From contig CANMXP010000023.1 of assembly GCA_947501845.1 (NCBI GenBank), forward strand, positions 1 through 64,000: a DNA stretch of 64,000 nucleotides. Reading direction: 5' to 3'. The notes beneath the pieces were generated by a model, which was given only the letters and a program-made list of their open reading frames with translations, made no database searches and was not told the DNA's origin. The DNA comes from an uncultured Flavobacteriaceae bacterium (GTDB lineage Bacteria > Bacteroidota > Bacteroidia > Flavobacteriales > Flavobacteriaceae). The translations under genes were made by a program, and so were the position numbers. Shown piece after piece: positions 1-64,000 of the stretch. Numbering within the stretch: the first letter of the stretch is position 1; each line of letters begins with the position of its first letter.

Positions 1-2
1 GT

Positions 3-761
3 TTAAAACGAGAACAACTGATTATAAATATAGTTAGAGAAAGACGTAAATCCCTTCCTAGAGAAGGTGTCCGGAAACTCATAAAATCATTAGATAATCA
101 GTTTACTAAAACGAACATGAAAGTCGGCAGAGATCATTTATTTAATGTGCTTAGAAAATACAAAATGCTAACACTCAGAAAAAAATACAACGCTAGAACT
201 ACAAATTCATTACACAGATTCTACAAATATAAAAACAGTATTAAAGATCTTGAAGTCAAAAGACCTAATCATATCTGGGTAAGTGATATAACATACATTA
301 GAACCCTAAAAGGATTTTGTTATCTAGCTTTAATAACTGATATGTATTCTAGAAAAATAGTGGGGTATGATCTAAGTGATAGTTTAGAGCTAAAAGGATG
401 TGTAAGAGATCTTTATAAAGCGATTTATCAAGCTAAAAACATTAAAGGGCTTATTCATCATTCTGATAGAGGAATACAATATTGTAGCAATGTTTACACA
501 CAAATACTCAAAAGAAAGAAAATTGATATTAGTATGACACAAGAAATTAGTATGACACAAGAAAATCATTGCTACGAAAATGCCATGGCTGAGCGTGTAA
601 ACGGTATCTTAAAAGATGAATTCTTTCTTGACCAAACCTTTAATAACGTCGCTCACGCTAAAAGAGCAACAAAAAATGCAATTAATTTATACAACCAAAT
701 AAGATTACATTTATCTTTAGACTATAAAACACCGAATATGGTATATAAATTATCAGCCTAA
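3..761 (+). CDS. IS3-family transposase OrfB (DDE), 5'-truncated by the window
   Basis: This is the catalytic subunit of an IS3-type (IS150-like) transposase that cuts and joins DNA strands. The frame runs in from the window edge; ATG 117 is internal, since coding sequence continues upstream of it (residues such as REGVRKLIKSLDN). An HTH_21-like segment precedes an rve integrase core. The acidic triad is visible: D in WVSDITYI, D in HHSDRGIQY and E in NAMAERVNG. Just before the catalytic Glu a block of six codons (ISMTQE) is duplicated in tandem, which is not usual in the family and could impair activity. The C-terminal YNQIRLHLSLDYKTP motif is intact. Family assignment is secure; activity is uncertain. 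Confidence 0.9.
   Translation, partial: LKREQLIINIVRERRKSLPREGVRKLIKSLDNQFTKTNMKVGRDHLFNVLRKYKMLTLRKKYNARTTNSLHRFYKYKNSIKDLEVKRPNHIWVSDITYIRTLKGFCYLALITDMYSRKIVGYDLSDSLELKGCVRDLYKAIYQAKNIKGLIHHSDRGIQYCSNVYTQILKRKKIDISMTQEISMTQENHCYENAMAERVNGILKDEFFLDQTFNNVAHAKRATKNAINLYNQIRLHLSLDYKTPNMVYKLSA
528..563 (+). repeat. 18-bp tandem duplication inside the transposase
   Basis: Two perfect adjacent copies of an 18-nt unit (528-545 and 546-563) encode ISMTQE twice. The insertion is in frame and lies a few residues before the ENxxAE catalytic motif. It looks like a replication-slippage duplication. Confidence 0.9.
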
Positions 762-812
762 ATCAATTTTAAACTGTAGCCATATTTCAGGACTAGACAT
801 TAACTAAACCCT

Positions 813-1163
813 ATGAAAAATTTTATAATTTTAATATTTATCTTAATCCTAATTGGATGTTCTTCAACACGTAAAATTAAAAATAAAGATGTTATCGGAA
901 TGTGGGAGTTTCCAGGGACAATGGTATGGATAGAAATAAAACCCAATAATTTCGTTTATCAATGTCGTGTTGATAAGAACGGATCAATTTATAATGCAGT
1001 TGGAATTTTAAAAAAGGGTATTATTTATTGGGAAAAAAGATGGGAAATGGACACCATAATAATGAAAAATGACACAATGCGTCTAAAAGGGCTTTATGGG
1101 AACTATGGGTATATAAGGAGTAATGATAAAATGGCTAAAAAGTGTCTCAATCCAATTAATTAA
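813..1163 (+). CDS. small lipoprotein of unknown function
   Basis: A 116-residue protein with a clear lipoprotein signal: a short positive start, a run of Ile/Leu, then a lipobox ending at Cys16 (LILIGC). The mature part is rich in beta-prone residues and Trp (GMWEFPGTMVW, GIIYWEKRW), like small lipocalin-like lipoproteins of flavobacteria that carry a G-x-W motif after the lipobox. I do not recognise a specific family. It starts 13 bp beyond the IS right end, so its promoter could be supplied or disturbed by the element. Likely anchored in the outer or inner membrane, facing the periplasm. Confidence 0.7.
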   Translation: MKNFIILIFILILIGCSSTRKIKNKDVIGMWEFPGTMVWIEIKPNNFVYQCRVDKNGSIYNAVGILKKGIIYWEKRWEMDTIIMKNDTMRLKGLYGNYGYIRSNDKMAKKCLNPIN

Positions 1164-1172
1164 AAAATAACA

Positions 1173-1319
1173 TCAGATAGCACCGTTTAAAAATAATCTC
1201 CCAATTTCTGGCTTAACCAAAGGTCGTTGCAAATTTTCTACGTCTGATTTCTCTGCTGAAAATCCTCGTACGTAAACCCCAATCTTTAACTTGTGAAAAC
1301 CATGTCGCTTTACAAGCAT
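1173..1319 (-). CDS. possible 48-residue small protein
   Basis: A short minus-strand frame of 48 codons plus stop, with the start ATG overlapping the stop of the upstream remnant in a TAATG junction, as in translationally coupled genes. The product is basic at its N-terminus (KRHGFHKLK) and looks like real protein rather than random sequence, but no family is recognised. It may be a fragment of a larger decayed gene. Low confidence. Confidence 0.3.
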   Translation of the reverse strand: MLVKRHGFHKLKIGVYVRGFSAEKSDVENLQRPLVKPEIGRLFLNGAI

Positions 1320-1461
1320 TACCACTTAATTAAATAATATACGGGTGCATTTGGAAAATTCCCTGTTATTACCCATTGTATAATTGCAATTGGCAGGTAA
1401 GGTGCAGCTATTAAGCAAGCAGGAATAAATAATATAACTTTTAGCAATCTTTTAATCATAA
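1319..1461 (-). pseudogene. frameshifted small membrane protein (remnant)
   Basis: On the minus strand an ATG at 1461 begins MIKRLLKK and then runs into an early stop. One base out of frame after a run of six A (1439-1444), the sequence continues as a convincing hydrophobic segment (VILFIPACLIAAPYLPIAI), then a soluble tail ending ...PVYYLIKW and a stop at 1319-1321. This pattern fits a small one- or two-helix membrane protein broken by a homopolymer slip. It could also be a sequencing error in the A-run. Confidence 0.35.
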
Positions 1462-1548
1462 TTAACTGTGCCTAACGTAAAATAAAAACAATAGCCGCTA
1501 GGCATTTTAACTATTGTAGTTGTTTAATTTATAAGTGTAAGCATTTAG

Positions 1549-1689
1549 AATTTGTACTTCTTTGAAATAGGTTGGCTAAAACCTAAGGAAGAACAAAAAA
1601 TAGTTACAGCTAAAGAAATAGTGAATAGATATGAAATTTATTTACAAGCCGACCTAGTATTTTTAGGTCATAAATACCAATCCTTATAA
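1549..1689 (+). pseudogene. short coding remnant, function unknown
   Basis: An open stretch of 46 codons without a start codon reads as plausible protein (FEIGWLKPKEEQK ... LQADLVFLGHKYQSL, stop 1687-1689). It overlaps the end of the convergent DUF5916 gene by 6 bp. It is probably the 3' tail of a deleted gene. Together with the frames at 1173-1461, this 0.5-kb stretch next to the IS end looks like a small graveyard of gene fragments. Confidence 0.25.
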
Positions 1690-3855
1690 ATCAAATCTAT
1701 AATTCATTTTAAAGGCTACTCCCCAATTTTCACGAATAATATTCTGATTATAATCATCTGAAACGACCCAATAGATATAAGACAAAGGTTTATACTCCCA
1801 TTGTAAGCGACTATTTATATTAAAATTATCAAACTGTGTATTATACTGTACATAGGTAGTCCAGTTTAATCGGTTAGAAAAGAAAATCTCTCCAGTAAAC
1901 CTCGCCAAATGAAATGTATCACTTCCTAATTCCTTTAAATCTATCCCATTTCTTTCGTAGCGAATTTGTAAACGTGCCAAGGGCATTAATCTGTATTGAA
2001 CATGAGCACTTAAACGATTTCTGTGTCCACCATAGTAACCACCAAATTGAAAATCACCACCAAATTGAACCTTTCTGCTGTTGGCGGATCTATATCCACC
2101 ACTAGCGATGTAATAATTATAAATACCTGGGGCGATATAGCGTCCCTTTTGTAATGGATCGAATCCGTATTTTAGATTTACATAATGATGACTTACTCTT
2201 CCATAAATAGAAGACATATTTTTAAATAACAAATCATTATTAAGAGCACTCGAAGATTGCGAAACAACTCTTTGTGCATCCCAATAGGTGTTGTTAGATA
2301 CATTGAGGTACTTATGATTATCAATCGTTTTAGAATCTTTATAAAATTTCGTCAAACTAAAACGACCACTGGCCTGAGTATACCCTTCTCGAATGGTGCT
2401 TTCATTAACGGCATCGTAGTTATACAAACGGGGCACAAAACCAACATCGGTAATATAATTGTTCTCTACTTTTTTTATAGAAGCAGTCCAAGCCGTATTT
2501 ATGGTATTGTACCAAACACTTAAATTGTAAAAATTATGATCTCCCGAGATATTGCTGGTAGAACTTCCTGCGTAATTTGCAAGACCCGTCCATTTATTAT
2601 TTTTCGATTGATAACTTAAATTAAGTCCACCTACTCTATTATAATCATCCAAAAAAGAAAAACCATCAGTTTCTTGTCTGTTGATAAGAAACGTCGTTGC
2701 TGTAAAAGTATCAGACAATTGTTGTTGTACTACAAAAACTCCATAATTTTGAGCAGGATTATCGTCCTTCGCTTTAGTCGCTACATTAAGAACTCCCAAA
2801 CGTGTCTTCTTAGCAATATTCCCCGATAATTTTAATCCGAATGATATTTCGCTCTCCGCGCCTATTCGCCTAGAATAAAAAGGATTTACCCCCCTTACAC
2901 CTAAGCCTGTAAACAAATCGCTGTTTTCTAAAAAGAAATTACGACGCTCTGGAAAAAACACAGAAAAACGCCCCAAATTAGTCACTTGTTGATCAACATC
3001 TATCTGCGAAAAATCAGGATTTATTGTGACATCTAACTTTAAAGAAGAACTCAAATTGTATTGAAGATCTACACTAGGTTTTATATTGGTCTTTTTTGTT
3101 TTATTCGCCACATCTTCTTGATGATTTATAGTTGCAGATGACGTTACCGTAAATCGAGAAGATTTATTCTCGGCTAGATTTTCAACCTCAAAAGCTTTTG
3201 AAAAGCGCAAATCGAATTGCCTATAATTACGATCTATATATGTACTTGTGGTCCATTCGTTGATTTTAATATTTCTTGTATGAAACATGAGTCCCCAATT
3301 AGGATTATCTACTTTGTAGCCTAGTGCTTTTAATGGAATTTCTACTTCAAAGATTTTTAAATTCCCTTTTACAGACGTTTTAGCATTCCAAACGGTGTTC
3401 CAGCTGGTGCTTATCGAAAAACCATCTTCACTTCTAGCAACTAATGCATCTATTAATGCTCCGCCCATATTGACAATAAAAAAATAACCCGATTGTTGTT
3501 GGTTATAGGTATCGATAATTATAGCAAAAGAATCGCTATTTCCTCCCGAGTTCCTAATGTCATCGCGCTTTAAAGATCCTATTTGAACATCGGAAGTGGT
3601 ATCATGATACACCGCACTTATGTATAGCTTTTTACCATTATGAAATACTTTCACCTCTGTTTTATTAGTAGCCAATTCTCCATTATCGGGAATATATTTA
3701 ATAAAGCCACTTTGAGTCGTTAGCTGATTCCATATAGGTTCGTTCAGTTCTCCGTCTAATTGGATATCAGTACTATTAAAAACTATTTTATCAGATTGAG
3801 CTTGGGTAGAATAAATTCTCAAAAAAGATATTAAAACAAAAACGATTCCTCTCAT
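1684..3855 (-). CDS. DUF5916 outer-membrane protein with CBM9-like N-terminal domain
   Basis: A 723-residue exported protein. Residues 1-19 form a signal peptide ending in TQAQ. The next 200 residues resemble a family-9-like carbohydrate-binding domain (DGELNEPIWNQL, then VFHNGKKLYISAVYHD). The remaining 500 residues are the DUF5916 region, with alternating aromatic/polar strands typical of a beta-barrel and a C-terminal end in a phenylalanine-containing strand (MNYRFDL). The motif FFPERRNFFLENSDLF is characteristic of this family. Its function is unknown; many flavobacterial genomes carry several copies. It is divergent from the histidine kinase gene, which is a plausible regulator of it, but it has none of the 33-bp operators found further along. 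Confidence 0.85.
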   Translation of the reverse strand: MRGIVFVLISFLRIYSTQAQSDKIVFNSTDIQLDGELNEPIWNQLTTQSGFIKYIPDNGELATNKTEVKVFHNGKKLYISAVYHDTTSDVQIGSLKRDDIRNSGGNSDSFAIIIDTYNQQQSGYFFIVNMGGALIDALVARSEDGFSISTSWNTVWNAKTSVKGNLKIFEVEIPLKALGYKVDNPNWGLMFHTRNIKINEWTTSTYIDRNYRQFDLRFSKAFEVENLAENKSSRFTVTSSATINHQEDVANKTKKTNIKPSVDLQYNLSSSLKLDVTINPDFSQIDVDQQVTNLGRFSVFFPERRNFFLENSDLFTGLGVRGVNPFYSRRIGAESEISFGLKLSGNIAKKTRLGVLNVATKAKDDNPAQNYGVFVVQQQLSDTFTATTFLINRQETDGFSFLDDYNRVGGLNLSYQSKNNKWTGLANYAGSSTSNISGDHNFYNLSVWYNTINTAWTASIKKVENNYITDVGFVPRLYNYDAVNESTIREGYTQASGRFSLTKFYKDSKTIDNHKYLNVSNNTYWDAQRVVSQSSSALNNDLLFKNMSSIYGRVSHHYVNLKYGFDPLQKGRYIAPGIYNYYIASGGYRSANSRKVQFGGDFQFGGYYGGHRNRLSAHVQYRLMPLARLQIRYERNGIDLKELGSDTFHLARFTGEIFFSNRLNWTTYVQYNTQFDNFNINSRLQWEYKPLSYIYWVVSDDYNQNIIRENWGVAFKMNYRFDL

Positions 3856-4071
3856 CTATAAATTCTTAAGTTAAACTTCGTGTTTGCCAAAATTATGTGA
3901 AGAATGTATTACTGTTTTAAATAGTGGACCAATCTCTAATTTCCATATGTAGAGCGTTAGTTTTTGAAGAAAAATGACTTTGTCTATAATAACTGTATTT
4001 ACGACATCTACATGCCACATTTCAGCTACTAATAGCACATAAGCGCATTTAAATTGTATTTTAGTGCGCAC

Positions 4072-5139
4072 ATGAACAGTTTAAAAAACACACCAACATT
4101 TTTTAGCATCCAATTAGTTCGGCATTTGTTGTTTTGGGTTGCTGTGTTTACCTATTTTATTATTACGATAGAGATTGAATATTTTGGCAGCTACAAAAAA
4201 GCGATTGAGTCCAGAGCTATTTTGGTTTTTATGCAAATTATTACTGCCTATAGTTGTCTTCGCTTTTTAATCCCTCGATATTTAATTTCAAAAAGGTATA
4301 TCCTATTTGGAATTGGCTTACTACTATTATTGATGGTTACTTATGCTCTTTTTGTATGCATTCAAGAATTTTATTATCAACCTAAATATTTTGAAAGTGA
4401 TGATGTACTTGCCGTGTATGATTCTAATAAAAGATTTTGGTATTATATTTTTAAAATCCAGACTTTTGCAAGTAAATCTGTTAAATTCCTCACCCCTGCT
4501 ATTATATTGATGACAGCAAAATTTTATAAAAATCAGCAAACATATTTAAAACTTAACGAACAAAAAAAGTCAACCGAACTCACCACATTAAAACATCAGT
4601 TAAATCCTCATTTTTTATTTAATACGCTTAATAATTTATATGCCCTATCTATAAATAAATCAGATGAAGCTCCAGAGGTCATTGCAAAACTTTCCGAAAT
4701 GTTAGACTATATGTTATATGGCTGCAATGATAAATATGTGGCACTGCAAAAAGAAATTGAATTAATAGAGAATTATCTTGCCTTAGAACAAATGCGTTAT
4801 GGTAAACGGGTAGCTATTCAGTTTACTAACAAAGTAGAAAACGATGTTAAAATAGCTCCTTTGATTCTTTTAACTTTTATAGAAAATGCATTTAAACATG
4901 GTGTTTCCCAAGAATTAAAAGAAGCTTATATACATATCCAGATAGCTTTGGAAGGGAATTATATTCACTTTGATATTACAAATTCAATTGCAAAAAATAG
5001 GGTGTCTACAAATAAAGAAAGCATAGGTCTTGCCAATGTTAAAAAACAACTGGAATTATTATATAGTAGAGACTATTATTTAGACCTCAAAGAAGATAAA
5101 GAATGTTTTAATGTTCATTTAAAATTACCAGCGAAATGA
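4072..5139 (+). CDS. LytS-type sensor histidine kinase
   Basis: Membrane sensor kinase of the His_kinase (LytS/YehU) family that phosphorylates a LytTR regulator. Four hydrophobic segments occupy roughly the first 150 residues. The phospho-acceptor motif follows: LKHQLNPHFLFNTLNNL, the signature of this family. The C-terminal half is an HATPase domain with an N-box (LLTFIENAFKHG) and G-box (SIGLANVKKQLELLY). I prefer ATG 4072 over the in-frame TTG 4054, because the protein then begins MNSLKN just ahead of the first helix. The stop overlaps the next gene's start (ATGA), so kinase and regulator are translationally coupled. Confidence 0.9.
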   Translation: MNSLKNTPTFFSIQLVRHLLFWVAVFTYFIITIEIEYFGSYKKAIESRAILVFMQIITAYSCLRFLIPRYLISKRYILFGIGLLLLLMVTYALFVCIQEFYYQPKYFESDDVLAVYDSNKRFWYYIFKIQTFASKSVKFLTPAIILMTAKFYKNQQTYLKLNEQKKSTELTTLKHQLNPHFLFNTLNNLYALSINKSDEAPEVIAKLSEMLDYMLYGCNDKYVALQKEIELIENYLALEQMRYGKRVAIQFTNKVENDVKIAPLILLTFIENAFKHGVSQELKEAYIHIQIALEGNYIHFDITNSIAKNRVSTNKESIGLANVKKQLELLYSRDYYLDLKEDKECFNVHLKLPAK

Positions 5140-5840
5140 TCTATAAATGTTTAATAATTGATGATGAGGAATTAGCGAGAGGGCTCATAAAAACGCATTT
5201 GTCTCAGTTAGATGGTTTTCAGTTAATAGCATCTTGTTCTAGCGCTCTTGAAGCTTATAGCATTTTGCAAAGAGAGTCTATAGACCTTTTATTTTTGGAT
5301 ATTGAAATGCCTGTATTAAAAGGTACAGATTTCTTTAAAAATTTGATGCACAAACCAAAAGTTATTTTCACTACGGCTTATAGGGATTACGCTATTGAAG
5401 GGTTTGAACTTAACGCGGTGGATTATATTTTAAAACCCATAACATTTCAACGTTTTTTTAACGCTATTGAAAAGTTTAGAGCTTTGCGAAAAGACTCCGC
5501 ATCGATTCCTATTACAGTTACCGATTCTGTAAGTAAGGGGGCTTTTATTTACATTAGAAAAGACAGAAAACAGGTAAAAGTACAGCTGGAGTCCATTCTA
5601 TATATTGAAAGCTTAAAAGATTATATTAAAATTCATTTGGAGGGAGAAAACCACATTACTAAACATAGTATTTCGGCTTTCGAGGAAAAACTAGACCATC
5701 GGTTTATAAGAATACATCGTTCCTATATTATTAACAAGAATAAAATTACTGCTTACACAAAAAACGATATTGAAATTGGTCAAATTGAAATCCCAATTGG
5801 AGAAAATTTCAGGAATAATATTTCTTCCTTTTTGACATAA
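5136..5840 (+). CDS. LytTR-family response regulator
   Basis: A 234-residue regulator partnered with the kinase just upstream. The receiver domain (1-120) has the acidic pocket DDEE at 9-12, phospho-acceptor Asp55 (LFLDIEMP), the Thr in FTTAYRDYA and the conserved Lys in YILKPI. The C-terminal LytTR DNA-binding domain (about 135-232) has the typical YIESLKDYIKIHL and FIRIHRSYIIN motifs. It binds DNA as a beta-fold domain. Likely target is itself or the divergent DUF5916 gene. Nothing links it to the TTAA-type palindromes 10-50 kb away, and LytTR sites normally look different. Confidence 0.92.
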   Translation: MIYKCLIIDDEELARGLIKTHLSQLDGFQLIASCSSALEAYSILQRESIDLLFLDIEMPVLKGTDFFKNLMHKPKVIFTTAYRDYAIEGFELNAVDYILKPITFQRFFNAIEKFRALRKDSASIPITVTDSVSKGAFIYIRKDRKQVKVQLESILYIESLKDYIKIHLEGENHITKHSISAFEEKLDHRFIRIHRSYIINKNKITAYTKNDIEIGQIEIPIGENFRNNISSFLT

Positions 5841-6033
5841 CAAAAAATTAGTAAAATAACAGTTCCTTTTTAAAGTACTCTTTTTGTTTTGGCTTCTTCT
5901 TAGGAATTATTTTGTTGATTATAAAAACTTTATAAGACTAATAAAGATACATTGAGTAATAATGGTAATCTTTGCACAAGACTGGCTTTTGAATCTTGAA
6001 TATTTATGAAATAAAAAAGATCTATTTCAATAG

Positions 6034-6186
6034 AAACTAAATCCATTAAGCTCTGAATTTGTGTTTCAATATGGTTTAGGTAAATATACATATAGCCAAA
6101 CTCAAATAGATGTTGAACGTCATCCCATTTTTGCTGAAAATTATACCCGATTAGAATACGTTTTTACATTTCTAGTTCTTTCTTAA
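6034..6186 (+). pseudogene. C-terminal remnant of an unidentified gene
   Basis: The 376-bp gap between the response regulator and the dehydrogenase is not empty. A 50-codon open stretch with no start codon, bounded upstream by an in-frame stop at 6031-6033, reads as natural protein (FVFQYGLGKYTYSQTQIDV ... YTRLEYVFTFLVLS). The aromatic, strand-like ending resembles the last strand of an outer-membrane or beta-rich protein. The rest of the gap shows nothing else. Confidence 0.3.
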
Positions 6187-6216
6187 ACATTATCTTTATC
6201 ATCAAAATAAAATAGT

Positions 6217-7182
6217 ATGAAGATAGTAGTTTTAGATGGCCATACTTTAAATCCAGGTGATTTGAGTTGGAATGGATTACAACAACTTGGAGATGTAATG
6301 GTTTACGATAGAACTGCATACAGTACTGATGACATCATTAAAAATATTGGTAATGCCGACATTGTTTTCACTAACAAAACCCCCATAAACAAAGAAGTTC
6401 TGGAAGATGCTCCTTTATTGAAATATATTGGTGTATTAGCTACGGGCTATAATATTGTTGACGTTATAACTGCTAAAGCGCAAGGCATTACTGTTACAAA
6501 TGTACCAGATTACAGTTCTAAATCTGTAGCTCAATTTACTATGGCACTAATTTTAGAATTATGTCACCATGTTGGGGCTCATAATACTGCTGTTAAGCAA
6601 GGAGAATGGATAAAAAGTAAAGATTTTTCATTTTGGAATTACCCTTTAATTGAGTTAGCTGAAAAAACTTTAGGTATAATAGGTTTTGGAAAAATTGGTA
6701 AAGCAACAGCTAAATTAGCACAAGCTTTCGGAATGAAAATATTAGTGTACAATAGAACCACTTATTCTGAATTTGAAAATGAGGATTTAAAATTTGTGAC
6801 GTTAGATGATTTATTTCAAAATTCAGACTTTATTAGTTTACATAGTCCACTAACTCAGGAAACAAAGGGTATTATAAATAGTTCTAGCATTGAAAAAATG
6901 AAAAATAGTGCATTTTTAATTAATACATCAAGGGGACCTTTAGTGAATGAAAAAGACTTAGCTAAAGCTCTAGAGGAGGAAAAACTTGCTGGAGCTGCTA
7001 TTGATGTAATTTCGGAAGAGCCTATGAAAGACAGCAACCCGCTATTCAATGCAAAGAATTGTATTATCACCCCTCACATTGCTTGGGCACCAAAAGAAGC
7101 TAGGCAAAGACTTATGCAAATTACCGAGGAAAATTTAAGGGCGTTTTTGGAAGGGAATCCTATAAATGTTGTGAACAAATAA
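6217..7182 (+). CDS. D-2-hydroxyacid dehydrogenase (glycerate dehydrogenase-like)
   Basis: An NAD(P)-dependent oxidoreductase that interconverts a 2-oxoacid and a D-2-hydroxyacid; closest by motif to glycerate/hydroxypyruvate reductases. 321 residues, the usual length. The Rossmann dinucleotide site is GIIGFGKIGKATA (about 154-166). The catalytic Arg is in LINTSRGPLVNE, the Glu in ISEEPM and the His in CIITPHIAWA. It stands alone on the plus strand and converges on the class-V PLP gene with a 51-bp gap. No operator of the island type lies upstream, so it may be ordinary housekeeping metabolism. Confidence 0.88.
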   Translation: MKIVVLDGHTLNPGDLSWNGLQQLGDVMVYDRTAYSTDDIIKNIGNADIVFTNKTPINKEVLEDAPLLKYIGVLATGYNIVDVITAKAQGITVTNVPDYSSKSVAQFTMALILELCHHVGAHNTAVKQGEWIKSKDFSFWNYPLIELAEKTLGIIGFGKIGKATAKLAQAFGMKILVYNRTTYSEFENEDLKFVTLDDLFQNSDFISLHSPLTQETKGIINSSSIEKMKNSAFLINTSRGPLVNEKDLAKALEEEKLAGAAIDVISEEPMKDSNPLFNAKNCIITPHIAWAPKEARQRLMQITEENLRAFLEGNPINVVNK

Positions 7183-7233
7183 CAATACGTGGCATTTTTT
7201 AATAATTATTCTAAAAATTGTTGAATATTATTT

Positions 7234-8754
7234 TTAAAACTGAAACCAATTTCGAGTGATCTCTTTTTCTATAGCAGAATTGCTTTTGTGTTCAAATTCA
7301 TTTTTAGAAGCATTATACTGATAATCTTTACTCCATTCCTCATGATTTTTGGAAACAGATTTAATAGCATCACAAATAAATTCAATATCATTATTTGTCA
7401 TGGTTGGATGTATAGACATACGTATCCACCCAGGTCTTTCTATTAAACAACCATCCAATATTTTCTGTTCAATTGATTTTGAAGTAGACTCATCTACGTT
7501 CAATAAATAATGTCCATAAGTTCCAGCACAAGAACAACCTCCTCTAGTCTGCACACCAAACTTATCATTCAAAAGTTTTACTATAAGATTATAATGCACA
7601 TCTTCAATATAAAATGAAAAAACCCCCAACCTATCCTTATTATCTGGTGCTAAAATCTTAAGATCTTTAATCTGAGACAACCTTTCAAAAACAATTGTAT
7701 TAAGTTCATGCTCTCTATCTAATATATTTTGAACCCCCATTTCTTCTTTCAACCTTATAGACAACGCTATTTTAATTGCTTGTAAAAAACCTGGGGTACC
7801 TCCATCTTCACGAGTTTCAATGTCATCAATATAGTCATGATCTCCCCAAGGATTAGTATAACTTACCGTACCTCCTCCTGGATTATCTGGCACAAGATTT
7901 TTATATAATTTTTTATTGAAAATTAATACGCCCAATGCGCCTGGGCCTCCTAAAAATTTATGAGGCGAAAATGTAATGGCATCTAAATATTCATCTTTCT
8001 TTTCTGGGTGCATATTAATATGCACATAAGGTGCAGAACATGCAAAATCCACAAAGCACAATCCATTATTTTTGTGCATTATTTTTGCAATTTCATGGTA
8101 ATTTGTTCTTATACCTGTTACATTTGAACAACCTGTTACCGCTGCTATTTTAATTGGTGTATCCTTATATTTATCTATAAGCTTCTTTAACCCATTTAAA
8201 CAAGGTAATCCTTCTTCATTAAAAGGAATAACCTCCACATTTGCAATGGTTTCTAACCAGGACGTCTGGTTAGAATGGTGTTCCATATGAGACACAAAAA
8301 TTATAGGCCTTTTTTCTTCAGGTATGGTAGTGTTTTCTTTTAAATTTTCATTGAGTTTCAATCCCAAAATACGCTGAAATTTATTGATAGCACCCGTCAT
8401 TCCTGTACCTACAGTAATTAACACATCATCTTGAGAAGCATTAACATGTTCTTTAATAATAGCTCTGGCATCATGATAAGCCAAAGTCATTGAAGACCCT
8501 GTTATTGATGTTTCTGTATGTGTGTTAGCCACATAAGGCCCTATTTGATTTAGCAGCTTTTCTTCAATAGGCCTGTACAATCGTCCACTAGCCGTCCAAT
8601 CTGCATAAATAATTCTTTGCGTTCCATAAGGCGATTCGAAATACTGATTCCCGCCAACGATGTTATTTCGAAATTTTTCGAAATACGCTTCTAACGATGA
8701 GGATTTCATCTTTTTAGAATCTTTACCAAGTATGGATTTTATAATCTGCTTCAA
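7234..8754 (-). CDS. class-V PLP-dependent enzyme (aminotransferase / cysteine desulfurase-like)
   Basis: A 506-residue PLP enzyme of aminotransferase class V. The PLP-binding Lys lies in ITFSPHKFLGGPGA (about residue 268), and upstream lies SHMEHHSN, typical of the SufS/CsdA branch. A cysteine pair in RGGCSCAGTYG resembles the active-site loop of desulfurases, but the protein is about 100 residues longer than SufS, with extra N- and C-terminal sequence. Related proteins are usually annotated only as aminotransferase class V-fold. It is the last gene of the propionyl-CoA operon, 21 bp after mutB, so it is probably co-expressed with it. Its substrate is unknown. Confidence 0.8.
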   Translation of the reverse strand: MKQIIKSILGKDSKKMKSSSLEAYFEKFRNNIVGGNQYFESPYGTQRIIYADWTASGRLYRPIEEKLLNQIGPYVANTHTETSITGSSMTLAYHDARAIIKEHVNASQDDVLITVGTGMTGAINKFQRILGLKLNENLKENTTIPEEKRPIIFVSHMEHHSNQTSWLETIANVEVIPFNEEGLPCLNGLKKLIDKYKDTPIKIAAVTGCSNVTGIRTNYHEIAKIMHKNNGLCFVDFACSAPYVHINMHPEKKDEYLDAITFSPHKFLGGPGALGVLIFNKKLYKNLVPDNPGGGTVSYTNPWGDHDYIDDIETREDGGTPGFLQAIKIALSIRLKEEMGVQNILDREHELNTIVFERLSQIKDLKILAPDNKDRLGVFSFYIEDVHYNLIVKLLNDKFGVQTRGGCSCAGTYGHYLLNVDESTSKSIEQKILDGCLIERPGWIRMSIHPTMTNNDIEFICDAIKSVSKNHEEWSKDYQYNASKNEFEHKSNSAIEKEITRNWFQF

Positions 8755-8775
8755 ATCTATTTTTTCTTTTTATTC

Positions 8776-10944
8776 TTAATCAATCAAAATATCTAATATT
8801 TGAATAGCTGCGTCACTAATTTTGGTACCTGGACCAAAAACAGCCACAGCTCCAGCATCAAATAAAAACTGATAATCTTGTTTTGGAATAACACCTCCTA
8901 CAATTACCATGATATCTTCTCTACCATAGGTTTTTAATTCTTCTATAACCGCTGGCACCAAAGTTTTATGACCTGCAGCTAAAGAAGAAACGCCTAAAAT
9001 ATGCACATCATTTTCTACCGCTTGTTTTGCTACTTCTTTAGGGGTTTGAAACAAAGGTCCTATATCTACATCAAAACCAATATCAACATAGCCCGTTGCT
9101 ACTACTTTTGCGCCTCGATCATGACCATCTTGCCCCATTTTTGCAATCATTATTCTTGGTCTTCGTCCATCTTGTTCTGCAAAAATATCTGCTTTTCTTC
9201 TGGCTTCTTTAAAGCTTTTATCTTCTTTTATTTCTTTTGAATACACTCCCGAAAATGATTTCACCATAGCTTTATGACGCCCAAAAACAACCTCTAAAGC
9301 CACACTTATTTCCCCTAAGGTGGCTCTTAATCTTACCGCTTTTACGGCTAATGCTAATAAGTTCTGCTCTAGCGTTAAATTGGTATTATCATCTTCCATT
9401 TTAAGTTTGGCTAGATTGGTTAAATCTTCTAATGCCTTTTTAACCGCTACCTCATCTCTTTCTTTTTTAAGTGATGCTAAACGTTCTAATTGTTGTCTTC
9501 TTACTTCTTCATTATCTACTTCTAAAATATGAAGCTCATCTTCTTGCTCTAATCTGTATTTATTAACCCCAACAATGACGTCTTCTCCACTATCTATTCT
9601 AGCTTGTTTTCTTGCTGCCGCTTCTTCTATACGTTGTTTTGGAATACCTGCCTCAATAGCTTTGGTCATACCCCCTAACTCTTCTACTTCTTCTATTAAA
9701 GCCCAAGCTTTTTTAACCAGTTGGTCTGTTAAGTACTCAACATAATAACTCCCAGCCCAAGGGTCTACCGTTTTAGTAATCTTGGTTTCTTCTTGTAGAA
9801 AAATTTGTGTTTCTCTTGCTATACGAGCAGAAAAATCTGTTGGCAACGCAATGGCTTCATCTAATGCATTGGTATGTAAACTTTGCGTACCTCCAAAGAC
9901 CGAAGCTGTAGCTTCTATAACCGTTCTTGCTACATTGTTAAACGGGTCTTGCTCCGTTAAACTCCATCCACTAGTTTGACAATGCGTTCTTAAAGCCAAA
10001 GATTTAGGGTTTTGAGGGTTGAATTGCTTCACCAATTTAGCCCATAGCATTCTAGCTGCACGCATCTTAGCTATTTCCATAAAATGATTCATCCCTATAC
10101 CCCAGAAAAAGGATAAACGAGGCGCGAAATCATCTATTTTTAAACCAGATTTAAGCCCCGTTCTTATATATTCTAATCCATCTGCCAACGTATACGCTAG
10201 TTCTATATCTGCAGACGCTCCTGCCTCATGCATATGATATCCAGAAATACTGATACTATTAAACTTTGGCATAAAATTACTTGTATACTCAAAAATATCT
10301 GCAATGATTTGTATGGATGGCTTTGGCGGATAGATGTATGTATTTCTCACCATAAACTCTTTCAAAATATCATTTTGAATGGTTCCCGCCAGTAACGATT
10401 TATCTACACCTTGCTCTTCTGCCGCAACTATGTAAAATGCCATTATGGGTAATACAGCACCATTCATGGTCATGGATACAGACATTTTATCTAACGGAAT
10501 ACCGTCAAACAACACTTTCATATCTTCTACAGAATCTATAGCTACGCCAGCTTTCCCCACGTCTCCAATAACGCGTTCATGATCACTATCATAACCTCTG
10601 TGTGTTGGCAAATCGAACGCTACAGACAATCCTTTTTGTCCACCTTTTAAATTCTTTCTGTAAAAAGCGTTACTTTCTTCTGCTGTTGAAAAACCAGCAT
10701 ATTGACGTATGGTCCATGGCCTTCTTACATACATCGTAGAATAAGGTCCTCTTAGATAAGGCGGAATACCTGCTGCAAAATCTAAATGCTCTACACCGTC
10801 AATATCTTTTTCATTAAAAGTTGACTTTATTTCAATGCGCTCAGCCGTTTGAAAGATTTCCAAAGACTTTGAATCTTCTTTTGGATTCTCAGTATTAACC
10901 TTTAAATCTTTTAAGCTTAAATGCTGTAAATTTTTTCTACTCAT
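8776..10944 (-). CDS. mutB: methylmalonyl-CoA mutase, large (catalytic, B12-binding) subunit
   Basis: Adenosylcobalamin-dependent isomerase converting (R)-methylmalonyl-CoA to succinyl-CoA, the last step of propionyl-CoA assimilation. 722 residues. The N-terminal TIM barrel carries the substrate-binding [21 protein letters not shown]-like motif (seen here as [20 protein letters not shown]), and the C-terminal cobalamin domain carries the base-off motif DGHDRGAKV with the cobalt-ligating His, plus GGVIPKQD. The start overlaps the small-subunit stop by 8 bp. No epimerase or MeaB-type G-protein gene is visible nearby. The operon promoter region carries the 33-bp operator at 15908-15940. Confidence 0.96.
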
Positions 10945-12286
10945 TACTCAACCTTTCTAGTTCTAAAGATTCTGACAAACGTCTACCTAACAACGATTCT
11001 ACAGTTGTTTCACTACTATTAGCTTTTGTAAAAGGATGTAACTCAATAGTATCACTCATTTTATCAATTTCATTGATATACTTATTTGTACCAACTAAAA
11101 CCTTTTTACCCTTATTAAAATACGCTTGTTCTTTTAAAGCACTTGCTGTTATTTCTTTTTGAATACCGCCTTGTTCTAGCTGTTTTATAAATCCGCCTTT
11201 TTTTTCTATTGACTTAAAAAGCTCCAATGCTTTTTCTGCTAATTGCTGTGTTATATCTTCAATGTAATAAGCGCCATCTGCAGCATTATTAACCTTATCA
11301 AAATAACTTTCGTTTTTAAGTAACAATAATTGATTAAGAGATATACGAGTTCCAAATTCGTTTTCTTCTTTATAAATAGCGTCATAAGGCATATTACTAA
11401 TAACATTAGCTCCTCCTAAAACCGCAGACATGCATTCTGTAGTAGTGCGTAACATATTCGTATTATAATCATATAACGTTTTATTTCGTTTTGTTGGAAC
11501 TGCGATAATACAACAATCGGCTTCAATATCATAGGCACTTGCTAAAACCTTCCAAAGTAAACGCAATGCTCTTAATTTTGCTATTTCAAAGAAATAATTG
11601 GTTCCTACAGATACTTTAAAATGAATTTTTTCAATATTCTGTTTGTTAGAGAAAACGTTTAAATATTCATTGGTATGAGATAACGTATACGCTAATTGTT
11701 GCACTATATTTGCTCCAGCATTTTGATATACAGAAGCATCAACACTTATAGTATTGATAGTTCTATTGATTTCTAAATCTTTATTTATACTATTAAACCA
11801 ATTTCCCGTTTTACCAAAATGACCAATTGGGTCTATACACAAATGAATATACCCTTTTGAATTAGCTGCAAAATCTGTTATGGATTCCAAAAGCATTTCA
11901 GAAAAACACTGAAACTCAAAATAAATCTGAACTTTTTTGATGTTGATTCCTTTTAAAAGTATTTCAACATTCATTTTTTCTGAAACAATTATAAAACGAA
12001 GACTTTCTGCCCCTTTTTCAATAGCTTCTTTTGCTTTTGTATTAGCATCATTATCATCTTCAACATTTATGGCTTGACAAATGAACCATGATGATGAAGC
12101 TGTTTCTATCTTAGGAATATCAATAGCATCATCTGCATGATAAAAAGGCTGTACAGAAATACCCTCTGGTGATTCCCAAATTAAAGTTTCATTATAATCT
12201 GCACCTTTTAAATCAATCTTAATTTTCTCCTCCCATTCTTTAGCAGAAATAGGTCTGAAATTATCAAAAAAAGCATCTTTACTCAT
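10937..12286 (-). CDS. mutA: methylmalonyl-CoA mutase, small subunit
   Basis: The non-catalytic partner in heterodimeric methylmalonyl-CoA mutase. It resembles the large-subunit barrel ([37 protein letters not shown]) but lacks the cobalamin motif. I place the start at ATG 12286, giving [19 protein letters not shown], about 449 residues. An upstream in-frame ATG would add 18 atypical basic residues and overlap the preceding gene. The coding sequence is noticeably more diverged than its neighbours, as usual for this subunit. Confidence 0.93.
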
Positions 12287-12299
12287 CTTCAACAATCTT

Positions 12300-13844
12300 T
12301 TACAATGGAATGTTCCCGTGTTTCTTCTTTGGCAATACAACTGCTTTATGCTCTAAAATGGCATAAGCTTTAATTAGCTTAGCCCTTGTGTCTTTTGGTA
12401 GAATAACTTCATCTATGAAGCCTCTTTCTGCAGCACTATACGGATTGGCAAATTTATTAGCATATTCTGCTTCTTTTTCAGCAAGTTTTGCTTCAGGATC
12501 ATCGGCCAACATGATTTCTTTTCTAAAAATAATCTCACTGGCTCCCTTAGCACCCATAACTGCGATTTCTGCTCCAGGCCATGCATAATTCATATCTGCA
12601 CCAATGTGTTTAGAATTCATTACGTCATAAGCGCCTCCATATGCTTTTCTAGTAATAACAGTTACTTTTGGTACTGTTGCTTCACTTAATGCATATAGTA
12701 ATTTAGCCCCATTAGTAATAATTCCGTTCCACTCTTGGTCTGTTCCCGGTAAGAACCCTGGTACATCAACCAAAACTAGTAATGGTATATTAAATGCATC
12801 ACAGAAACGTGTAAAACGTGCTGCCTTTCTTGAGCTTTCTACATCTAAAACACCTGCTAAACTAATTGGTTGATTGGCTACGATCCCAACACTCTTACCT
12901 GCTAATCTTGCAAAACCAACAATAATATTATCTGCATAATCTTTGTGAATTTCAAAGAATGACTCTTCATCAATTATACCATTTATAACATGTTTCATGT
13001 CATAAGGTTGGTTGGCATTTTCTGGAACAACGCTTTCTAAAACATCTCGTGTTTCATCTTTTAATTCATAAGGCAAATCTTGGGCTATATCTTCACAATT
13101 TTGCGGCATATAGCTTATCATTTGTTTAATATTATTTATACACTGTATATCATTAGCGGAAGTTAAATGAGCGACTCCAGATTTTTTAGCGTGTGTTGAA
13201 GCACCTCCCAACTCTTCAGAAGTTACATCTTCATTAGTCACCGTTTTCACCACATTAGGCCCTGTAACAAACATGTAACTAGAGTTTTCTACCATAATCG
13301 TAAAATCTGTCATTGCAGGTGAATACACTGCGCCTCCTGCACAGGGGCCCATAATAGCAGAAATTTGAGGAATTATACCCGATGCTTGTACATTTCTATG
13401 AAAAATATCTGCATACCCACCAAGAGACTGAACGCCTTCTTGAATCCTAGCACCTCCACTATCATTTAATCCTATTACTGGTACGCCTATCTTTACTGCC
13501 AAGTCCATTATTTTACAAATTTTCTCTGCATGAGTTTCTGACAAAGCGCCTCCAAAAACTGTAAAATCTTGAGCAAATACACATACTTGTCTACCATTTA
13601 TAGCACCATAACCTGTAACTACACCATCACCGTAATAGACTTGCTTATCCATACCAAAATCTTTGGCTCTATGAATTACCAATGCGCCTACTTCTTCAAA
13701 AGAATTTTCATCTAATAAAAAATGGATGCGTTCTCTAGCCGTTAGTTTGCCTTTGGCATGCTGTTTATCAATACGTTCTTGTCCGCCACCCAATCTAGAT
13801 TGCGCTAATTTATCTTCTAGTATCTGTTGCTTATTTTTCATCAT
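12300..13844 (-). CDS. pccB: propionyl-CoA carboxylase, carboxyltransferase (beta) subunit
   Basis: Transfers the carboxyl group from carboxybiotin to propionyl-CoA, giving (S)-methylmalonyl-CoA. 514 residues with the two crotonase-like halves of the family: the N-terminal half has [19 protein letters not shown] and the oxyanion-hole [12 protein letters not shown]; the C-terminal half has [14 protein letters not shown] and [17 protein letters not shown]. The protein ends KKHGNIPL, the hallmark C-terminus of the propionyl-CoA carboxylase group. Translation may begin at either of two adjacent Met codons. It lies between the biotin carboxylase and mutA genes, in the usual Bacteroidota order. Confidence 0.95.
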
Positions 13845-13868
13845 TACTTTTCAAAATAGATTCTAAAA

Positions 13869-15341
13869 CTAACTTCTGTTTTGCTTCCAATTATGACTTT
13901 TAACGGCGGTTACTTTTAGAGTTTTCATATTATCAAGATATATTTTTAACCCTGCCATAGCAGCTACTTCTCTTTCTTCTAAAGATTTAGTATTCAATTT
14001 ATCTGGTGAATAATAGTTTTTCACAAAATGGGTGTCAAAATTACCAGAAGTAAAAGCTTCATGTTCGCAAACAAACTTTCCAAAAGAAAGTGTTGTTGCC
14101 ACGCCATCAATCTTATAGTTATCAATAGCTTTTATCATCAATTGAATGGCTTCTTCTCTATTATCTCCAAAGGTTATTAACTTAGAAAGCATAGGGTCAT
14201 AATAAATTGGCACCTCCATACCTTCTTCAAAACCATCATCTACTCTAATTCCAGCTCCTGTTGGAGGTTTATAAGTAGACAACGTTCCTATACTAGGCAT
14301 AAAATTTTCTAAAGGATCTTCTGCATACACACGAATTTCAAGAGCATGCCCTTTAATCTTTAAGTCATCTTGCGTAAATGCCAACTCCTTACCTCTAGCT
14401 ACTTTTATTTGTTGTTCTACAAGGTCTACTCCAGAAATAATTTCGGAGACCGGGTGTTCAACCTGTAAACGTGTATTCATTTCTAAGAAGTAAAAGTTTT
14501 TGTTTTCATCTAGTAAAAACTCAACAGTTCCTGCTCCTACATAATCGCATGCTTTGGCAACTTTAACTGCTGCTTCCCCCATTTTAGCTCTTATTTCTGG
14601 TGTTAATACTACAGAAGGCGCTTCTTCTACTACTTTTTGATGCCTACGTTGTACACTGCATTCTCTTTCAAATAAGTGTACAATATTACCATGCGTATCA
14701 GCAAGCACCTGTATTTCAATATGCCTAGGAGATGCTACATATTTTTCAATAAAAACTGCACCATCTCCAAAGGCTGCTACTGCTTCACTAATAGCTCGCT
14801 CCATTTGTTCAGGTAAGTCGTCTATATTTTCTACTACACGCATACCTTTTCCACCTCCTCCAGCAGAAGCTTTAATTAAAATAGGAAACCCAATTTCATT
14901 AGCTATTTTTTTAGCTAATGCTATATCTGTAATAGCTTCTTCAATACCTGGCACCATGGGAATATTATAATCTCTAACAGCTTCTTTTGCTGCTAGCTTA
15001 TTACCCATAACTTCTATGGCATGAGATTTTGGACCAATAAATGTAATACCATTACTTTCCACCATTTTTGCAAATGTGGCATTTTCACTTAAAAACCCGT
15101 AACCAGGATGAATACCTTCTGCACCTGTGGATTTAGCGGCTTCAATGACCTTTTCCATTACCAAATATGATTCAGCCGAAGGGGCTTTACCTAATAAAAC
15201 CGCTTCATCTGCAAACTTTACATGCGGAGCGTTTCTATCTACCTCAGAATATACAGCAACGGTTTTAATCCCCATTTTCTTTGCTGTTCTCATGACTCTT
15301 AAAGCAATCTCTCCACGGTTAGCTACTAATATTTTTTTCAT
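13869..15341 (-). CDS. pccA: propionyl-/acetyl-CoA carboxylase, biotin carboxylase subunit
   Basis: ATP-dependent carboxylation of biotin on the carrier protein. 490 residues. It begins MKKILVANRGEIALRVMRTA, the classic start of this family. The ATP-grasp glycine loop is SAGGGGKGMRVVEN, followed by the ERECSVQRRHQKVVEEAP and FLEMNTRLQVEHPVSE motifs that bind ATP, biotin and bicarbonate. Biotin carboxylase and carrier are separate genes here, unlike the fused PccA of animals. In the context of pccB and mutAB the acyl substrate is almost certainly propionyl-CoA. Confidence 0.93.
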   Translation of the reverse strand: MKKILVANRGEIALRVMRTAKKMGIKTVAVYSEVDRNAPHVKFADEAVLLGKAPSAESYLVMEKVIEAAKSTGAEGIHPGYGFLSENATFAKMVESNGITFIGPKSHAIEVMGNKLAAKEAVRDYNIPMVPGIEEAITDIALAKKIANEIGFPILIKASAGGGGKGMRVVENIDDLPEQMERAISEAVAAFGDGAVFIEKYVASPRHIEIQVLADTHGNIVHLFERECSVQRRHQKVVEEAPSVVLTPEIRAKMGEAAVKVAKACDYVGAGTVEFLLDENKNFYFLEMNTRLQVEHPVSEIISGVDLVEQQIKVARGKELAFTQDDLKIKGHALEIRVYAEDPLENFMPSIGTLSTYKPPTGAGIRVDDGFEEGMEVPIYYDPMLSKLITFGDNREEAIQLMIKAIDNYKIDGVATTLSFGKFVCEHEAFTSGNFDTHFVKNYYSPDKLNTKSLEEREVAAMAGLKIYLDNMKTLKVTAVKSHNWKQNRS

Positions 15342-15372
15342 TTTGATTTAATAGTTTTAAAAACTGAAATGG

Positions 15373-15852
15373 CTATTCCATTTCAATAATAAGTTGTCCT
15401 TTTTCTACAGCCTCATTTTTTTCGACATTAACCGATTTTACGACACCATCACCTTCAGCTAGAATGATATTTTCCATTTTCATTGCTGATAGTATTAATA
15501 GTGGTGTGCCATCTGTTATTTCTTGTCCTGCCTCTACCATAATGTCAATTATGAGTCCTGGCATTGGTGCTTCAATAGAATTCAGTTTTTGTGAAGTAAC
15601 CGTAAATAAGCCCATTTCTTTGACTTTCTGGTCATACTCATCCTTTATTTCAATGTCATAAATGTTTCCGTTAACAGATACACTTAACTTTTTATTTTGA
15701 AAATCAGATGCAGCTAATTCTATAGTATAAGCCTTATTATCTTGTAATAAATGATAACTAGAATCAGCTGTATTTATAATATCCAAAACTTCAACTTCAC
15801 TCCTTTTTACAGGGAAATCTTCTTCGTTTACTTTAATTAAATAATTATTCAT
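15373..15852 (-). CDS. biotin carboxyl carrier protein of propionyl-CoA carboxylase
   Basis: A 159-residue carrier that shuttles carboxybiotin between the carboxylase and transferase subunits. The C-terminal 70 residues form a biotinyl domain: hydrophobic lead EAPMPGLIIDIMV, then LSAMKMEN with the biotinylated Lys125. The N-terminal 80 residues are a typical poorly conserved docking region. First gene of the six-gene minus-strand operon; its start lies 55 bp from the 33-bp palindrome at 15908-15940, so the operon is very probably controlled with the rest of the island. Confidence 0.92.
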   Translation of the reverse strand: MNNYLIKVNEEDFPVKRSEVEVLDIINTADSSYHLLQDNKAYTIELAASDFQNKKLSVSVNGNIYDIEIKDEYDQKVKEMGLFTVTSQKLNSIEAPMPGLIIDIMVEAGQEITDGTPLLILSAMKMENIILAEGDGVVKSVNVEKNEAVEKGQLIIEME

Positions 15853-15907
15853 GGTTATATCTTATGAACAAACTTTTATTTTGATTGTGTAAATATATTA
15901 AAAAATT

Positions 15908-15940
15908 AGTTAATTATATTAATCATTTATAATGTTAACT
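15908..15940. promoter_or_regulatory. 33-bp TTAA palindromic operator, site 1
   Basis: Divergent control region between the propionyl-CoA carboxylase/mutase operon (minus) and the first VOC operon (plus). It starts AGTTAA, ends TTAACT, and has inner ATTAAT and ATTTAT blocks at the same offsets as in the six other full sites of the window. An extra TTGTTAAC lies just to the right. No protein is known to bind it; the call rests on the repeated architecture. Confidence 0.8.
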
Positions 15941-16010
15941 ATTTTTGTTAACTTTACATCATAAAAGATTAAGACAATTAAAATTGAAATCTTTTATTAA
16001 CACAATATAT

Positions 16011-17000
16011 ATGAGCAGTTTACAACACAATCTCAACTTTTCTAATCTAGACCAAGCTATAAAGGGCTTTCAAGAAGTCATTTTTAGTGTTTCTAATTTA
16101 GATAAAGCCATAACATTTTATAAAGAACTTTTTGGTTGGAATCTAGTATATGAGGGTAACGGTACAGATGGGCTAAAAAAACTTTGGCATTTAAATACGT
16201 CAGTAAATATTAAAGAGGCGCTTTTGGTAAACCCAGAAGATAATAGAGGCTTTCTACGTTTAGTAAAGTTTAATAATGTTGGGCAAGAACAGATTCGTTC
16301 TGGCACTCAAATTTGGGATTCTGGAGGTGTTTTTGACGTAAATGTGCGTGTAAAAGATATTAATAGCATGTACAAAAAGCTTCAAAAGGAAGGCTGGAAC
16401 GGATACACAGACCCTAAACGTTTTACTTTTGGCAAGTTTGATGTTTGTGAAGTTGTTATTAAAGGACCCGACGGCATAACAGTTGCTATGATGCAACGTT
16501 TTAATCCTCCATTAGAGGGTTTTGAGTTTAAAAAGGCAAGTAGAATATTTAACTCCACCACCGTTTGTAGAGATTATAAAACAACACTTAATTTTTTTAA
16601 AAACATACTAGGTTTTAAACTTTATTATGAAACTGAAGGTACAGATAGAAGCCATGGACCAAACGTAATTGGTGTTCCTCCCAATATTAATGGAGATATT
16701 ACTGTGCCTGTTTGTATTATTCACCCCAACGGTGACAATGACGGTTCGTTAGAGTTACTTGAAACCGTTGAATTAAAAGGGAAAAATTGTTCTGCTTTAG
16801 CAAAGCCACCTAACCTTGGTATTTTAATGTATAGATTTCCCGTTAGAAATGCTGATGCTTACGCATCTGAACTCATTGAAAAAGGTGTAACATTAAATAG
16901 TGAAGTACAAACTTTGACCATTGAACCCTACGGGCAACTCAAAATATTCTCTGTGCTTTCTCCAGATGGTGTCTGGATTGAATTTATACAATTAATTTAA
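16011..17000 (+). CDS. two-domain VOC (glyoxalase/bleomycin-resistance fold) protein
   Basis: A cytoplasmic protein of about 329 residues with two vicinal-oxygen-chelate modules, each opening with the beta-alpha pattern (EVIFSVSNLDKAITFYKELFGW; STTVCRDYKTTLNFFKNILGF). I start it at ATG 16011 (MSSLQHNLNF); the longer frame from 15945 would begin inside the promoter. The positions that normally hold metal-binding His/Gln/Glu are mostly other residues (for example FDVNVRVKD and GPDGITVAMM), so it may bind a ligand rather than catalyse metal chemistry. A paralogue lies at 29206-30165, sharing the GG-x-x-D-x-N-x-RV and PPN-x-G-x-L-x-YR blocks. Confidence 0.8.
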   Translation: MSSLQHNLNFSNLDQAIKGFQEVIFSVSNLDKAITFYKELFGWNLVYEGNGTDGLKKLWHLNTSVNIKEALLVNPEDNRGFLRLVKFNNVGQEQIRSGTQIWDSGGVFDVNVRVKDINSMYKKLQKEGWNGYTDPKRFTFGKFDVCEVVIKGPDGITVAMMQRFNPPLEGFEFKKASRIFNSTTVCRDYKTTLNFFKNILGFKLYYETEGTDRSHGPNVIGVPPNINGDITVPVCIIHPNGDNDGSLELLETVELKGKNCSALAKPPNLGILMYRFPVRNADAYASELIEKGVTLNSEVQTLTIEPYGQLKIFSVLSPDGVWIEFIQLI

Positions 17001-17010
17001 AAGTTTTCTT

Positions 17011-18156
17011 ATGAAAGTATTCTATCCATTATTATTAAGTCTATTTCTAACACTTCTTTATTCATCTTGCAATAAAACAACACAAGAAAAAATAGAAATT
17101 GAACCTAATTCAGATAAAAAAACACTTGTTGCACCCGATGGTACTTATGAAAAGATTCCACTAGAAAAAGACACCATTGTTTTAAAAGTAATGCAAACCA
17201 GAGTAAAATCTCTTTCTAGTTTTCCTTCAATTGAAGAAGGTCTTGACGAGAATCTTAAATACATGGAACAAATGGCACATCAGGCGCAAAACGAAGGAGA
17301 CAAGCCAGATATTATATTATTTCATGAATTCCCTTTAACTGGTTATTCTTCAGGAACAAGACAAGAAAAATTGCCTTTTACTATTGAAATTCCAGGTCCT
17401 GAAACTGCTCGCATTGGCGAATTAGCAAAAGATTGTGATTGCTATATTATTTTTGGCAGTTATGTGCGTGATAAGGATTGGCCTGACCATATACTAAGCA
17501 TCAATACAGTTATGGGACGTGATGGTAAGGTTGCTAAAACATTCTGGAAATCTAGAAACATAAAGCGCATTTATAAAGACAGAGAGATTACCACTACTAC
17601 TATTGAAGCTGTTAGAGATGCCTACAGAGAAAAGTATGGTATTGAAGAAGAGTTTCCTGTGCTTAGAACAGAATTTGGAAATATTGCGGTAAGCACCGTA
17701 CAATTTGATCCTTTTATTTATGCAGCTTTTGCAATGCGAGGTACCGAAATTATGCTTAGAACTGCCACTTTATTTGCTGAAGAAGATGTGGTATTTACCG
17801 CTTGGAGTAATGATTTTTACTCCGCTATGGCAAATTTCACATTACCAGTTAGCACGGGTTATAATGCTGGAGAATCAGTAATTGTAGGGCCAAATGGAGA
17901 CATACTTGCTAAACATCCAAGCAAAGAAGATGATGGCATTGTTGAAGCCAAAATACCAATTGCTTCATTTAGAAAAGATAGAACCATACCTAATTACGCT
18001 TTAGAAATGACTAAACCTGTTTTTGAACAATACAAACAAGAAATTCCGATAAATCATTTGGATATGGATAAAACTTCTCTACCGAAAACGGGTGTAGAAA
18101 TGAAATCACTTATGGATAGTATAAGTAGATATAATCCACCTAAAAAAGCAAACTAA
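17011..18156 (+). CDS. nitrilase-superfamily lipoprotein lacking the catalytic cysteine
   Basis: A 381-residue carbon-nitrogen hydrolase-fold protein. A lipoprotein signal ends at Cys20 (LLYSSC), unusual for a normally cytoplasmic family. The fold signatures are present: active-site Glu106 in FHEFPLTGYSSG and a Lys near 180 in KTFWKSRNIK. At the place of the nucleophile (normally ...ICYD...) the sequence is VSTVQFDPF, with Val230 in the Cys position. It therefore probably cannot hydrolyse amides by the standard mechanism, and may bind a ligand or use other chemistry. It follows the VOC gene by 10 bp and belongs to the operon starting at 16011. Confidence 0.75.
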   Translation: MKVFYPLLLSLFLTLLYSSCNKTTQEKIEIEPNSDKKTLVAPDGTYEKIPLEKDTIVLKVMQTRVKSLSSFPSIEEGLDENLKYMEQMAHQAQNEGDKPDIILFHEFPLTGYSSGTRQEKLPFTIEIPGPETARIGELAKDCDCYIIFGSYVRDKDWPDHILSINTVMGRDGKVAKTFWKSRNIKRIYKDREITTTTIEAVRDAYREKYGIEEEFPVLRTEFGNIAVSTVQFDPFIYAAFAMRGTEIMLRTATLFAEEDVVFTAWSNDFYSAMANFTLPVSTGYNAGESVIVGPNGDILAKHPSKEDDGIVEAKIPIASFRKDRTIPNYALEMTKPVFEQYKQEIPINHLDMDKTSLPKTGVEMKSLMDSISRYNPPKKAN

Positions 18157-18173
18157 TCTAAATTTATTTAAAC

Positions 18174-18608
18174 ATGTCAGTATTATACAAAAGAATTACA
18201 CTTTGCGTTGCAGATTTAGAACGATCACTAAAAATTTACAGAGATATTTTAGGGTTTACTGTTAACTATATTCAACTCTCGGAAAAAGACTCATTCTCTT
18301 ACCCTGTTTTTAATATTCCAAATGAAGCTGATTTGAATTTTGCAACCCTGGATAGCCCTACTCAAGAACGTACTTTTGGTTTAACCGAGGTAAAAGGCGT
18401 TGAATTGCCAAAACATAATGGCATTCATATGAGTGCATCGGTTATAAAAGTAGATGATTTAGATGATGTGATTACGAAAATCAAAGCACTTGGTTTACAA
18501 ACTACTGCTATAAAAACAGACGAAAACGAATATGCAAAATTTATTGAGCAAGCCTTTGTTGATTATGATGGGCACTTAATTGTTCTTTATCAATTAATAG
18601 AAAAATAG
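18174..18608 (+). CDS. single-domain VOC protein
   Basis: A 144-residue cytoplasmic VOC-fold protein with the usual opening (KRITLCVADLERSLKIYRDILGF) and closing segment (QAFVDYDGHLIVLYQL). It has a close relative at 27266-27796, where the same protein carries a signal peptide; both share VFNIP, LP-K and the DGHL-x-V-x-YQL ending. The size would suit methylmalonyl-CoA epimerase, but the His/Glu pattern of that enzyme is not evident. Function unknown; co-transcribed with other VOC genes. Confidence 0.8.
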   Translation: MSVLYKRITLCVADLERSLKIYRDILGFTVNYIQLSEKDSFSYPVFNIPNEADLNFATLDSPTQERTFGLTEVKGVELPKHNGIHMSASVIKVDDLDDVITKIKALGLQTTAIKTDENEYAKFIEQAFVDYDGHLIVLYQLIEK

Positions 18609-18612
18609 TATT

Positions 18613-19215
18613 ATGAAAACAATCATTCTTGTTATGGCAACTTCAATAGCTCTTTTGGGGTCATATAAATGTATTGGGCAAACTGTAGACGCTCAAAACG
18701 TAAACCGCAATGATCAAATGGAAATTACTCAGCCCAAAGATTTTCCACTAATCTTTCGCAGAACAACACTTATTGTTAGAGATATCGAAAAGTCCCTAGA
18801 GCTCTATAAAGACATTATGGGTATGGAAGTTATTTACGACAATAAACTTACCAGGCCTCACAAGGAAGAAGATAGAGATCAAATAGTGCGTTTAATATTC
18901 TTAAAAGCTACCAGTAATTTTAATGGTGTTCTTGGTTTAATAGAATATGATTATGATAATACTAACAAAACACTTAAACCTATAAGAAAAGAAGGTTTTA
19001 CAGCTCAAAACACCATTTTATTATTCAATAGCAATGACCAAGATGCCAGACTAAAAGAGATAAAAAAGTTACCCACAATAGAAATGATAAAAGAACCTAG
19101 ATTGATAAAGTACCCTTCATACAATGGTGGTGATCCTATAAAGGCCAAAGTAGCTATTTTTTATGACCCAGATGGGTACATAGTTGAGTTTAACAAATTA
19201 CTAGATAATTTATAA
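18613..19215 (+). CDS. exported VOC protein
   Basis: A 200-residue VOC-fold protein with a predicted signal peptide (residues 1-22, ending CIGQ; Cys20 might instead act as a lipidation site). The fold begins at RRTTLIVRDIEKSLELYKDIMGMEV and ends with FYDPDGYIVEFNKLL. It starts 4 bp after the cytoplasmic VOC gene, so the pair seems to place similar binding folds on both sides of the inner membrane. No substrate can be named. Confidence 0.78.
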   Translation: MKTIILVMATSIALLGSYKCIGQTVDAQNVNRNDQMEITQPKDFPLIFRRTTLIVRDIEKSLELYKDIMGMEVIYDNKLTRPHKEEDRDQIVRLIFLKATSNFNGVLGLIEYDYDNTNKTLKPIRKEGFTAQNTILLFNSNDQDARLKEIKKLPTIEMIKEPRLIKYPSYNGGDPIKAKVAIFYDPDGYIVEFNKLLDNL

Positions 19216-19226
19216 TAATAAAATAT

Positions 19227-19640
19227 ATGATTTTCAAAACGCTAGACAAACTAGATTCCTATAAAGCCTATGCGTCTATACCTATCAGAATTATATTTTT
19301 TCTATATCTCATTCTAGCGATTAAAGCTGAAGTATATTTACCAGCTAATGCTGAAAAGTTTGGGGAAAGTTTAGCCGAAATGGGTATTCCTGCATCTACT
19401 TTAATGGGATGCATTGCTTCTTATGGTTTATTCATAGCTCACATATTAATTGTTATTGGTTGGAAAGTCAGGTTTGCAGCTGTAATTGAAGTTATTTACT
19501 TTTTGGTAGCTGTATTTGTTTACCATGTTTCAGCAGGTCATGGTATTAGCAAAACTATGCCAGCATCTGTTATGCTAGCAATGAGCATCTTTCTCTTAAT
19601 TCATGGAGCTGGAAAATCTTCGATAGATGAAGGTATTTAA
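19227..19640 (+). CDS. DoxX-like integral membrane protein
   Basis: A 137-residue protein with four hydrophobic segments (about 18-34, 60-78, 82-100 and 110-128), the size and topology of the DoxX family. Relatives are often linked to thiosulfate/quinone chemistry or to redox stress, but the function here is unknown. It sits in the middle of the VOC operon. A His-containing stretch VYHVSAGHGIS between helices 3 and 4 could be functionally relevant. Confidence 0.6.
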   Translation: MIFKTLDKLDSYKAYASIPIRIIFFLYLILAIKAEVYLPANAEKFGESLAEMGIPASTLMGCIASYGLFIAHILIVIGWKVRFAAVIEVIYFLVAVFVYHVSAGHGISKTMPASVMLAMSIFLLIHGAGKSSIDEGI

Positions 19641-19657
19641 TAGTAACAATCAATACA

Positions 19658-20869
19658 ATGAAATTCAAAACAACATATTTAAAACATTATACTCTTTTGG
19701 TTTTTAGCATCTCTTGCATTGCTATAATGAGTAGTCAATCTGAAAAAACAGATATCCTTATTGGAAATTCTGGAAATGATGGAGCGCGAGTTATGATTCA
19801 ATCTGTAGACGGCAACTATATTCTGGCAGGTTGGCACGATATGCAAGGTATACATTCACATAGTAAAGGTTTAATAGCTTCAGTATCAAACAACGGAAAT
19901 TTAAACTGGAAAAAAGTTTTAACAACCAATGGGCGAAACCAAGTATCTGCACTGGTACAACAACCCAATGGCAATTTATTAGCCATTATTGAAGAATTTT
20001 ATATTGAAGATGAACCTGGGCAAGTCATACTTACTCAACTGTCAAGATCAGGAGAAATGCTTCAAAAAACACCAATAGGAGGCACTGGTTCTGATGTAAT
20101 TGATAAAATTAAGGTAACCATAGATGGAGGCTATATTTTGGCAGGGGAAAGTTCCCTAAAATCCGACAATAAAGATGCCTGGGTTATAAAACTATCAAAC
20201 ACTTTTGAAAAAGAATGGGAATGGCGCAAAGGTACTGCAGGTAGAGACCGACTTACCGATGTAATTGTACTTCCAAATAATGATATAGTAGTATCTGGAA
20301 ATACAACCGCACCTGGAGCGGACAATTCGCATAAACATCAAATTCCATTGTTGGTGAAATTAAATGCTAAAGGTGAAGAAATTTGGTCTTGTAATTTTAA
20401 AATTAGTCATGCAGCTTCAATTCGCGGTATTGCAGCAACCAATTCTGGGGATATTATATTCTCAGGATTTATAAGACAAAATAAAACATTCTATGCCTGG
20501 ATAGGTAATGTCTCTAATAAAGGTAATTTATCTTGGAGTACATCTTTAAACCTTCCTAAAGCAAGTTATTTTCACGATGTGGTCTCTAAAAAAGACAACA
20601 TATTTACGGCAGTTGGGGTTTGTTTTGATACTGAAACACAAAACGACGTTCTAATTGTTAACTTCTCAGAAAATGGTTCAAACATTAAGGGATATAACTA
20701 TCCGAAAGTAGGACAACAAGAAGCTAGAGCTATACTTTACAATGAAGACGCATTAATATTAACTGGAACAAGTGGCCCTTCTCGCAAAGAAAAACAAATG
20801 TGGTTTTTAAAAATTCCAAAAATAGAGGAAAGCTGGTTAAACTATAAATTTTTAAAAGATGAAGAATAA
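19658..20869 (+). CDS. exported beta-propeller-like repeat protein, copy 1
   Basis: A 403-residue protein with an N-terminal hydrophobic export signal. The body is made of repeats of about 50 residues built on G-x-D/G-A/N...DGGYILAG...W-x-x-x-L...G-x-x-x-W (for example VDGNYILAGWHD, IDGGYILAGESS), the pattern of WD/PQQ-like propellers found in flavobacterial surface proteins. It is 1.2 kb long and followed by a homologous gene with which it overlaps by 11 bp. Probably periplasmic or surface-exposed; the partner is unknown. Confidence 0.65.
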   Translation: MKFKTTYLKHYTLLVFSISCIAIMSSQSEKTDILIGNSGNDGARVMIQSVDGNYILAGWHDMQGIHSHSKGLIASVSNNGNLNWKKVLTTNGRNQVSALVQQPNGNLLAIIEEFYIEDEPGQVILTQLSRSGEMLQKTPIGGTGSDVIDKIKVTIDGGYILAGESSLKSDNKDAWVIKLSNTFEKEWEWRKGTAGRDRLTDVIVLPNNDIVVSGNTTAPGADNSHKHQIPLLVKLNAKGEEIWSCNFKISHAASIRGIAATNSGDIIFSGFIRQNKTFYAWIGNVSNKGNLSWSTSLNLPKASYFHDVVSKKDNIFTAVGVCFDTETQNDVLIVNFSENGSNIKGYNYPKVGQQEARAILYNEDALILTGTSGPSRKEKQMWFLKIPKIEESWLNYKFLKDEE

Positions 20870-22064
20870 CTATATATCCTTATGTAAAATCAGTATCCTT
20901 TTTTGTTGGAGCATTATTAGCTACGCTCAAACTAACACCCTGAACTATATAGACAAAAGTTACGGCACACAGGGTAAAGATGGTCTTAGAAATGTATTAG
21001 TTTTAGAAGATGGTGGCTATTTACTATCTGGATGGATAAACCAAACCTCAAAAAATCATGTAGGCGAAGGATATCTTTTAAATATAGATTCACGAGGTAC
21101 TAAAAGATGGGAAAAAACCATAAGTACTATAGCAGGCAGAAACCGAATCACAAATATTTTCAAGACTGAAAACAATGGTTTTCTTATTGTAGTAGAGGAA
21201 TTTCCTGCTGAAAACGACCCTGGACAAGTGGCTTTAATTACAATTGACCAAAAGGGTACTATTTTGAACAAACGCAAATTTGGAAACGCAGGTATTGATA
21301 TTATTGAAATAATGCGCCCTAGCCCCGATGGAGGTTTTGTATTTGTTGGAGAAAGCGCTTTAAAACCTAACGGAGACCGACAGGCATGGGCGGGGAAACT
21401 ATCTAATAATCTGGATGTATTATGGCAGCACCATATAGGTAATTCTGGCAAAGACCGTTTTACCGATTGCACCGTACTTCCTGATGGGAGCTTTGTAGCA
21501 ATTGGATATATTGAAAAGAAACGAAAAAGTAGTGGTTTTTATGACAGCCCTTTAATGATGAAATTTGACACCTCTGGAAATACTATATGGTCTAAAGAAC
21601 CTAAATTTGAAAATGCAGGTGCTCTACGTGGTATTGCACTCGCCTCAAACCACCAATTAGCCTTAGTAGGATATACCCGAAATATTGACGGTAGCGAATT
21701 TGACGCTTGGGTAGGCGTGGCATCAACTGAAGGTGAAATTATCTGGAATAAAACATTAAAAGCACCTGGATTTAATAATCTTATGGCTGTTGAAAAAATG
21801 CCTGATGATACTTTTGTAGCTATTGGCTCTGGTAAAAATGGTAAAACCAGTTTTGATGCTTTACTTGTACAGTTTTCAAATACTGGAGACACAATCGCTT
21901 CGCAATACATTGAAAAAGAAGGCGCTCAATTTGGTCGTGTAGCGTATTCTATACCTCAAAATAGTATTGTTATTGGTGGTTTTAATTCTAATAATAAAAG
22001 TGTAGGAGACCAATTATGGATTTGCACTACAAAGACACCCCTTAATCAAAGTAGTAAAAAATAA
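20859..22064 (+). CDS. exported beta-propeller-like repeat protein, copy 2
   Basis: A 401-residue paralogue of the preceding gene: signal peptide ending SYAQ, then the same repeat pattern (EDGGYLLSGWIN, PDGGFVFVGESALKPN, PDGSFVAIGYIE). Both copies share the order of motifs, including EDDPGQ/ENDPGQ and GN-x-GKDR, so this is a tandem duplication. Last gene of the operon that starts at 16011. It ends only 2 bp from the convergent aminotransferase gene, and no terminator hairpin fits between them. Confidence 0.65.
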   Translation: MKNNYISLCKISILFCWSIISYAQTNTLNYIDKSYGTQGKDGLRNVLVLEDGGYLLSGWINQTSKNHVGEGYLLNIDSRGTKRWEKTISTIAGRNRITNIFKTENNGFLIVVEEFPAENDPGQVALITIDQKGTILNKRKFGNAGIDIIEIMRPSPDGGFVFVGESALKPNGDRQAWAGKLSNNLDVLWQHHIGNSGKDRFTDCTVLPDGSFVAIGYIEKKRKSSGFYDSPLMMKFDTSGNTIWSKEPKFENAGALRGIALASNHQLALVGYTRNIDGSEFDAWVGVASTEGEIIWNKTLKAPGFNNLMAVEKMPDDTFVAIGSGKNGKTSFDALLVQFSNTGDTIASQYIEKEGAQFGRVAYSIPQNSIVIGGFNSNNKSVGDQLWICTTKTPLNQSSKK

Positions 22065-22066
22065 GC

Positions 22067-23119
22067 TTATTCAGTAATTACTTCTCTTAAAGCATTGCCA
22101 AATTTCATCATATCCTCCATAGTTCCCATACTAATTCTACACCACTGGTAATAGGGAGCGAAAGGCCGACCAATAGCAACTCCTTTTGCACGCATTTGAG
22201 TACGAAGTTGATTAATATCTCTATCTGATTTAAAGAAAACAAAATTTGTATGCGATGGTATATATTGAAGATTTAAACTATCCAGCAAATTATAAACATA
22301 TTGCTTAGCTTCCATATTTTTACTCAAACTCATTTGATAAAAATCATCATCCTCATAAGAAGCTTTTACTGCCACAATAGCCATCATGTTAGGGCGTGCC
22401 ATGATATTTTTTCTTATACGAGCTGCAATATCGGGTCTGGCTACCAAATACCCCATCCGTAACCCTGCCATGGCATATACTTTTGAAAAAGATTTAGAAA
22501 CAATTATATTTTTTCCTTGTTTAACCAATTCTATCATTGAAGGATAGTCTGGCTTAGTAATGTAATCGCAATAAGCTTCATCTACAAAAACAACGGTATT
22601 TTTAGAAACCGAATTACAAAAGTCTAGCAATGTATCTTTAGGTATAAGGTCTCCTGTTGGGTTATTAGGGTTACAAACAAAAACTAGAGATGTTCTGCTT
22701 GTAATTCTACGTTTCATCTCTTTTAAATCATGACTTAACTCTTTGGTTAATGGCACTTTATTAATAAACGCCCCAAATCGGTTCGCATAAGTCATTAAAA
22801 AATCATAAACAGGATCGGCTGTTATAATTTCTCCTCCATTTATACCATACGTTAATCCCGTTGCATTTAGCGCTTCAGAAGAACCAACAGCAATAACAAT
22901 ATGTGCTCTAGAAACCCCTTCTTTTTTAGCAATAAGATGTGCTAAAGCTTCCGTTTCTTCATAGGGGTATCTGCATAACTTATCAAAAGCCTCAACCATT
23001 GCCTGTCTTACTTTTTTAGAAGGTCCTAAAGGGTTTTCATTAGCACTCAACCTAACATAATCATATTCGGTTTCCGAAATAATAGCTTCTTTTATTCTAT
23101 CTTTTGAAATTGGTATCAT
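22067..23119 (-). CDS. HisC-like class I/II aminotransferase
   Basis: A PLP-dependent aminotransferase of the histidinol-phosphate aminotransferase branch; 350 residues, the family length. Visible are the substrate/PLP motif VRLSANENPLGPSKKVR, the FVCNPNNPTGD loop, DEAYCDYI and the Schiff-base Lys in VSKSFSKVYAMAGLRMGYL. It is the terminal gene of a nine-gene operon beginning at 30165, far from any histidine genes, so it probably transaminates an intermediate of the island's pathway rather than histidinol phosphate. Overlaps the upstream MFS gene by 4 bp. Confidence 0.85.
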   Translation of the reverse strand: MIPISKDRIKEAIISETEYDYVRLSANENPLGPSKKVRQAMVEAFDKLCRYPYEETEALAHLIAKKEGVSRAHIVIAVGSSEALNATGLTYGINGGEIITADPVYDFLMTYANRFGAFINKVPLTKELSHDLKEMKRRITSRTSLVFVCNPNNPTGDLIPKDTLLDFCNSVSKNTVVFVDEAYCDYITKPDYPSMIELVKQGKNIIVSKSFSKVYAMAGLRMGYLVARPDIAARIRKNIMARPNMMAIVAVKASYEDDDFYQMSLSKNMEAKQYVYNLLDSLNLQYIPSHTNFVFFKSDRDINQLRTQMRAKGVAIGRPFAPYYQWCRISMGTMEDMMKFGNALREVITE

Positions 23120-24357
23120 AACTCAAATTTATTGTTTACTGGTTCAGCAGATTTTTCAGTGGTAATTGGGTGTATTAAAAAAGAGGCACCTAAAGCTATA
23201 CTTAAGATAATAACCACTACCCAAAAACTCATACTATATGAACCTGTTTGGTCTGAAATTAAACCAGTCATCCAAGCGCCTAAACCTGCTCCAAAACCTT
23301 TAAAAGCAGCAATAATTCCTCCTATTTTTCCAGCAGACTTTACGCCAAATGTCGTTATTATTATATAATTAATTATAGTATACAAACCACCCCATCCTAA
23401 AGCATATAGAATCAAAGCAGGCCATACTAGTGCTGATACATCTAAAGCAATACATAACGCTCCCAAAGCCATAAAAATCACTTGAATCTTAAACAATCTA
23501 TGTTCATTTATATATTCGGCAATTGCTCCAGATATAAGTTTAGAACCCAGAATAATCATAAAGAAAATACTCAGGGTATTACCTGCAGAAGCTACTGTAA
23601 AATCCTGTTCTCTTAAATACAAAAACAAGTTAGTAATTAACCCCATAATACTATAAAAACAACATGCACCGGCAATACAAATTGCCCAAAAAACACGCGT
23701 TTTGATAGCTTTTTTAAGTATTATTTCATTTAGACCTGTATCTTTATCTTTAACCGCTATATTTTTGTTTATTTTCTCCTTAAACTTTACTGGTTTAATA
23801 AAAATAATAAGCAGTATGGCTACCATAATAGGTAGTATAGCTTCATACTGGAAGGCTGTTCTCCATCCAAAATTTTCCAATAAAGGCACACCTATTTGTG
23901 GTATTATGATACCTCCAGCCGAAGAACCGGCTAAAGCAATTCCTATAGCTATTCCTCTTTTTTCGGTAACACGTTTAGATACCATAATTAAAACCGTAAG
24001 AGAACCTGCTCCAGAAAGTGCAATGGCAAACATAAAATGTATTAAATACAAGTGCCATGTAAATTCTATAAATGAATAGAAATACAATAGGGTTGAAATT
24101 ATAAGCAATCCTATAATAATTAACCGTTTTGCACCATACCTATCTATAAACACTCCTGCAAAAGGCGCACATAAAGCTGCGACTGCTAAATTGATAAAAT
24201 CTCTGAATTTCAACTCAGATTTTGTCCAGTTTAACTCAGTTAAAATAGCTTCATCAAAAATAGTAATACCAGAGAGTGTTAGCCCATTAGATACTATAAG
24301 TAATATAGTCCCTAAAATGGCTATTCCCAGAACTTTTATGAATGATGTTTTTGTCAA
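23116..24357 (-). CDS. MFS transporter, monocarboxylate-type, copy 1
   Basis: A 413-residue 12-helix inner-membrane carrier of the major facilitator superfamily, most like the oxalate/formate and monocarboxylate group. The loop 2-3 motif is DRYGAKRLIIIG, and the sequence RGIAIGIALAGSSAGGIIIPQIG is typical of that branch. It is a tandem paralogue of the neighbouring 24401-25621 gene (the two share GITIFDEAIL, GWRTAFQYEA and TTFGVKSAGKIGGII). Likely moves an organic acid; direction and substrate unknown. Confidence 0.85.
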   Translation of the reverse strand: MTKTSFIKVLGIAILGTILLIVSNGLTLSGITIFDEAILTELNWTKSELKFRDFINLAVAALCAPFAGVFIDRYGAKRLIIIGLLIISTLLYFYSFIEFTWHLYLIHFMFAIALSGAGSLTVLIMVSKRVTEKRGIAIGIALAGSSAGGIIIPQIGVPLLENFGWRTAFQYEAILPIMVAILLIIFIKPVKFKEKINKNIAVKDKDTGLNEIILKKAIKTRVFWAICIAGACCFYSIMGLITNLFLYLREQDFTVASAGNTLSIFFMIILGSKLISGAIAEYINEHRLFKIQVIFMALGALCIALDVSALVWPALILYALGWGGLYTIINYIIITTFGVKSAGKIGGIIAAFKGFGAGLGAWMTGLISDQTGSYSMSFWVVVIILSIALGASFLIHPITTEKSAEPVNNKFEL

Positions 24358-24400
24358 AGCTTAATTTATTTATTGATATATCGAATCATATCTTGTTGAA

Positions 24401-25621
24401 CTAGCTAAGTGCAGCTTTAGAAGTAACAGGTTTTATAAAAAAGCTTATCAATAAGGCTATGGAAAGCAAAACTACTACTATCCAAAAACTAGTACTATAA
24501 TCTCCTGTTTTATCTGAAATAACTCCTGTAAGCCATGCTCCTAAACCTGAGCCTATACCTTCAAAAACAGAAATAATACCTCCTATTTTTCCAGCAGATT
24601 TTACACCAAAAGTGGTTATTATGATGTAATTAAGTAAGGTATAAAGTCCACCCCAGCCAATTCCAACAGCTATCAAAGATGGCCAAACTAAAGATTCTGT
24701 ATTCGTTGCCATTCCTACAGTACCTAATGCCATTATTGCCACCTGTATTTTAAACAATTTATGCTCATTAATTAATTCTGCTACCATACCAGATGTTAAC
24801 TTAGCTACTAAAATTATAGCGAAGAAAACACTAAACGCATTGGCTGCTCCTTCAACCGAAAAATCAAGTTCTCGCAAATGCAAGAATAGATTACTAATAA
24901 TGCCCATTATGCTATAAAAACAACAAATTCCAGCAAAACATATGGCCCAAAAAACAGGTAATTTTAATGCTTGCGTAAATTTGATTTCTACTAAGCCCGT
25001 TTCTTCATCTTTTTTAACTTCTTTATTAGTTGTCTTTTTGTATTTAATAGGTTTTACTAAAATGGCTAGTAAAATGAGTACTATAACTGGCAATACAGCT
25101 TCATATTGAAATGCCGTACGCCAACCTACAGATTCCAATAATGGTTTCCCTATTTGTGGAATAATAATCCCTCCTGCAGAAGTACCAGCTAATGCTATTC
25201 CTATGGCGGTTCCCCTTCGTTTTGTAACGCGCTGAGACACCATGATTATGGTCGCCAAGGTTCCTGCACCAGAAACTGCAAAAGCAAATGCAAAATGAAT
25301 GGCGTACATATGAAACGTCGTTTGAATCAAAGAGTATAGATAATACAGAATGGCAATCATTGCTAAACCAATAATCATCATTTTCTTTGCACCATACCTA
25401 TCAATTATAGCCCCCACAAAAGGCATTATGAAAGATGCAGAAACTAAGTTAACCAGATCCCGAAACTTTAGTTGAGATTTTGTCCAACCAAATTCATTTA
25501 ATATGGCTTCATCAAAAATTGTAATACCCGAAAATGTCAATCCGTTAGTCACAATTAAAAGTATGGCCCCTAATATTGCTACTCCTAAAACCTTTATAAA
25601 TGATTTGTCTTTTTTTGTCAA
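24401..25621 (-). CDS. MFS transporter, monocarboxylate-type, copy 2
   Basis: A 406-residue paralogue of the gene 43 bp downstream, with the same 12-helix layout and signature stretches (DRYGAKKMMIIG; RGTAIGIALAGTSAGGIII). Two closely similar carriers in one operon suggest uptake of two related compounds, or one uptake and one exchange carrier. Their co-transcription with VOC and CpeT-like genes points to a breakdown product of the island's substrate as cargo. Confidence 0.85.
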   Translation of the reverse strand: MTKKDKSFIKVLGVAILGAILLIVTNGLTFSGITIFDEAILNEFGWTKSQLKFRDLVNLVSASFIMPFVGAIIDRYGAKKMMIIGLAMIAILYYLYSLIQTTFHMYAIHFAFAFAVSGAGTLATIIMVSQRVTKRRGTAIGIALAGTSAGGIIIPQIGKPLLESVGWRTAFQYEAVLPVIVLILLAILVKPIKYKKTTNKEVKKDEETGLVEIKFTQALKLPVFWAICFAGICCFYSIMGIISNLFLHLRELDFSVEGAANAFSVFFAIILVAKLTSGMVAELINEHKLFKIQVAIMALGTVGMATNTESLVWPSLIAVGIGWGGLYTLLNYIIITTFGVKSAGKIGGIISVFEGIGSGLGAWLTGVISDKTGDYSTSFWIVVVLLSIALLISFFIKPVTSKAALS

Positions 25622-25648
25622 AATCTTTCTTTTAAATTATACGTTTCT

Positions 25649-26212
25649 TTAAATTTTCTTGTAAATAATTGGTGTATCATATGGTGTTAAATTCACACCA
25701 TCTTTTCTTAAAATCTCCATGACCGACAATTGATGACCAGAGAGTGTTTCGGTAAGCTGAAATGTAATTCCCTGCCCTACAACACCAATATGATTCGTGG
25801 TAAACTCATCGGTTTCCATAAGTGCATATTCGGCTATTCCAAAAGGTCTTATGGATAATTCATTATAATCTAAAACAAAGGCCTCATTGGCATTTGTGGC
25901 ATCTTCTAAATTAAACCTTTCGGGTATTTGGACCGATTGTAAAAAGACTTTACGTTTTCCATCGGAACGCAAATAAAACAAAAGTGGTTTTATAGAAGTT
26001 TCCTCACCAGGATAGGTATAATAGCTTTCTTCTAAAACATAAATACCTTCGTGTTTTTTTGGCCTATTGAGTACTCTATGGCTAAACAAATCTGTAACAT
26101 GTTTTGCATAGGGATGTACCTGTTCCCCTGCTTTTTTTTCTGCTTCTATTTGCGCTTTATTATCTAATGTTCCGCAAAGAATATCTGTAAATCGTTTTAA
26201 TATTTTATCCAT
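25649..26212 (-). CDS. possible CpeT-like cytoplasmic protein
   Basis: A 187-residue protein without a signal peptide. Its opening (ILCGTLDNKAQIEAEKK) resembles the G-x-F/L-D-N-x-x-Q start of the CpcT/CpeT family, and it continues with alternating strands (IYVLEESYYTY, PLLFYLRS, KVFLQSVQIP) as in that beta-barrel. The usual YRQR motif is not obvious, so the family call is tentative. The start codon overlaps the stop of the two-domain VOC gene (TAATG), indicating coupling. Confidence 0.45.
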   Translation of the reverse strand: MDKILKRFTDILCGTLDNKAQIEAEKKAGEQVHPYAKHVTDLFSHRVLNRPKKHEGIYVLEESYYTYPGEETSIKPLLFYLRSDGKRKVFLQSVQIPERFNLEDATNANEAFVLDYNELSIRPFGIAEYALMETDEFTTNHIGVVGQGITFQLTETLSGHQLSVMEILRKDGVNLTPYDTPIIYKKI

Positions 26213-27210
26213 TAGTCTTCTTGAAAAATTTCTACATAAAATCCGTTAGGTGTTTCTAAAACACATGCTTTTCCTCTTCCTAAAATATAATCTGACACAT
26301 CTTGTATTTCTGATATTATTTTGATGTCTTTATTTTTAGCATTTTGCACTACTTTATCTATATCTTGTGTTTGGAAGGTGTACATACCAAGCCCCTGATT
26401 AGGCACGCAACTTTGCACGCCTGTATCAATCATATTTCCATCTTTAAAATCTAATAATAAATAATGATTTTGTTGTGCTTCGGGGGCATAAATACCACAA
26501 AACCTAAATGGAGTACCTGGATTTACACCTAAAGCTCCATCTGCTGCTGCTTCCCAAACAGAATCAAACAAAACAAAATGTTCTAAGACTTCTGTATAAA
26601 AAGCTACCTCAGCATCGCTATCTTTAGCTACAAAGGCTGAATATCCTGGACCTCCATAGCCATCGTTTGGGTCACAAGGCGCTAATTGCTGCTGGTTAAC
26701 ACGCTCTATACCCACACAATGTAAATAATCTGGCCCTTTATAAATGGTTTCTAAGTAATGTCTAAAACTACCATCTGGGTTTTCAATATCTCCTAATTGC
26801 ATAGGCGCCATGGCATCAATATCATAATCTTGCATTCTTTTGTCCATTTCTTTTGCATTAGATGTTGGAAAACCTAATGAGAAAGATCCTAGCTCATAAG
26901 AATTATAACTTTTGTGTATATGCGGTGTTGACGTTTTTAAATGTAAAACCCGTAACTGAATTAAGCTGGGAACCGTTGGGCGATAGAAATGATACATATC
27001 ATAATCTATGTTTTCAGGAATATTCCATAGCGCACGTTGCTGTGCTTTCTTTTTGTCAGTTAAAGGCACTTTATCAAAGCTCATTTTCATAACCTCTCCA
27101 TAAAAATGTTTATAACCATTTAAATCTGTTGTACAAAGTGTGGCGGTATGTATATAGCTCGTTAATGCTCCCTTGCCAATTCCTTTTGGTATTTTTAATC
27201 TTGTTTTCAT
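26212..27210 (-). CDS. two-domain VOC protein
   Basis: A 332-residue cytoplasmic protein with two VOC modules: first SYIHTATLCTTDLNGYKHFYGEV, second SAFVAKDSDAEVAFYTEVLEHF, ending in ETPNGFYVEIFQED. It is more distant from the other two-domain VOC proteins here (16011-17000, 29206-30165). Putative metal ligands could include the His in SYIHTATL and the terminal Glu in FYVEIF, so this copy may retain activity as a dioxygenase- or lyase-like enzyme. Substrate unknown. Confidence 0.75.
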   Translation of the reverse strand: MKTRLKIPKGIGKGALTSYIHTATLCTTDLNGYKHFYGEVMKMSFDKVPLTDKKKAQQRALWNIPENIDYDMYHFYRPTVPSLIQLRVLHLKTSTPHIHKSYNSYELGSFSLGFPTSNAKEMDKRMQDYDIDAMAPMQLGDIENPDGSFRHYLETIYKGPDYLHCVGIERVNQQQLAPCDPNDGYGGPGYSAFVAKDSDAEVAFYTEVLEHFVLFDSVWEAAADGALGVNPGTPFRFCGIYAPEAQQNHYLLLDFKDGNMIDTGVQSCVPNQGLGMYTFQTQDIDKVVQNAKNKDIKIISEIQDVSDYILGRGKACVLETPNGFYVEIFQED

Positions 27211-27265
27211 TTATTTTCTTTTCTCAATTTTATTACTTCCTTTTCATTCAAAATTCACACAACCT

Positions 27266-27796
27266 TTATAAAAGTTGATAAACAGCTACTAAATGTCCAT
27301 CTGGATCAATAAATGATTGCTCTTTATAGCTAATTCTAGAACCTTTAACAACATGTTGTTCGGTATGATTTAACCCTAAATCTTTTATTTTATCCATTAT
27401 TACTTCAATGTTATCTACCCTAATAAGTACTGTACTCATATAAGGTTCTGATGGTGGTTTAGGTAATTTAACACCCGTAACTTCTTTTAAATTTATAATT
27501 CTTTTTTGATTTGTAGAATTTAAAGTGGCTATTTTAATTTTAGCAGTTTTAGGTATGTTGAAAACTGTATAGGCATAAGATGTGCTATCAGATTCTGCCA
27601 TAGCTGCTACTTCAAAACCTAAAATATCTCTGTAAACTAATAGAGATGTTTCTAAATTTGATACCAAAATAGAACTTCGTTGCAAGTGAACTTCTCTACT
27701 TATAGTATCTCCTTCTTCTTGACTGAATGCCATGTTAATCATTAACATAAAAAAGAAGAAAAGAGATATAGTTTTATTTAAACACATTGATTTCAT
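27266..27796 (-). CDS. exported single-domain VOC protein
   Basis: A 176-residue protein: signal peptide ending NMAFSQ, then one VOC module (LQRSSILVSNLETSLLVYRDILGFEV ... FIDPDGHLVAVYQLL, given here in parts). Closely related to the cytoplasmic VOC protein at 18174-18608. An exported copy on the minus operon mirrors the exported VOC protein on the plus operon. Start could be either of two Met codons three residues apart. Confidence 0.78.
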   Translation of the reverse strand: MKSMCLNKTISLFFFFMLMINMAFSQEEGDTISREVHLQRSSILVSNLETSLLVYRDILGFEVAAMAESDSTSYAYTVFNIPKTAKIKIATLNSTNQKRIINLKEVTGVKLPKPPSEPYMSTVLIRVDNIEVIMDKIKDLGLNHTEQHVVKGSRISYKEQSFIDPDGHLVAVYQLL

Positions 27797-27811
27797 TGTA
27801 ATTGTATGATT

Positions 27812-28279
27812 TTATAATTGAGCTAAAGTCTCCTTAATATTTTCAAAGCTTGGTAGTGATTTCCCATCTGTTACTTCTGCGTATCTAATAACTCCTTTGC
27901 CATCAATAACAAAAGCAGAACGCATTGAAAACCCTGTCATACCTGCAAAATCGCCATCAAAAAGAACACCATAATCTGAGCTCACTTTTCTATTAAAATC
28001 TGAACCTAAAGGGAAATTCAAATTATTTTCTTTAGAAAATTTATCAAGTACAAAGGGGGAATCAACCGAAACACCTATAACCTTGGCATTAAGCGAAGTA
28101 TAATCATTCTCTTCACCATTTGCCGTACATAATTGTTCTGTACAAACACTTGTAAAAGCTAACGGAAAAAAATGTAGAATTAGGTTATTACCTTTATAAG
28201 CACTTAGTGTTATTGGTTGTAAATCTGTACCTACTAATTTAAATTTTGGAGCTTTATCTCCTTTTTGTAATACTGACAT
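27812..28279 (-). CDS. peroxiredoxin (AhpC/TSA, thiol peroxidase-like)
   Basis: A 155-residue thioredoxin-fold peroxidase reducing hydroperoxides. The peroxidatic Cys is in FPLAFTSVCTEQLCT, with a second Cys five residues later; VIGVSVDSPF and the conserved Arg in MRSAFVID complete the site. Cytoplasmic. Sits between an exported VOC gene and a DUF1838 gene with 8-15 bp gaps, so it is co-transcribed. A peroxidase in the operon would fit a pathway with flavin oxidases that produce hydrogen peroxide. Confidence 0.9.
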   Translation of the reverse strand: MSVLQKGDKAPKFKLVGTDLQPITLSAYKGNNLILHFFPLAFTSVCTEQLCTANGEENDYTSLNAKVIGVSVDSPFVLDKFSKENNLNFPLGSDFNRKVSSDYGVLFDGDFAGMTGFSMRSAFVIDGKGVIRYAEVTDGKSLPSFENIKETLAQL

Positions 28280-28287
28280 TGTACTTA

Positions 28288-29193
28288 TTAGTGTTTATTT
28301 TTTTCTGCTTTTCTTTTATCCTCATTTTCTTCTAAGTACTTCTTAAAAACGGTCCAAGAAGTTTCGTTTGGTCTTTTATCTCCTAGTGCTTGTGGCGCTT
28401 TATATTTTGGGTAACGTTCATCTAATATGTTTTGAATTCGCTTCCAAATTTGTTCTTTATCTAAAACACTTTTCCCTGTTGCGTTTGCAATTATCCAACC
28501 TGGTCTGCTTCCCATTTCCATCCATGGTAACCATTGTGACATACGTTGCCATGAAATGTTAGACTGACTAATATTTTTAATTTTAGAATTGGTTAACTCT
28601 TCTGCCTTGTAGTATGTATTAAAGATTTCCATAGCATGATAAGTACCTCCTACATATTTTTGGTAGTCTCCAGCTAAAGGGTTTTTATAAAACAAAGGAA
28701 TTTCATGGGAGGTTACCCCTATCTCACCATATTTTCTAAAGCTAGCTTTTGCTGTAGAGTTTCCATCTTTATCTTTTTCATAAATTGTACTTCTCATGTT
28801 TACGGGGTCATTAGCAACGTGAACTACGTTAACCATCTCTCCTGTCCATGGGTTTTCCCATTCATCAATTATCTCGTTGGTTTTTGGGTCTAGGTACATC
28901 ATAATTTCACGTCCAACTAAATTAAACCCTTTACCTCTAACTGGGTCTTCTAGACACTCACATTGGCGTATATTAAAACCAATAACATTAAATAAATGAC
29001 GATCTTTCTCGCCTTGTACACGGCTATAAATTCGTCCTTCCCACATGCTATACATAGGCTTTCCTTCCTCAAGCGTATGACAAGACATTTTTTGTCTCAC
29101 CTCTAAAGCTTTTTCTCCTTCAAATGTCGCTTCTTGTGAATGCACTCCCATAACAAACACAAGACATAATAGTAGAATGATTTTAGTCTTCAT
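28288..29193 (-). CDS. exported DUF1838 protein, copy 1
   Basis: A 301-residue protein with a signal peptide ending GVHSQ and a DUF1838 body: W-x-G-x-x-Y near 50, NVIGFNIRQC, YLDPKTNEIIDEWENPWTG, VVHVANDPVN, and the C-terminal block WLPWMEMGSRPGW...GKRPNETSWTVFKKY-type ending. It is predicted to be periplasmic. The family has no known function. Two further copies in the window (30266 and 60437) share the ENPWTG/DNPYTG, WLPW and NETSW/TSWTYFK blocks; the repeated use suggests a core role in handling the substrate. Confidence 0.75.
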   Translation of the reverse strand: MKTKIILLLCLVFVMGVHSQEATFEGEKALEVRQKMSCHTLEEGKPMYSMWEGRIYSRVQGEKDRHLFNVIGFNIRQCECLEDPVRGKGFNLVGREIMMYLDPKTNEIIDEWENPWTGEMVNVVHVANDPVNMRSTIYEKDKDGNSTAKASFRKYGEIGVTSHEIPLFYKNPLAGDYQKYVGGTYHAMEIFNTYYKAEELTNSKIKNISQSNISWQRMSQWLPWMEMGSRPGWIIANATGKSVLDKEQIWKRIQNILDERYPKYKAPQALGDKRPNETSWTVFKKYLEENEDKRKAEKNKH

Positions 29194-29205
29194 TTTTTAT
29201 ATAAT

Positions 29206-30165
29206 TTAGTTTATTTTCTCTATAAATTCCCATATAACACCGTTGGGACTTACTACTGAAAAGCCTTTAACTTCCCCATAAGGTTCAATAACTAGTCTTT
29301 GAAATTTTTTATGAATTTCAGCATCTATTTTAGTAAGTGACTGGTAATAGGCTTCTAATCCTTCAACTTCACAACGGTACAACAATAGTCCTCTGTTAGG
29401 TGGGGCTGCCTTTTTTGTGAAATCTTTTCCAGCTACCCCTTCAAATTCACATACTTGAAACATCACATCTCTGGTACCATCTAAAGAGAACATATTCACT
29501 TTACAGGTTACATCTTCAATCATATTTATAGGAATGTTAAACATATTTTCTATAGGGGCTTCTTTTTTTACCTGGTATTCGTTTAAAAGCAAAAAACCTA
29601 AAGTATTCACATAAAAATCTCTTGCTTCATCAAGATTTCTAACCGTTATGGAAGAGTTGTAAACATGTGATGGAATGTTATAACCCTCTAGCAACTCTAA
29701 TGGTGGCTGTACTCTATGTGTAAAGGCTATGATAATATCATCATAACCCTTCATTAATATATCATACAACTCAAATGGACCCATTTTTTGAAGAAGCGGA
29801 TCGCTTAATCCGTGAAAACCTAATTCTCTAATATCATTAAACGTTTGAGCTACTTCTGGTACTCTAAGATTAATATCCATGATACCCCCAATATCCCATG
29901 GGTTTTGAGATGATCTTATGTATTCTTGCTCTACATTGTTATATTTAATTAACCTAATAGAGCCTGCTTCATAATTATTAAATCTTATTAGCTTTTCTGA
30001 AGCTGTAACATTAGGTTCTAAATCCCAGAAATCTAAAACTGTTCTATCCGTTTCATAGCTACCAATAACATCTAGCCCCCCATAATCGCAAAAGAAATGA
30101 GTTACTTTTTCCATATCACCAACACTATATACAACCTCTAATATTGTTTTTAATTTGAACATCAT
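29206..30165 (-). CDS. two-domain VOC protein
   Basis: A 319-residue cytoplasmic paralogue of the 16011-17000 protein. Shared blocks include WDIGGIMDINLRV, PPNRGLLLYRCEV and SPNGVIWEFIEKI. As in that protein, canonical metal ligands are mostly absent from the first module. It is the first gene of a nine-gene minus-strand operon and starts 31 bp from the palindrome at 30197-30229, so it is directly under that control site. Confidence 0.8.
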   Translation of the reverse strand: MMFKLKTILEVVYSVGDMEKVTHFFCDYGGLDVIGSYETDRTVLDFWDLEPNVTASEKLIRFNNYEAGSIRLIKYNNVEQEYIRSSQNPWDIGGIMDINLRVPEVAQTFNDIRELGFHGLSDPLLQKMGPFELYDILMKGYDDIIIAFTHRVQPPLELLEGYNIPSHVYNSSITVRNLDEARDFYVNTLGFLLLNEYQVKKEAPIENMFNIPINMIEDVTCKVNMFSLDGTRDVMFQVCEFEGVAGKDFTKKAAPPNRGLLLYRCEVEGLEAYYQSLTKIDAEIHKKFQRLVIEPYGEVKGFSVVSPNGVIWEFIEKIN

Positions 30166-30196
30166 ATTAATAATTATAGAGCAAGATACTAAAAAT

Positions 30197-30229
30197 AGTT
30201 AACATAATTAACCATTAATAATGTTAATT
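30197..30229. promoter_or_regulatory. 33-bp TTAA palindromic operator, site 2
   Basis: Divergent control region between the 29206-30165 VOC operon (minus) and the Tat-exported DUF1838 gene (plus). Opens with AGTTAAC, has ATTAAC and ATTAAT in the middle, closes with GTTAATT, matching the fixed offsets of the other sites. A possible -7 element TATATTTAT follows 7 bp to the right, towards the plus-strand gene. Confidence 0.8.
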
Positions 30230-30265
30230 ATTTATTTATATTTATGACATTAAAATTTTCCAAAT

Positions 30266-31186
30266 ATGAAAACAGATAAGAATAATATTAGTAGAAGAGC
30301 CTTTATTAACACTACTGCCCTTTCACTAGCTGCAATACCTACTTTAAGTAGTTCTTCTATTTTTAACAAAGACACCAATAACATTCCTCCTTTAAAAAAG
30401 ATTGATAGTGATAAATTTAAAACTTACATACGTTTAATGGGTAGCTTAGAACCTACAACAATTTACAATTGGTTTTCTGGTCATCTTTGGGGTATTGTGC
30501 CAAATGAAGCACCAAAACCATTAACCACTTTACAAGGACTTGCTAAAAGTAATTGGCGGGTTGAAGGTGAGCATATTACTAAAGAAAGTTTTGATCTAGG
30601 TTTTTTTGGTGATTTAGAAAAAGGCAGTGTATTGAGTTCATGGAAAAACCCATATACCAACGAAATTGTTAAGCCTTTTCATTTTATGTACGGAGGTGGT
30701 AGTAAAACCATTTATACTCCAAAAGGCATTAAGTCCGGAGAAAGTCTTAAACCTTATAACACAAATTGGGTGCAATCTGGAGATCAAGTATGGCTAGATG
30801 AATACGGATCACATAGTTTTAAAAATCCTATTCAACCAGATGAATGGCCTATTTCTTCTGCTGGTAAACAATTGCATTTTGGCTCTTCCTCAACTTATAT
30901 AGCCAATGCTAATGAACTCTTTGATGACACATTAGCATCATGCAATCAAAACTTTTTCTGGACTGCAGTCAATTCATGGGAACCTTGGTTACGTATGAGA
31001 CAAAAAGAAGGGTTTGTTATGTGGCGTGCAACTGGAAGAAAAATTACTAATATTTCTGAAATACCAGATGCCATGAAAACATATGTAGACAACGTACAGC
31101 CTAATTATTTTAAAGATGAAACACCTTGGAAAGGAAGACGTAGCACCTATGCCAGTTATAAAAAACTAAGAAAAGGAGAACAATAG
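30266..31186 (+). CDS. Tat-exported DUF1838 protein, copy 2
   Basis: A 306-residue DUF1838 protein with a twin-arginine signal (SRRAFINTTALSLAAIPTL), which implies export in folded form, often because a cofactor or ligand is bound in the cytoplasm. The body has GSLEPTTIYNWFSGHLWG, SWKNPYTNEIVKPFHF, FFWTAVNSWEPWLRMRQ and a YASYKKLRKGEQ end. Monocistronic by layout: it ends 7 bp from the convergent CpcT/CpeT gene. The function of the family is unknown. Confidence 0.78.
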   Translation: MKTDKNNISRRAFINTTALSLAAIPTLSSSSIFNKDTNNIPPLKKIDSDKFKTYIRLMGSLEPTTIYNWFSGHLWGIVPNEAPKPLTTLQGLAKSNWRVEGEHITKESFDLGFFGDLEKGSVLSSWKNPYTNEIVKPFHFMYGGGSKTIYTPKGIKSGESLKPYNTNWVQSGDQVWLDEYGSHSFKNPIQPDEWPISSAGKQLHFGSSSTYIANANELFDDTLASCNQNFFWTAVNSWEPWLRMRQKEGFVMWRATGRKITNISEIPDAMKTYVDNVQPNYFKDETPWKGRRSTYASYKKLRKGEQ

Positions 31187-31192
31187 ACTTTA

Positions 31193-32266
31193 TTATGAAC
31201 CAGGCCTAAGTTCTTGTTGTAATTTTATATTTCTTTGAGTTTTTAAATCACATTGAACTCGAATCCATCCTGGATTAAAACCAATACGATCGGCTCCAGG
31301 GTTTCCCCATGAATAAATTAATGTTTTATTGGTAGCTTTATCTAAAATATAAATTACAAATGTTTCTCTATGCATTCCAAAAGACCATGTATTTCGCATA
31401 CCCAAGAGCATATTTCGTCCGTCTGGATAACTAAATAAGAACTCTCCTCCCTGATCATAAATATCAATATAATGTTTGGTTATAGTAGGTCTGCCATTGG
31501 TATCATTTGGAAAATCTACCATACATGTAAAACACCTTGCTTTTTCTAACATAAAAGGTGTTGACTCTTTTTCTTCTGTATTACTTTCAAGAAAATTAAA
31601 CGTATTTTCAGTTATTTCGAATTGATAATCTGAATGTTCATTTTCTTTACTTTTACATTGATTATGATCTGTTTTTGCTAAAAAACCATAACCATTTCGT
31701 TTTAATATTAAAGGACAACCTTCATATAATTTTTTAGAATCTGGTTTCAAAACACTTATGCTGTCAAAGCTTTTACCCATAGATAGTATTGGCTCTTTAA
31801 TATTAAAATGATAGACCTTTATCCTCAAACCTTTAATCTCATCATCTGGTATCAATTGATAAATGCATTGCCTAGTAATATTTAACGGGTCATTATCTTG
31901 ATATTCTTCAGCATATACGGCCCCAACTCCGAAATTTGAATTTTGAAATTGTTTTACTGAAACATGTACACGATTATGTATCTTATTTTGCTTTTTCGTA
32001 TTCTGAATCTTATCAAAATCTAACTGCTCAACATTATCATATTCGCCCTCCCAAATATGTAGTAAATAATCTAGTTCTCTTTCTGGATATGAAAACTTTC
32101 TATTAGCTTGTATACTTGATTTTAAACGTTTTTGTGTTGTTTTAGAGGTGACTCCCATTTCTGGCGAACTAGACAGTGGTTTCTTATTTTTATTACCTTG
32201 AGCGTTGCTCACAAAAAAACCCATTAGAAAAAGATGGGTTATTATAATTTTCTTAATGGGTTTCAT
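31193..32266 (-). CDS. exported CpcT/CpeT-family (chromophore lyase-like) protein
   Basis: A 357-residue protein with a signal peptide ending SNAQG. The central region matches the CpcT/CpeT fold: LDYLLHIWEGEYDNVEQ, VYAEEYQDNDPLNITRQCIYQL, then FDSISVLKPDSKKLYEGCPLILKR. In cyanobacteria this ten-stranded barrel attaches phycocyanobilin to beta-Cys-153 of phycocyanin; no phycobiliproteins exist in flavobacteria, so here it more likely binds a bilin-like or other hydrophobic ligand in the periplasm. The C-terminal 150 residues (MLLGMRNTWSFGMHRETFVIY) extend beyond the family core. Last gene of the hyuB operon. Confidence 0.75.
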   Translation of the reverse strand: MKPIKKIIITHLFLMGFFVSNAQGNKNKKPLSSSPEMGVTSKTTQKRLKSSIQANRKFSYPERELDYLLHIWEGEYDNVEQLDFDKIQNTKKQNKIHNRVHVSVKQFQNSNFGVGAVYAEEYQDNDPLNITRQCIYQLIPDDEIKGLRIKVYHFNIKEPILSMGKSFDSISVLKPDSKKLYEGCPLILKRNGYGFLAKTDHNQCKSKENEHSDYQFEITENTFNFLESNTEEKESTPFMLEKARCFTCMVDFPNDTNGRPTITKHYIDIYDQGGEFLFSYPDGRNMLLGMRNTWSFGMHRETFVIYILDKATNKTLIYSWGNPGADRIGFNPGWIRVQCDLKTQRNIKLQQELRPGS

Positions 32267-32284
32267 ATTGAGTTTGGTTAGTTT

Positions 32285-32704
32285 TTATTTTTCAAGCCAA
32301 TCGCCTATTCCATAAGGATCGGGATGGGGAGCAGATACGTGCTCATGTCTAATTTTCCAATCGTTATTTTCTCTTTTAAATACAAAGGAAGCTCTAAACG
32401 TATTAAAAACCTTTTCTCCTTTAACGTCTAAATACAATTCTGTTATACCACTAATCCATCCTATATCTCCAACGATTTCTTCAAAAGGTCCTTCTGTCCA
32501 TACAATTTTGGTCATAGCAATGGGAGAATTTGTAAAATCTGACCAACCTTTAGAGATTAAGTCAAATCCTTTTGTACTATATCGTGGTCCTTCTAAAACC
32601 ACATAGGTTTTTTCGTCTTTGCAGTAGCCATTCTTGATTTCTTCAATATCTCTATCTATAATTGCATTAAAAAATTTTGTAATTCTATCGTGAAGTTCTG
32701 CCAT
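32285..32704 (-). CDS. SnoaL/NTF2-like protein
   Basis: A 139-residue cone-shaped fold protein of the NTF2-like (SnoaL/DUF4440) group: an N-terminal helix (ITKFFNAIIDRDIEEIKNGY), then strands IGWISGITELYL and FRASFVFKRENNDWKIRHEHVS with the typical W-K-I-x-H ending. These proteins act as cyclases, isomerases or small-ligand binders. Overlaps the upstream small gene by 1 bp and precedes the CpcT/CpeT gene, so it likely acts on the same compound. Cytoplasmic. Confidence 0.75.
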   Translation of the reverse strand: MAELHDRITKFFNAIIDRDIEEIKNGYCKDEKTYVVLEGPRYSTKGFDLISKGWSDFTNSPIAMTKIVWTEGPFEEIVGDIGWISGITELYLDVKGEKVFNTFRASFVFKRENNDWKIRHEHVSAPHPDPYGIGDWLEK

Positions 32705-33057
32705 TACATTTCATTTATATCATTGGCAATATCTTCAATACTTTTATCTGGATTTTCAAGCTCTTCCATTTCTTGCTGTACAATACGAAGTATCCTTGAA
32801 ATATATTCACTATGCCAAGTTTGACGTTCTTCTTCTATTTCTTTTGAATCTGGTACGTAATTTTCAATTTCTTCTCTTAAAACCAATCCTTTTTTCTCAA
32901 GAATGCGTTCAATACTATCCATACGCTCTCGCATCACAGCCAACTCACCTGCTACTGCCATGGTAATGTTTAACACACGTTCTACAGCTGGATCATCATG
33001 AAAATAAGGGCGTTTTCCTTTTGATTTGCTAGAGGCCAATTTTATATAATCAATCAT
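32704..33057 (-). CDS. small helical protein of unknown function
   Basis: A 117-residue protein, charged and helix-rich, with a possible coiled-coil around residues 35-60 (AVMRERMDSIERILEKKG) and an acidic C-terminal half. No signal peptide and no recognised family. It lies between the methyltransferase and the SnoaL-like gene with a 12-bp gap and 1-bp overlap, which supports translation and a role as an accessory or subunit of one of those enzymes. Confidence 0.6.
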   Translation of the reverse strand: MIDYIKLASSKSKGKRPYFHDDPAVERVLNITMAVAGELAVMRERMDSIERILEKKGLVLREEIENYVPDSKEIEEERQTWHSEYISRILRIVQQEMEELENPDKSIEDIANDINEM

Positions 33058-33069
33058 AATTGTTTCTTT

Positions 33070-34254
33070 TTAATTTTTTATAGCTCCAAACACGTTCCAA
33101 ATTGGCGACCTTCCATGATCTTCAGGTTCTTCTGCATTTTGACTTCCATCGTCTAAATCATTTTCAGCCTTTGCGCCTATTTGCATAAAATCTTCTTCTT
33201 TAAATCCAGAAGCTTTCATTAAATCTAATGGCTCTATATCATGCATTTTAGACCAATACGGTTCTGAATTGTTCAAAGCATCCCAATCTCTTATAAATTT
33301 TTCAAATAAACTCATATCATCTGTATATTGAGGTTGCTCTATGTGAAGTGTCAATCCGCCAGGTTTAAGTACCCTATATACCTCATTCATTATCTTATAA
33401 ATAGACTTTCCGCCTGTTTCGTGAAAAAACATGGTAGACTGCACCCAATCAAAAGATTCATCTTCAAATGTAGTTTTTGCTGCATCCATTTGCATGAATT
33501 TAACGTTGGTAATTCCTAAATCCATTGCTCTTGCATGTGCATAGCGAAGCATAGGAGCACCCGTATCAATTGCAATGACTTCTGCATCAGGGAAAGCTCT
33601 TGCTATTGGTAATACATTATGCCCCATGCCACAGCCTATATCTAATATTCTTTTGGGGTTAAAATTGGGATCATTTTTCCTTACCCAATTTGTAATTGCC
33701 TTTCCTCCACCATCGTTATATCTCCCTAAAAGGCCTGCAGTAGTAACAAAAATACCAGAATCATAATTTGCAGCAGGCGTTACATCATCTTCAATGAGTT
33801 CTGTATGATAACTCCCTGGCATTAAATGGTTGTCTACGGCTAACAAATATGCTGGTATTTCACAATTTGAATCTAAAACTAAACTGGCTTTGCCTGCATT
33901 TAGCGTTCTGGCTTTATCTCTTAGTGCTTCAGCTTGACGCAATACAATGGAGCGCCCTGCCTGCTGACGCATTTCCATAGTACTTCTGCGTAAAGACGAC
34001 CATATTTGGTAATGAGGGTCTTTAGCTATTTCTTGTCCTAGCTCTTTAGTATCTCTTATTGCTCTACCGTGCTTTTTTTCAAATTTTGGCTCTACTCGTG
34101 TTTCATAGGCTATTTTATTGCCTTGAGAAACGTGCGCCAAATGTTTATTTAAATTCGCCAGAAAATTATATCTGGCTCTTTCATCGTGTGTGGTTTCAGG
34201 AAGCATTGCATGTTTTGCAATTTTATTCCAAACTGGTGGTATATTCTTAGCCAT
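33070..34254 (-). CDS. SAM-dependent class I methyltransferase
   Basis: A 394-residue protein. The C-terminal half is a class I methyltransferase: motif I ILDIGCGMGHNVLPIA, motif II VIAIDTGAPMLRYA, then MDAAKTTFEDESFDWVQ and VYRVLKPGGLTLHIEQPQ. The N-terminal 150 residues are an alpha-helical region rich in Arg/Lys without a known domain. The order of motifs resembles the UbiE/ubiquinone type. The acceptor is unknown; in the operon with hyuB it could methylate, or as in some catabolic routes demethylate, a pathway intermediate. Confidence 0.82.
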   Translation of the reverse strand: MAKNIPPVWNKIAKHAMLPETTHDERARYNFLANLNKHLAHVSQGNKIAYETRVEPKFEKKHGRAIRDTKELGQEIAKDPHYQIWSSLRRSTMEMRQQAGRSIVLRQAEALRDKARTLNAGKASLVLDSNCEIPAYLLAVDNHLMPGSYHTELIEDDVTPAANYDSGIFVTTAGLLGRYNDGGGKAITNWVRKNDPNFNPKRILDIGCGMGHNVLPIARAFPDAEVIAIDTGAPMLRYAHARAMDLGITNVKFMQMDAAKTTFEDESFDWVQSTMFFHETGGKSIYKIMNEVYRVLKPGGLTLHIEQPQYTDDMSLFEKFIRDWDALNNSEPYWSKMHDIEPLDLMKASGFKEEDFMQIGAKAENDLDDGSQNAEEPEDHGRSPIWNVFGAIKN

Positions 34255-34265
34255 TTTTATTTTTT

Positions 34266-35885
34266 TTAATTGATGTAACCTAATACTTTATCTTCTTCAA
34301 TTAAGCTTTTGTCTCGTTTTGAAGGATCTCCATATCCGCCGCCTCCAGGTAAAGTTAATATTAATTCTTCTCCAGAATGTAATTTATCTAATCCTTTAGG
34401 CGGAAAATCTCTTTTAGGAATAATCTCCATAGATCCCATTTGACCATCTTCACCTAGCAATATTCCTTTTGCAGGCGTTTGTGTTTTCTCTGTTAACAAC
34501 GATATGTTTAATGGATATTCTCCCACATTTTTAAAACTGAAACGTTGCCCTAAACCGCCTCTAAATTCACCTTGTCCTCCTGAATTAGGTACTAGTGATT
34601 TTTCGGTAACTAAAACGGCAATATCTGTTTCTAACACTTCAATGGGTACATTGGCAACATTGGTTGGAAAGCTTAATACATGCTCGCCATCCATATTTGG
34701 TCTAGCGCCATAGCCTCCATTTAAAAAGAAATACTCTACAAATTCTTTGCCCTTATGTTCACCATTTAGTACGATACACCAACAAGCACTACCGCAATCT
34801 GCTTGCACTTGCTTTGGTACTGCTTTGGCTAATGCACCAAAAACCACTGAGTGTAGCATATTCCCAGTAATATTTCTGGCACCTAGTGGCGATGGTTTTT
34901 GTGCATTTACTAAACAACCTTTAGGTGCTGTAACTTTTATAGGATAGAAGGATCCGTCGTTATTAGGAACATCTGGACTAAACGTACATTTAATAGGATA
35001 CGCTGTATACGCATAGGTGTAATTTAGTACCGCATTAATACTTAGAGGATGTGCCCCTGAAGTTCCTGTATAATCGGCATGAATTTCGTCTCCTTTTATA
35101 TTTACAGTGATTTCAAAATGACACTTATTTCCGCGTCCATCACCGTCTGTATCATATTCATAAGTGTAGCTCCCATCTGGTGCCTCTAATAAGGCTTCTC
35201 TCATAGCTTTTTCTGAAGCATTAATTACAGCATCTGCCAAATCTTGAAGGTCTTCTAGATTGTTTTCTTCCATGAGCTTCATTAAGGATTTTATTCCTTG
35301 ATCATTGGCTGCAATTTGTGCTCTAATGTCTCCTACAGTTTGGTCTGCTGCTCTTACATTGTGTTCTAAAATATTAAACAAGGTATCATTAGGTGTTCCT
35401 TCTGAAATTAATTTAGTAGGTGGTACCATAAGTCCTTCTTCATATAAATCTCTTGAACCTGCTCCCCAAAGCACACCGCCCATGTCTGGTGAATGTGCAA
35501 TGGTGCCGATAAAACCAATTAAGTTTTTCTGGTAAAATATTGGAGAAACAATGCCAATATCTGGTTTATGCCCTGCACACAACCATGGATCATTTGTCAT
35601 TACCACATCACCATCTTTCCATGTGTTTTCGGGAAAATAATCTTTTAATAAAGCCTTTGTTAACATAGGCAATACACCTAAAAACGAGGGTACAGAAACA
35701 CTTGATTGTGCAATAGACCTCCCTTTTTTATCCATTAATACCACTGCAAAATCGTTAGATTCTCGTGTTACTGTTGAAAAAGACGTACGCTGAAGTGTTG
35801 TTCCTGCTTCGTCTACTATACTTATGAGCCTTGACCATAAAATACTCAAGGCAATTGGATCAAATTTTGTTTGTGTTACTTGCAT
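34266..35885 (-). CDS. hyuB: hydantoinase B / oxoprolinase beta-type subunit
   Basis: A 539-residue HyuB-family subunit. With a HyuA partner such proteins open lactam or imide rings (N-methylhydantoin, 5-oxoproline) or carboxylate ketones, at the cost of ATP. Motifs: SVSVPSFLGVLPML, MTNDPWLCAGHKPDIGIVSP, HSPDMGGVLWGAGSRDLYEEG, GGQGEFRGGLGQ and the C-terminal GGGGYGDPSKRD. Length is typical. It is separated from the hyuA operon by a gap containing a TTAA palindrome, so the two subunits are made from different transcripts. The His and Asp/Glu residues of the family are present, so activity is expected. Confidence 0.9.
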   Translation of the reverse strand: MQVTQTKFDPIALSILWSRLISIVDEAGTTLQRTSFSTVTRESNDFAVVLMDKKGRSIAQSSVSVPSFLGVLPMLTKALLKDYFPENTWKDGDVVMTNDPWLCAGHKPDIGIVSPIFYQKNLIGFIGTIAHSPDMGGVLWGAGSRDLYEEGLMVPPTKLISEGTPNDTLFNILEHNVRAADQTVGDIRAQIAANDQGIKSLMKLMEENNLEDLQDLADAVINASEKAMREALLEAPDGSYTYEYDTDGDGRGNKCHFEITVNIKGDEIHADYTGTSGAHPLSINAVLNYTYAYTAYPIKCTFSPDVPNNDGSFYPIKVTAPKGCLVNAQKPSPLGARNITGNMLHSVVFGALAKAVPKQVQADCGSACWCIVLNGEHKGKEFVEYFFLNGGYGARPNMDGEHVLSFPTNVANVPIEVLETDIAVLVTEKSLVPNSGGQGEFRGGLGQRFSFKNVGEYPLNISLLTEKTQTPAKGILLGEDGQMGSMEIIPKRDFPPKGLDKLHSGEELILTLPGGGGYGDPSKRDKSLIEEDKVLGYIN

Positions 35886-35903
35886 AATTTAAGTACTACT
35901 TAA

Positions 35904-35928
35904 AATTAGTTAACTAAGTTAACTAATT
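35904..35928. promoter_or_regulatory. 25-bp perfect palindrome, half-unit operator, site 3
   Basis: A perfect palindrome around one central A, 19 bp upstream of the hyuB start. It contains the core GTTAACTAAGTTAAC, i.e. one half-unit (two TTAA cores 9 bp apart) of the 33-bp element found seven times elsewhere. It is the only site in the window with a single unit, and it resolves the repeating unit of the larger sites. Confidence 0.75.
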
Positions 35929-36002
35929 TTTATTAAAAAAACTGTCTTTCAATACAAAACTTAGCTATTGCAGCATAGATTTTGCTTATTATTAATTTCT
36001 AT

Positions 36003-37430
36003 TTAATTTAGTGTTCTTCCTAAAATTCTACCAAAGCTTAACGCTGGAGTTATTGCCATACCACTACAAAATGAACTTCCGCTAGTTGCTCCCAGCCCTA
36101 AAAACTCACCTGCTGCGTATAACCCTTCCATTGGTTGGCCTTTGGAATTTAGTATTTGAAGATCTTTATTTACTTTAATTCCTCCAAAAGTTACCAATAC
36201 AGATGCATGCACCTTTAAAGCATAAAATGGCGCTGCTGTTATGGCATCTTCCAGATATTTTCTACCAAAATCAGGGTCTTTTTTATCCACTACCATTTGA
36301 TTGTAATCTTTTATAGTTGATTTTAGATTATCAACTGGCAAACCCGTTTTTAAAGCTAAGCTTTCAATGGAATCTGCCATTTTTAAAGCGACATTTTTCT
36401 TAGCTTCTTCTCGCATTTGTTCAACCGACCAACCTATCATTAAAGGGTTATGATTCCCATTATTATCTTTAGATACCAGTGCCTTTTCATCAAAAACCAC
36501 CCAAAAACACCAATCTGGTTGTTTCATGGTTGTTAGTTCTCTTTTTTCGGCATCTATTTCATCTTCATTTATAAATCGCTTTCCGTGAGCATTTACATAA
36601 ATATCTCGTGGTTGACGATATATAGATGTTAAAACCATAGCCCAAGCTTTATTGAAATCTACACGGCCACTGCCTTCTTCCTGTTCAATTCCACCCAGGC
36701 TTGGTAAATGATATTTTCCAAACCTAAATTGTCCACCTTGGTTTTCAACAATCCTATGACCCTCTGCTGTAGCAGTTGGATAACAACTACTTACTAAAGG
36801 TATATCTCCATGTTTTTCTTTAAAATAAGCCGGATTGCTACCATAACCTCCTGTTGTAATGACTATGTTGTTTCCTAAATACTGTTTTTCTCCTTCAGGA
36901 GTATCACAGACAACCGTATCAAAACGATTTACTGATTTCCCTAGACCTTTAAATTTATTATTAAAATGAATATCTATATGTCCACTATACACATATTTTT
37001 CCCAAACTGGTAACATCACTTTATATATACTTAAAGCTTTCTCTGGTCCATAAATAGTTCTAGGTGTTTCATAAGCTACATGCCCGTATATAATTCTTGG
37101 ACATTCAGGCGCCCATTCCATACCTAATTCATCTAGCCATTCAATGGTTTTTGGTGCTTCAAAAACAGCTCTTTCTGTAAGGTCTAAATCTCCAGATTTA
37201 TTATTGATTTTATAAATCTCTTCCAAGTGTTTTTCTGGTGAATCTTCAATACCTTTTTCCTTTTGTAATCTAACACCTCCTGCACTCATATGGCCTCCTG
37301 ACCAATGCAAAGCACCACCAACATAGTCTACCTTCTCAACGACCCCTACTTTAAGGCCTCGCTCTGCTGCTGTTATAGCACATGTCATACCTGAGGTTCC
37401 TGCTCCTATTATTAATATATCGTACTGCAT
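36003..37430 (-). CDS. FAD-dependent dehydrogenase, fumarate reductase / ketosteroid-dehydrogenase flavoprotein family
   Basis: A 475-residue FAD_binding_2 flavoprotein that likely adds or removes hydrogens across a C=C bond next to a carbonyl. The FAD site is DILIIGAGTSGMTCAITAAE at the N-terminus; the second conserved block is GLYAAGEFLGLGATSGSSF near the C-terminus. No signal peptide or covalent flavin/heme domain is seen, so it is cytoplasmic and single-domain. The ATG overlaps the hyuA stop (TAATG), hence the two are coupled and probably act on the same substrate in sequence. Confidence 0.87.
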   Translation of the reverse strand: MQYDILIIGAGTSGMTCAITAAERGLKVGVVEKVDYVGGALHWSGGHMSAGGVRLQKEKGIEDSPEKHLEEIYKINNKSGDLDLTERAVFEAPKTIEWLDELGMEWAPECPRIIYGHVAYETPRTIYGPEKALSIYKVMLPVWEKYVYSGHIDIHFNNKFKGLGKSVNRFDTVVCDTPEGEKQYLGNNIVITTGGYGSNPAYFKEKHGDIPLVSSCYPTATAEGHRIVENQGGQFRFGKYHLPSLGGIEQEEGSGRVDFNKAWAMVLTSIYRQPRDIYVNAHGKRFINEDEIDAEKRELTTMKQPDWCFWVVFDEKALVSKDNNGNHNPLMIGWSVEQMREEAKKNVALKMADSIESLALKTGLPVDNLKSTIKDYNQMVVDKKDPDFGRKYLEDAITAAPFYALKVHASVLVTFGGIKVNKDLQILNSKGQPMEGLYAAGEFLGLGATSGSSFCSGMAITPALSFGRILGRTLN

Positions 37431-39502
37431 TATTGGTCTAAATCGATTATTATATTTTTGTCTTTATCTACCTGAACAGTACTATTAATTCCAATTACAG
37501 TAGTACTTTCGGTTTCTTCTATAATAGCTGGTCCATCAAATTTTTCATTTGGTTTTAAAGCATAACGATCATATACTGGACAATCTAAATAGCCTGTTTC
37601 TTCAAAATACACCTTACGCTTTCCTTTGTAGGCATCAGCATCTGAAGCGGCTGTAGAAAACTGTTTTACGTTCATTTCTGGTATTGGTCCTTGTACAACA
37701 ACACGCCATGTTACCATTTCTAAAGCCATACCTTCAATGGAACGATTGTATCTAAACTCATACTCCTTTTTAAAACGTCTTTCTATTTCTGAAATATTAT
37801 CTACTCCTAATTTACCTTCTGGTAATTCTATGGTTATTTCATGACCTTGACCCGCATACCTCATTTCAACTATACGCTCTACAATAGCATCTTTTTTATC
37901 TATTCTAGATTGTTTTAAGAATTGATACCCATCTTCTTCCATATTTGGCAAGAACGTGTTCACCTCATTCCAATCTAAGCTGTCTAATTCTCCAATAAAT
38001 GAGTGTATTTTTTCACTAGCTACAGGAGATACTAAAAACCCTAATGCTGATGTTACCCCTGCTCCAACAGGAACAATCAGTCGTCTCACATTTAACAGTT
38101 TAGCAACGCCAAAGGCATGTACTGGTCCTGCGCCGCCAAAACCTACCATGTTGAAATGACGAGGATCCATACCTTTTTCTAATACATGAACTCTAGCGGC
38201 ATTCGCCATATTTTCGTTCACTATTTTATGGATGCCCATGGCAGCATCTTCAATAGATATACCTAATGGTTTTGCTAACTTTATTTCTATGGCTTTCCTT
38301 GCAGCTTCTACACTTAATCGCATGTCGCCTCCTAAAAAATAATCGGCATTTAAATAACCAAGCACTAAATCTGCATCGGTAACTGTTGGATCTTCTCCCC
38401 CTCTGTTATAACACACTGGTCCTGGGGTTGATGACGCAGAATCTGGTCCTACCGTTAACAAACCAATATTATTTACACGAGCAATACTTCCGCCTCCTGC
38501 TCCAATTTCTATGAGATCTATTACTGGAATACGTACTGGTAGTCCGCTTCCTTTTTTAAATCTTTTTACACGCCCTGCTTCAAAATGATTGGTGATTTCA
38601 GGCTTTCCTTCATATATCACACAAGCCTTGGCCGTGGTTCCTCCCATATCAAAACACAACAGGTTTTCTTCTTCTAAATGTGTTCCGAAGAATACCCCTG
38701 CCATAGCACCACCTGCTGGTCCTGACTCTAGCAAATGTATAGGCGATTTACGTGCGCCATCAATAGTGGTTAATTTACCACTAGAAATCATAATATTGAT
38801 GTTGCCTTCAAATCCTGAGACTCTCAATTGTGTTTCAAAATCTTTAAGATACTTATCTGTTATGGGCTGCACATAGGCATTCATAGCTGTAGCTGAACTA
38901 CGTTCATACTCTCTAATTTCTGGCATAATTTCAGAAGACAGGCTATAATAAATATCTGGTACGTTTTCAGAAAGGAAATCTCCTAAGGCCTTTTCATGAG
39001 ATGTATTAGCAAATGAGTTTAGCAAGCAAACACCTACCGCTTCAATGCCATTATCTTTTAAAGTTTTAGCCAGATCTTTTAAAGCCTCTTTATTCATAGG
39101 CTCTAATATATTACCATGCGTATCGACACGTTCTGCCACTCCCATTCTAAGGTTTCTAGGCACTAATGGCTTTGGCATGGTTAAAAAGATATCATAAATA
39201 TCATATCTCATTTCACGACCAATCTCTAAAACATCTTCAAACCCTTTGGTTGTAATGAAAGCTGTTTTAGCGCCTTTGCGCTCAATCACTGCATTTGTTA
39301 CCAGCGTAGTACCATGTACAATACCACTCATATTTTTTACTTGAAAACCATATTTGGTTTCAATTTCCTTCACGCCATTAAAAATACCCACCGTAGGGTC
39401 TGGGTATGTTGTTAATGTTTTAGCAAAATATAATTGATTGCTATCATTATCGAACAATACAAAATCTGTAAACGTTCCTCCTATATCTATTCCTAATTTC
39501 AT
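37430..39502 (-). CDS. hyuA: hydantoinase A / oxoprolinase alpha-type subunit
   Basis: The 690-residue ATP-binding partner of HyuB. It starts MKLGIDIGGTFTDFVLFD, an actin-fold phosphate loop; NLLCFDMGGTTAKACVI and LIEIGAGGGSIARV follow, then HVLEKGMDPRHFNMVGFGGAGPVHAFG, all family signatures (given here in parts). It phosphorylates the amide/imide oxygen or a carbonyl to allow ring opening or carboxylation. Length and motifs match N-methylhydantoinase/acetone-carboxylase-type subunits. No acetone-carboxylase gamma subunit is present, which favours hydrolysis over carboxylation. Confidence 0.92.
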   Translation of the reverse strand: MKLGIDIGGTFTDFVLFDNDSNQLYFAKTLTTYPDPTVGIFNGVKEIETKYGFQVKNMSGIVHGTTLVTNAVIERKGAKTAFITTKGFEDVLEIGREMRYDIYDIFLTMPKPLVPRNLRMGVAERVDTHGNILEPMNKEALKDLAKTLKDNGIEAVGVCLLNSFANTSHEKALGDFLSENVPDIYYSLSSEIMPEIREYERSSATAMNAYVQPITDKYLKDFETQLRVSGFEGNINIMISSGKLTTIDGARKSPIHLLESGPAGGAMAGVFFGTHLEEENLLCFDMGGTTAKACVIYEGKPEITNHFEAGRVKRFKKGSGLPVRIPVIDLIEIGAGGGSIARVNNIGLLTVGPDSASSTPGPVCYNRGGEDPTVTDADLVLGYLNADYFLGGDMRLSVEAARKAIEIKLAKPLGISIEDAAMGIHKIVNENMANAARVHVLEKGMDPRHFNMVGFGGAGPVHAFGVAKLLNVRRLIVPVGAGVTSALGFLVSPVASEKIHSFIGELDSLDWNEVNTFLPNMEEDGYQFLKQSRIDKKDAIVERIVEMRYAGQGHEITIELPEGKLGVDNISEIERRFKKEYEFRYNRSIEGMALEMVTWRVVVQGPIPEMNVKQFSTAASDADAYKGKRKVYFEETGYLDCPVYDRYALKPNEKFDGPAIIEETESTTVIGINSTVQVDKDKNIIIDLDQ

Positions 39503-39607
39503 GTGCTTATATTCATTTCTTTAAAGGTCACATGTAACATCTATATAACCATTTTCGCTATGTGATTAAACTTTTAATATATGGATGTTTCATATGTTTA
39601 AAATTGG

Positions 39608-39630
39608 CATTGGGTTAAGATCTCCCAATG
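39608..39630 (-). terminator. hairpin after the SDR gene
   Basis: Seven-bp perfect stem CATTGGG/CCCAATG with a 9-nt loop, 3 bp beyond the SDR stop codon; on the minus strand it is followed by a short AATTTT stretch. It plausibly ends the six-gene operon that starts at 44730. The stem is short, so it may be leaky into hyuA. Confidence 0.45.
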
Positions 39631-39633
39631 TTA

Positions 39634-40467
39634 CTAATGATATTCTTCTCCTCCAGAGACATTCATTGCCTCTCCTGTTATATAATCGGCCTGATCTGAA
39701 GCTAAAAACACTACTGCTTTAGCTATGTCTTCAACAAGCCCTGTTCTTTTTAATGGATTTTTATCTACAATACTCTGTAAATAATCGTCATAATTCAACC
39801 CTAGTTTATCACTAAAAAATTTGTTTTGCCAATGTCCAAGCCCTGTAGTTATATGGTTAGGACATACAGCATTTACTCTTATTTTATCTTTACCAAGTTC
39901 AACAGCGTTAGAACGTGTTAAACCAATCATTCCGTGTTTTGAAGCTGTATAAGCTGCGGCATAAGGAAAACCTGATTTGGCGGCTTGACTTGCTACATTT
40001 ATTATAGCACCTCCATGACCTTGTTCTATCATTGTAGCGACAGCGTGTTTAGAACATAAAAACGCTCCTTTAAGATTTACATTTAAAACGGCATCCCAAC
40101 TGGCTTCACTAAATTCTGTAAATGGTTCCATGATGTAACCTACACCTGCATTGTTTACCAAAATATCTAATTTTCCAAAGGTTTCTGTTGCTTTTTGAAC
40201 TAAGTTTTTTACTTGATCTTCAAAACGAATATCGCAGGCAAAGGCTATGGCATTTCCTCCTGCTTTTTTACAATCTTCAACAATAGCTTCCATCTCTCCT
40301 GATGTACCAATATGTTCTTTACTAAACTTATCTCCCGATGGTACTCCAATATCTGTAATTACAACATTACAACCTTCTGAAGCAAATCTTAAAGCGATAG
40401 CTTCTCCTATTCCTTGGTGTCTTCCAGACCCAGTTATAATAACCGTTTTTCCTTGTAAATTATACAT
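39634..40467 (-). CDS. short-chain dehydrogenase/reductase
   Basis: A 277-residue NAD(P)-dependent SDR: cofactor motif TGSGRHQGIGEAIALRFA, NNAG at about 106, catalytic Ser in NVASQAAKSG, and Tyr/Lys in YAAAYTASKHGM; the C-terminus MNVSGGEEYH is normal. It oxidises or reduces an alcohol/ketone. It lies 1 bp after the HapK-like gene and is the last gene of the hydratase/aldolase operon, so it may process a hydroxyacid or keto-acid intermediate. Confidence 0.9.
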   Translation of the reverse strand: MYNLQGKTVIITGSGRHQGIGEAIALRFASEGCNVVITDIGVPSGDKFSKEHIGTSGEMEAIVEDCKKAGGNAIAFACDIRFEDQVKNLVQKATETFGKLDILVNNAGVGYIMEPFTEFSEASWDAVLNVNLKGAFLCSKHAVATMIEQGHGGAIINVASQAAKSGFPYAAAYTASKHGMIGLTRSNAVELGKDKIRVNAVCPNHITTGLGHWQNKFFSDKLGLNYDDYLQSIVDKNPLKRTGLVEDIAKAVVFLASDQADYITGEAMNVSGGEEYH

Positions 40468-40468
40468 T

Positions 40469-40780
40469 TTAAGCTATTTGTTCTGAAATTATAAACATTG
40501 GGTTATCTGCAAAAGACTGAAATTGTGCTGCTACTTTTTGCATGGTTTCTGATCCCACTTCTTCTCCTAATTTTGCCATATCATTGATTTCTAAAACTTC
40601 ACAATATTGATAAGGTGAATTGTTTTCTGTCCCCATGATATTTCCCAACTTAAATACTTTAAATGAATCTACAGAAGCCATACTTGATGCTGTAGGCACA
40701 TCTGTTTCCTTAGCCCATTTTTCATACGCATCTCTCGCATTTTCATCTTTCAAATTAAACAATACTACTAGTGCTGCCAT
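40469..40780 (-). CDS. HapK/REDY-like small protein
   Basis: A 103-residue protein resembling the REDY-like HapK family, a dimeric alpha-beta (ferredoxin-like) fold: VVLFNLKDENARDAYEKWA, then SVDSFKVFKLGNIMG, SPYQYCEVLEIND and KVAAQFQSFADNPMFI. The family takes its name from a protein of the prodigiosin (tripyrrole pigment) gene cluster of Hahella; its biochemical role is unclear. Here it is co-transcribed with an aldolase and SDR. EthD-like proteins are the alternative assignment, but the block order fits HapK better. Confidence 0.55.
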   Translation of the reverse strand: MAALVVLFNLKDENARDAYEKWAKETDVPTASSMASVDSFKVFKLGNIMGTENNSPYQYCEVLEINDMAKLGEEVGSETMQKVAAQFQSFADNPMFIISEQIA

Positions 40781-40795
40781 ATTATTTTGATTTTA

Positions 40796-41557
40796 TTACT
40801 GTCTTGCCTTTAAAAAGGCATTTCCTGATGTTTTTATTAAACCTTGTACAGAATTCATAACAAGAGAAGCGCCTCTTTTTATAAGTGCTTCTGCTTGTTC
40901 TGCATTTCCTGCTACGGTACCAAACCATTTTCCTGAATCTAAAATGGTTGTAAAAATTTCGTCTAAAACCTTTTTTACCTCGTCATGCCCAGGACCATCA
41001 TAATACCCCATAGACATTGCTAAATCTCTTGGTCCTATTATAAATCCATCTACACCTTCAATTTCACATAATTCAGGAAGGTTTTTAACACATTCCATAG
41101 TTTCTATTTGTGGTAAAACCAGTGTTTGTTCATTAGCAAACTTCACATATGCTGCCTGACTCATTGGTCCTTGCATATAATCTGCAGCTCTTACAGGTCC
41201 TAATCCTCTTTTTCCTAAGGGTGGATACTTTATGGCTTCTACTAACTGTTTTACATCTTCAACATTATCTATAGTAGGCATCATAACCCCCATAATACCA
41301 GCATCCATGTATTGAAGAATAAGTTTTGTATCTACACTTCTTATTCTGGCTAAAGGTGTTGTTTTTCTAAGCTCACAAGCTCTTACTAAATTAGTAATAT
41401 CTGAAGCAGAAATTGCCCCATGCTCTCCATCAATCATATAAAAATCCATTCCTAATAGACCGATGTATTCACAAATAGTAGGATCTATGGTGGGAGATAT
41501 AACTCCTAAACCAGCTTTTCCTTCCGCTATTCTTTTTTTAAGTTGATTTTCTCTCAT
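40796..41557 (-). CDS. HpcH/HpaI aldolase
   Basis: A 253-residue class II (divalent metal) aldolase of the HpcH/HpaI family, which cleaves 4-hydroxy-2-oxoacids or malate-like acids to give pyruvate or oxaloacetate-type products. Motifs: FYMIDGEHGAIS, TTPLARIRS, GVMMPTIDNVE (Glu/metal region), GPVRAADYM, LPQIETMECV and GFIIGPRDLAMSMG. Cytoplasmic. Together with the neighbouring hydratase subunits it suggests hydration of a C=C bond followed by aldol cleavage, with pyruvate a likely product. Confidence 0.9.
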   Translation of the reverse strand: MRENQLKKRIAEGKAGLGVISPTIDPTICEYIGLLGMDFYMIDGEHGAISASDITNLVRACELRKTTPLARIRSVDTKLILQYMDAGIMGVMMPTIDNVEDVKQLVEAIKYPPLGKRGLGPVRAADYMQGPMSQAAYVKFANEQTLVLPQIETMECVKNLPELCEIEGVDGFIIGPRDLAMSMGYYDGPGHDEVKKVLDEIFTTILDSGKWFGTVAGNAEQAEALIKRGASLVMNSVQGLIKTSGNAFLKARQ

Positions 41558-41563
41558 CTTATT

Positions 41564-42088
41564 CTATTCAATAGTTTCTCCTTTGGCTATCTTATCTCTA
41601 ACATAATTCATTAAGCCCCCTGCTTCTCCAACTTCAGCAACAAATGGTGCTGCTGGTACAGATTGAAACTCGGTTCCTTTGGTGATGTTTTTTATGATTC
41701 CTGTATCAGGGTTGTATTCTAATTCATCACCCGTTTCACAACCTTTATCTATATCATCACAAGTTACAAAAGGCAATCCATAATTAATAGCATTTCTAAA
41801 TTGTAATCTGGCAAAACTTGTAGCAAAAACAGCTTGAATCCCTGCTCCCATTAGACCTGTTATAACATGCTCTATAGATTTTCCTCCGCCAGCAAAATTG
41901 TGAGCTGCTACAATAAAAGTATAACCATTGTCTTTAAATGCGTTTTCTTTATTGAATTCTTCTTTTACCCCAGCCATAACCCATTTACTGTTGTCTTTTG
42001 GATCTATGGCAGATGTCCAATATTCTTGAATTATAATATCGTAGGCCATAACGTAGTCGTCTGAGACCCAACATGTTCCTCTCATCAT
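41564..42088 (-). CDS. aconitase-family hydratase, small (swivel) subunit with altered active-site loop
   Basis: A 174-residue LeuD/DmdB-type subunit that closes over the Fe-S subunit. The fold signature is at 62-108: AHNFAGGGKSIEHVITGLMGA... then FATSFARLQFRNAINYGLPFV (in parts). The loop that in LeuD/aconitase reads GCGSSREH is here AGGGKSIEH, one residue longer, with Ile where the substrate-carboxylate-binding Arg normally sits. The N-terminal swivel strand (D-x-V/I-x-x-Y/D) is also diverged. It is probably active but on an unusual substrate. Separated from its large subunit by the flavin oxidase gene. Confidence 0.8.
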   Translation of the reverse strand: MMRGTCWVSDDYVMAYDIIIQEYWTSAIDPKDNSKWVMAGVKEEFNKENAFKDNGYTFIVAAHNFAGGGKSIEHVITGLMGAGIQAVFATSFARLQFRNAINYGLPFVTCDDIDKGCETGDELEYNPDTGIIKNITKGTEFQSVPAAPFVAEVGEAGGLMNYVRDKIAKGETIE

Positions 42089-42101
42089 TTCTTATTTATT
42101 T

Positions 42102-43448
42102 TTAACTTATTAATTCTTTATAAACTCTATTTGCTGATTCTGCTGCGCCTTCCATACCTCTATTTTCATGCGCTGTATGTTCTCCTGCAAAATGTATATT
42201 CCCTGCAGGTTTTATCATATCTAAAAACCAGGAGGCTTGACCTGGAGCAAACTCAATATATGCACCTTTATTGTATTTATATTGTCCCCAATTTTGAACT
42301 CCTAAATACTCTATTTTACCTGTAGAAGCTGGTCTTATCTCATTCATTTTTTTTATGGTATACTCTGCTATTTCTTTTTCTGACATCTTATCAAAAAAAG
42401 CAGTGCCTTTACCATTTACCCAGCATGCTATTTTCTTCTCTGCTGGCGATGAACTCATGTTCATTATACGCTCTAAAGGTGTATCTGTCCACATACTTAT
42501 AGGAATGCTATCATCTTCCCAATAATTAGCGCTATGTGATAAATGAATTTGCGTGATATTAGTATATGAAACTTCTTTTATAGCTTTTGCTTGATTGCTA
42601 TTTAAACTTACATTAAGTTTTATATCTCTAAGCGTGGTAAACGGTAATGTGCTTATTACTTTTTTAGCTCTATAACTTGTTCCATCTGAACAGGTAACCC
42701 TTACTTCTGTATCAGAATCATCTATTCTAGTAACCATTTTATTTGTTAAAACTGGTTTCTTTAAAGTTTCAACAATTTTATTAATAAAACTAATTGTGCC
42801 GTCTTTAAAATTCAGAGCTCTTTTTGATCCGTTATATTTACCAAAAGCTCTACTATGGTGCGCATTAATAGCAGATGTTTTATAAACATCATTATAATTT
42901 AAGCTGATATCTGCTAAAGCAATTTCTTCATCCGATAAACCATTTTGCTTTAAAAACTCACTGTACGGTTCATCAAAACTAGGGTTCTGATACCAACCAT
43001 CTAGACTTGGTAGATAATCAGATTTTCCAAGGGCCGTAAACTGATGTATATAGGGTTTCACCTCTTCCTTTGGCCAAGGATGTTTAATCTCACCATTTAG
43101 ATATATGACTGTTGGATCGTTCATGAAACTAGTAATATCAATCATCTCAACACCTGTTTCTTCTATTAATGGCAATAAATTATCATACTTATCACCAATA
43201 CCTCTGCCTCCAACATCTCTATCAATATCTGTTCTTGTAAACATTCTGCCGCCTAATCTTGAACTCCCCTCTAACAGCATATAATCTTTACCTACTTTTT
43301 CTAAAAGATTTGCCAAGAAAAGCCCAGAAATACCGCCTCCTAAAATCAAAAATTCGGTATCTAACTTTGCTGTATTACAACTTAATGGTAATAGACCTGT
43401 TGCAATACCTCCAATCGTTGCTTTTTTTATAAAAATCCTACGTTTCAA
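42102..43448 (-). CDS. exported flavin amine oxidase-type lipoprotein, copy 1
   Basis: A 448-residue FAD enzyme of the monoamine oxidase / phytoene desaturase superfamily. It starts with a Tat-like motif (KRRIFIKKA) and a lipobox ending at Cys24 (LLPLSC), so it is probably a periplasm-facing lipoprotein exported with bound FAD. The FAD site is FLILGGGISGLFLANLLE, then LLEGSSRLGGRMF; the C-terminal FAGEHTAHENRGMEGAAESANR is diagnostic (given in parts by motif FAGEHTA and GMEGA). A paralogue is at 54315-55817. Placed between the two hydratase subunit genes. Confidence 0.85.
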   Translation of the reverse strand: MKRRIFIKKATIGGIATGLLPLSCNTAKLDTEFLILGGGISGLFLANLLEKVGKDYMLLEGSSRLGGRMFTRTDIDRDVGGRGIGDKYDNLLPLIEETGVEMIDITSFMNDPTVIYLNGEIKHPWPKEEVKPYIHQFTALGKSDYLPSLDGWYQNPSFDEPYSEFLKQNGLSDEEIALADISLNYNDVYKTSAINAHHSRAFGKYNGSKRALNFKDGTISFINKIVETLKKPVLTNKMVTRIDDSDTEVRVTCSDGTSYRAKKVISTLPFTTLRDIKLNVSLNSNQAKAIKEVSYTNITQIHLSHSANYWEDDSIPISMWTDTPLERIMNMSSSPAEKKIACWVNGKGTAFFDKMSEKEIAEYTIKKMNEIRPASTGKIEYLGVQNWGQYKYNKGAYIEFAPGQASWFLDMIKPAGNIHFAGEHTAHENRGMEGAAESANRVYKELIS

Positions 43449-43461
43449 AGTCTATTAAATT

Positions 43462-44730
43462 TTATATATCAAATGTTCTTGGATCTGTTATTTCTCCTCG
43501 TATTGCCGAAGCAGCAACTACCGATGGGGATGTTAGATAAATCTCCGCTTTTTTGCTTCCCATTCTACCTGTCATATTTCTATTTCCAGCACTTAAAACA
43601 ATATCTCCATCACCCGCAACACCTGTATGAATACCCGCGCAAGCCGCACAACTAGGCGTATCTACAGCTGCGCCCGCTTCTACAAGTGTTTCTATATAAC
43701 CTGCTCTTAAAGCTTCTAAATATACTGTTTGACTGGCAGGAACTAATATCATATTCACATCTCTGTGTACTTGTTTTCCTTTCATTATTTCTGCCATAGC
43801 AGCAAAATCTTCAAGTCTTCCATTTGTACAAGTTCCAACAAATGCTTTATTAAACTTTTGTCCTATTAATTTTTCTATAGGCTGCGTATCATCTAATTTA
43901 CCAGGCATAGCGATAGTTGGGCCTAAATCTGAAACATCAATATTATACACCTGATCGTACTCAGCATCTTCATCACTGGTAATCATTTCCCAGGCATCGG
44001 AAGTTCTATTTCTTAAATACCTTTCTGTTATTTTATCTGGTGCAACTATACCGTTTTTAGCACCTAAATCTACCGTCATATTACATAAGGTCATTCTACC
44101 TGCCATACTCAAACTTTCTATGGCTGGACCAGTAAATTCCAATGCCTTATATAATAGGTGTCCGTTCCAATGCATCATACCCATGATATGTAGACTTAAA
44201 TCTTTGGCCATTACCCAAGGTTGCCATTTACCCGTAATATTAAATTTCACAGATTGTGGTATCCTAAACCATGCTTTTCCTGTGGCCATAGCTACCGCAG
44301 CATCGGTTACTCCTATTGCATTTCCAACGGCACCTACAGCGCCATAGGTATTTGCATGAGAATCTGTACCTATACTTATTGTTCCAGGTAACACGTGCCC
44401 TTGCTCAACCATGATTTGATGAGCAATACCTTGCCTTCCAAGATCATAAAAATTAGTAATATCATGCTCTTTTACTACTTCTCGCCACTCATTTAGCATG
44501 GTTGCGAACTTCTGATTTGGTGGAGGTACTAGATGATCTGAAACACAAATCACTTTGTTTTTATCAAAAACTTCCTTCTTCCCCAAAGATTTAAACTTAT
44601 CAAAACAAGTTTTACCAAGGTAGTCCATAGTCATTACAGAATTTATATCTGTCCATACCAGCTCTCCTGGTGCTAAACTATCTCTTCCGCTATTGCGGGC
44701 CATAATTTTTTCTGTTATGGTCATTCCCAT
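43462..44730 (-). CDS. aconitase-family hydratase, large (Fe-S) subunit
   Basis: A 422-residue LeuC/homoaconitase-type subunit binding a [4Fe-4S] cluster through Cys301 (FVGTCTNGR), Cys361 and Cys364 (TPSCAACAG). SDHLVPPPN, ISIGTDSHANTYGAVG and GIVAPD are other hallmarks. The two-subunit 420 + 174 layout is that of isopropylmalate isomerase, citraconase/methylmalate and 2,3-dimethylmalate dehydratases. No leucine genes are near, and the operon also encodes an aldolase, so it probably hydrates a substituted maleate or citraconate. First gene of a six-gene minus-strand operon, 53 bp from operator site 4. Confidence 0.9.
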   Translation of the reverse strand: MGMTITEKIMARNSGRDSLAPGELVWTDINSVMTMDYLGKTCFDKFKSLGKKEVFDKNKVICVSDHLVPPPNQKFATMLNEWREVVKEHDITNFYDLGRQGIAHQIMVEQGHVLPGTISIGTDSHANTYGAVGAVGNAIGVTDAAVAMATGKAWFRIPQSVKFNITGKWQPWVMAKDLSLHIMGMMHWNGHLLYKALEFTGPAIESLSMAGRMTLCNMTVDLGAKNGIVAPDKITERYLRNRTSDAWEMITSDEDAEYDQVYNIDVSDLGPTIAMPGKLDDTQPIEKLIGQKFNKAFVGTCTNGRLEDFAAMAEIMKGKQVHRDVNMILVPASQTVYLEALRAGYIETLVEAGAAVDTPSCAACAGIHTGVAGDGDIVLSAGNRNMTGRMGSKKAEIYLTSPSVVAASAIRGEITDPRTFDI

Positions 44731-44783
44731 ATTGTAAATTTTTTATTTAAAAATTGTGTCGTCTAAGATATTTATTTTATTTT

Positions 44784-44816
44784 AGTTAACAATATTAATT
44801 ATTAATAAAGTTAATC
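44784..44816. promoter_or_regulatory. 33-bp TTAA palindromic operator, site 4
   Basis: Divergent control region between the hydratase/aldolase operon (minus) and the MFS carrier gene (plus). AGTTAAC at the left, ATTAAT twice in the centre, GTTAATC at the right, at the standard offsets. The centre and the following AAAGTTAA block are almost identical to site 5 at 47474. Confidence 0.8.
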
Positions 44817-44961
44817 ATTTTTTTGAAATAAAAAAGTTTATTTCAAAAAAATAATTTTCTAATACCACATTTACGCATAAAAAGGGAAGAAACTAACTGA
44901 TAATTAGTACATTTAAATAGCCTTCCTTAAAATCATTTTTACTAACTTAAAATTTAATATT

Positions 44962-46212
44962 TTGAAAAAACGAAACTTAAAAGAATTTAAATTTGGATGG
45001 CCGGTGATACTTTCCTCCACTTTAGGCATTGGATTAGGAATGTCTCCATTGCCATTTTACACGATTGGAGTCTTTGCCATACCATTATCTCAAAAATTTG
45101 GTTGGGGTATGGATATAATAATGGGAGGTTTAACCTTTTTTACTATTGCTGCTTTATTCTCTAGCCCTCTTATTGGTTATGTAGCAGATAAAATAGGCGC
45201 TAGAAAAACTGCACTATGGTCATTAACCTTATTTGGTTTAACCTTTATTGCTTTTAGTTTTAACAATGGCTCACCTATATTATATTATGCCATATGGGTA
45301 ACAATGGCATTTGCTGGAGCAGGAACATTACCTATGACTTGGACAAGAGCTATTAATAATTGGTTTAATGAAAATAGAGGTTTAGCTCTTGGGCTTTCTT
45401 TATTAGGAACAGGTTTGTTTGGAGCTTTTGCTAAATTATACGCCTATTCATTAATCGAAAATTTTGGATGGCGAATGGCGTACCTAGGTGTTGGCTTATT
45501 ACCTCTTTTAATTGCTTTACCTGTAGCTTACTTCTTCTTTAGGGATACAGACGACCCAAAGGTTGCAGATAAAGTTGCCAAATTAAAGAAAGAAGTCCCT
45601 AATCATTCTAAAGGTAATAAAACGGGCTTAAGTGTTGCTCAAGCTTTAAAAGACTGGAAGTTCTGGCTACTGGCCTTCTCCTTTATATTAATATCATTTG
45701 CTATAGGAGGTCCCATTCCTAATTTAGAAAAATTACTAAGCAGTAAAGGTTTTGATATAGGAGATGCTGTTATTCTTGCAAGTTCAATTGGATATGCAGT
45801 ATTAATAGGACGTTTAATTGGAGGCTATTTATTGGATAGGTTTTGGGCACCAGCTGTTGCATTTATTTTACTAAGTGTTCCAGCTCTTTCTTGTTATCTT
45901 TTACAAAGTGCAGATTTAAGTTATACCAATGCCCTAATTGCTGTTATAGTCTTAGGTTTTGGTGCAGGAGTAGAATACGATTTAATGGCTTATTTAGTAT
46001 CTCGGTATTTTGGAATGAAAAATTACGCTGCCATTTACGGTTTTCTTTATGGCTTTTTTGCGATGGGAGCAGGTTTTGGACCCGTAATTTTTGGTAAGTT
46101 TTTTGCAAATACTGGAAGTTATGATACTATTTTAGGATATGCTATGATTGCTTTTTTAGTAGGTTCATTTCCTTTATTATTTTTAGGAAAATATCGGAAT
46201 TTCGGTGAATAA
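44962..46212 (+). CDS. MFS transporter
   Basis: A 416-residue 12-helix inner-membrane carrier. I use the TTG at 44962 as start (KKRNLKEFKFGWP): no ATG occurs before the first membrane segment. Loop 2-3 reads ADKIGARKTALWS, and WFNENRGLALGLSLLGTGLFG marks the helix-4/5 region of the monocarboxylate-like branch. More distant from the 23-25 kb pair. Divergent from the hydratase/aldolase operon across operator site 4; it probably imports an acid of the pathway. Followed by a flavoprotein gene 18 bp downstream. Confidence 0.85.
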   Translation: MKKRNLKEFKFGWPVILSSTLGIGLGMSPLPFYTIGVFAIPLSQKFGWGMDIIMGGLTFFTIAALFSSPLIGYVADKIGARKTALWSLTLFGLTFIAFSFNNGSPILYYAIWVTMAFAGAGTLPMTWTRAINNWFNENRGLALGLSLLGTGLFGAFAKLYAYSLIENFGWRMAYLGVGLLPLLIALPVAYFFFRDTDDPKVADKVAKLKKEVPNHSKGNKTGLSVAQALKDWKFWLLAFSFILISFAIGGPIPNLEKLLSSKGFDIGDAVILASSIGYAVLIGRLIGGYLLDRFWAPAVAFILLSVPALSCYLLQSADLSYTNALIAVIVLGFGAGVEYDLMAYLVSRYFGMKNYAAIYGFLYGFFAMGAGFGPVIFGKFFANTGSYDTILGYAMIAFLVGSFPLLFLGKYRNFGE

Positions 46213-46230
46213 TAGTTAATTGTATTCAAG

Positions 46231-46875
46231 ATGAAAGTATTAATTGTACATGCCCATGAAAACCCTGATTCATTTTGCGCTGCATTATTAAACAAAGCAC
46301 AAAAATTCTTTTCAGAAAAAGGGCACCATGTAGTAATTTCAGATTTGTATAAAATGAAATTTAATCCTGTTGGAGGGAAACATGATTTTACTCAATTATC
46401 AAATACTTCGCACTATAAATATGCTAACGAACAATTGCATGCCACTACAATTGATGGTTTTAGTGATGAGTTAAAGAAAGAGATGAAACACCTTGAAGAT
46501 ATTGATACGTTGATTTTTAATTTTCCGCTCTGGTGGTTTGGCATGCCTGCTATACTTAAAGGCTGGATAGATAGAGTTTTAGCTTATGGTTTTGCCTATG
46601 GCGGCCAGTATGAAATGGGGGCAAATGGTAGGTTTTCGGGCAAAAAATCATTTTTGAATGTTACTACTGGTAGCCCTGAGTCTTTGTATCAAGAAAATAA
46701 TGGACACCATAGAACCATAGATGACATTCTTTTAAATATTAATAAAGGGGTTTTAGAATTGGTTGGCTTTGAAGTTTTACCAAGCCATGTTTCGTTTGGA
46801 GTTTCTAGAGTTCCTGAAGAAGAAAGAGAAAAAATGCTAAATAAATACGAAGCATACTTATGTCATTATTTCTAA
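46231..46875 (+). CDS. NAD(P)H:quinone oxidoreductase-like flavodoxin-fold protein
   Basis: A 214-residue NQO1/MdaB-type FMN or FAD flavoprotein reducing quinones or other two-electron acceptors. It starts MKVLIVHAHENPDSFCAALL (phosphate-binding loop after strand 1); IDTLIFNFPLWWFGMPAILKGWIDRVL carries the family FPLWW motif and VTTGSPESLY the second flavin loop (given in parts). Cytoplasmic. Second gene after the MFS carrier, ended by a strong terminator. Could reduce a pathway intermediate or protect against quinones. Confidence 0.88.
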   Translation: MKVLIVHAHENPDSFCAALLNKAQKFFSEKGHHVVISDLYKMKFNPVGGKHDFTQLSNTSHYKYANEQLHATTIDGFSDELKKEMKHLEDIDTLIFNFPLWWFGMPAILKGWIDRVLAYGFAYGGQYEMGANGRFSGKKSFLNVTTGSPESLYQENNGHHRTIDDILLNINKGVLELVGFEVLPSHVSFGVSRVPEEEREKMLNKYEAYLCHYF

Positions 46876-46876
46876 T

Positions 46877-46906
46877 AAAAAAAGAGGCTTTAAAAAGCCT
46901 CTTTTT
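46877..46906. terminator. strong bidirectional terminator
   Basis: Palindromic hairpin AAAGAGGCTTT - AAA - AAGCCTCTTT flanked by A-run on the left and T-run on the right, 2 bp past the quinone reductase stop and 24 bp before the end of the convergent DUF3598-like gene. It can serve both converging transcripts. Confidence 0.88.
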
Positions 46907-46929
46907 AAATTCAATCAACACTTATAAAA

Positions 46930-47442
46930 CTAGTTATCAGAACGAGATGTTTGCCCGTTGGTTCTATTTTTAGGTAGATCTACCCAAAATTGAGGATCTA
47001 TTCCCTCTTTTCCACAGACTTTTCGCTCTTCAATCATAGTTATTCCATTAAAAGTATCCCCTTCAGACCATTTCCATACTCTAATACGGTGGTCGTCATT
47101 TCCTATCAAGTCTATTTGTTCAAACAAGATCATTCCTGGCCTATGTTTATATTCCCAAATTAATACAACACTTCTACCCGATTCCCATGCTTTTCCTGAA
47201 AGTCTAGGGTTTTCAAAAATAAGTTCTCCTTCTTCATTAAAAGGACAAACCCCAAAGTCTAAACATTCTTTGAAACCGTCGTCCCATGTGTATTCATTTA
47301 CCTGATGATATTTATTATCTGGCAATAAAACACACGTTAATCTACTCTTCCATTGGTCAACAAGTTTCCCATTTGCATCAATTCTTCTGTAAGTTCCTTC
47401 CCAAATACCTTCATGTTTAGGAAATAATTTCAATTCTTTCAT
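46930..47442 (-). CDS. DUF3598-like lipocalin-fold protein
   Basis: A 170-residue cytoplasmic protein. The opening (FPKHEGIWEGTYRRIDANG) and alternating strands (RLTCVLLPDNKYHQVNEY, ELIFENPRLSG, GMILFEQIDL) resemble the DUF3598 group of lipocalin-like proteins, which is common in cyanobacteria and related in fold to the bilin lyase CpcS. Putative ligand-binding barrel. Single gene with its own operator (site 5, 32 bp upstream), so it is a member of the regulon in its own right. Family call is from motif pattern only. Confidence 0.55.
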   Translation of the reverse strand: MKELKLFPKHEGIWEGTYRRIDANGKLVDQWKSRLTCVLLPDNKYHQVNEYTWDDGFKECLDFGVCPFNEEGELIFENPRLSGKAWESGRSVVLIWEYKHRPGMILFEQIDLIGNDDHRIRVWKWSEGDTFNGITMIEERKVCGKEGIDPQFWVDLPKNRTNGQTSRSDN

Positions 47443-47473
47443 TTTAATCTTGTGTTTTTGTTATTTAAAATTT

Positions 47474-47506
47474 AGTTAATAATATTAATTATTAATAAAG
47501 TTAACT
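47474..47506. promoter_or_regulatory. 33-bp TTAA palindromic operator, site 5
   Basis: Sits 32 bp upstream of the DUF3598-like gene (minus), in the 108-bp gap behind the E2 gene. AGTTAAT ... ATTAAT-TATTAAT ... GTTAACT with the same offsets as the other sites; nearly the same sequence as site 4. Confidence 0.8.
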
Positions 47507-47550
47507 ATTATAGATTTAATAAACATGACAAATGTCATAGTTTTTTAAAT

Positions 47551-49158
47551 TTATAGGTTCAGTAGGAACCAATCTTCTAAAAGTGATTTTATATATTTTA
47601 AAAATTTAGCGGCATCTGCACCATTAATAACTCTATGGTCAAACCCTATGGTTAAAGGCATTATCAACCTTGGTTCAAACTTCTCATTTATCCAAACTGC
47701 TTCTTTTTGACTTCCTGCTACTCCTAAAATAGCTACTTGTGGATGATTTACCAAAGGAAATATAGCTGATGTACCAATACCGCCTAAGTTTGATATTGTA
47801 AATGTTGCTCCTTGCAATTCTTCAGGACTTATCTTTTTAGTTTTTACTTTCTGTGAAAGCCTTACTAAATCTTGTGAAATTTCTAAAATGCCTTTTTCAT
47901 TAACGTGTCTAATGGCAGGTACCATTAAACCTCTATCTGAATCTACTGCAACTCCAATATTTATATAATCTTTAAATATAATTTCGTTTGAATTACTATC
48001 TAAGCTCGTATTAAAAAGAGGGAACTCTTCAAGTGCTTTCGCCATAACCTTCACCAATATACTTGTTATTGTTAGAGCTCCCCCTTGTTCTTTAATACTA
48101 TTTTTATGTAATTGTCTTTTAGCTTCTAAAGCTGTAATATCTACTTTTTCTTGTAACCACGCATGTGGAATTTCACTCCATGTAGTGGCCATATTTTTAC
48201 TGGTTGCTTGAGCAATTCCAGTCATGGTTTCTTTATGAATATTGCCCCACTTACTAAAATCTGGTAATTCTACTTTTGGAGCAGCAACTATTCCAGTTTC
48301 TCTACTTTCATTTAACTGCTTCGCATAATTTTTAACATCTTTAACAGCTATTCTACGCTTTCCTTCTGGCAAAGTAACTGCTGAAATATCTATTCCTATT
48401 TCGCGTGCTATTTTTCTAGCTAATGGAGTTGCTCTAAACTTGCCTTTACTAGAACTTACATTAGAAATTGATTCTTTTATTTCTTCTTTAATAATTTCTT
48501 TAGGTGATTCTGCTACTTCGAGTACTTTATTTGATTCCTTTTTTGAAGGACTAGATTTTACAGCTTCAGCACTATTTGTTTTTATATCTAATATTGGCAC
48601 TCCAGCTTCAACCTCATCACCAATTTTCACCAAAACACGCATTACTTCTCCAGATACATCTGCAGGTACTTCTACTACTACTTTATCGGTTTCTACCTCC
48701 ATTAAAGTCTGCTCTTGAGAAATGGTATCGCCTTCTTTTATATGAATTGCTATTACAGTTCCTTTTTCAATGCCTTCACCTAAAGAAGGGAGCTTTAACT
48801 GCGTTTCAATAGGTTGGTTAGTATCTGTAATTATTTCTTGTACTGGTTCTTCAATTTCATTTATTACTATTTCTTCTTCCTCCTGATCTGTTTCTCTAAC
48901 TACATTAGCTGCTTCATTTATGGCCTCTCCAATTAATTGAATTATTGGAGTTCCCTCCTCAATTTCATCACCTATATTCACCAATATATTAGAAATTGTT
49001 CCTGCTGCGTCAGCAGGTATTTCTACAACCACTTTATCAGTTTCAACCTCCATGAGCGGCTGCTCGGCTTCTACTAGATCTCCTACTTTCACAGAAATAG
49101 CAATCACAGTACCTTTTTCTATGCCTTCTCCCAACGATGGTAACTTAAGTTCAATCAT
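47551..49158 (-). CDS. aceF: pyruvate dehydrogenase E2, dihydrolipoamide acetyltransferase with two lipoyl domains
   Basis: Core enzyme of the pyruvate dehydrogenase complex, transferring the acetyl group from lipoate to CoA. 535 residues: two lipoyl domains (each with MEVETDKVVVE and its lipoylated Lys, about residues 42 and 159), acidic/Glu-rich linkers, a peripheral subunit-binding domain near 245-280 (FRATPLARKIAREIGIDI), and the acyltransferase domain with the C-terminal active-site FDHRVINGADAAKF. Layout matches the proteobacterial AceF type that partners homodimeric E1. Follows aceE by 32 bp. No E3 gene is present, so E3 must come from elsewhere. Confidence 0.94.
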   Translation of the reverse strand: MIELKLPSLGEGIEKGTVIAISVKVGDLVEAEQPLMEVETDKVVVEIPADAAGTISNILVNIGDEIEEGTPIIQLIGEAINEAANVVRETDQEEEEIVINEIEEPVQEIITDTNQPIETQLKLPSLGEGIEKGTVIAIHIKEGDTISQEQTLMEVETDKVVVEVPADVSGEVMRVLVKIGDEVEAGVPILDIKTNSAEAVKSSPSKKESNKVLEVAESPKEIIKEEIKESISNVSSSKGKFRATPLARKIAREIGIDISAVTLPEGKRRIAVKDVKNYAKQLNESRETGIVAAPKVELPDFSKWGNIHKETMTGIAQATSKNMATTWSEIPHAWLQEKVDITALEAKRQLHKNSIKEQGGALTITSILVKVMAKALEEFPLFNTSLDSNSNEIIFKDYINIGVAVDSDRGLMVPAIRHVNEKGILEISQDLVRLSQKVKTKKISPEELQGATFTISNLGGIGTSAIFPLVNHPQVAILGVAGSQKEAVWINEKFEPRLIMPLTIGFDHRVINGADAAKFLKYIKSLLEDWFLLNL

Positions 49159-49190
49159 AATTGTATCTTTTACGTTGTTAAAAACGGAGA

Positions 49191-51863
49191 TTAAACTTCC
49201 GCAGGATTTACTTTTTTAGTATCGATTTTATGCGCTTTTATAAAGTCTTTTACTTCTTTTAGAGTCACTGATCCATCCTGTTGCAATAACTGTAAAGCAC
49301 TAAGTGCGATGTATTTTGCACTTATTTCGAAGTAATTTCTAAGATCGTTTCTACCTTCACTAAGTCCATAGCCATCTGTACCAAGCACATGATAATTCCC
49401 AGGTATCCATTTAGAAATTCCCATTCCTAATTGTTTTACATAATCTGATGCTGATACAAATACTCCTGTTTCTTTCTCTAATAATGTCTCTAAATAATTT
49501 TTAGTTTTTTTATTGCTAGTATTTAACATTCTTTCTCGCTCAACTGCAAGAGCATCTCTTTGGAGTTCGGTATAACTAGTCACACTCCAGATATCTGTGG
49601 ATATTCCCATATCTTCTAAAAGTGCTTTAGCTTCTATAACTTGCATCATTATTGAGCCACTACCCATTAAATGCGCTTTTCTTCCTTTGGCAATTCTCTT
49701 GCTAGATTTTTGGTAACGATACATACCTTTAATAATACCTTCGGTAACACCTTCTGGCATCATAGGCATTGCATAATTTTCATTAGTAACTGTAATGTAG
49801 TAGAAAATCTTCTCTTGCTTTTCATACATGCGGTAGATACCATCTTTTACAATGACTGCCAACTCAAACGCAAATGTTGGATCGTAACTCTTCATATTAG
49901 GTACTATACTTGATAATACATGTGAATGCCCATCTTGATGTTGTACCCCTTCACCATTTAAAGTTGTTCGTCCTGATGTACCTCCAATTAAAAAGCCTTT
50001 AACCATCATATCTCCACAGGCCCAAATCATATCTCCTACTCTTTGAAAACCAAAAATTGAATAGAAAATATAAAACGGAATCATAGGTAAGCTGTGCAGT
50101 GAATATGCAGATCCAGCAGCCATAAAGGATGCCAAAGCTCCTGCTTCGCAGATCCCTTCTTGTAGTATTTGACCATCGGTACTTTCTCTGTAATAAGAAA
50201 CGCTTCCCGTATCTACAGGTTGATACAACTGTCCTTTAGGTTGATAAATACCAGCATGTCTAAAAAGACCGTCCATACCAAAAGTTCTTGCTTCATCTGG
50301 AATTATAGGTACTATGTAGTCTTTTATACTTTCATGACGTAATAGCTTAGATATGATACGTACCAGTACCATTGTTGTTGATACTTCTCTATCATCTGTT
50401 CCAGCATAAAACTCATCAAACAACGTATCATCTGGTGTAGCAATTGGCTTACTTTTATCTTTCCGCTCAGGTAAATAACCACCCAACGCCTCTCTTTGTT
50501 TTCTGAGGTATTGCATTTCTGGACTATTATCTATTGGCTTGAAAAACTTAGCTTTAGCCGCTTCTTCTTCATTTAAAGGAATACCAAATCGCTTTGCCGC
50601 TTCAATACGCTCATCTCTATTCAAATTCTTTTTCTGGTGTGTCGTATTTTTACCCTCACCAGAACTTCCCATACCATAGCCCTTAAGGGTTTTCATTAAA
50701 ATAACACTTGGCTTTCCATTAGGCTTAATGGCTTTTTTAAAAGAAGCGAATATTTTTTTATAATCATGCCCTCCTCTTCTAATAGTTCTTATTTCCTCAT
50801 CAGATAATGATTGCATTAACTTTTCTAGCTCGGGATTACCTTCTACCCAGTGTTCTCTTACCTTATCTCCTGGAAGCACAGAATACAATTGATAATCTCC
50901 GTCTAAAGCACGTTCCATTCTATCAACTAAAATACCATCTTTATCTCGTGCCAAAAGCGCATCCCATTCACTTCCCCAAATAACTTTGGTAACATTCCAT
51001 CCTGCACCTATAAAACTACGTTCTAACTCTTGGATGATCTTTCCGTTTCCTCTTACAGGCCCATCTAAACGTTGTAAATTACAGTTAACAACTAAAACAA
51101 AATTATCCAGCTGCTCTCTTGCGGCTATATTTAAAGTTCCTAAGGTTTCTGGTTCATCCATTTCTCCATCGCCTACAAAGGCCCATACCATACCGCCCTT
51201 TTTAGGTTTTAAACCTCTATTTTCTAAATACTTCTGAAATCTAGCTTGATAAATGGCACTTACACCAATTAATCCCATAGAAGCTGATGGTATTTCCCAA
51301 AAATCAGGCATTCTTCTTGGATGTGGATATGATGGCAACCCGCCTTCTTTTTGAAGTTCTCTTCTAAAGTTTTTTAAATGTTGCTCTGTTAATCTACCTT
51401 CTAAAAAAGCTCTTGCATAAATCCCAGGAGCTGCATGGGGCTGAAAAGACACTAAATCACCGCCATAATCTTCAGATCTTTTTCTAAAAATATGGTTCTG
51501 CCCAACTTCATACATACTTGCTGCCGATGCATATGTAGCTATATGCCCCCCTAATCCTTCTCCACCATCATAGGCTTGCAGAACCATAGCCATTGCATTC
51601 CACCTATTAATATTTTCAATCTTTTTCTCAATAACGGTATCTCCTGGGTAGGCAGGTTGATCTTTAGCATTAATCGTATTGATATATGGTGAATTTAAAG
51701 CTTCACCTGCTAACTTTACTCCTTTTCTTTGGGCAAAAGAACGCAACTCATGTATCAAACTTACAGCTTTTTCATCTCCTTGGTCATCAATAAATTCTTC
51801 CAAAGAGGTTATCCATTCTTCTAATTCTTGCTGCGAATCTTTAGTTATTTCACTCATAATCAT
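49191..51863 (-). CDS. aceE: pyruvate dehydrogenase E1, homodimeric type
   Basis: Thiamine-diphosphate-dependent decarboxylase of the pyruvate dehydrogenase complex. 890 residues, the normal AceE length. The ThDP-binding block is VGDGEMDEPE followed by NCNLQRLDGPV; early motifs NRWNAMAMVLQAYDGGEGLGG-type and GGHIATYASAASMYEVG are intact. Many flavobacteria use the heterodimeric E1 alpha/beta, so this AceE-type pair may be an additional complex. It starts 74 bp from operator site 6, so it is likely induced with the island. Two more Met codons near the start (51857) are possible starts. Confidence 0.95.
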   Translation of the reverse strand: MIMSEITKDSQQELEEWITSLEEFIDDQGDEKAVSLIHELRSFAQRKGVKLAGEALNSPYINTINAKDQPAYPGDTVIEKKIENINRWNAMAMVLQAYDGGEGLGGHIATYASAASMYEVGQNHIFRKRSEDYGGDLVSFQPHAAPGIYARAFLEGRLTEQHLKNFRRELQKEGGLPSYPHPRRMPDFWEIPSASMGLIGVSAIYQARFQKYLENRGLKPKKGGMVWAFVGDGEMDEPETLGTLNIAAREQLDNFVLVVNCNLQRLDGPVRGNGKIIQELERSFIGAGWNVTKVIWGSEWDALLARDKDGILVDRMERALDGDYQLYSVLPGDKVREHWVEGNPELEKLMQSLSDEEIRTIRRGGHDYKKIFASFKKAIKPNGKPSVILMKTLKGYGMGSSGEGKNTTHQKKNLNRDERIEAAKRFGIPLNEEEAAKAKFFKPIDNSPEMQYLRKQREALGGYLPERKDKSKPIATPDDTLFDEFYAGTDDREVSTTMVLVRIISKLLRHESIKDYIVPIIPDEARTFGMDGLFRHAGIYQPKGQLYQPVDTGSVSYYRESTDGQILQEGICEAGALASFMAAGSAYSLHSLPMIPFYIFYSIFGFQRVGDMIWACGDMMVKGFLIGGTSGRTTLNGEGVQHQDGHSHVLSSIVPNMKSYDPTFAFELAVIVKDGIYRMYEKQEKIFYYITVTNENYAMPMMPEGVTEGIIKGMYRYQKSSKRIAKGRKAHLMGSGSIMMQVIEAKALLEDMGISTDIWSVTSYTELQRDALAVERERMLNTSNKKTKNYLETLLEKETGVFVSASDYVKQLGMGISKWIPGNYHVLGTDGYGLSEGRNDLRNYFEISAKYIALSALQLLQQDGSVTLKEVKDFIKAHKIDTKKVNPAEV

Positions 51864-51936
51864 AATAATAAACTTTAATGAATGGTTTAGTTTTTTTCAA
51901 TTACTTCTTGTTAGGAGTTTCAAATATAAAAAAAAT

Positions 51937-51969
51937 AGTTAACATAATTAATAATTAATATAATTAACT
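51937..51969. promoter_or_regulatory. 33-bp TTAA palindromic operator, site 6
   Basis: Upstream of aceE-aceF (minus). AGTTAAC, then ATTAAT-AATTAAT in the centre, then ATTAACT at the right, in the fixed spacing. It places the pyruvate dehydrogenase pair in the same putative regulon as the propionyl-CoA operon and the TonB receptor. Confidence 0.8.
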
Positions 51970-52413
51970 ATATATAATTTTATGTTTTTCTTTATACAAA
52001 AGAGGAGCTATTCAGTTTTTTTTTATAAAAACTATAAAACGCTAACCATAATGAGTTATAAAAAAAGGCCACTTAAGCAAGGGGATATAGCCTGTAATTA
52101 AGACATTTAAGAATTGATTAAATCTATCTTAAATCAGATTTTTTTGAGGTTAGAGATACTAAAGAACAAAAACAGAGAAATTAAATTTTGTTGTTTGTTT
52201 AAGAGGAAAACCTCTTGAAGTATAAACAAACATTTTATCTAATTAAATTTATATTATAAATAGTTCTATTTGAAAACCAATAGTTTTTTGGAATTTGTCA
52301 TTATTCCACAAGATTAAGTCTTTCAAATATGTTACTATAATATTATTGTGAAACGTTTCAACAAACTTGAGTAATCATTAAAACTCATCCAATAAATTTA
52401 AACGTTTTTTAAC
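51970..52413. other. 444-bp AT-rich intergenic stretch, nothing recognised
   Basis: No frame reads as convincing protein. The only structure seen is a small hairpin AAGAGG-AAAA-CCTCTT around 52201-52216, without a T-tract on either side. The stretch separates the aceE promoter from the decayed hydrolase and may include lost 3' sequence of that gene. Confidence 0.5.
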
Positions 52414-52994
52414 TTAGTTCTGTGACTTTAATATTTTACTTAATAGTGTATTAAATTCAGTAGCCTTTTCAATCATTATAAAGTGACCAGTGTCTTTTAT
52501 AATATGTATTTTGAAACCCAAAGGTTGATAATATGCTTCGTCTGTTGGTTGCATATGAAACTACATCAACAGCTACCATAGCTCCCATACTTATGACCTA
52601 TTATATTTAAGCTTTAAATATCTAATGTATTAACAACATCTAAAACATCCGTTGTAAACGATGCAACACTCCAATCCGTTCGGTTAACGCCCGACTTACC
52701 ATGTCCACCTAAGTCAATGGTTACCACTTTATAATTATCTTTAAAATAAGTTACCTATTCTTTCCAATACGTCTGGTCGCAAGACCAACCATGTATAAAA
52801 ACAATAGCGGCGTCCCCAGTGCCTTCTACAGTGTAATGTATATCAATGTCTCCAGCTGAAGACTTAACTACCATTTCTTGAGGAGCTTCAAGCATTTCAT
52901 TATCTACAGATTCTATAGTCTTTACTTTTTCTTTACAACTCATAAAAGTGATTAAAAATGAGAATAAAATAATAATGGAAAGTTGTGATTTCAT
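52414..52994 (-). pseudogene. decayed alpha/beta-hydrolase lipoprotein
   Basis: The gene begins intact at 52994 with a lipoprotein signal (Cys20, LITFMSC) and the start of an alpha/beta hydrolase (IVFIHGWSCDQTYWKE), then hits a stop at 52755-52757. In the same frame it continues as VTYFKDNYKVVTIDLGGHGKSG up to another stop. One base out of frame comes the nucleophile elbow remnant GHS-x-MGAMVAVDVV, then a deletion, and the tail TGHFIMIEKATEFNTLL with the catalytic-His region, ending at 52414. Two stops, one frameshift and a central deletion make it non-functional. Decay of an esterase inside an otherwise intact island is notable. Confidence 0.85.
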
Positions 52995-53245
52995 AACGCT
53001 CTATTTTTATTGTTTTACTTATTATATTATTTGCCAGGGCTCAAATCTCCCAAAATTGAGTTACATTATAATATATATGAATTAAGCAATCAAATTAGCA
53101 ACTTATATATTTCCTTCGCTTTTAAACAATTCAATTAACACAAAAACGTGTTATTTTTACTACAATTATAAATTTCACTTATTATACAATTGTTAATTTA
53201 TTTGAAACACTCCTTCACTTAACTATTTATAAACAAATGCAATAA

Positions 53246-53286
53246 ATTTAGTTAATTTAATTAATAATTAATTAAATTAACTAAAT
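53246..53286. promoter_or_regulatory. TTAA palindromic operator, site 7 (41-bp perfect palindrome)
   Basis: The best copy of the element: the core 33 bp (53250-53282) are perfectly symmetric about a central A, and symmetry extends four more bases on each side. It lies 60 bp upstream of the exported oxidase operon. A promoter-like TATATTTAG starts at 53293, 10 bp to the right of the core, compatible with the Bacteroidota -7 box TAnnTTTG apart from its last bases. Confidence 0.85.
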
Positions 53287-53345
53287 ATTTTATATATTTA
53301 GTCACTGAATTTTAAACAATTACACTAAAAAAATACTGTGTAATC

Positions 53346-54293
53346 ATGAAAAAAATAAGGTTGATGATATTCTTAATGCTAGGCGTATTGCTCTTTTCTA
53401 AAAGTACTATAGCCCAAGATAACATTACAACCTTTAAAGACTGTAATGAGTGTCCAGAAATGGTAATAATACCTAAAGGGAAAGTAAATATAGGGTCATA
53501 CAAAGAAGAAATTGGAAGAAAAAAAGGAGAACGAGACAGAGTTTTAGCAACTATAGATAAAGCATTTGCTATGGCGAAAACCGAAGTTACTTTAGCACAA
53601 TATAGAGTCTTTATGAAAGAAACCAAATACAAATCTAATATCCCTTACTATAAAGGAGAACCTTTGGTTGGTTGTAACTATTTTGATGGTAAAAGCTATG
53701 GCTATGTAGCGGTTCACAATTGGCAAAATCCAGGGTATCCACAACGCGAATCAGATCCTGTTGTATGTGTAAGTTATACTGATGCTAAAGCTTATGCAGA
53801 CTGGTTAAGCTCAAAAACAGGGCGCAATTATAGAGTACCTTCTGCTGTAGAATTCGAATATGCGTCTAGAGCAGGTAGTTCTAGTCCGTGGTACTGGGGA
53901 ACAGACCCTTCGAAAGCATGCGAATATGCCAATATTGGAGATAAGACTTTTGCCCATAAATTCCCAACTAGAACATCTTTCCCCTGTACAGATGGTTATG
54001 TTTTTACCACAAAAGTTGGCAGATTTCAACCCAATAACTTCGGCCTATATGATATGATTGGAAATGCCTGGGAATGGACAGCAGATTGTTTTAAAAAAGA
54101 TTTAACCAATATACCTGTTGACGGTTCAACATATATAGGAACGGAGGAAGAATGTAAAGCCAGAACACCCAAAGGAGGTAGTTGGATTAGTGGTATAAGC
54201 TGGTCTAGAGCTGCAGTTAGATCCAGAGATGGCACTGACTACAAAAGCTTTATGCTAGGTTTTCGAGTAGCTGCAGAAATAACTAATAATTAG
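53346..54293 (+). CDS. exported SUMF1/FGE-like protein
   Basis: A 315-residue protein with a signal peptide ending STIAQ, then one formylglycine-generating-enzyme-like (SUMF1) domain: MVIIPKGKVNIGS, KTEVTLAQYRVFMKET, PVVCVSYTDAKAYADWLSSKTGRNYRVPSAVEFEYASRAG (in parts), GNAWEWTADCF, GGSWISG and GFRVAAE. The pair of active-site cysteines near the C-terminus of true FGE is missing (GFRV in place of GFRC), so sulfatase activation is unlikely; other family members bind ligands or act in EgtB-like chemistry. No sulfatase gene is near. First gene of the four-gene exported set behind site 7. Confidence 0.82.
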   Translation: MKKIRLMIFLMLGVLLFSKSTIAQDNITTFKDCNECPEMVIIPKGKVNIGSYKEEIGRKKGERDRVLATIDKAFAMAKTEVTLAQYRVFMKETKYKSNIPYYKGEPLVGCNYFDGKSYGYVAVHNWQNPGYPQRESDPVVCVSYTDAKAYADWLSSKTGRNYRVPSAVEFEYASRAGSSSPWYWGTDPSKACEYANIGDKTFAHKFPTRTSFPCTDGYVFTTKVGRFQPNNFGLYDMIGNAWEWTADCFKKDLTNIPVDGSTYIGTEEECKARTPKGGSWISGISWSRAAVRSRDGTDYKSFMLGFRVAAEITNN

Positions 54294-54314
54294 TAACTTA
54301 TTTAAAAGTTTATC

Positions 54315-55817
54315 ATGAAAACAACAAGACGTGATTTTGTAAAAAATATAGTAGGAACAACAGCGGCTATTGGTGTTTTAGGTATCACTGGTTGTGAAAC
54401 TTCTAAAAAAGACACTAAAGAAACTGCACCACTAGCTCCAAAACAACCTAAAGTACCTGCTAAAGAAAAGTATGACGTTATAGTTGTAGGCGCTGGACTT
54501 TCTGGGCTTCAAGCTGCTATTCTATTAGAAGAGGCAGGATTAGATGTTTTAGTTTTAGAAGGCAGGAAACGTTTAGGAGGAAGAGTATATACTTTAGAAA
54601 ATGTTCCTGGTAAACCTGAAGCAGCTGGAGAATGGATTGGCGGTAATTATGCCCGCATGATTAATATGGTAAACAAATTAGGGCTTGAAATGTTTACTCC
54701 AAAAATGAACAATGATAATCGCCCATGGATGTATCACATTAAAGGGGAATTCATTACCGCTAAAGATTGGGCGTCTCACCCACTAAACCCACAAACTGGA
54801 GAGTTTAGAGATTTATTACCCAGTAAGTACTTAAGCACTATTTCAAATCATAATAACCCGCTTAAGGGTCAACCATTAGATGCGTGGTTAAAACCAGAAT
54901 TTCAAAAATACGATATACCTCATGACGAATACCTAAGGTCTCAAGGTGTTACAGAAGAAACAATAAGATTAATGAATGTCACCATCCATTCTGGTGGTAT
55001 GCATAGAACTTCTGCTTTAAACGAATTAAGAAGATACCATGTAATGGATTTTAATTCTAAGTTAAAATTTCCAGATGGTACTGGTTGGAAAATGATAAGA
55101 GGTGGTAATTCTCTTTTACCTAAAGCTATGGCTGAAAGTTTAAACAACGAAGTCCTTTTAAACAAAACTGTTGTTGCTTTTAGAGAAAAAAATAACGTTA
55201 CAGAAATAAGTTGTGCAGATGGTACTGGATATAAAGCTGACCATGTAATTTGTAGTATTCCTATATCTGTACTAAAAAATGTTACGTTTGAACCTCTTAT
55301 AAAAGGCATTACTGCAGAAGCTATAGATCATGTTGGATATGGTTTATCTATTCAGGTTCATTTTCAAGTTATGGAACCTTATTGGGAAAAAGACGGTTTG
55401 GCTCCTAATATGTGGACAGATGGGGAACTGGAAAGAATAGCCGTTAGAACTAAAAGAAATAAAATAGATCCAGATGCATTGGTTGTTTTTATAAACGGTC
55501 CAGAATCATTGAAATTTAGATTAATGACAGATGAGGAAGTATTTAGATATTGCCAAATAAAATTGGCGCAATTGCGGCCTTCAATGAAAGAAGCTTTAGA
55601 ACCAATTCTCATTCAATCTTGTGAAAGAGATATTCATGGAGCTGGAGATTGGGTGTATTGGCAACCTGGGCAAGTCACCAAATTTGGTAATCATATGCGT
55701 TCTAGACATGGTAATATTCATTTTTGTGGAGAACATACTGCCATTATGGAACGAGGAATGGAAGGTGCTTTCGAATCTGGTGAAAGAGCCGCTCTTGAAA
55801 TTATTTTGGAATCTTAA
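54315..55817 (+). CDS. exported flavin amine oxidase-type lipoprotein, copy 2
   Basis: A 500-residue FAD enzyme of the amine oxidase superfamily with a twin-arginine start (TTRRDFVKN) and lipobox Cys27 (LGITGC). The FAD motif is VIVVGAGLSGLQAAILLEEAG followed by VLEGRKRLGGRVY; C-terminal HFCGEHTAIMERGMEGAFESG-type block is present (seen as CGEHTAIMERGMEGAFES). Paralogue of 42102-43448 but about 50 residues longer. Exported folded with FAD to the periplasm, where the cytochrome c encoded two genes on could take its electrons. Substrate unknown; amines, or C-N/C-C bonds of pyrrolic rings, are possible. Confidence 0.87.
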   Translation: MKTTRRDFVKNIVGTTAAIGVLGITGCETSKKDTKETAPLAPKQPKVPAKEKYDVIVVGAGLSGLQAAILLEEAGLDVLVLEGRKRLGGRVYTLENVPGKPEAAGEWIGGNYARMINMVNKLGLEMFTPKMNNDNRPWMYHIKGEFITAKDWASHPLNPQTGEFRDLLPSKYLSTISNHNNPLKGQPLDAWLKPEFQKYDIPHDEYLRSQGVTEETIRLMNVTIHSGGMHRTSALNELRRYHVMDFNSKLKFPDGTGWKMIRGGNSLLPKAMAESLNNEVLLNKTVVAFREKNNVTEISCADGTGYKADHVICSIPISVLKNVTFEPLIKGITAEAIDHVGYGLSIQVHFQVMEPYWEKDGLAPNMWTDGELERIAVRTKRNKIDPDALVVFINGPESLKFRLMTDEEVFRYCQIKLAQLRPSMKEALEPILIQSCERDIHGAGDWVYWQPGQVTKFGNHMRSRHGNIHFCGEHTAIMERGMEGAFESGERAALEIILES

Positions 55818-55827
55818 AATGTAGATT

Positions 55828-56829
55828 ATGTCACGATTAAAAAAAACGACCTTAAGTTTTCTTTTCATTTTCAGCATTTCAACTCTTACAACTTTACTTT
55901 ATGCTCAAAACAACGACCCAAATGCAAGAGATTTGGTCTTACTAACAAAATGGTTTGAAGGAGCATTTGATAATGATTCACAAATTTGGTTTGAAAATAG
56001 AAGAAGTTGGGCAGGAAAAGAAGAAGAAAAACATGAACGTATTCATGCTGTACATAAACGTATTAACGCAAAAGATATTGGTGATTATGTGTTTTATATA
56101 GAAGAATTTACTGGAGAAGACTCTACAAATATTACCCGCCAAAGAATTGTATCCTTTAAAAGCAACGCACCAGAAGAAACTATTGAAATGGAATTGTATT
56201 TTATACAAGATTCAAAAAAGTACTTAGGAGCATACCAAACACCAGAAATATTTAAAGGTTTTAAAAAAGAAGATCTATTTGGTCTGGATGGATGCAATGT
56301 TTTCTTTAAGCGGAAAGGAGAACAATACCATGGTAGCATGAAATATAAAACGTGTCAATTTGGGAAAGATGACCTTAAAAGATACTCAGTTCATGATATG
56401 ATTATTTCAGAAAATCAATATTGGCGTGTAGATCGAACTTTTCTAGTAAAAGATGATTCCTTTCACAAAGGACATCCTAATAACATTCCTCACAAAATGA
56501 GAAAAGCTACTTATTACAGCTGTAACATAGCTTTTCATGAAAAAGCATATTATTTGCCATCAGAAAAAGATAAAAAATTCAATAATATTTTAATACATAA
56601 TCAAGGGGGATTAAAATGGTTTAAGAACCCAATTGATGGTAAAACCTATGGTATTCAACTACGTGAAAAACAATATCCTTTTTATAAAGAAGGTTCAGAT
56701 TTTTTTATGATGAGATTTAAAGAAAAAGGACAACTAGCATCAAAAACTATTATACTTTCTGAACCAAACCCTAAAAAAACAGGTTTTCAAATGGGGTGGG
56801 CATCATGTGTTTGCGAAAAAACCGAATAA
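55828..56829 (+). CDS. exported CpcT/CpeT-family (chromophore lyase-like) protein
   Basis: A 333-residue protein with a signal peptide ending LYAQ. The CpcT/CpeT core is clear: LTKWFEGAFDNDSQIWFENRR, VFYIEEFTGEDSTNITRQRIVSF, then GYxxPEIFKGF-like and LDGCNVFFKRKGEQYHGSMKYKTCQF (shown by parts: DGCNVFFKRKGEQYHG). It resembles 31193-32266 (INITRQ and DGCP/DGCN blocks) and 62750-63451. In the cyanobacterial family these residues surround a bilin pocket. Here it is periplasmic and co-expressed with the flavin oxidase, so it may bind or present the substrate. Confidence 0.8.
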   Translation: MSRLKKTTLSFLFIFSISTLTTLLYAQNNDPNARDLVLLTKWFEGAFDNDSQIWFENRRSWAGKEEEKHERIHAVHKRINAKDIGDYVFYIEEFTGEDSTNITRQRIVSFKSNAPEETIEMELYFIQDSKKYLGAYQTPEIFKGFKKEDLFGLDGCNVFFKRKGEQYHGSMKYKTCQFGKDDLKRYSVHDMIISENQYWRVDRTFLVKDDSFHKGHPNNIPHKMRKATYYSCNIAFHEKAYYLPSEKDKKFNNILIHNQGGLKWFKNPIDGKTYGIQLREKQYPFYKEGSDFFMMRFKEKGQLASKTIILSEPNPKKTGFQMGWASCVCEKTE

Positions 56830-56844
56830 ATTAATAATATAAAA

Positions 56845-57309
56845 ATGAAACGATTAACCAAAAATAAGCATGTACCACTTACAAAAATACTTTTATTATT
56901 AATTGTGTTTATATATTCATGTGTTAACAAAACTGAAAAAAAAGAAACACCTATATATAAGGAAGCTGTTCTTAATGAGACGGATAAAAAAGAACCTATA
57001 AAAAAATTATCAGCAGGTGCAAAACTATTTATTCAGTGTGCTGCCTGTCATAATCTTAAAAAAGGAGAACCTAATAAAGTGGGACCAAATTTAAACGGTA
57101 TTTTTGGAAGAAAAGCTGGCTCTTATAAAGGGTTTATTTATTCAGATGTTCTAAAAGCTTCAAATATAGTTTGGGATGAAAACCATATACGCAATTGGCT
57201 GGAAAAACCATCAGACTATCTACCTGGTACCACAATGGCTTTTATAGGTATAACTAATAAAGAACAACAAGACACTTTAATTAAATATTTAAAGAAAGAA
57301 ACCAAGTAA
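56845..57309 (+). CDS. lipoprotein class I cytochrome c
   Basis: A 154-residue electron carrier tethered to the membrane through Cys26 (FIYSC). One heme is attached at CAACH (65-69); the distal ligand is likely Met131 in TTMAFIGI; NLNGIFGRKAGSYKGFIYSD and NWLEKPSDYLPGT are the mitochondrial-type cytochrome c signatures. Last gene of the exported oxidase operon, 15 bp after the CpcT/CpeT gene. It probably accepts electrons from the periplasmic flavin enzyme and passes them to an oxidase of the respiratory chain. Confidence 0.93.
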   Translation: MKRLTKNKHVPLTKILLLLIVFIYSCVNKTEKKETPIYKEAVLNETDKKEPIKKLSAGAKLFIQCAACHNLKKGEPNKVGPNLNGIFGRKAGSYKGFIYSDVLKASNIVWDENHIRNWLEKPSDYLPGTTMAFIGITNKEQQDTLIKYLKKETK

Positions 57310-57334
57310 GTAATTTTTTTATATCCCACTTTAG

Positions 57335-57363
57335 AAGAGAATATTTATTAAAAACCTTCTCTT
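57335..57363. terminator. possible hairpin after the cytochrome c gene
   Basis: Inverted repeat AAGAGAA / TTCTCTT, 7 bp, with a 15-nt AT-rich loop, 26 bp after the stop. The loop is long and only TTTT follows a few bases on, so it is a weak terminator candidate. The rest of this 376-bp gap contains operator site 8 and a 118-bp AT-rich leader. Confidence 0.35.
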
Positions 57364-57534
57364 ATGTTTTAAATAATCTTTTTTCAAAAAAACATAAACA
57401 CCTATATAGCAGACCTTCAACTAAGAGATAATTAAAAATATTATCATTTTGTAAGATTTCACTTTGCTTATTATCACTATAACCTATTATTTTTATTTAA
57501 AATTTATATTAATGTTGTTTTTCTGAAAAAAAAT

Positions 57535-57567
57535 AGTTAATTTAGTTAACAATTAACATTATTAATC
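57535..57567. promoter_or_regulatory. 33-bp TTAA palindromic operator, site 8
   Basis: Lies 118 bp upstream of the TonB receptor. AGTTAAT, GTTAAC, ATTAAC and ATTAATC blocks at the fixed offsets. A promoter-like TATATTTAG starts at 57570, 2 bp past the element. Confidence 0.8.
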
Positions 57568-57685
57568 ATTATATTTAGACAAATTATTAACCATTAACCA
57601 ACTTTAAAATACATGTAACTAATTAACAATCAAACAACTAAAACAAATAACTAACACTGTAAAACAGATTTTAAAACTTAAAAAC

Positions 57686-60304
57686 ATGAAAAAAATATTA
57701 AATTTTGTCTGCTTAATCAGTTTACTTTTCAGCTTAACTAGTGTTTATTCACAAAATGTCGCAGGGAAAGTAACAGATGGTTTCAGCGCTCCATTAGCAG
57801 GAGTAAACGTTACTGTAAGAGGAACAAATACGGGAGCTATTACAGATTTTAATGGGACCTATAGTATTGCAGCTAAACAGGGAGATGTCTTACAATTTTC
57901 TTATGTTGGCTATTCAACTAAGCAGATAACTGTGACAGGGACAACATTAAATGTTGTATTAGAAATTGATCTAAGTAAACTTGACGAAGTAATTATATCT
58001 TCTTCTAGAAAACCTGTTAGAAAATTACAGGCCACTACAGCTATTAATAGCATTAGTACTGCTGAAATGAACCTTATAAAACCAGAATCTTTTACTGAGG
58101 CTATTGAAAATACGCCTGGTATTACAGTAGATAATTCTTCTGGTAGAAAAGGAACCTTTAGAATTAGAGGTTTTCCCGGAGGAAATGTATACACTACAAC
58201 TTTAATAGATGGTTTACCTGCATCTAATACTTCTAATTTATCTGCTGGTACGCAAGAATTCTATGGTATAGATCCTAATGTAGAGCGTATTGAGGTGGTT
58301 AGAGGTGCTGCTGCTACATTATTTGGTAGAGCTGCTGCTGCTGGTGCTGTAAATATTATTTCTCGTACAGGTGGAGAAGATCATGGAGGCGAGGTATCTT
58401 TCACAAAATATAATAATGTATCTGGAGAAGGACATCAGTATGACGGAGATGTTGATTACAGAGCAGATTTTAATTTTAACGGTCCTGTAAATGATAAATT
58501 ACGTTACAATATAGGTGGTTATGTTATTAATGATTCTGGTAGAAAAGAACAAGCCAATAAGGATGTAGGTGCACAAGTGCGTGCTAATTTCGATTGGTTA
58601 ATTTCAGATAATTCTAAAATTCGTTTTTATGCGGGTTATTTAAACAACCAATTCCAGAATGTTACAGATGCCGTTTTTGATCTTTCAACTAATAAAATTG
58701 CTGAAGGCTGGAGCACATATAATACTTTCTATAACGATCCAAGTGCTCTAGACAATCCTAGTGCATATGCAGCAGCTGGTGGTCAACCAGTGCTAGACGT
58801 TAATGGAAATAGAATTATTAATAATCCAGCAGATAACAGAGAAGAAGTTTCAGGTGGACATATAGGTATTGATGCTACTTTTGATCTAGGAAGCGGTTGG
58901 TCTTTCAATCAAAAATTCAAATATCAAGATCTTAATTTTGATGATATTAATGAAATAGGTTTAACTGGATTTTTCACAGCAGAAAGTAACATATTAAGAT
59001 TTCAATCTGGTGCAAAAGGTCAAGTAAGAGATCTAATCTCTGAAACCAGATTGTCTAAATTAATAGAAGGTGCAAATGTTGAACATAACATTAGTTTTGG
59101 TCTTTATATAGGTGATTCAGACCGTGATCGCTTAGGTTTAAATTACTTATATAGATCTACTGTTAGCCCAAGACCGAGTTTCTTTGGAGGCTTTTTTGGT
59201 CCACCATCTCCTTTATCAAATACGTTTTCTATTTCTGGCACAACATCTAATAGAAAAGAAAAAAGTACAGCACTATTCTTTGGAGATGAAATGGTAATCA
59301 ATGAAAAATTAAGTATAAATTTAGCATTGCGCTATGATTGGTTAACAGGAACTTTTTCAAACAATCCAGATGAAATACGTACTAGAAACATAGATTATGA
59401 TCCAGATACAATCATTGAAAATGAAGTTAAATTTAGCGACTTATCTGGTTCTATAGGTACTAATTACCTATTAGGAAAATCTTCAGCTATTTATGCTAAT
59501 TACTTAAGAGCTTTCTCATTACCTTCGGTTACTAACGTAAATCAAGAAGCGCCAGAAGAAAATGAAGTCATTAATAATTTTGAAATTGGTTATCGAGCTG
59601 GCCTTGGTGCTCTAACAGTTGATGCTACATTATTTAGTACAAGAATAAATAATAGAGTAGCTAGTATTTTTGATGCAGACCTAGCAGAATTTATTTTAAG
59701 ACCTGCAGGATCAAACAAAATTCTAGGTACAGAAATAGCATTAACATATGAACCTAAAGCAATAAAAGGGCTTTTAGTAAGAGCTAGTTATACACGTCAA
59801 AACTCTGAATATGTAGACTTTATTGTTCCTTTAAGCACAAATAATTCTGGTGAAATCAATGCAGATTTAAATAATTTATTTGGTTTATCGGCTGTAGAAA
59901 ACGGAACTGCTATTGATGTTGGAGGACTTCAAGTTCAAGAAACTCCAAAAAACATCTACAATTTCAACATTGGGTATAGAGCCCAAAGATGGGGTGCTGA
60001 TTTTGGCGGATTTACTTATACAGGTGCTTATGCAGACATTTTCAACCTTTATGACAAACCAGACCTTTCAATCTATAATTTAGGAGGCTATATTATTTTT
60101 CCAATGGATGACAATGAATTAAGATTAAGCTTAAGAATTAAAAATATTTTTGATGGTGAAAGTCCACAAGATTTATTTGTATCAAGTGGTGATGATAGTG
60201 TATTATTAGAAAAACAAAACAATCCAGATTCTACAGGACGTTTGGCTTGGTCAACATTCCAAAACCCAAAAAGAGTTGTGTTTACTGTAGGTTATAAATT
60301 CTAA
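57686..60304 (+). CDS. TonB-dependent outer-membrane receptor
   Basis: An 872-residue receptor that imports a ligand across the outer membrane using TonB energy. Signal peptide ends VYSQ; residues 25-100 are a carboxypeptidase-regulatory-like domain (VAGKVTDGFSAPLAGVNV); the plug follows (IENTPGITVDNSSGRKGTFRIRGF ... ERIEVVRGAAATLFG) and then a 22-strand-type barrel with a terminal aromatic strand (VVFTVGYKF). No SusD partner is next to it, so it is of the siderophore/small-molecule type (FecA/CirA-like), not of a polysaccharide locus. Its position under operator site 8 makes it the likely entry gate for the island's substrate. Confidence 0.93.
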   Translation: MKKILNFVCLISLLFSLTSVYSQNVAGKVTDGFSAPLAGVNVTVRGTNTGAITDFNGTYSIAAKQGDVLQFSYVGYSTKQITVTGTTLNVVLEIDLSKLDEVIISSSRKPVRKLQATTAINSISTAEMNLIKPESFTEAIENTPGITVDNSSGRKGTFRIRGFPGGNVYTTTLIDGLPASNTSNLSAGTQEFYGIDPNVERIEVVRGAAATLFGRAAAAGAVNIISRTGGEDHGGEVSFTKYNNVSGEGHQYDGDVDYRADFNFNGPVNDKLRYNIGGYVINDSGRKEQANKDVGAQVRANFDWLISDNSKIRFYAGYLNNQFQNVTDAVFDLSTNKIAEGWSTYNTFYNDPSALDNPSAYAAAGGQPVLDVNGNRIINNPADNREEVSGGHIGIDATFDLGSGWSFNQKFKYQDLNFDDINEIGLTGFFTAESNILRFQSGAKGQVRDLISETRLSKLIEGANVEHNISFGLYIGDSDRDRLGLNYLYRSTVSPRPSFFGGFFGPPSPLSNTFSISGTTSNRKEKSTALFFGDEMVINEKLSINLALRYDWLTGTFSNNPDEIRTRNIDYDPDTIIENEVKFSDLSGSIGTNYLLGKSSAIYANYLRAFSLPSVTNVNQEAPEENEVINNFEIGYRAGLGALTVDATLFSTRINNRVASIFDADLAEFILRPAGSNKILGTEIALTYEPKAIKGLLVRASYTRQNSEYVDFIVPLSTNNSGEINADLNNLFGLSAVENGTAIDVGGLQVQETPKNIYNFNIGYRAQRWGADFGGFTYTGAYADIFNLYDKPDLSIYNLGGYIIFPMDDNELRLSLRIKNIFDGESPQDLFVSSGDDSVLLEKQNNPDSTGRLAWSTFQNPKRVVFTVGYKF

Positions 60305-60345
60305 TTAATTTAAATATTGGGTAAAACTAATTTTTAAGTGTTGAA

Positions 60346-60382
60346 GATAATAGCAGAAGAATTAAGTTTTTCTGCTATTATC
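60346..60382. terminator. 13-bp hairpin after the TonB receptor gene
   Basis: Perfect 13-bp inverted repeat GATAATAGCAGAA / TTCTGCTATTATC with an 11-nt loop, 42 bp past the receptor stop. No U-run follows, so it may act as a processing/stability hairpin or partial terminator between the receptor and the DUF1838 gene rather than a full stop. Confidence 0.6.
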
Positions 60383-60436
60383 TATTCAAACAAACTTTTA
60401 CTAACTTAAAAGCATAAATCCCTAAAACAATAACTC

Positions 60437-61345
60437 ATGAAAAAAATTTCATCAATCTTTTTACTTCTAGTAACATTTCTAGTCTTTTCATGTAAAGAAA
60501 AAGCAGAAAATAGCTCAAACGAATTAGCTGAAGCTTCTAAATCACTAAATCTAGATTTAGATAAACCAGCAGATAATATGACCGCTTTTATAAAAGTAAG
60601 AGGGTCTTTAAAAGATGGCGAAGAAATTGTTTTCTATGCCAATGGTAAAATTTATGGTTTTGTTGATGGCGAAAGAGACAAACCTTTAATGGGTTTTGAA
60701 ATGTATAATATTGGAAAATATATTAAAACAGGAGAAAACCAGTATGATCTGTTAACCAATGAAGTACTATTATACACAGATTTAAAAACAGGTGAAATAT
60801 TAGAAACATTTGATAATCCATACACTGGCAAAACGGTAGATGTGGTTCATGTTTGGAACTCGCCAGTAAATCAAAAAGCGGTTCTAGAAGGTAAGTATGG
60901 TAAATGGGGGATACCGCATCAAAAATTTGGAGACGATCAAATTTGCATGAATGCAGATATATTTTTGAAATATCCATCGCCATTACCAATTAAAGATTTT
61001 CCAGAAAATTCACAATCTGATGATTATGAAGCTGCAGAATTATTTCAATTCTTTTTTTCTGAAAAAGCTATAAATGATCCTAATCAAGCTAGTGTACCTT
61101 GTACAATTTCTTGGACACGCTTAGGCCCATGGTTACCATGGTTAAAAATGGCACAAAGACCTGGAAACATGGTTTACCAAGGAGCTGGGTATAAACTAAT
61201 GGAGACAGATTATGATAAAATGCCAAAAGTATTAACAGAATACGTCATGGCTAAACATCCAGAATATAGACATGCACCAACTGAATATTCATCACCAAAT
61301 GAAACCAGTTGGACCTATTTTAAAAAGATAAGTACAAGAAAATAA
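60437..61345 (+). CDS. DUF1838 lipoprotein, copy 3
   Basis: A 302-residue DUF1838 protein with a lipobox ending at Cys19 (FLVFSC). The family blocks are present: FIKVRGSLKDGEEIVFYANG, LLYTDLKTGEILETFDNPYTG, VVHVWNSPVN, and the C-terminal LGPWLPWLKMAQRPGN and NETSWTYFKK. It is the third copy in the window (with 28288-29193 and 30266-31186), one each as signal-peptide, Tat and lipoprotein form. It follows the TonB receptor, suggesting that it meets the substrate soon after import. Confidence 0.78.
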   Translation: MKKISSIFLLLVTFLVFSCKEKAENSSNELAEASKSLNLDLDKPADNMTAFIKVRGSLKDGEEIVFYANGKIYGFVDGERDKPLMGFEMYNIGKYIKTGENQYDLLTNEVLLYTDLKTGEILETFDNPYTGKTVDVVHVWNSPVNQKAVLEGKYGKWGIPHQKFGDDQICMNADIFLKYPSPLPIKDFPENSQSDDYEAAELFQFFFSEKAINDPNQASVPCTISWTRLGPWLPWLKMAQRPGNMVYQGAGYKLMETDYDKMPKVLTEYVMAKHPEYRHAPTEYSSPNETSWTYFKKISTRK

Positions 61346-61392
61346 GCTTTTTATATAAAAATTACATATCAGAGTTGTTTATTTTGAGTCTT

Positions 61393-61426
61393 AAAAGAAT
61401 GGTCCATACTTGTGCCATTCTTTTTT
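61393..61426 (+). terminator. intrinsic terminator after the DUF1838 lipoprotein gene
   Basis: Stem AAAAGAATGG / CCATTCTTTT with a 12-nt loop, then a run of T (TTTTTTG). Typical rho-independent terminator, 48 bp beyond the stop. It ends the receptor-DUF1838 unit, so the MFS carrier downstream probably has its own promoter. Confidence 0.85.
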
Positions 61427-61502
61427 GTTTAGTTTAAAACGTCATTGTATTTAAACAAATACCGGTGTTTAAAATATTGAGCACCTTCTTATTGTAAAAA
61501 GT

Positions 61503-62753
61503 ATGAAGATTAAAAATAATTTAAGGTGGTATATTATAGGTACAATTTTTTTGGCCACAACTATTAATTATATTGATCGTCAAGCTTTATCTGTAGCTGC
61601 TCCAGTTATTAAAAAAGATCTAGGGCTTTCTAATGAACAATATGGTTGGGTAGTAAGTGCTTTTCTTTTGGCTTATGCTATAACACAATTGGTAGCTGGC
61701 ATTTTTATAGATAAAAAAGGCACAAAAAAAGGATTCAGTATTGCCGTAATTTGGTGGTCTATTGCCAATATGCTTCATGCTTTTAGTAAAGGCGTATTTA
61801 GTCTTGGTGCTTTTAGATTTTTACTTGGTATTGGTGAAGCTGGTAATTATCCTGCTGCTATGAAAGCCATTTCAGAATGGTTTCCAAAAAAAGAAAGAAG
61901 TAAGGCTGTTGGCATTTTAAATATGGGACCAGGCATGGGAGCCATCATCGCGCCGCCTCTTATGGCTTGGTTAATACTTTCCTTTGGATGGAAAATAGCT
62001 TTTGTTATTACTGGTGCTATTGGTTTTTTATGGCTGTTTTTGTGGCAAAAAATATATGATGTGCCTCAAAGGCATCCTAAAATATCCGAAGAAGAACTAA
62101 GCTATATTTCAAAAGAAAAAGAGAATACTATTAAACTAGCTAAAACACCATGGCTAGATTACTTTAAACACAAAGAAGTTTGGGGTGTAGCTTTATCAAG
62201 ATTTGTTTCAGATAGTGTTTTCTATTTTTTCGTATTCTGGTTACCCTCATATTTAGCAGACGAAAAAGGCTTTAGTTTAGTTGAAATAGGGCTATTTGCT
62301 TGGATTCCTTTTGTACTTTCAGACATAGGAAGTTTTTTAGGAGGTTGGACGGGTACTGCACTCATAAAAAAGGGGCTATCAATAAATGCCTCCAGAAAAT
62401 GGATTATTTGGATTGGAGCCATACTCGTGCTCCCTATTTTGGGTTGTCTATATATCTCATCCCCTTATTGGGCGATAGGTTTAATTAGTTTTGCACTTTT
62501 TGCTACTCAATTTAAACAATCTGCTCTATTTACATTACCCATAGATTTATTTCCAGAAAAAGATGCAGCTTCTGTTTGGGGTATATCTGGTTCAGCAGGT
62601 AGCTTTGGAGCCATGTTATTTACGCCCTTTATAGGTTGGTTGGTCGATGAGATTTCCTATGCTCCTGTATTCGTAATTGTATCACTATTACATATAGTTT
62701 CTGCCATAATAGTTATGGTTCTTATACCTAGAATTAAATTAATAAAAGCATGA
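61503..62753 (+). CDS. MFS transporter of the anion:cation symporter (ACS) type
   Basis: A 416-residue 12-helix carrier. TINYIDRQALSVAAPVIKKDLGLSNEQYGWV and FRFLLGIGEAGNYPAAMKAISEWFPKKERSKAVG are hallmarks of the ACS family (hexuronate, phthalate, tartrate and other organic anions), given here in parts. It is a different branch from the three other MFS carriers of the window. It lies after a terminator and overlaps the following CpcT/CpeT gene by 4 bp, so those two are coupled. No TTAA operator precedes it. Confidence 0.87.
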   Translation: MKIKNNLRWYIIGTIFLATTINYIDRQALSVAAPVIKKDLGLSNEQYGWVVSAFLLAYAITQLVAGIFIDKKGTKKGFSIAVIWWSIANMLHAFSKGVFSLGAFRFLLGIGEAGNYPAAMKAISEWFPKKERSKAVGILNMGPGMGAIIAPPLMAWLILSFGWKIAFVITGAIGFLWLFLWQKIYDVPQRHPKISEEELSYISKEKENTIKLAKTPWLDYFKHKEVWGVALSRFVSDSVFYFFVFWLPSYLADEKGFSLVEIGLFAWIPFVLSDIGSFLGGWTGTALIKKGLSINASRKWIIWIGAILVLPILGCLYISSPYWAIGLISFALFATQFKQSALFTLPIDLFPEKDAASVWGISGSAGSFGAMLFTPFIGWLVDEISYAPVFVIVSLLHIVSAIIVMVLIPRIKLIKA

Positions 62754-63451
62754 TAAAATACACTCTTAAATTGATCTCTTTTTTCATCTGCATTCATTTT
62801 ATGAATACAACACTTCATGCACAGAAAAAAGAAATAATTCAATCTTCTTTAGAAAAAGATATTGTTGAACTTTTAACATGGTTTCCAGGGGAATATGACA
62901 ATCACCAACAGGTATATAAAGAAGCTATTAACAATACACCCAAGGAAAAACGGCATAGACAAACACATCATATTTTCTTTCCTGTTGAAATTAAATCTAT
63001 TCCAGGAAAACTATTATACGCTCAACAGTCTCAGCATTACAATTTAAATGATATCTACAGACAACGTATTTATGCTTTTAATATTGATTTTCAAGAGAGT
63101 GCTATTAGACTTACTATTTACACACCTAAAAACTCTGAACAACTCATAAACGCACACCTTACCCCTTCAATCTTCAAAACCTTAAAAAAAGATGATTTCT
63201 ATTTAAAACCTGGTTGTGATGTCTTTTGGAAAAAAGCAAACAACCAATTTGAAGGCTACCTTAAAAACAATGCGTGTAGTTATTTTTCAAAAAAATTCAA
63301 TACTCAGGTCTATTTAAACGAAACCTTAATTTTAAGAAAAGATGCACTTTTATTAGATGACACTGCTGTTGATGAAAAAGGAAATTTGGTTTTTGGAGTG
63401 AATGATAAAGGCCCTACCATAAATTTAAAGGAAAAAGATTGTGTCCATTAA
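62750..63451 (+). CDS. exported CpcT/CpeT-family (chromophore lyase-like) protein
   Basis: A 233-residue protein with a signal peptide ending TLHAQ. The CpcT/CpeT core: VELLTWFPGEYDNHQQV, LLYAQQSQHYNLNDIYRQRIYAF, LTPSIFKTLKKDDFYLKPGCDVFWKK and YLKNNACSYFSKKF (in parts). It is the most compact of the three clear family members, close to the size of cyanobacterial CpcT. ATGA overlap with the MFS gene indicates coupled expression; substrate binding next to a carrier is plausible. Confidence 0.8.
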   Translation: MIKYTLKLISFFICIHFMNTTLHAQKKEIIQSSLEKDIVELLTWFPGEYDNHQQVYKEAINNTPKEKRHRQTHHIFFPVEIKSIPGKLLYAQQSQHYNLNDIYRQRIYAFNIDFQESAIRLTIYTPKNSEQLINAHLTPSIFKTLKKDDFYLKPGCDVFWKKANNQFEGYLKNNACSYFSKKFNTQVYLNETLILRKDALLLDDTAVDEKGNLVFGVNDKGPTINLKEKDCVH

Positions 63452-63461
63452 ACGCAACGAT

Positions 63462-64000
63462 ATGAAAACAATATTTATAACCTTAGTCTCAATACTTTCT
63501 TTACTCAGTTGTAATAGTGCAAAGAAAGATGAGCCTAAAATTACAGCAAAAGAAATCATAGAAAAAGCACATAAAAAAGCTGGTGGCGAGTTTTGGCGCA
63601 GACCAAGTAGTTTAACGTTAAAAGGTCATGGTGTATTTTACAGAAATGATTCGGCATTTATTCATGAAAAGCATAATATGTGGCGCGTTTTCGAGCAAAC
63701 CAAAGAAAATGCTCATATGGCCAATGGCAAGGTGAGAATAGAATCTTTTAAAAATGATCAACCTGTATTTATAGTCTCTTTTGATGGAAAAAACACCTAT
63801 GACTTAAATGGCAAACAAGAACAATCTAGTGCAGATAAACGCTGGGCTTCTAATTTTGGTTTTGGAGTTATAAGGCATGCCCTAGATGAAGGCTATCAAC
63901 TTAAATTAATGCCAGATGACACTATTTTTAAAACCCCAGTTCATCATATAAAAGTTATTGACCCTAATAAAGGAGAAACCTTTTTTGGTATTGATAAAGA
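63462..64000 (+). CDS. lipoprotein, 3'-truncated by the window
   Basis: The first 179 codons of a gene that runs off the window. The lipobox ends at about Cys17 (LSLLSC). The body begins ITAKEIIEKAHKKAGG and continues LTLKGHGVFYRN and FDGKNTYDLNGKQ, like outer-membrane-lipoprotein-sorting (LolA/LolB-like) proteins of flavobacteria that follow an EIIEKA-KAxGG start. It comes 10 bp after the CpcT/CpeT gene, so it is in the same operon. Likely periplasmic and lipid- or ligand-binding. Confidence 0.7.
   Translation, partial: MKTIFITLVSILSLLSCNSAKKDEPKITAKEIIEKAHKKAGGEFWRRPSSLTLKGHGVFYRNDSAFIHEKHNMWRVFEQTKENAHMANGKVRIESFKNDQPVFIVSFDGKNTYDLNGKQEQSSADKRWASNFGFGVIRHALDEGYQLKLMPDDTIFKTPVHHIKVIDPNKGETFFGIDK

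Follow-up and report, generated by a model that had tools for sequence, protein, structure and literature searches.

A 33-bp palindromic element as candidate operator of a local MarR-type regulon in one flavobacterial catabolic gene cluster

Introduction

The first 64,000 nucleotides of contig CANMXP010000023.1 (the window) of an uncultured Flavobacteriaceae bacterium (assembly GCA_947501845.1, here G000) carry a 33-bp TTAA-type palindrome at gene start after gene start. Which protein reads it, and what do the genes behind it do? In the following, C23 denotes the contig, with the numbering of the window. From sequence analysis, and with a probability of about 0.78, we propose that the element serves as operator in a local regulon. 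Its regulator would be the MarR-family product of C23:85528-86037, which would repress through double dimers and be released by a ligand.

Results

Sites and sequence of the element

Seven full copies were found in the window:

15908..15940, no strand, predicted operator site between the PCC/MCM operon (-) and the VOC1/nitrilase1 operon (+); -7-like boxes on both sides
30197..30229, no strand, predicted operator site between the VOC6/DUF1838a operon (-) and DUF1838b (+); counterpart at the VOC6 start in G026, G215 and G334
44784..44816, no strand, predicted operator site between the LeuC1 operon (-) and the MFS3/NQO operon (+); counterpart before MFS3 in the relatives G026, G215 and G334
47474..47506, no strand, predicted operator site upstream of the DUF3598 gene (-)
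51937..51969, no strand, predicted operator site upstream of the AceE-type PDH operon (-); -7 box TATATTTG 8 bp past the site edge; orthologous in G026, G215 and G334
53250..53282, no strand, predicted operator site upstream of the FGE/amine oxidase/CpcT/cytochrome c operon (+)
57535..57567, no strand, predicted operator site upstream of the TonB-dependent receptor operon (+); orthologous in G026, G215 and G334

All seven lie where the first-pass annotation had placed them. Seven places, with 14 strand matches in all, came out of a pattern search at up to 3 mismatches; the expectation from 100 shuffles was 0.02. The proposed layout held for the start (AGTTAA), the length of 33 bp and the core offsets (3, 12, 19 and 28), and failed at one core, the third of the 15908 site, which is TTTA. 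By the ORF table all seven copies are intergenic and upstream of a gene, and intact divergent genes flank three (15908, 30197 and 44784), both as first described. The 53250 site, number 7 if the half-site is counted, faces one gene and an apparently broken divergent hydrolase gene (-); read by eye, the 41-bp odd palindrome reported earlier indeed encloses it.

The element is built from a 15-bp unit, RTTAAY-N3-RTTAAY. Exact units were found paired 16 bp apart, with 8, 4, 6 and 5 such pairs in four regions and none in the control; no other spacing between 1 and 40 bp gave pairs. A single unit by itself is not specific within the genome: the looser form GTTAAYNNNRTTAAC occurred at 7 genome places, 4 of them on C23, and its reversed control at 5. 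An extension to three units was rejected as a weak hint, a third unit being matched in only 4 of 105 site flanks at ≤2 mismatches.

One unit stands apart from the full sites:

35904..35928, no strand, 25-bp palindrome between the FAD oxidoreductase and hydantoinase B genes

It holds a single 15-bp unit (35909-35923), as had been claimed, and contains GTTAACTAAGTTAAC, the sole exact GTTAACNNNGTTAAC of the genome. Its exact core was present in 22/22 HydB loci. The palindrome had been counted as a half-site of the full series; it is instead a distinct conserved element that sits between two operon genes.

Distribution within the genome and the family

In the whole 5.37-Mb genome the strict pattern occurred at 9 places, each of them in the 65-kb stretch C23:15908-81104 (reversed control 0), so the genome-wide scan that had been suggested found the strict element nowhere outside this cluster stretch. 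Two strict sites lie beyond the original seven (C23:67731 and C23:81072), and the weight matrix added a weaker one at C23:77268; at a score of at least 15 it gave no match in 20 Markov-simulated 87-kb sequences. The regulon would extend beyond the window to about C23:86 kb, with the 33-bp switch in front of most operons of one 66-kb gene cluster.

Among 299 family genomes, three carried the strict pattern, each time clustered at one locus, and the placed matches in G000, G026, G215 and G334 (Maribacter vaceletii DSM 25230) all fell within one catabolic cluster. The HMGL/ALDH site of G000 had no counterpart at a score of 20 in the other three. In G782 one 1-mismatch site was found, among the matches listed, on a contig other than that of the cluster (several genomes are fragmented). 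The gene that follows, ~90 bp away, is VOC-like and shares 26% identity with the cluster VOC at C23:83279; it is possibly a satellite gene.

Could the element be a dispersed repeat, a nucleoid-protein site or an AT-rich structural palindrome, with no regulatory meaning? It is AT-rich, palindromic and multicopy, as such an element would be. It is confined to one locus in the four genomes, however, and none of 64 sites fell inside an ORF of at least 150 aa. The spacing is fixed while the positions between cores vary, and sites are kept at orthologous promoters while flanking sequence diverges (92% identity in the ADH3 site vs 41% and 56% in its flanks, 23 loci). The invariance of the cores themselves is partly circular, because sites that match the core had served to build the profile. 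Single-locus confinement, absence from ORFs of at least 150 aa and the 16-bp pairing contradict this explanation, which we regard as hardly credible.

A candidate regulator at the cluster end

The first-pass annotation had named MarR as a possible type of regulator and suggested looking for a regulator gene with a copy of the element before it. Such a candidate lies at the end of the cluster, outside the window:

C23:85528-86037, MarR-family gene (Pfam)

The product matched MarR_2 (Pfam, E 2.6e-10), with PF12802 and PF01047 above cut-off. The helix and wing order is present in the predicted model, which is mediocre (pLDDT 68); Foldseek retrieved HpaR, SlyA, ZitR and MepR at E ~2-3e-5 and TM ~0.44, with high rmsd. 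Five of 397 family genomes, G000 among them, have a close marR ortholog (81-86% identity in the others); the other five matches of this search had 28-37% identity.

Of 26 marR genomes, 25 carry the pattern at ≤1 mismatch (control 0 in 26/26), and 23 of 26 GTDB marR loci have a site scoring at least 20 within the flank examined. A single unit lies ~1.1 kb upstream of marR in 25/26 loci, 23 of them exact. From gene order we infer that nitrilase2 and marR form one operon; its promoter has the promoter-proximal unit only, which would be the regulator's own copy. The exception is L063/G152, where marR stands beside MCM/PCC, with no sites; a search there for HydB, CpeT and DUF1838 found none, i.e., the cluster is missing. 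A distant MarR of another family (G690, E 1.6e-24) had no site within the 3.4 kb examined.

The sites might instead be read by a regulator encoded elsewhere, with marR as a passenger. G152, with marR and no sites, would fit, as would the Crp-like gene that adjoins marR in this genome. Against this stand the sites in 25/26 marR genomes and the unit of the marR operon itself. The Crp-like gene is disfavoured as regulator, since it does not adjoin marR in G026, G215 and G334, and nine further ORFs (one cut short) of the relatives' clusters included no regulator family. We therefore consider a passenger marR quite improbable. The genomic evidence points to this MarR as the binder.

Promoter geometry and proposed mechanism

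A -7-like motif was found 7-11 bp from the site edge in 37/105 flanks, 22 of which are orthologs of one promoter; the other 68 flanks had none at +7..+11. Past the single unit, a looser motif occurred at 6-10 bp in 21/25 loci (other bins 0-4). In none of the 37 flanks with a -7 box does a TTG precede the box by 17-23 bp.

The absent TTG in the -33 window would suit an activator too: the same sites would be bound by the same MarR, the two-dimer site would replace the missing -33 box, and the ligand-bound protein would recruit RNA polymerase. The distance of 7-10 bp between site and -7 box in these 37 promoters is in line with this. The proximal unit, however, which is the sole unit at nitrilase2-marR, would then centre near -28, inside the core promoter. 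In addition, the CpcT4 and HydB sites end 5-23 bp before the ATG (CpcT4 site 5-22 bp, 4/4 genomes examined; HydB unit 11-23 bp, 22/22), too short a gap to hold a promoter, which favours repression. Repression is also the usual role of studied MarR proteins. Activation is thus unlikely in our view.

As repressor, one MarR dimer would bind each 15-bp unit and two dimers, 16 bp apart, a full site. With this spacing of about one and a half turns, the two dimers would lie on roughly opposite sides of the DNA. In most promoters bound MarR would occupy the stretch from about -54 to -22, the -33 region included, and silence the catabolic cluster for as long as no pathway compound detaches the dimers. 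The lone proximal unit at nitrilase2-marR may give a weaker autoregulation.

The 15-bp units 16 bp apart, guessed at first and exact in the four regions, have a solved precedent in Rv2887: in that report (PMC5526998), each dimer covers 15 bp, and two lie on nearly opposite faces of 30 bp. The two systems would share 15 bp per dimer and two dimers per site. The Rv2887 site is GC-rich with indirect readout, whereas here a TTAA code is repeated at about ten promoters.

HpaR resembles the cluster MarR in sequence (E 1.1e-8, NCBIfam; 7e-6, PDB) and presumably in its local control of a catabolic cluster, but the cluster MarR scored far under the HpaR cut-off (34.9 vs 121.2 bits). There are also more operators per regulon here than for catabolic MarR regulators such as HpaR. 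The bilirubin utilization regulator BilQ (NF045593), also of the MarR family, was matched at E 1.1e-7, a possible tetrapyrrole link; with 31.6 bits against the NCBIfam equivalog cut-off of 125, the cluster MarR is not a BilQ member.

Gene content and possible substrate

The genes around the sites are as follows:

7234..15852, minus strand, class V aminotransferase (Pfam), then methylmalonyl-CoA mutase, propionyl-CoA carboxylase and biotinyl proteins (by eye)
15945..22064, plus strand, VOC1, nitrilase1, VOC2, VOC3 and three further ORFs
22067..30165, minus strand, aminotransferase, two MFS (one scanned, one by eye), an ORF without Pfam match, VOC4-6, peroxiredoxin, DUF1838a
30266..31186, plus strand, DUF1838b
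31193..44730, minus strand, first part: CpcT1, SnoaL-like, an ORF without Pfam match, methyltransferase, hydantoinase B, FAD oxidoreductase, hydantoinase A
31193..44730, minus strand, remainder: SDR, HapK-like, HpcH aldolase, LeuD1, amine oxidase-like, LeuC1
44962..46875, plus strand, MFS3 and flavodoxin-fold oxidoreductase
46930..47442, minus strand, DUF3598 protein
47551..51863, minus strand, PDH E2 (by eye) and homodimeric AceE-type E1
53346..57309, plus strand, FGE-type protein, amine oxidase-like flavoprotein, CpcT2, cytochrome c
57686..63451, plus strand, TonB-dependent receptor and MFS4 (both by eye), DUF1838c, CpcT3

VOC1 probably starts downstream of its listed TTG, and one of the three further ORFs in 15945..22064 was scanned, with no Pfam match. 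Neither SusD nor carbohydrate-active enzymes, which would mark a polysaccharide utilization locus beside the TonB receptor, were among the subset of cluster ORFs scanned. PF06206 (CpeT/CpcT) was above its gathering score at 31193, 55828, 62750 and C23:77306. A single CpcT-like protein as query found no PDB sequence; the four-member profile matched the phycocyanobilin lyase CpcT (PDB 4o4o, E 9.2e-12). Compared with CpcT, most of the cluster proteins have extra length and, by eye, apparent signal peptides, and here a flavobacterium has several paralogs. DUF1838 occurred in 3/299 family genomes, exactly those with strict sites. Its model is beta-rich (pLDDT 85), and no convincing match to its fold was found in the PDB (TM ~0.2). 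HydA and HydB matched caprolactamase models, scoring 554 and 201 bits, under the NCBIfam equivalog cut-offs of 1000 for CapA/CapB. The nearest known systems for this pair are the ATP-dependent lactam/hydantoin hydrolases (caprolactamase, N-methylhydantoinase, oxoprolinase), and HydA also matched the solved enzymes.

By family resemblance, the regulated genes suggest a breakdown of linear tetrapyrroles (bilins), because CpcT/CpeT-like proteins occur together with lactam/imide hydrolases, two homoaconitase-type hydratases and a propionyl-CoA route. Tentatively, and at slightly under even odds, the regulon would in marine flavobacteria be dedicated to degrading such compounds (phycobilins or chlorophyll/heme bilins) completely, with MarR sensing a pathway imide or bilin through its double-dimer operators. 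Bilins would be captured by the TonB receptor and the CpcT/DUF1838 barrel proteins and oxidized to maleimides. These may be opened by the ATP-dependent and PuuE-like hydrolases and then de-amidated. The two homoaconitase-type hydratases would act on two acid types, dialkylmaleate and methyl-carboxyethyl-maleate, and lyases would cleave the hydrated acids. The products, oxo acids and propionate, would then feed PDH and the propionyl-CoA route.

Another N-heterocycle, of the hydantoin, creatinine or allantoin type, or a lactam, may be degraded instead. The best-scoring solved relatives are an N-methylhydantoinase for HydA, an isochorismatase-family hydrolase and N-carbamoylsarcosine amidohydrolase for the isochorismatase, and the PuuE allantoinase for one deacetylase-type protein. 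Such a substrate would leave unexplained the four CpcT/CpeT proteins, the two homoaconitase-type hydratases with two lyases, and the propionyl-CoA route, and we consider it possible, if doubtful. Among the matches listed in a literature search by title and start of abstract, covering few subscription journals, we found no description of the cluster or of flavobacterial bilin catabolism; the word DUF1838 occurred in one paper among them.

Discussion

We infer that this MarR binds the element, acts as repressor and answers to a ligand from a pathway most likely degrading bilins through maleimide-type intermediates. The predicted regulator/operator code consists of a 15-bp unit, a strict 16-bp tandem and single-unit autoregulation, and marks out a catabolic cluster in some two dozen flavobacterial genomes. 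As DUF1838, a family of unknown function, was found exactly in the genomes with strict sites, the regulon would place it in a pathway. If bilins are indeed the substrate, operator and ligand would make the fate of marine photosynthetic pigments genetically testable.

Distribution and anatomy of the 33-bp sites

The seven 33-bp elements proposed in the first-pass annotation were confirmed in position and cores, the sole deviation being a third core TTTA at 15908. At up to three mismatches, the pattern gave 14 strand matches at seven places in the window, against 0.02 expected. The genome scanned comprised 5.37 Mb in 75 contigs, the window being positions 1-64000 of contig CANMXP010000023.1 (C23). 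Matches to a strict 31-bp pattern were confined to C23, where nine places carried it (the seven window sites, 67731 and 81072); its reversed control occurred nowhere in the genome. With a weight matrix, a further, weaker site was found at C23:77268, 5 bp ahead of the start codon of a CpcT-like gene (CpcT4). Twenty Markov sequences of 87 kb contained no match scoring at least 15. Equal density elsewhere or within genes, the outcome named beforehand as speaking against a regulon, was not seen, since all nine places lay on C23 and the reversed and Markov controls were empty. None of 64 sites scoring at least 25 fell within an ORF of at least 150 aa.

Exact 15-bp units (RTTAAY-N3-RTTAAY) were collected in four cluster regions independently of the 33-bp pattern, and distances of 1-40 bp were measured. 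The only distance between exact units was 16 bp (8, 4, 6 and 5 pairs per region; control 0 in each), in line with the ~16-bp spacing proposed earlier. With one mismatch, 16 bp was still the commonest (10, 8, 10 and 7 pairs), and distances of 9, 13, 25, 33 and 36 bp were represented by one or two pairs. In 50 distinct 33-mers the four TTAA cores were near-invariant, which in part reflects the use of core-matching sites to build the profile; the positions between were mostly free or A/T. The single unit GTTAAYNNNRTTAAC is not rare alone, with seven genome places (four on C23) versus five for the reversed control.

Gene content and conservation of the cluster

Gene families were assigned by Pfam and NCBIfam scans; the PCC/MCM, E2 and TonB assignments were made by eye. 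The cluster encodes four CpeT/CpcT proteins, three DUF1838 proteins, several VOC proteins, a RidA-like protein and a CoA transferase. Its hydrolases are hydantoinases A and B (HydA, HydB), two PuuE/deacetylase-type enzymes, an isochorismatase and two of nitrilase type. There are also two homoaconitase/isopropylmalate-type hydratase pairs, plus HpcH and HMGL lyases.

Window 28288-29193, DUF1838 protein
Window 30266-31186, DUF1838 protein
Window 49191-51863, AceE-type homodimeric PDH E1 (NCBIfam, above cut-off), with its own conserved predicted operator
Window 60437-61345, DUF1838 protein

The strict pattern was found in 3/299 family genomes, the same three that encode DUF1838, whose predicted fold is beta-rich with no clear PDB match. 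CpeT occurred in 22/299, in single copy except in the source genome (five, one outside the cluster), G026 and G215 (three each). In each relative, those found and G334, matches spanned 63-66 kb of one contig. Gene content was largely shared with G026, G215 and G334, where sites occupied orthologous positions (TonB receptor, ADH3/hydrolase, PDH, MFS3, VOC6). The HMGL/ALDH site of the source genome was without counterpart at score 20 in these three. The PCC gene arrangement differed: a site preceded an ADH1-BCCP-PCC run in G026 and G215, and none stood directly ahead of BCCP in G334. Across 23 loci the ADH3 site was 92% identical, versus 41% and 56% in its flanks. A hydrolase-like gene adjoins the PDH site in G026 and G215. 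By eye, an apparently broken alpha/beta-hydrolase-like lipoprotein gene (window 52400-53000, minus strand) faces the 53250 site.

Two same-genus genomes, G019 and G248, had no site at up to two mismatches (reversed control, one and three strand matches). Left of the cluster (window 117-761, 4054-5840), a transposase-like ORF and a LytS/LytTR-like pair were recognized by eye. Together, these observations suggest that the cluster was transferred.

A MarR-family gene as candidate regulator

C23:85528-86037, marR, MarR family
C23:84406, single 15-bp unit before nitrilase2-marR

Close marR orthologs were present in 5/397 family genomes; in a class sample of 395, only the source genome and one distant homolog passed E 1e-20. 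A scan of named genomes yielded 26 marR loci (Maribacter, Croceitalea, Aquimarina, Muricauda and other Flavobacteriaceae), including G334, G152 and G026 a second time. A site scoring at least 20 was found near marR in 23 of them; two of the other three contigs stop <2 kb upstream. Genome-wide at up to one mismatch, 25/26 marR genomes, several of them fragmented, had the pattern among the matches listed, and the control gave 0 in all 26. One such listed match, a one-mismatch site in G782, lay off the cluster contig (L104:10213-10245, i.e., C3:310213-310245), ~90 bp upstream of a VOC-like gene with 26% identity to one of the cluster VOCs, possibly a satellite member of the regulon.

The third locus, L063 in G152 (also L040; C9:153152), belongs to the sole marR genome without sites. 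Its marR adjoins MCM/PCC genes, and searches of this genome for HydB, CpeT and DUF1838 found none. G152 serves as a natural control but is also an example of marR occurring where there are no sites.

A single unit stands ~1.1 kb upstream of marR, ahead of nitrilase2, in 25/26 loci (23 exact, two with one mismatch). Since the source genome has it too, the presumed marR operon carries its own copy, the feature that the first-pass annotation proposed looking for in a regulator gene. The predicted MarR structure was mediocre, yet a search with it returned MarR structures, as did the sequence profile.

Promoter geometry and mode of action

In F. psychrophilum, the flavobacterial -7 box TAnnTTTG occupies -12 to -5 (PMC9723704). 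TAnnTT[TGA][AG] started 7-11 bp past the site edge in 37 of 105 flanks that face a gene, more than in any other of the ten 5-bp bins (1-16), and was missing there from 68. Of the 37, 22 were ADH3 promoter orthologs and 15 came from about ten other promoters. At the nitrilase2-marR unit, the looser TAnnTT[TGA] started 6-10 bp past the corresponding edge in 21/25 (other bins 0-4). From this placement, full sites would lie at about -54 to -22, the proximal unit of the predicted operator covering the -33 region.

The element ends 5-23 bp ahead of the ATG of CpcT4 (4/4 genomes looked at) and HydB (22/22 loci), which suits a block better than an activator. Because of this distance and the position over the -33 region, we chose repression by MarR as the probable reading. 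Activation by MarR is possible, since the -33 window had no TTG in any of the 37 flanks with a -7-like motif. The geometry proposed here from sequence is the same as that solved for Rv2887, with 15 bp per dimer and two dimers on nearly opposite faces (PMC5526998).

Window 35904-35928, intercistronic 25-bp palindrome holding GTTAACTTAGTTAAC on the coding strand

Proposed earlier as a half-site, this palindrome lies inside a presumed operon, so it would be transcribed. HydB loci were found in 22 of the 26 marR genomes (four without match); all 22 had the exact core, bordered by TA on either side and with its end 11-23 bp ahead of the ATG. Some differed in the outer arms, and in several the upstream gene's stop codon seems, by eye, to lie in the left arm. 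As RNA it folded at -10.7 kcal/mol (z -2.5; 3/200 shuffles equally good). An internal operator or roadblock and an RNA hairpin are both possible readings, alone or together.

Substrate and significance

Heme and chlorophyll degrade to hematinic acid and alkyl maleimides (PMC7318184). A profile of the four CpcT proteins matched phycocyanobilin lyase 4o4o (E 9e-12). Hydrolysed hematinic acid resembles a methylated homoaconitate, which would explain two homoaconitase-family hydratases. For HydA, the isochorismatase and the deacetylase, most of the closest solved relatives are enzymes of the hydantoin, carbamoyl-sarcosine or allantoin type, which makes degradation of another N-heterocycle a live rival to the linear tetrapyrrole breakdown that the preceding points suggest.

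The regulator type is already known; among the papers listed in the literature searches, we found no description of the tandem operator architecture or of the cluster it marks. The finding is real and exceeds the initial claim: the sequence evidence points to a MarR-type regulon that is local, has a rigid predicted operator for two dimers and is conserved across marine flavobacteria.
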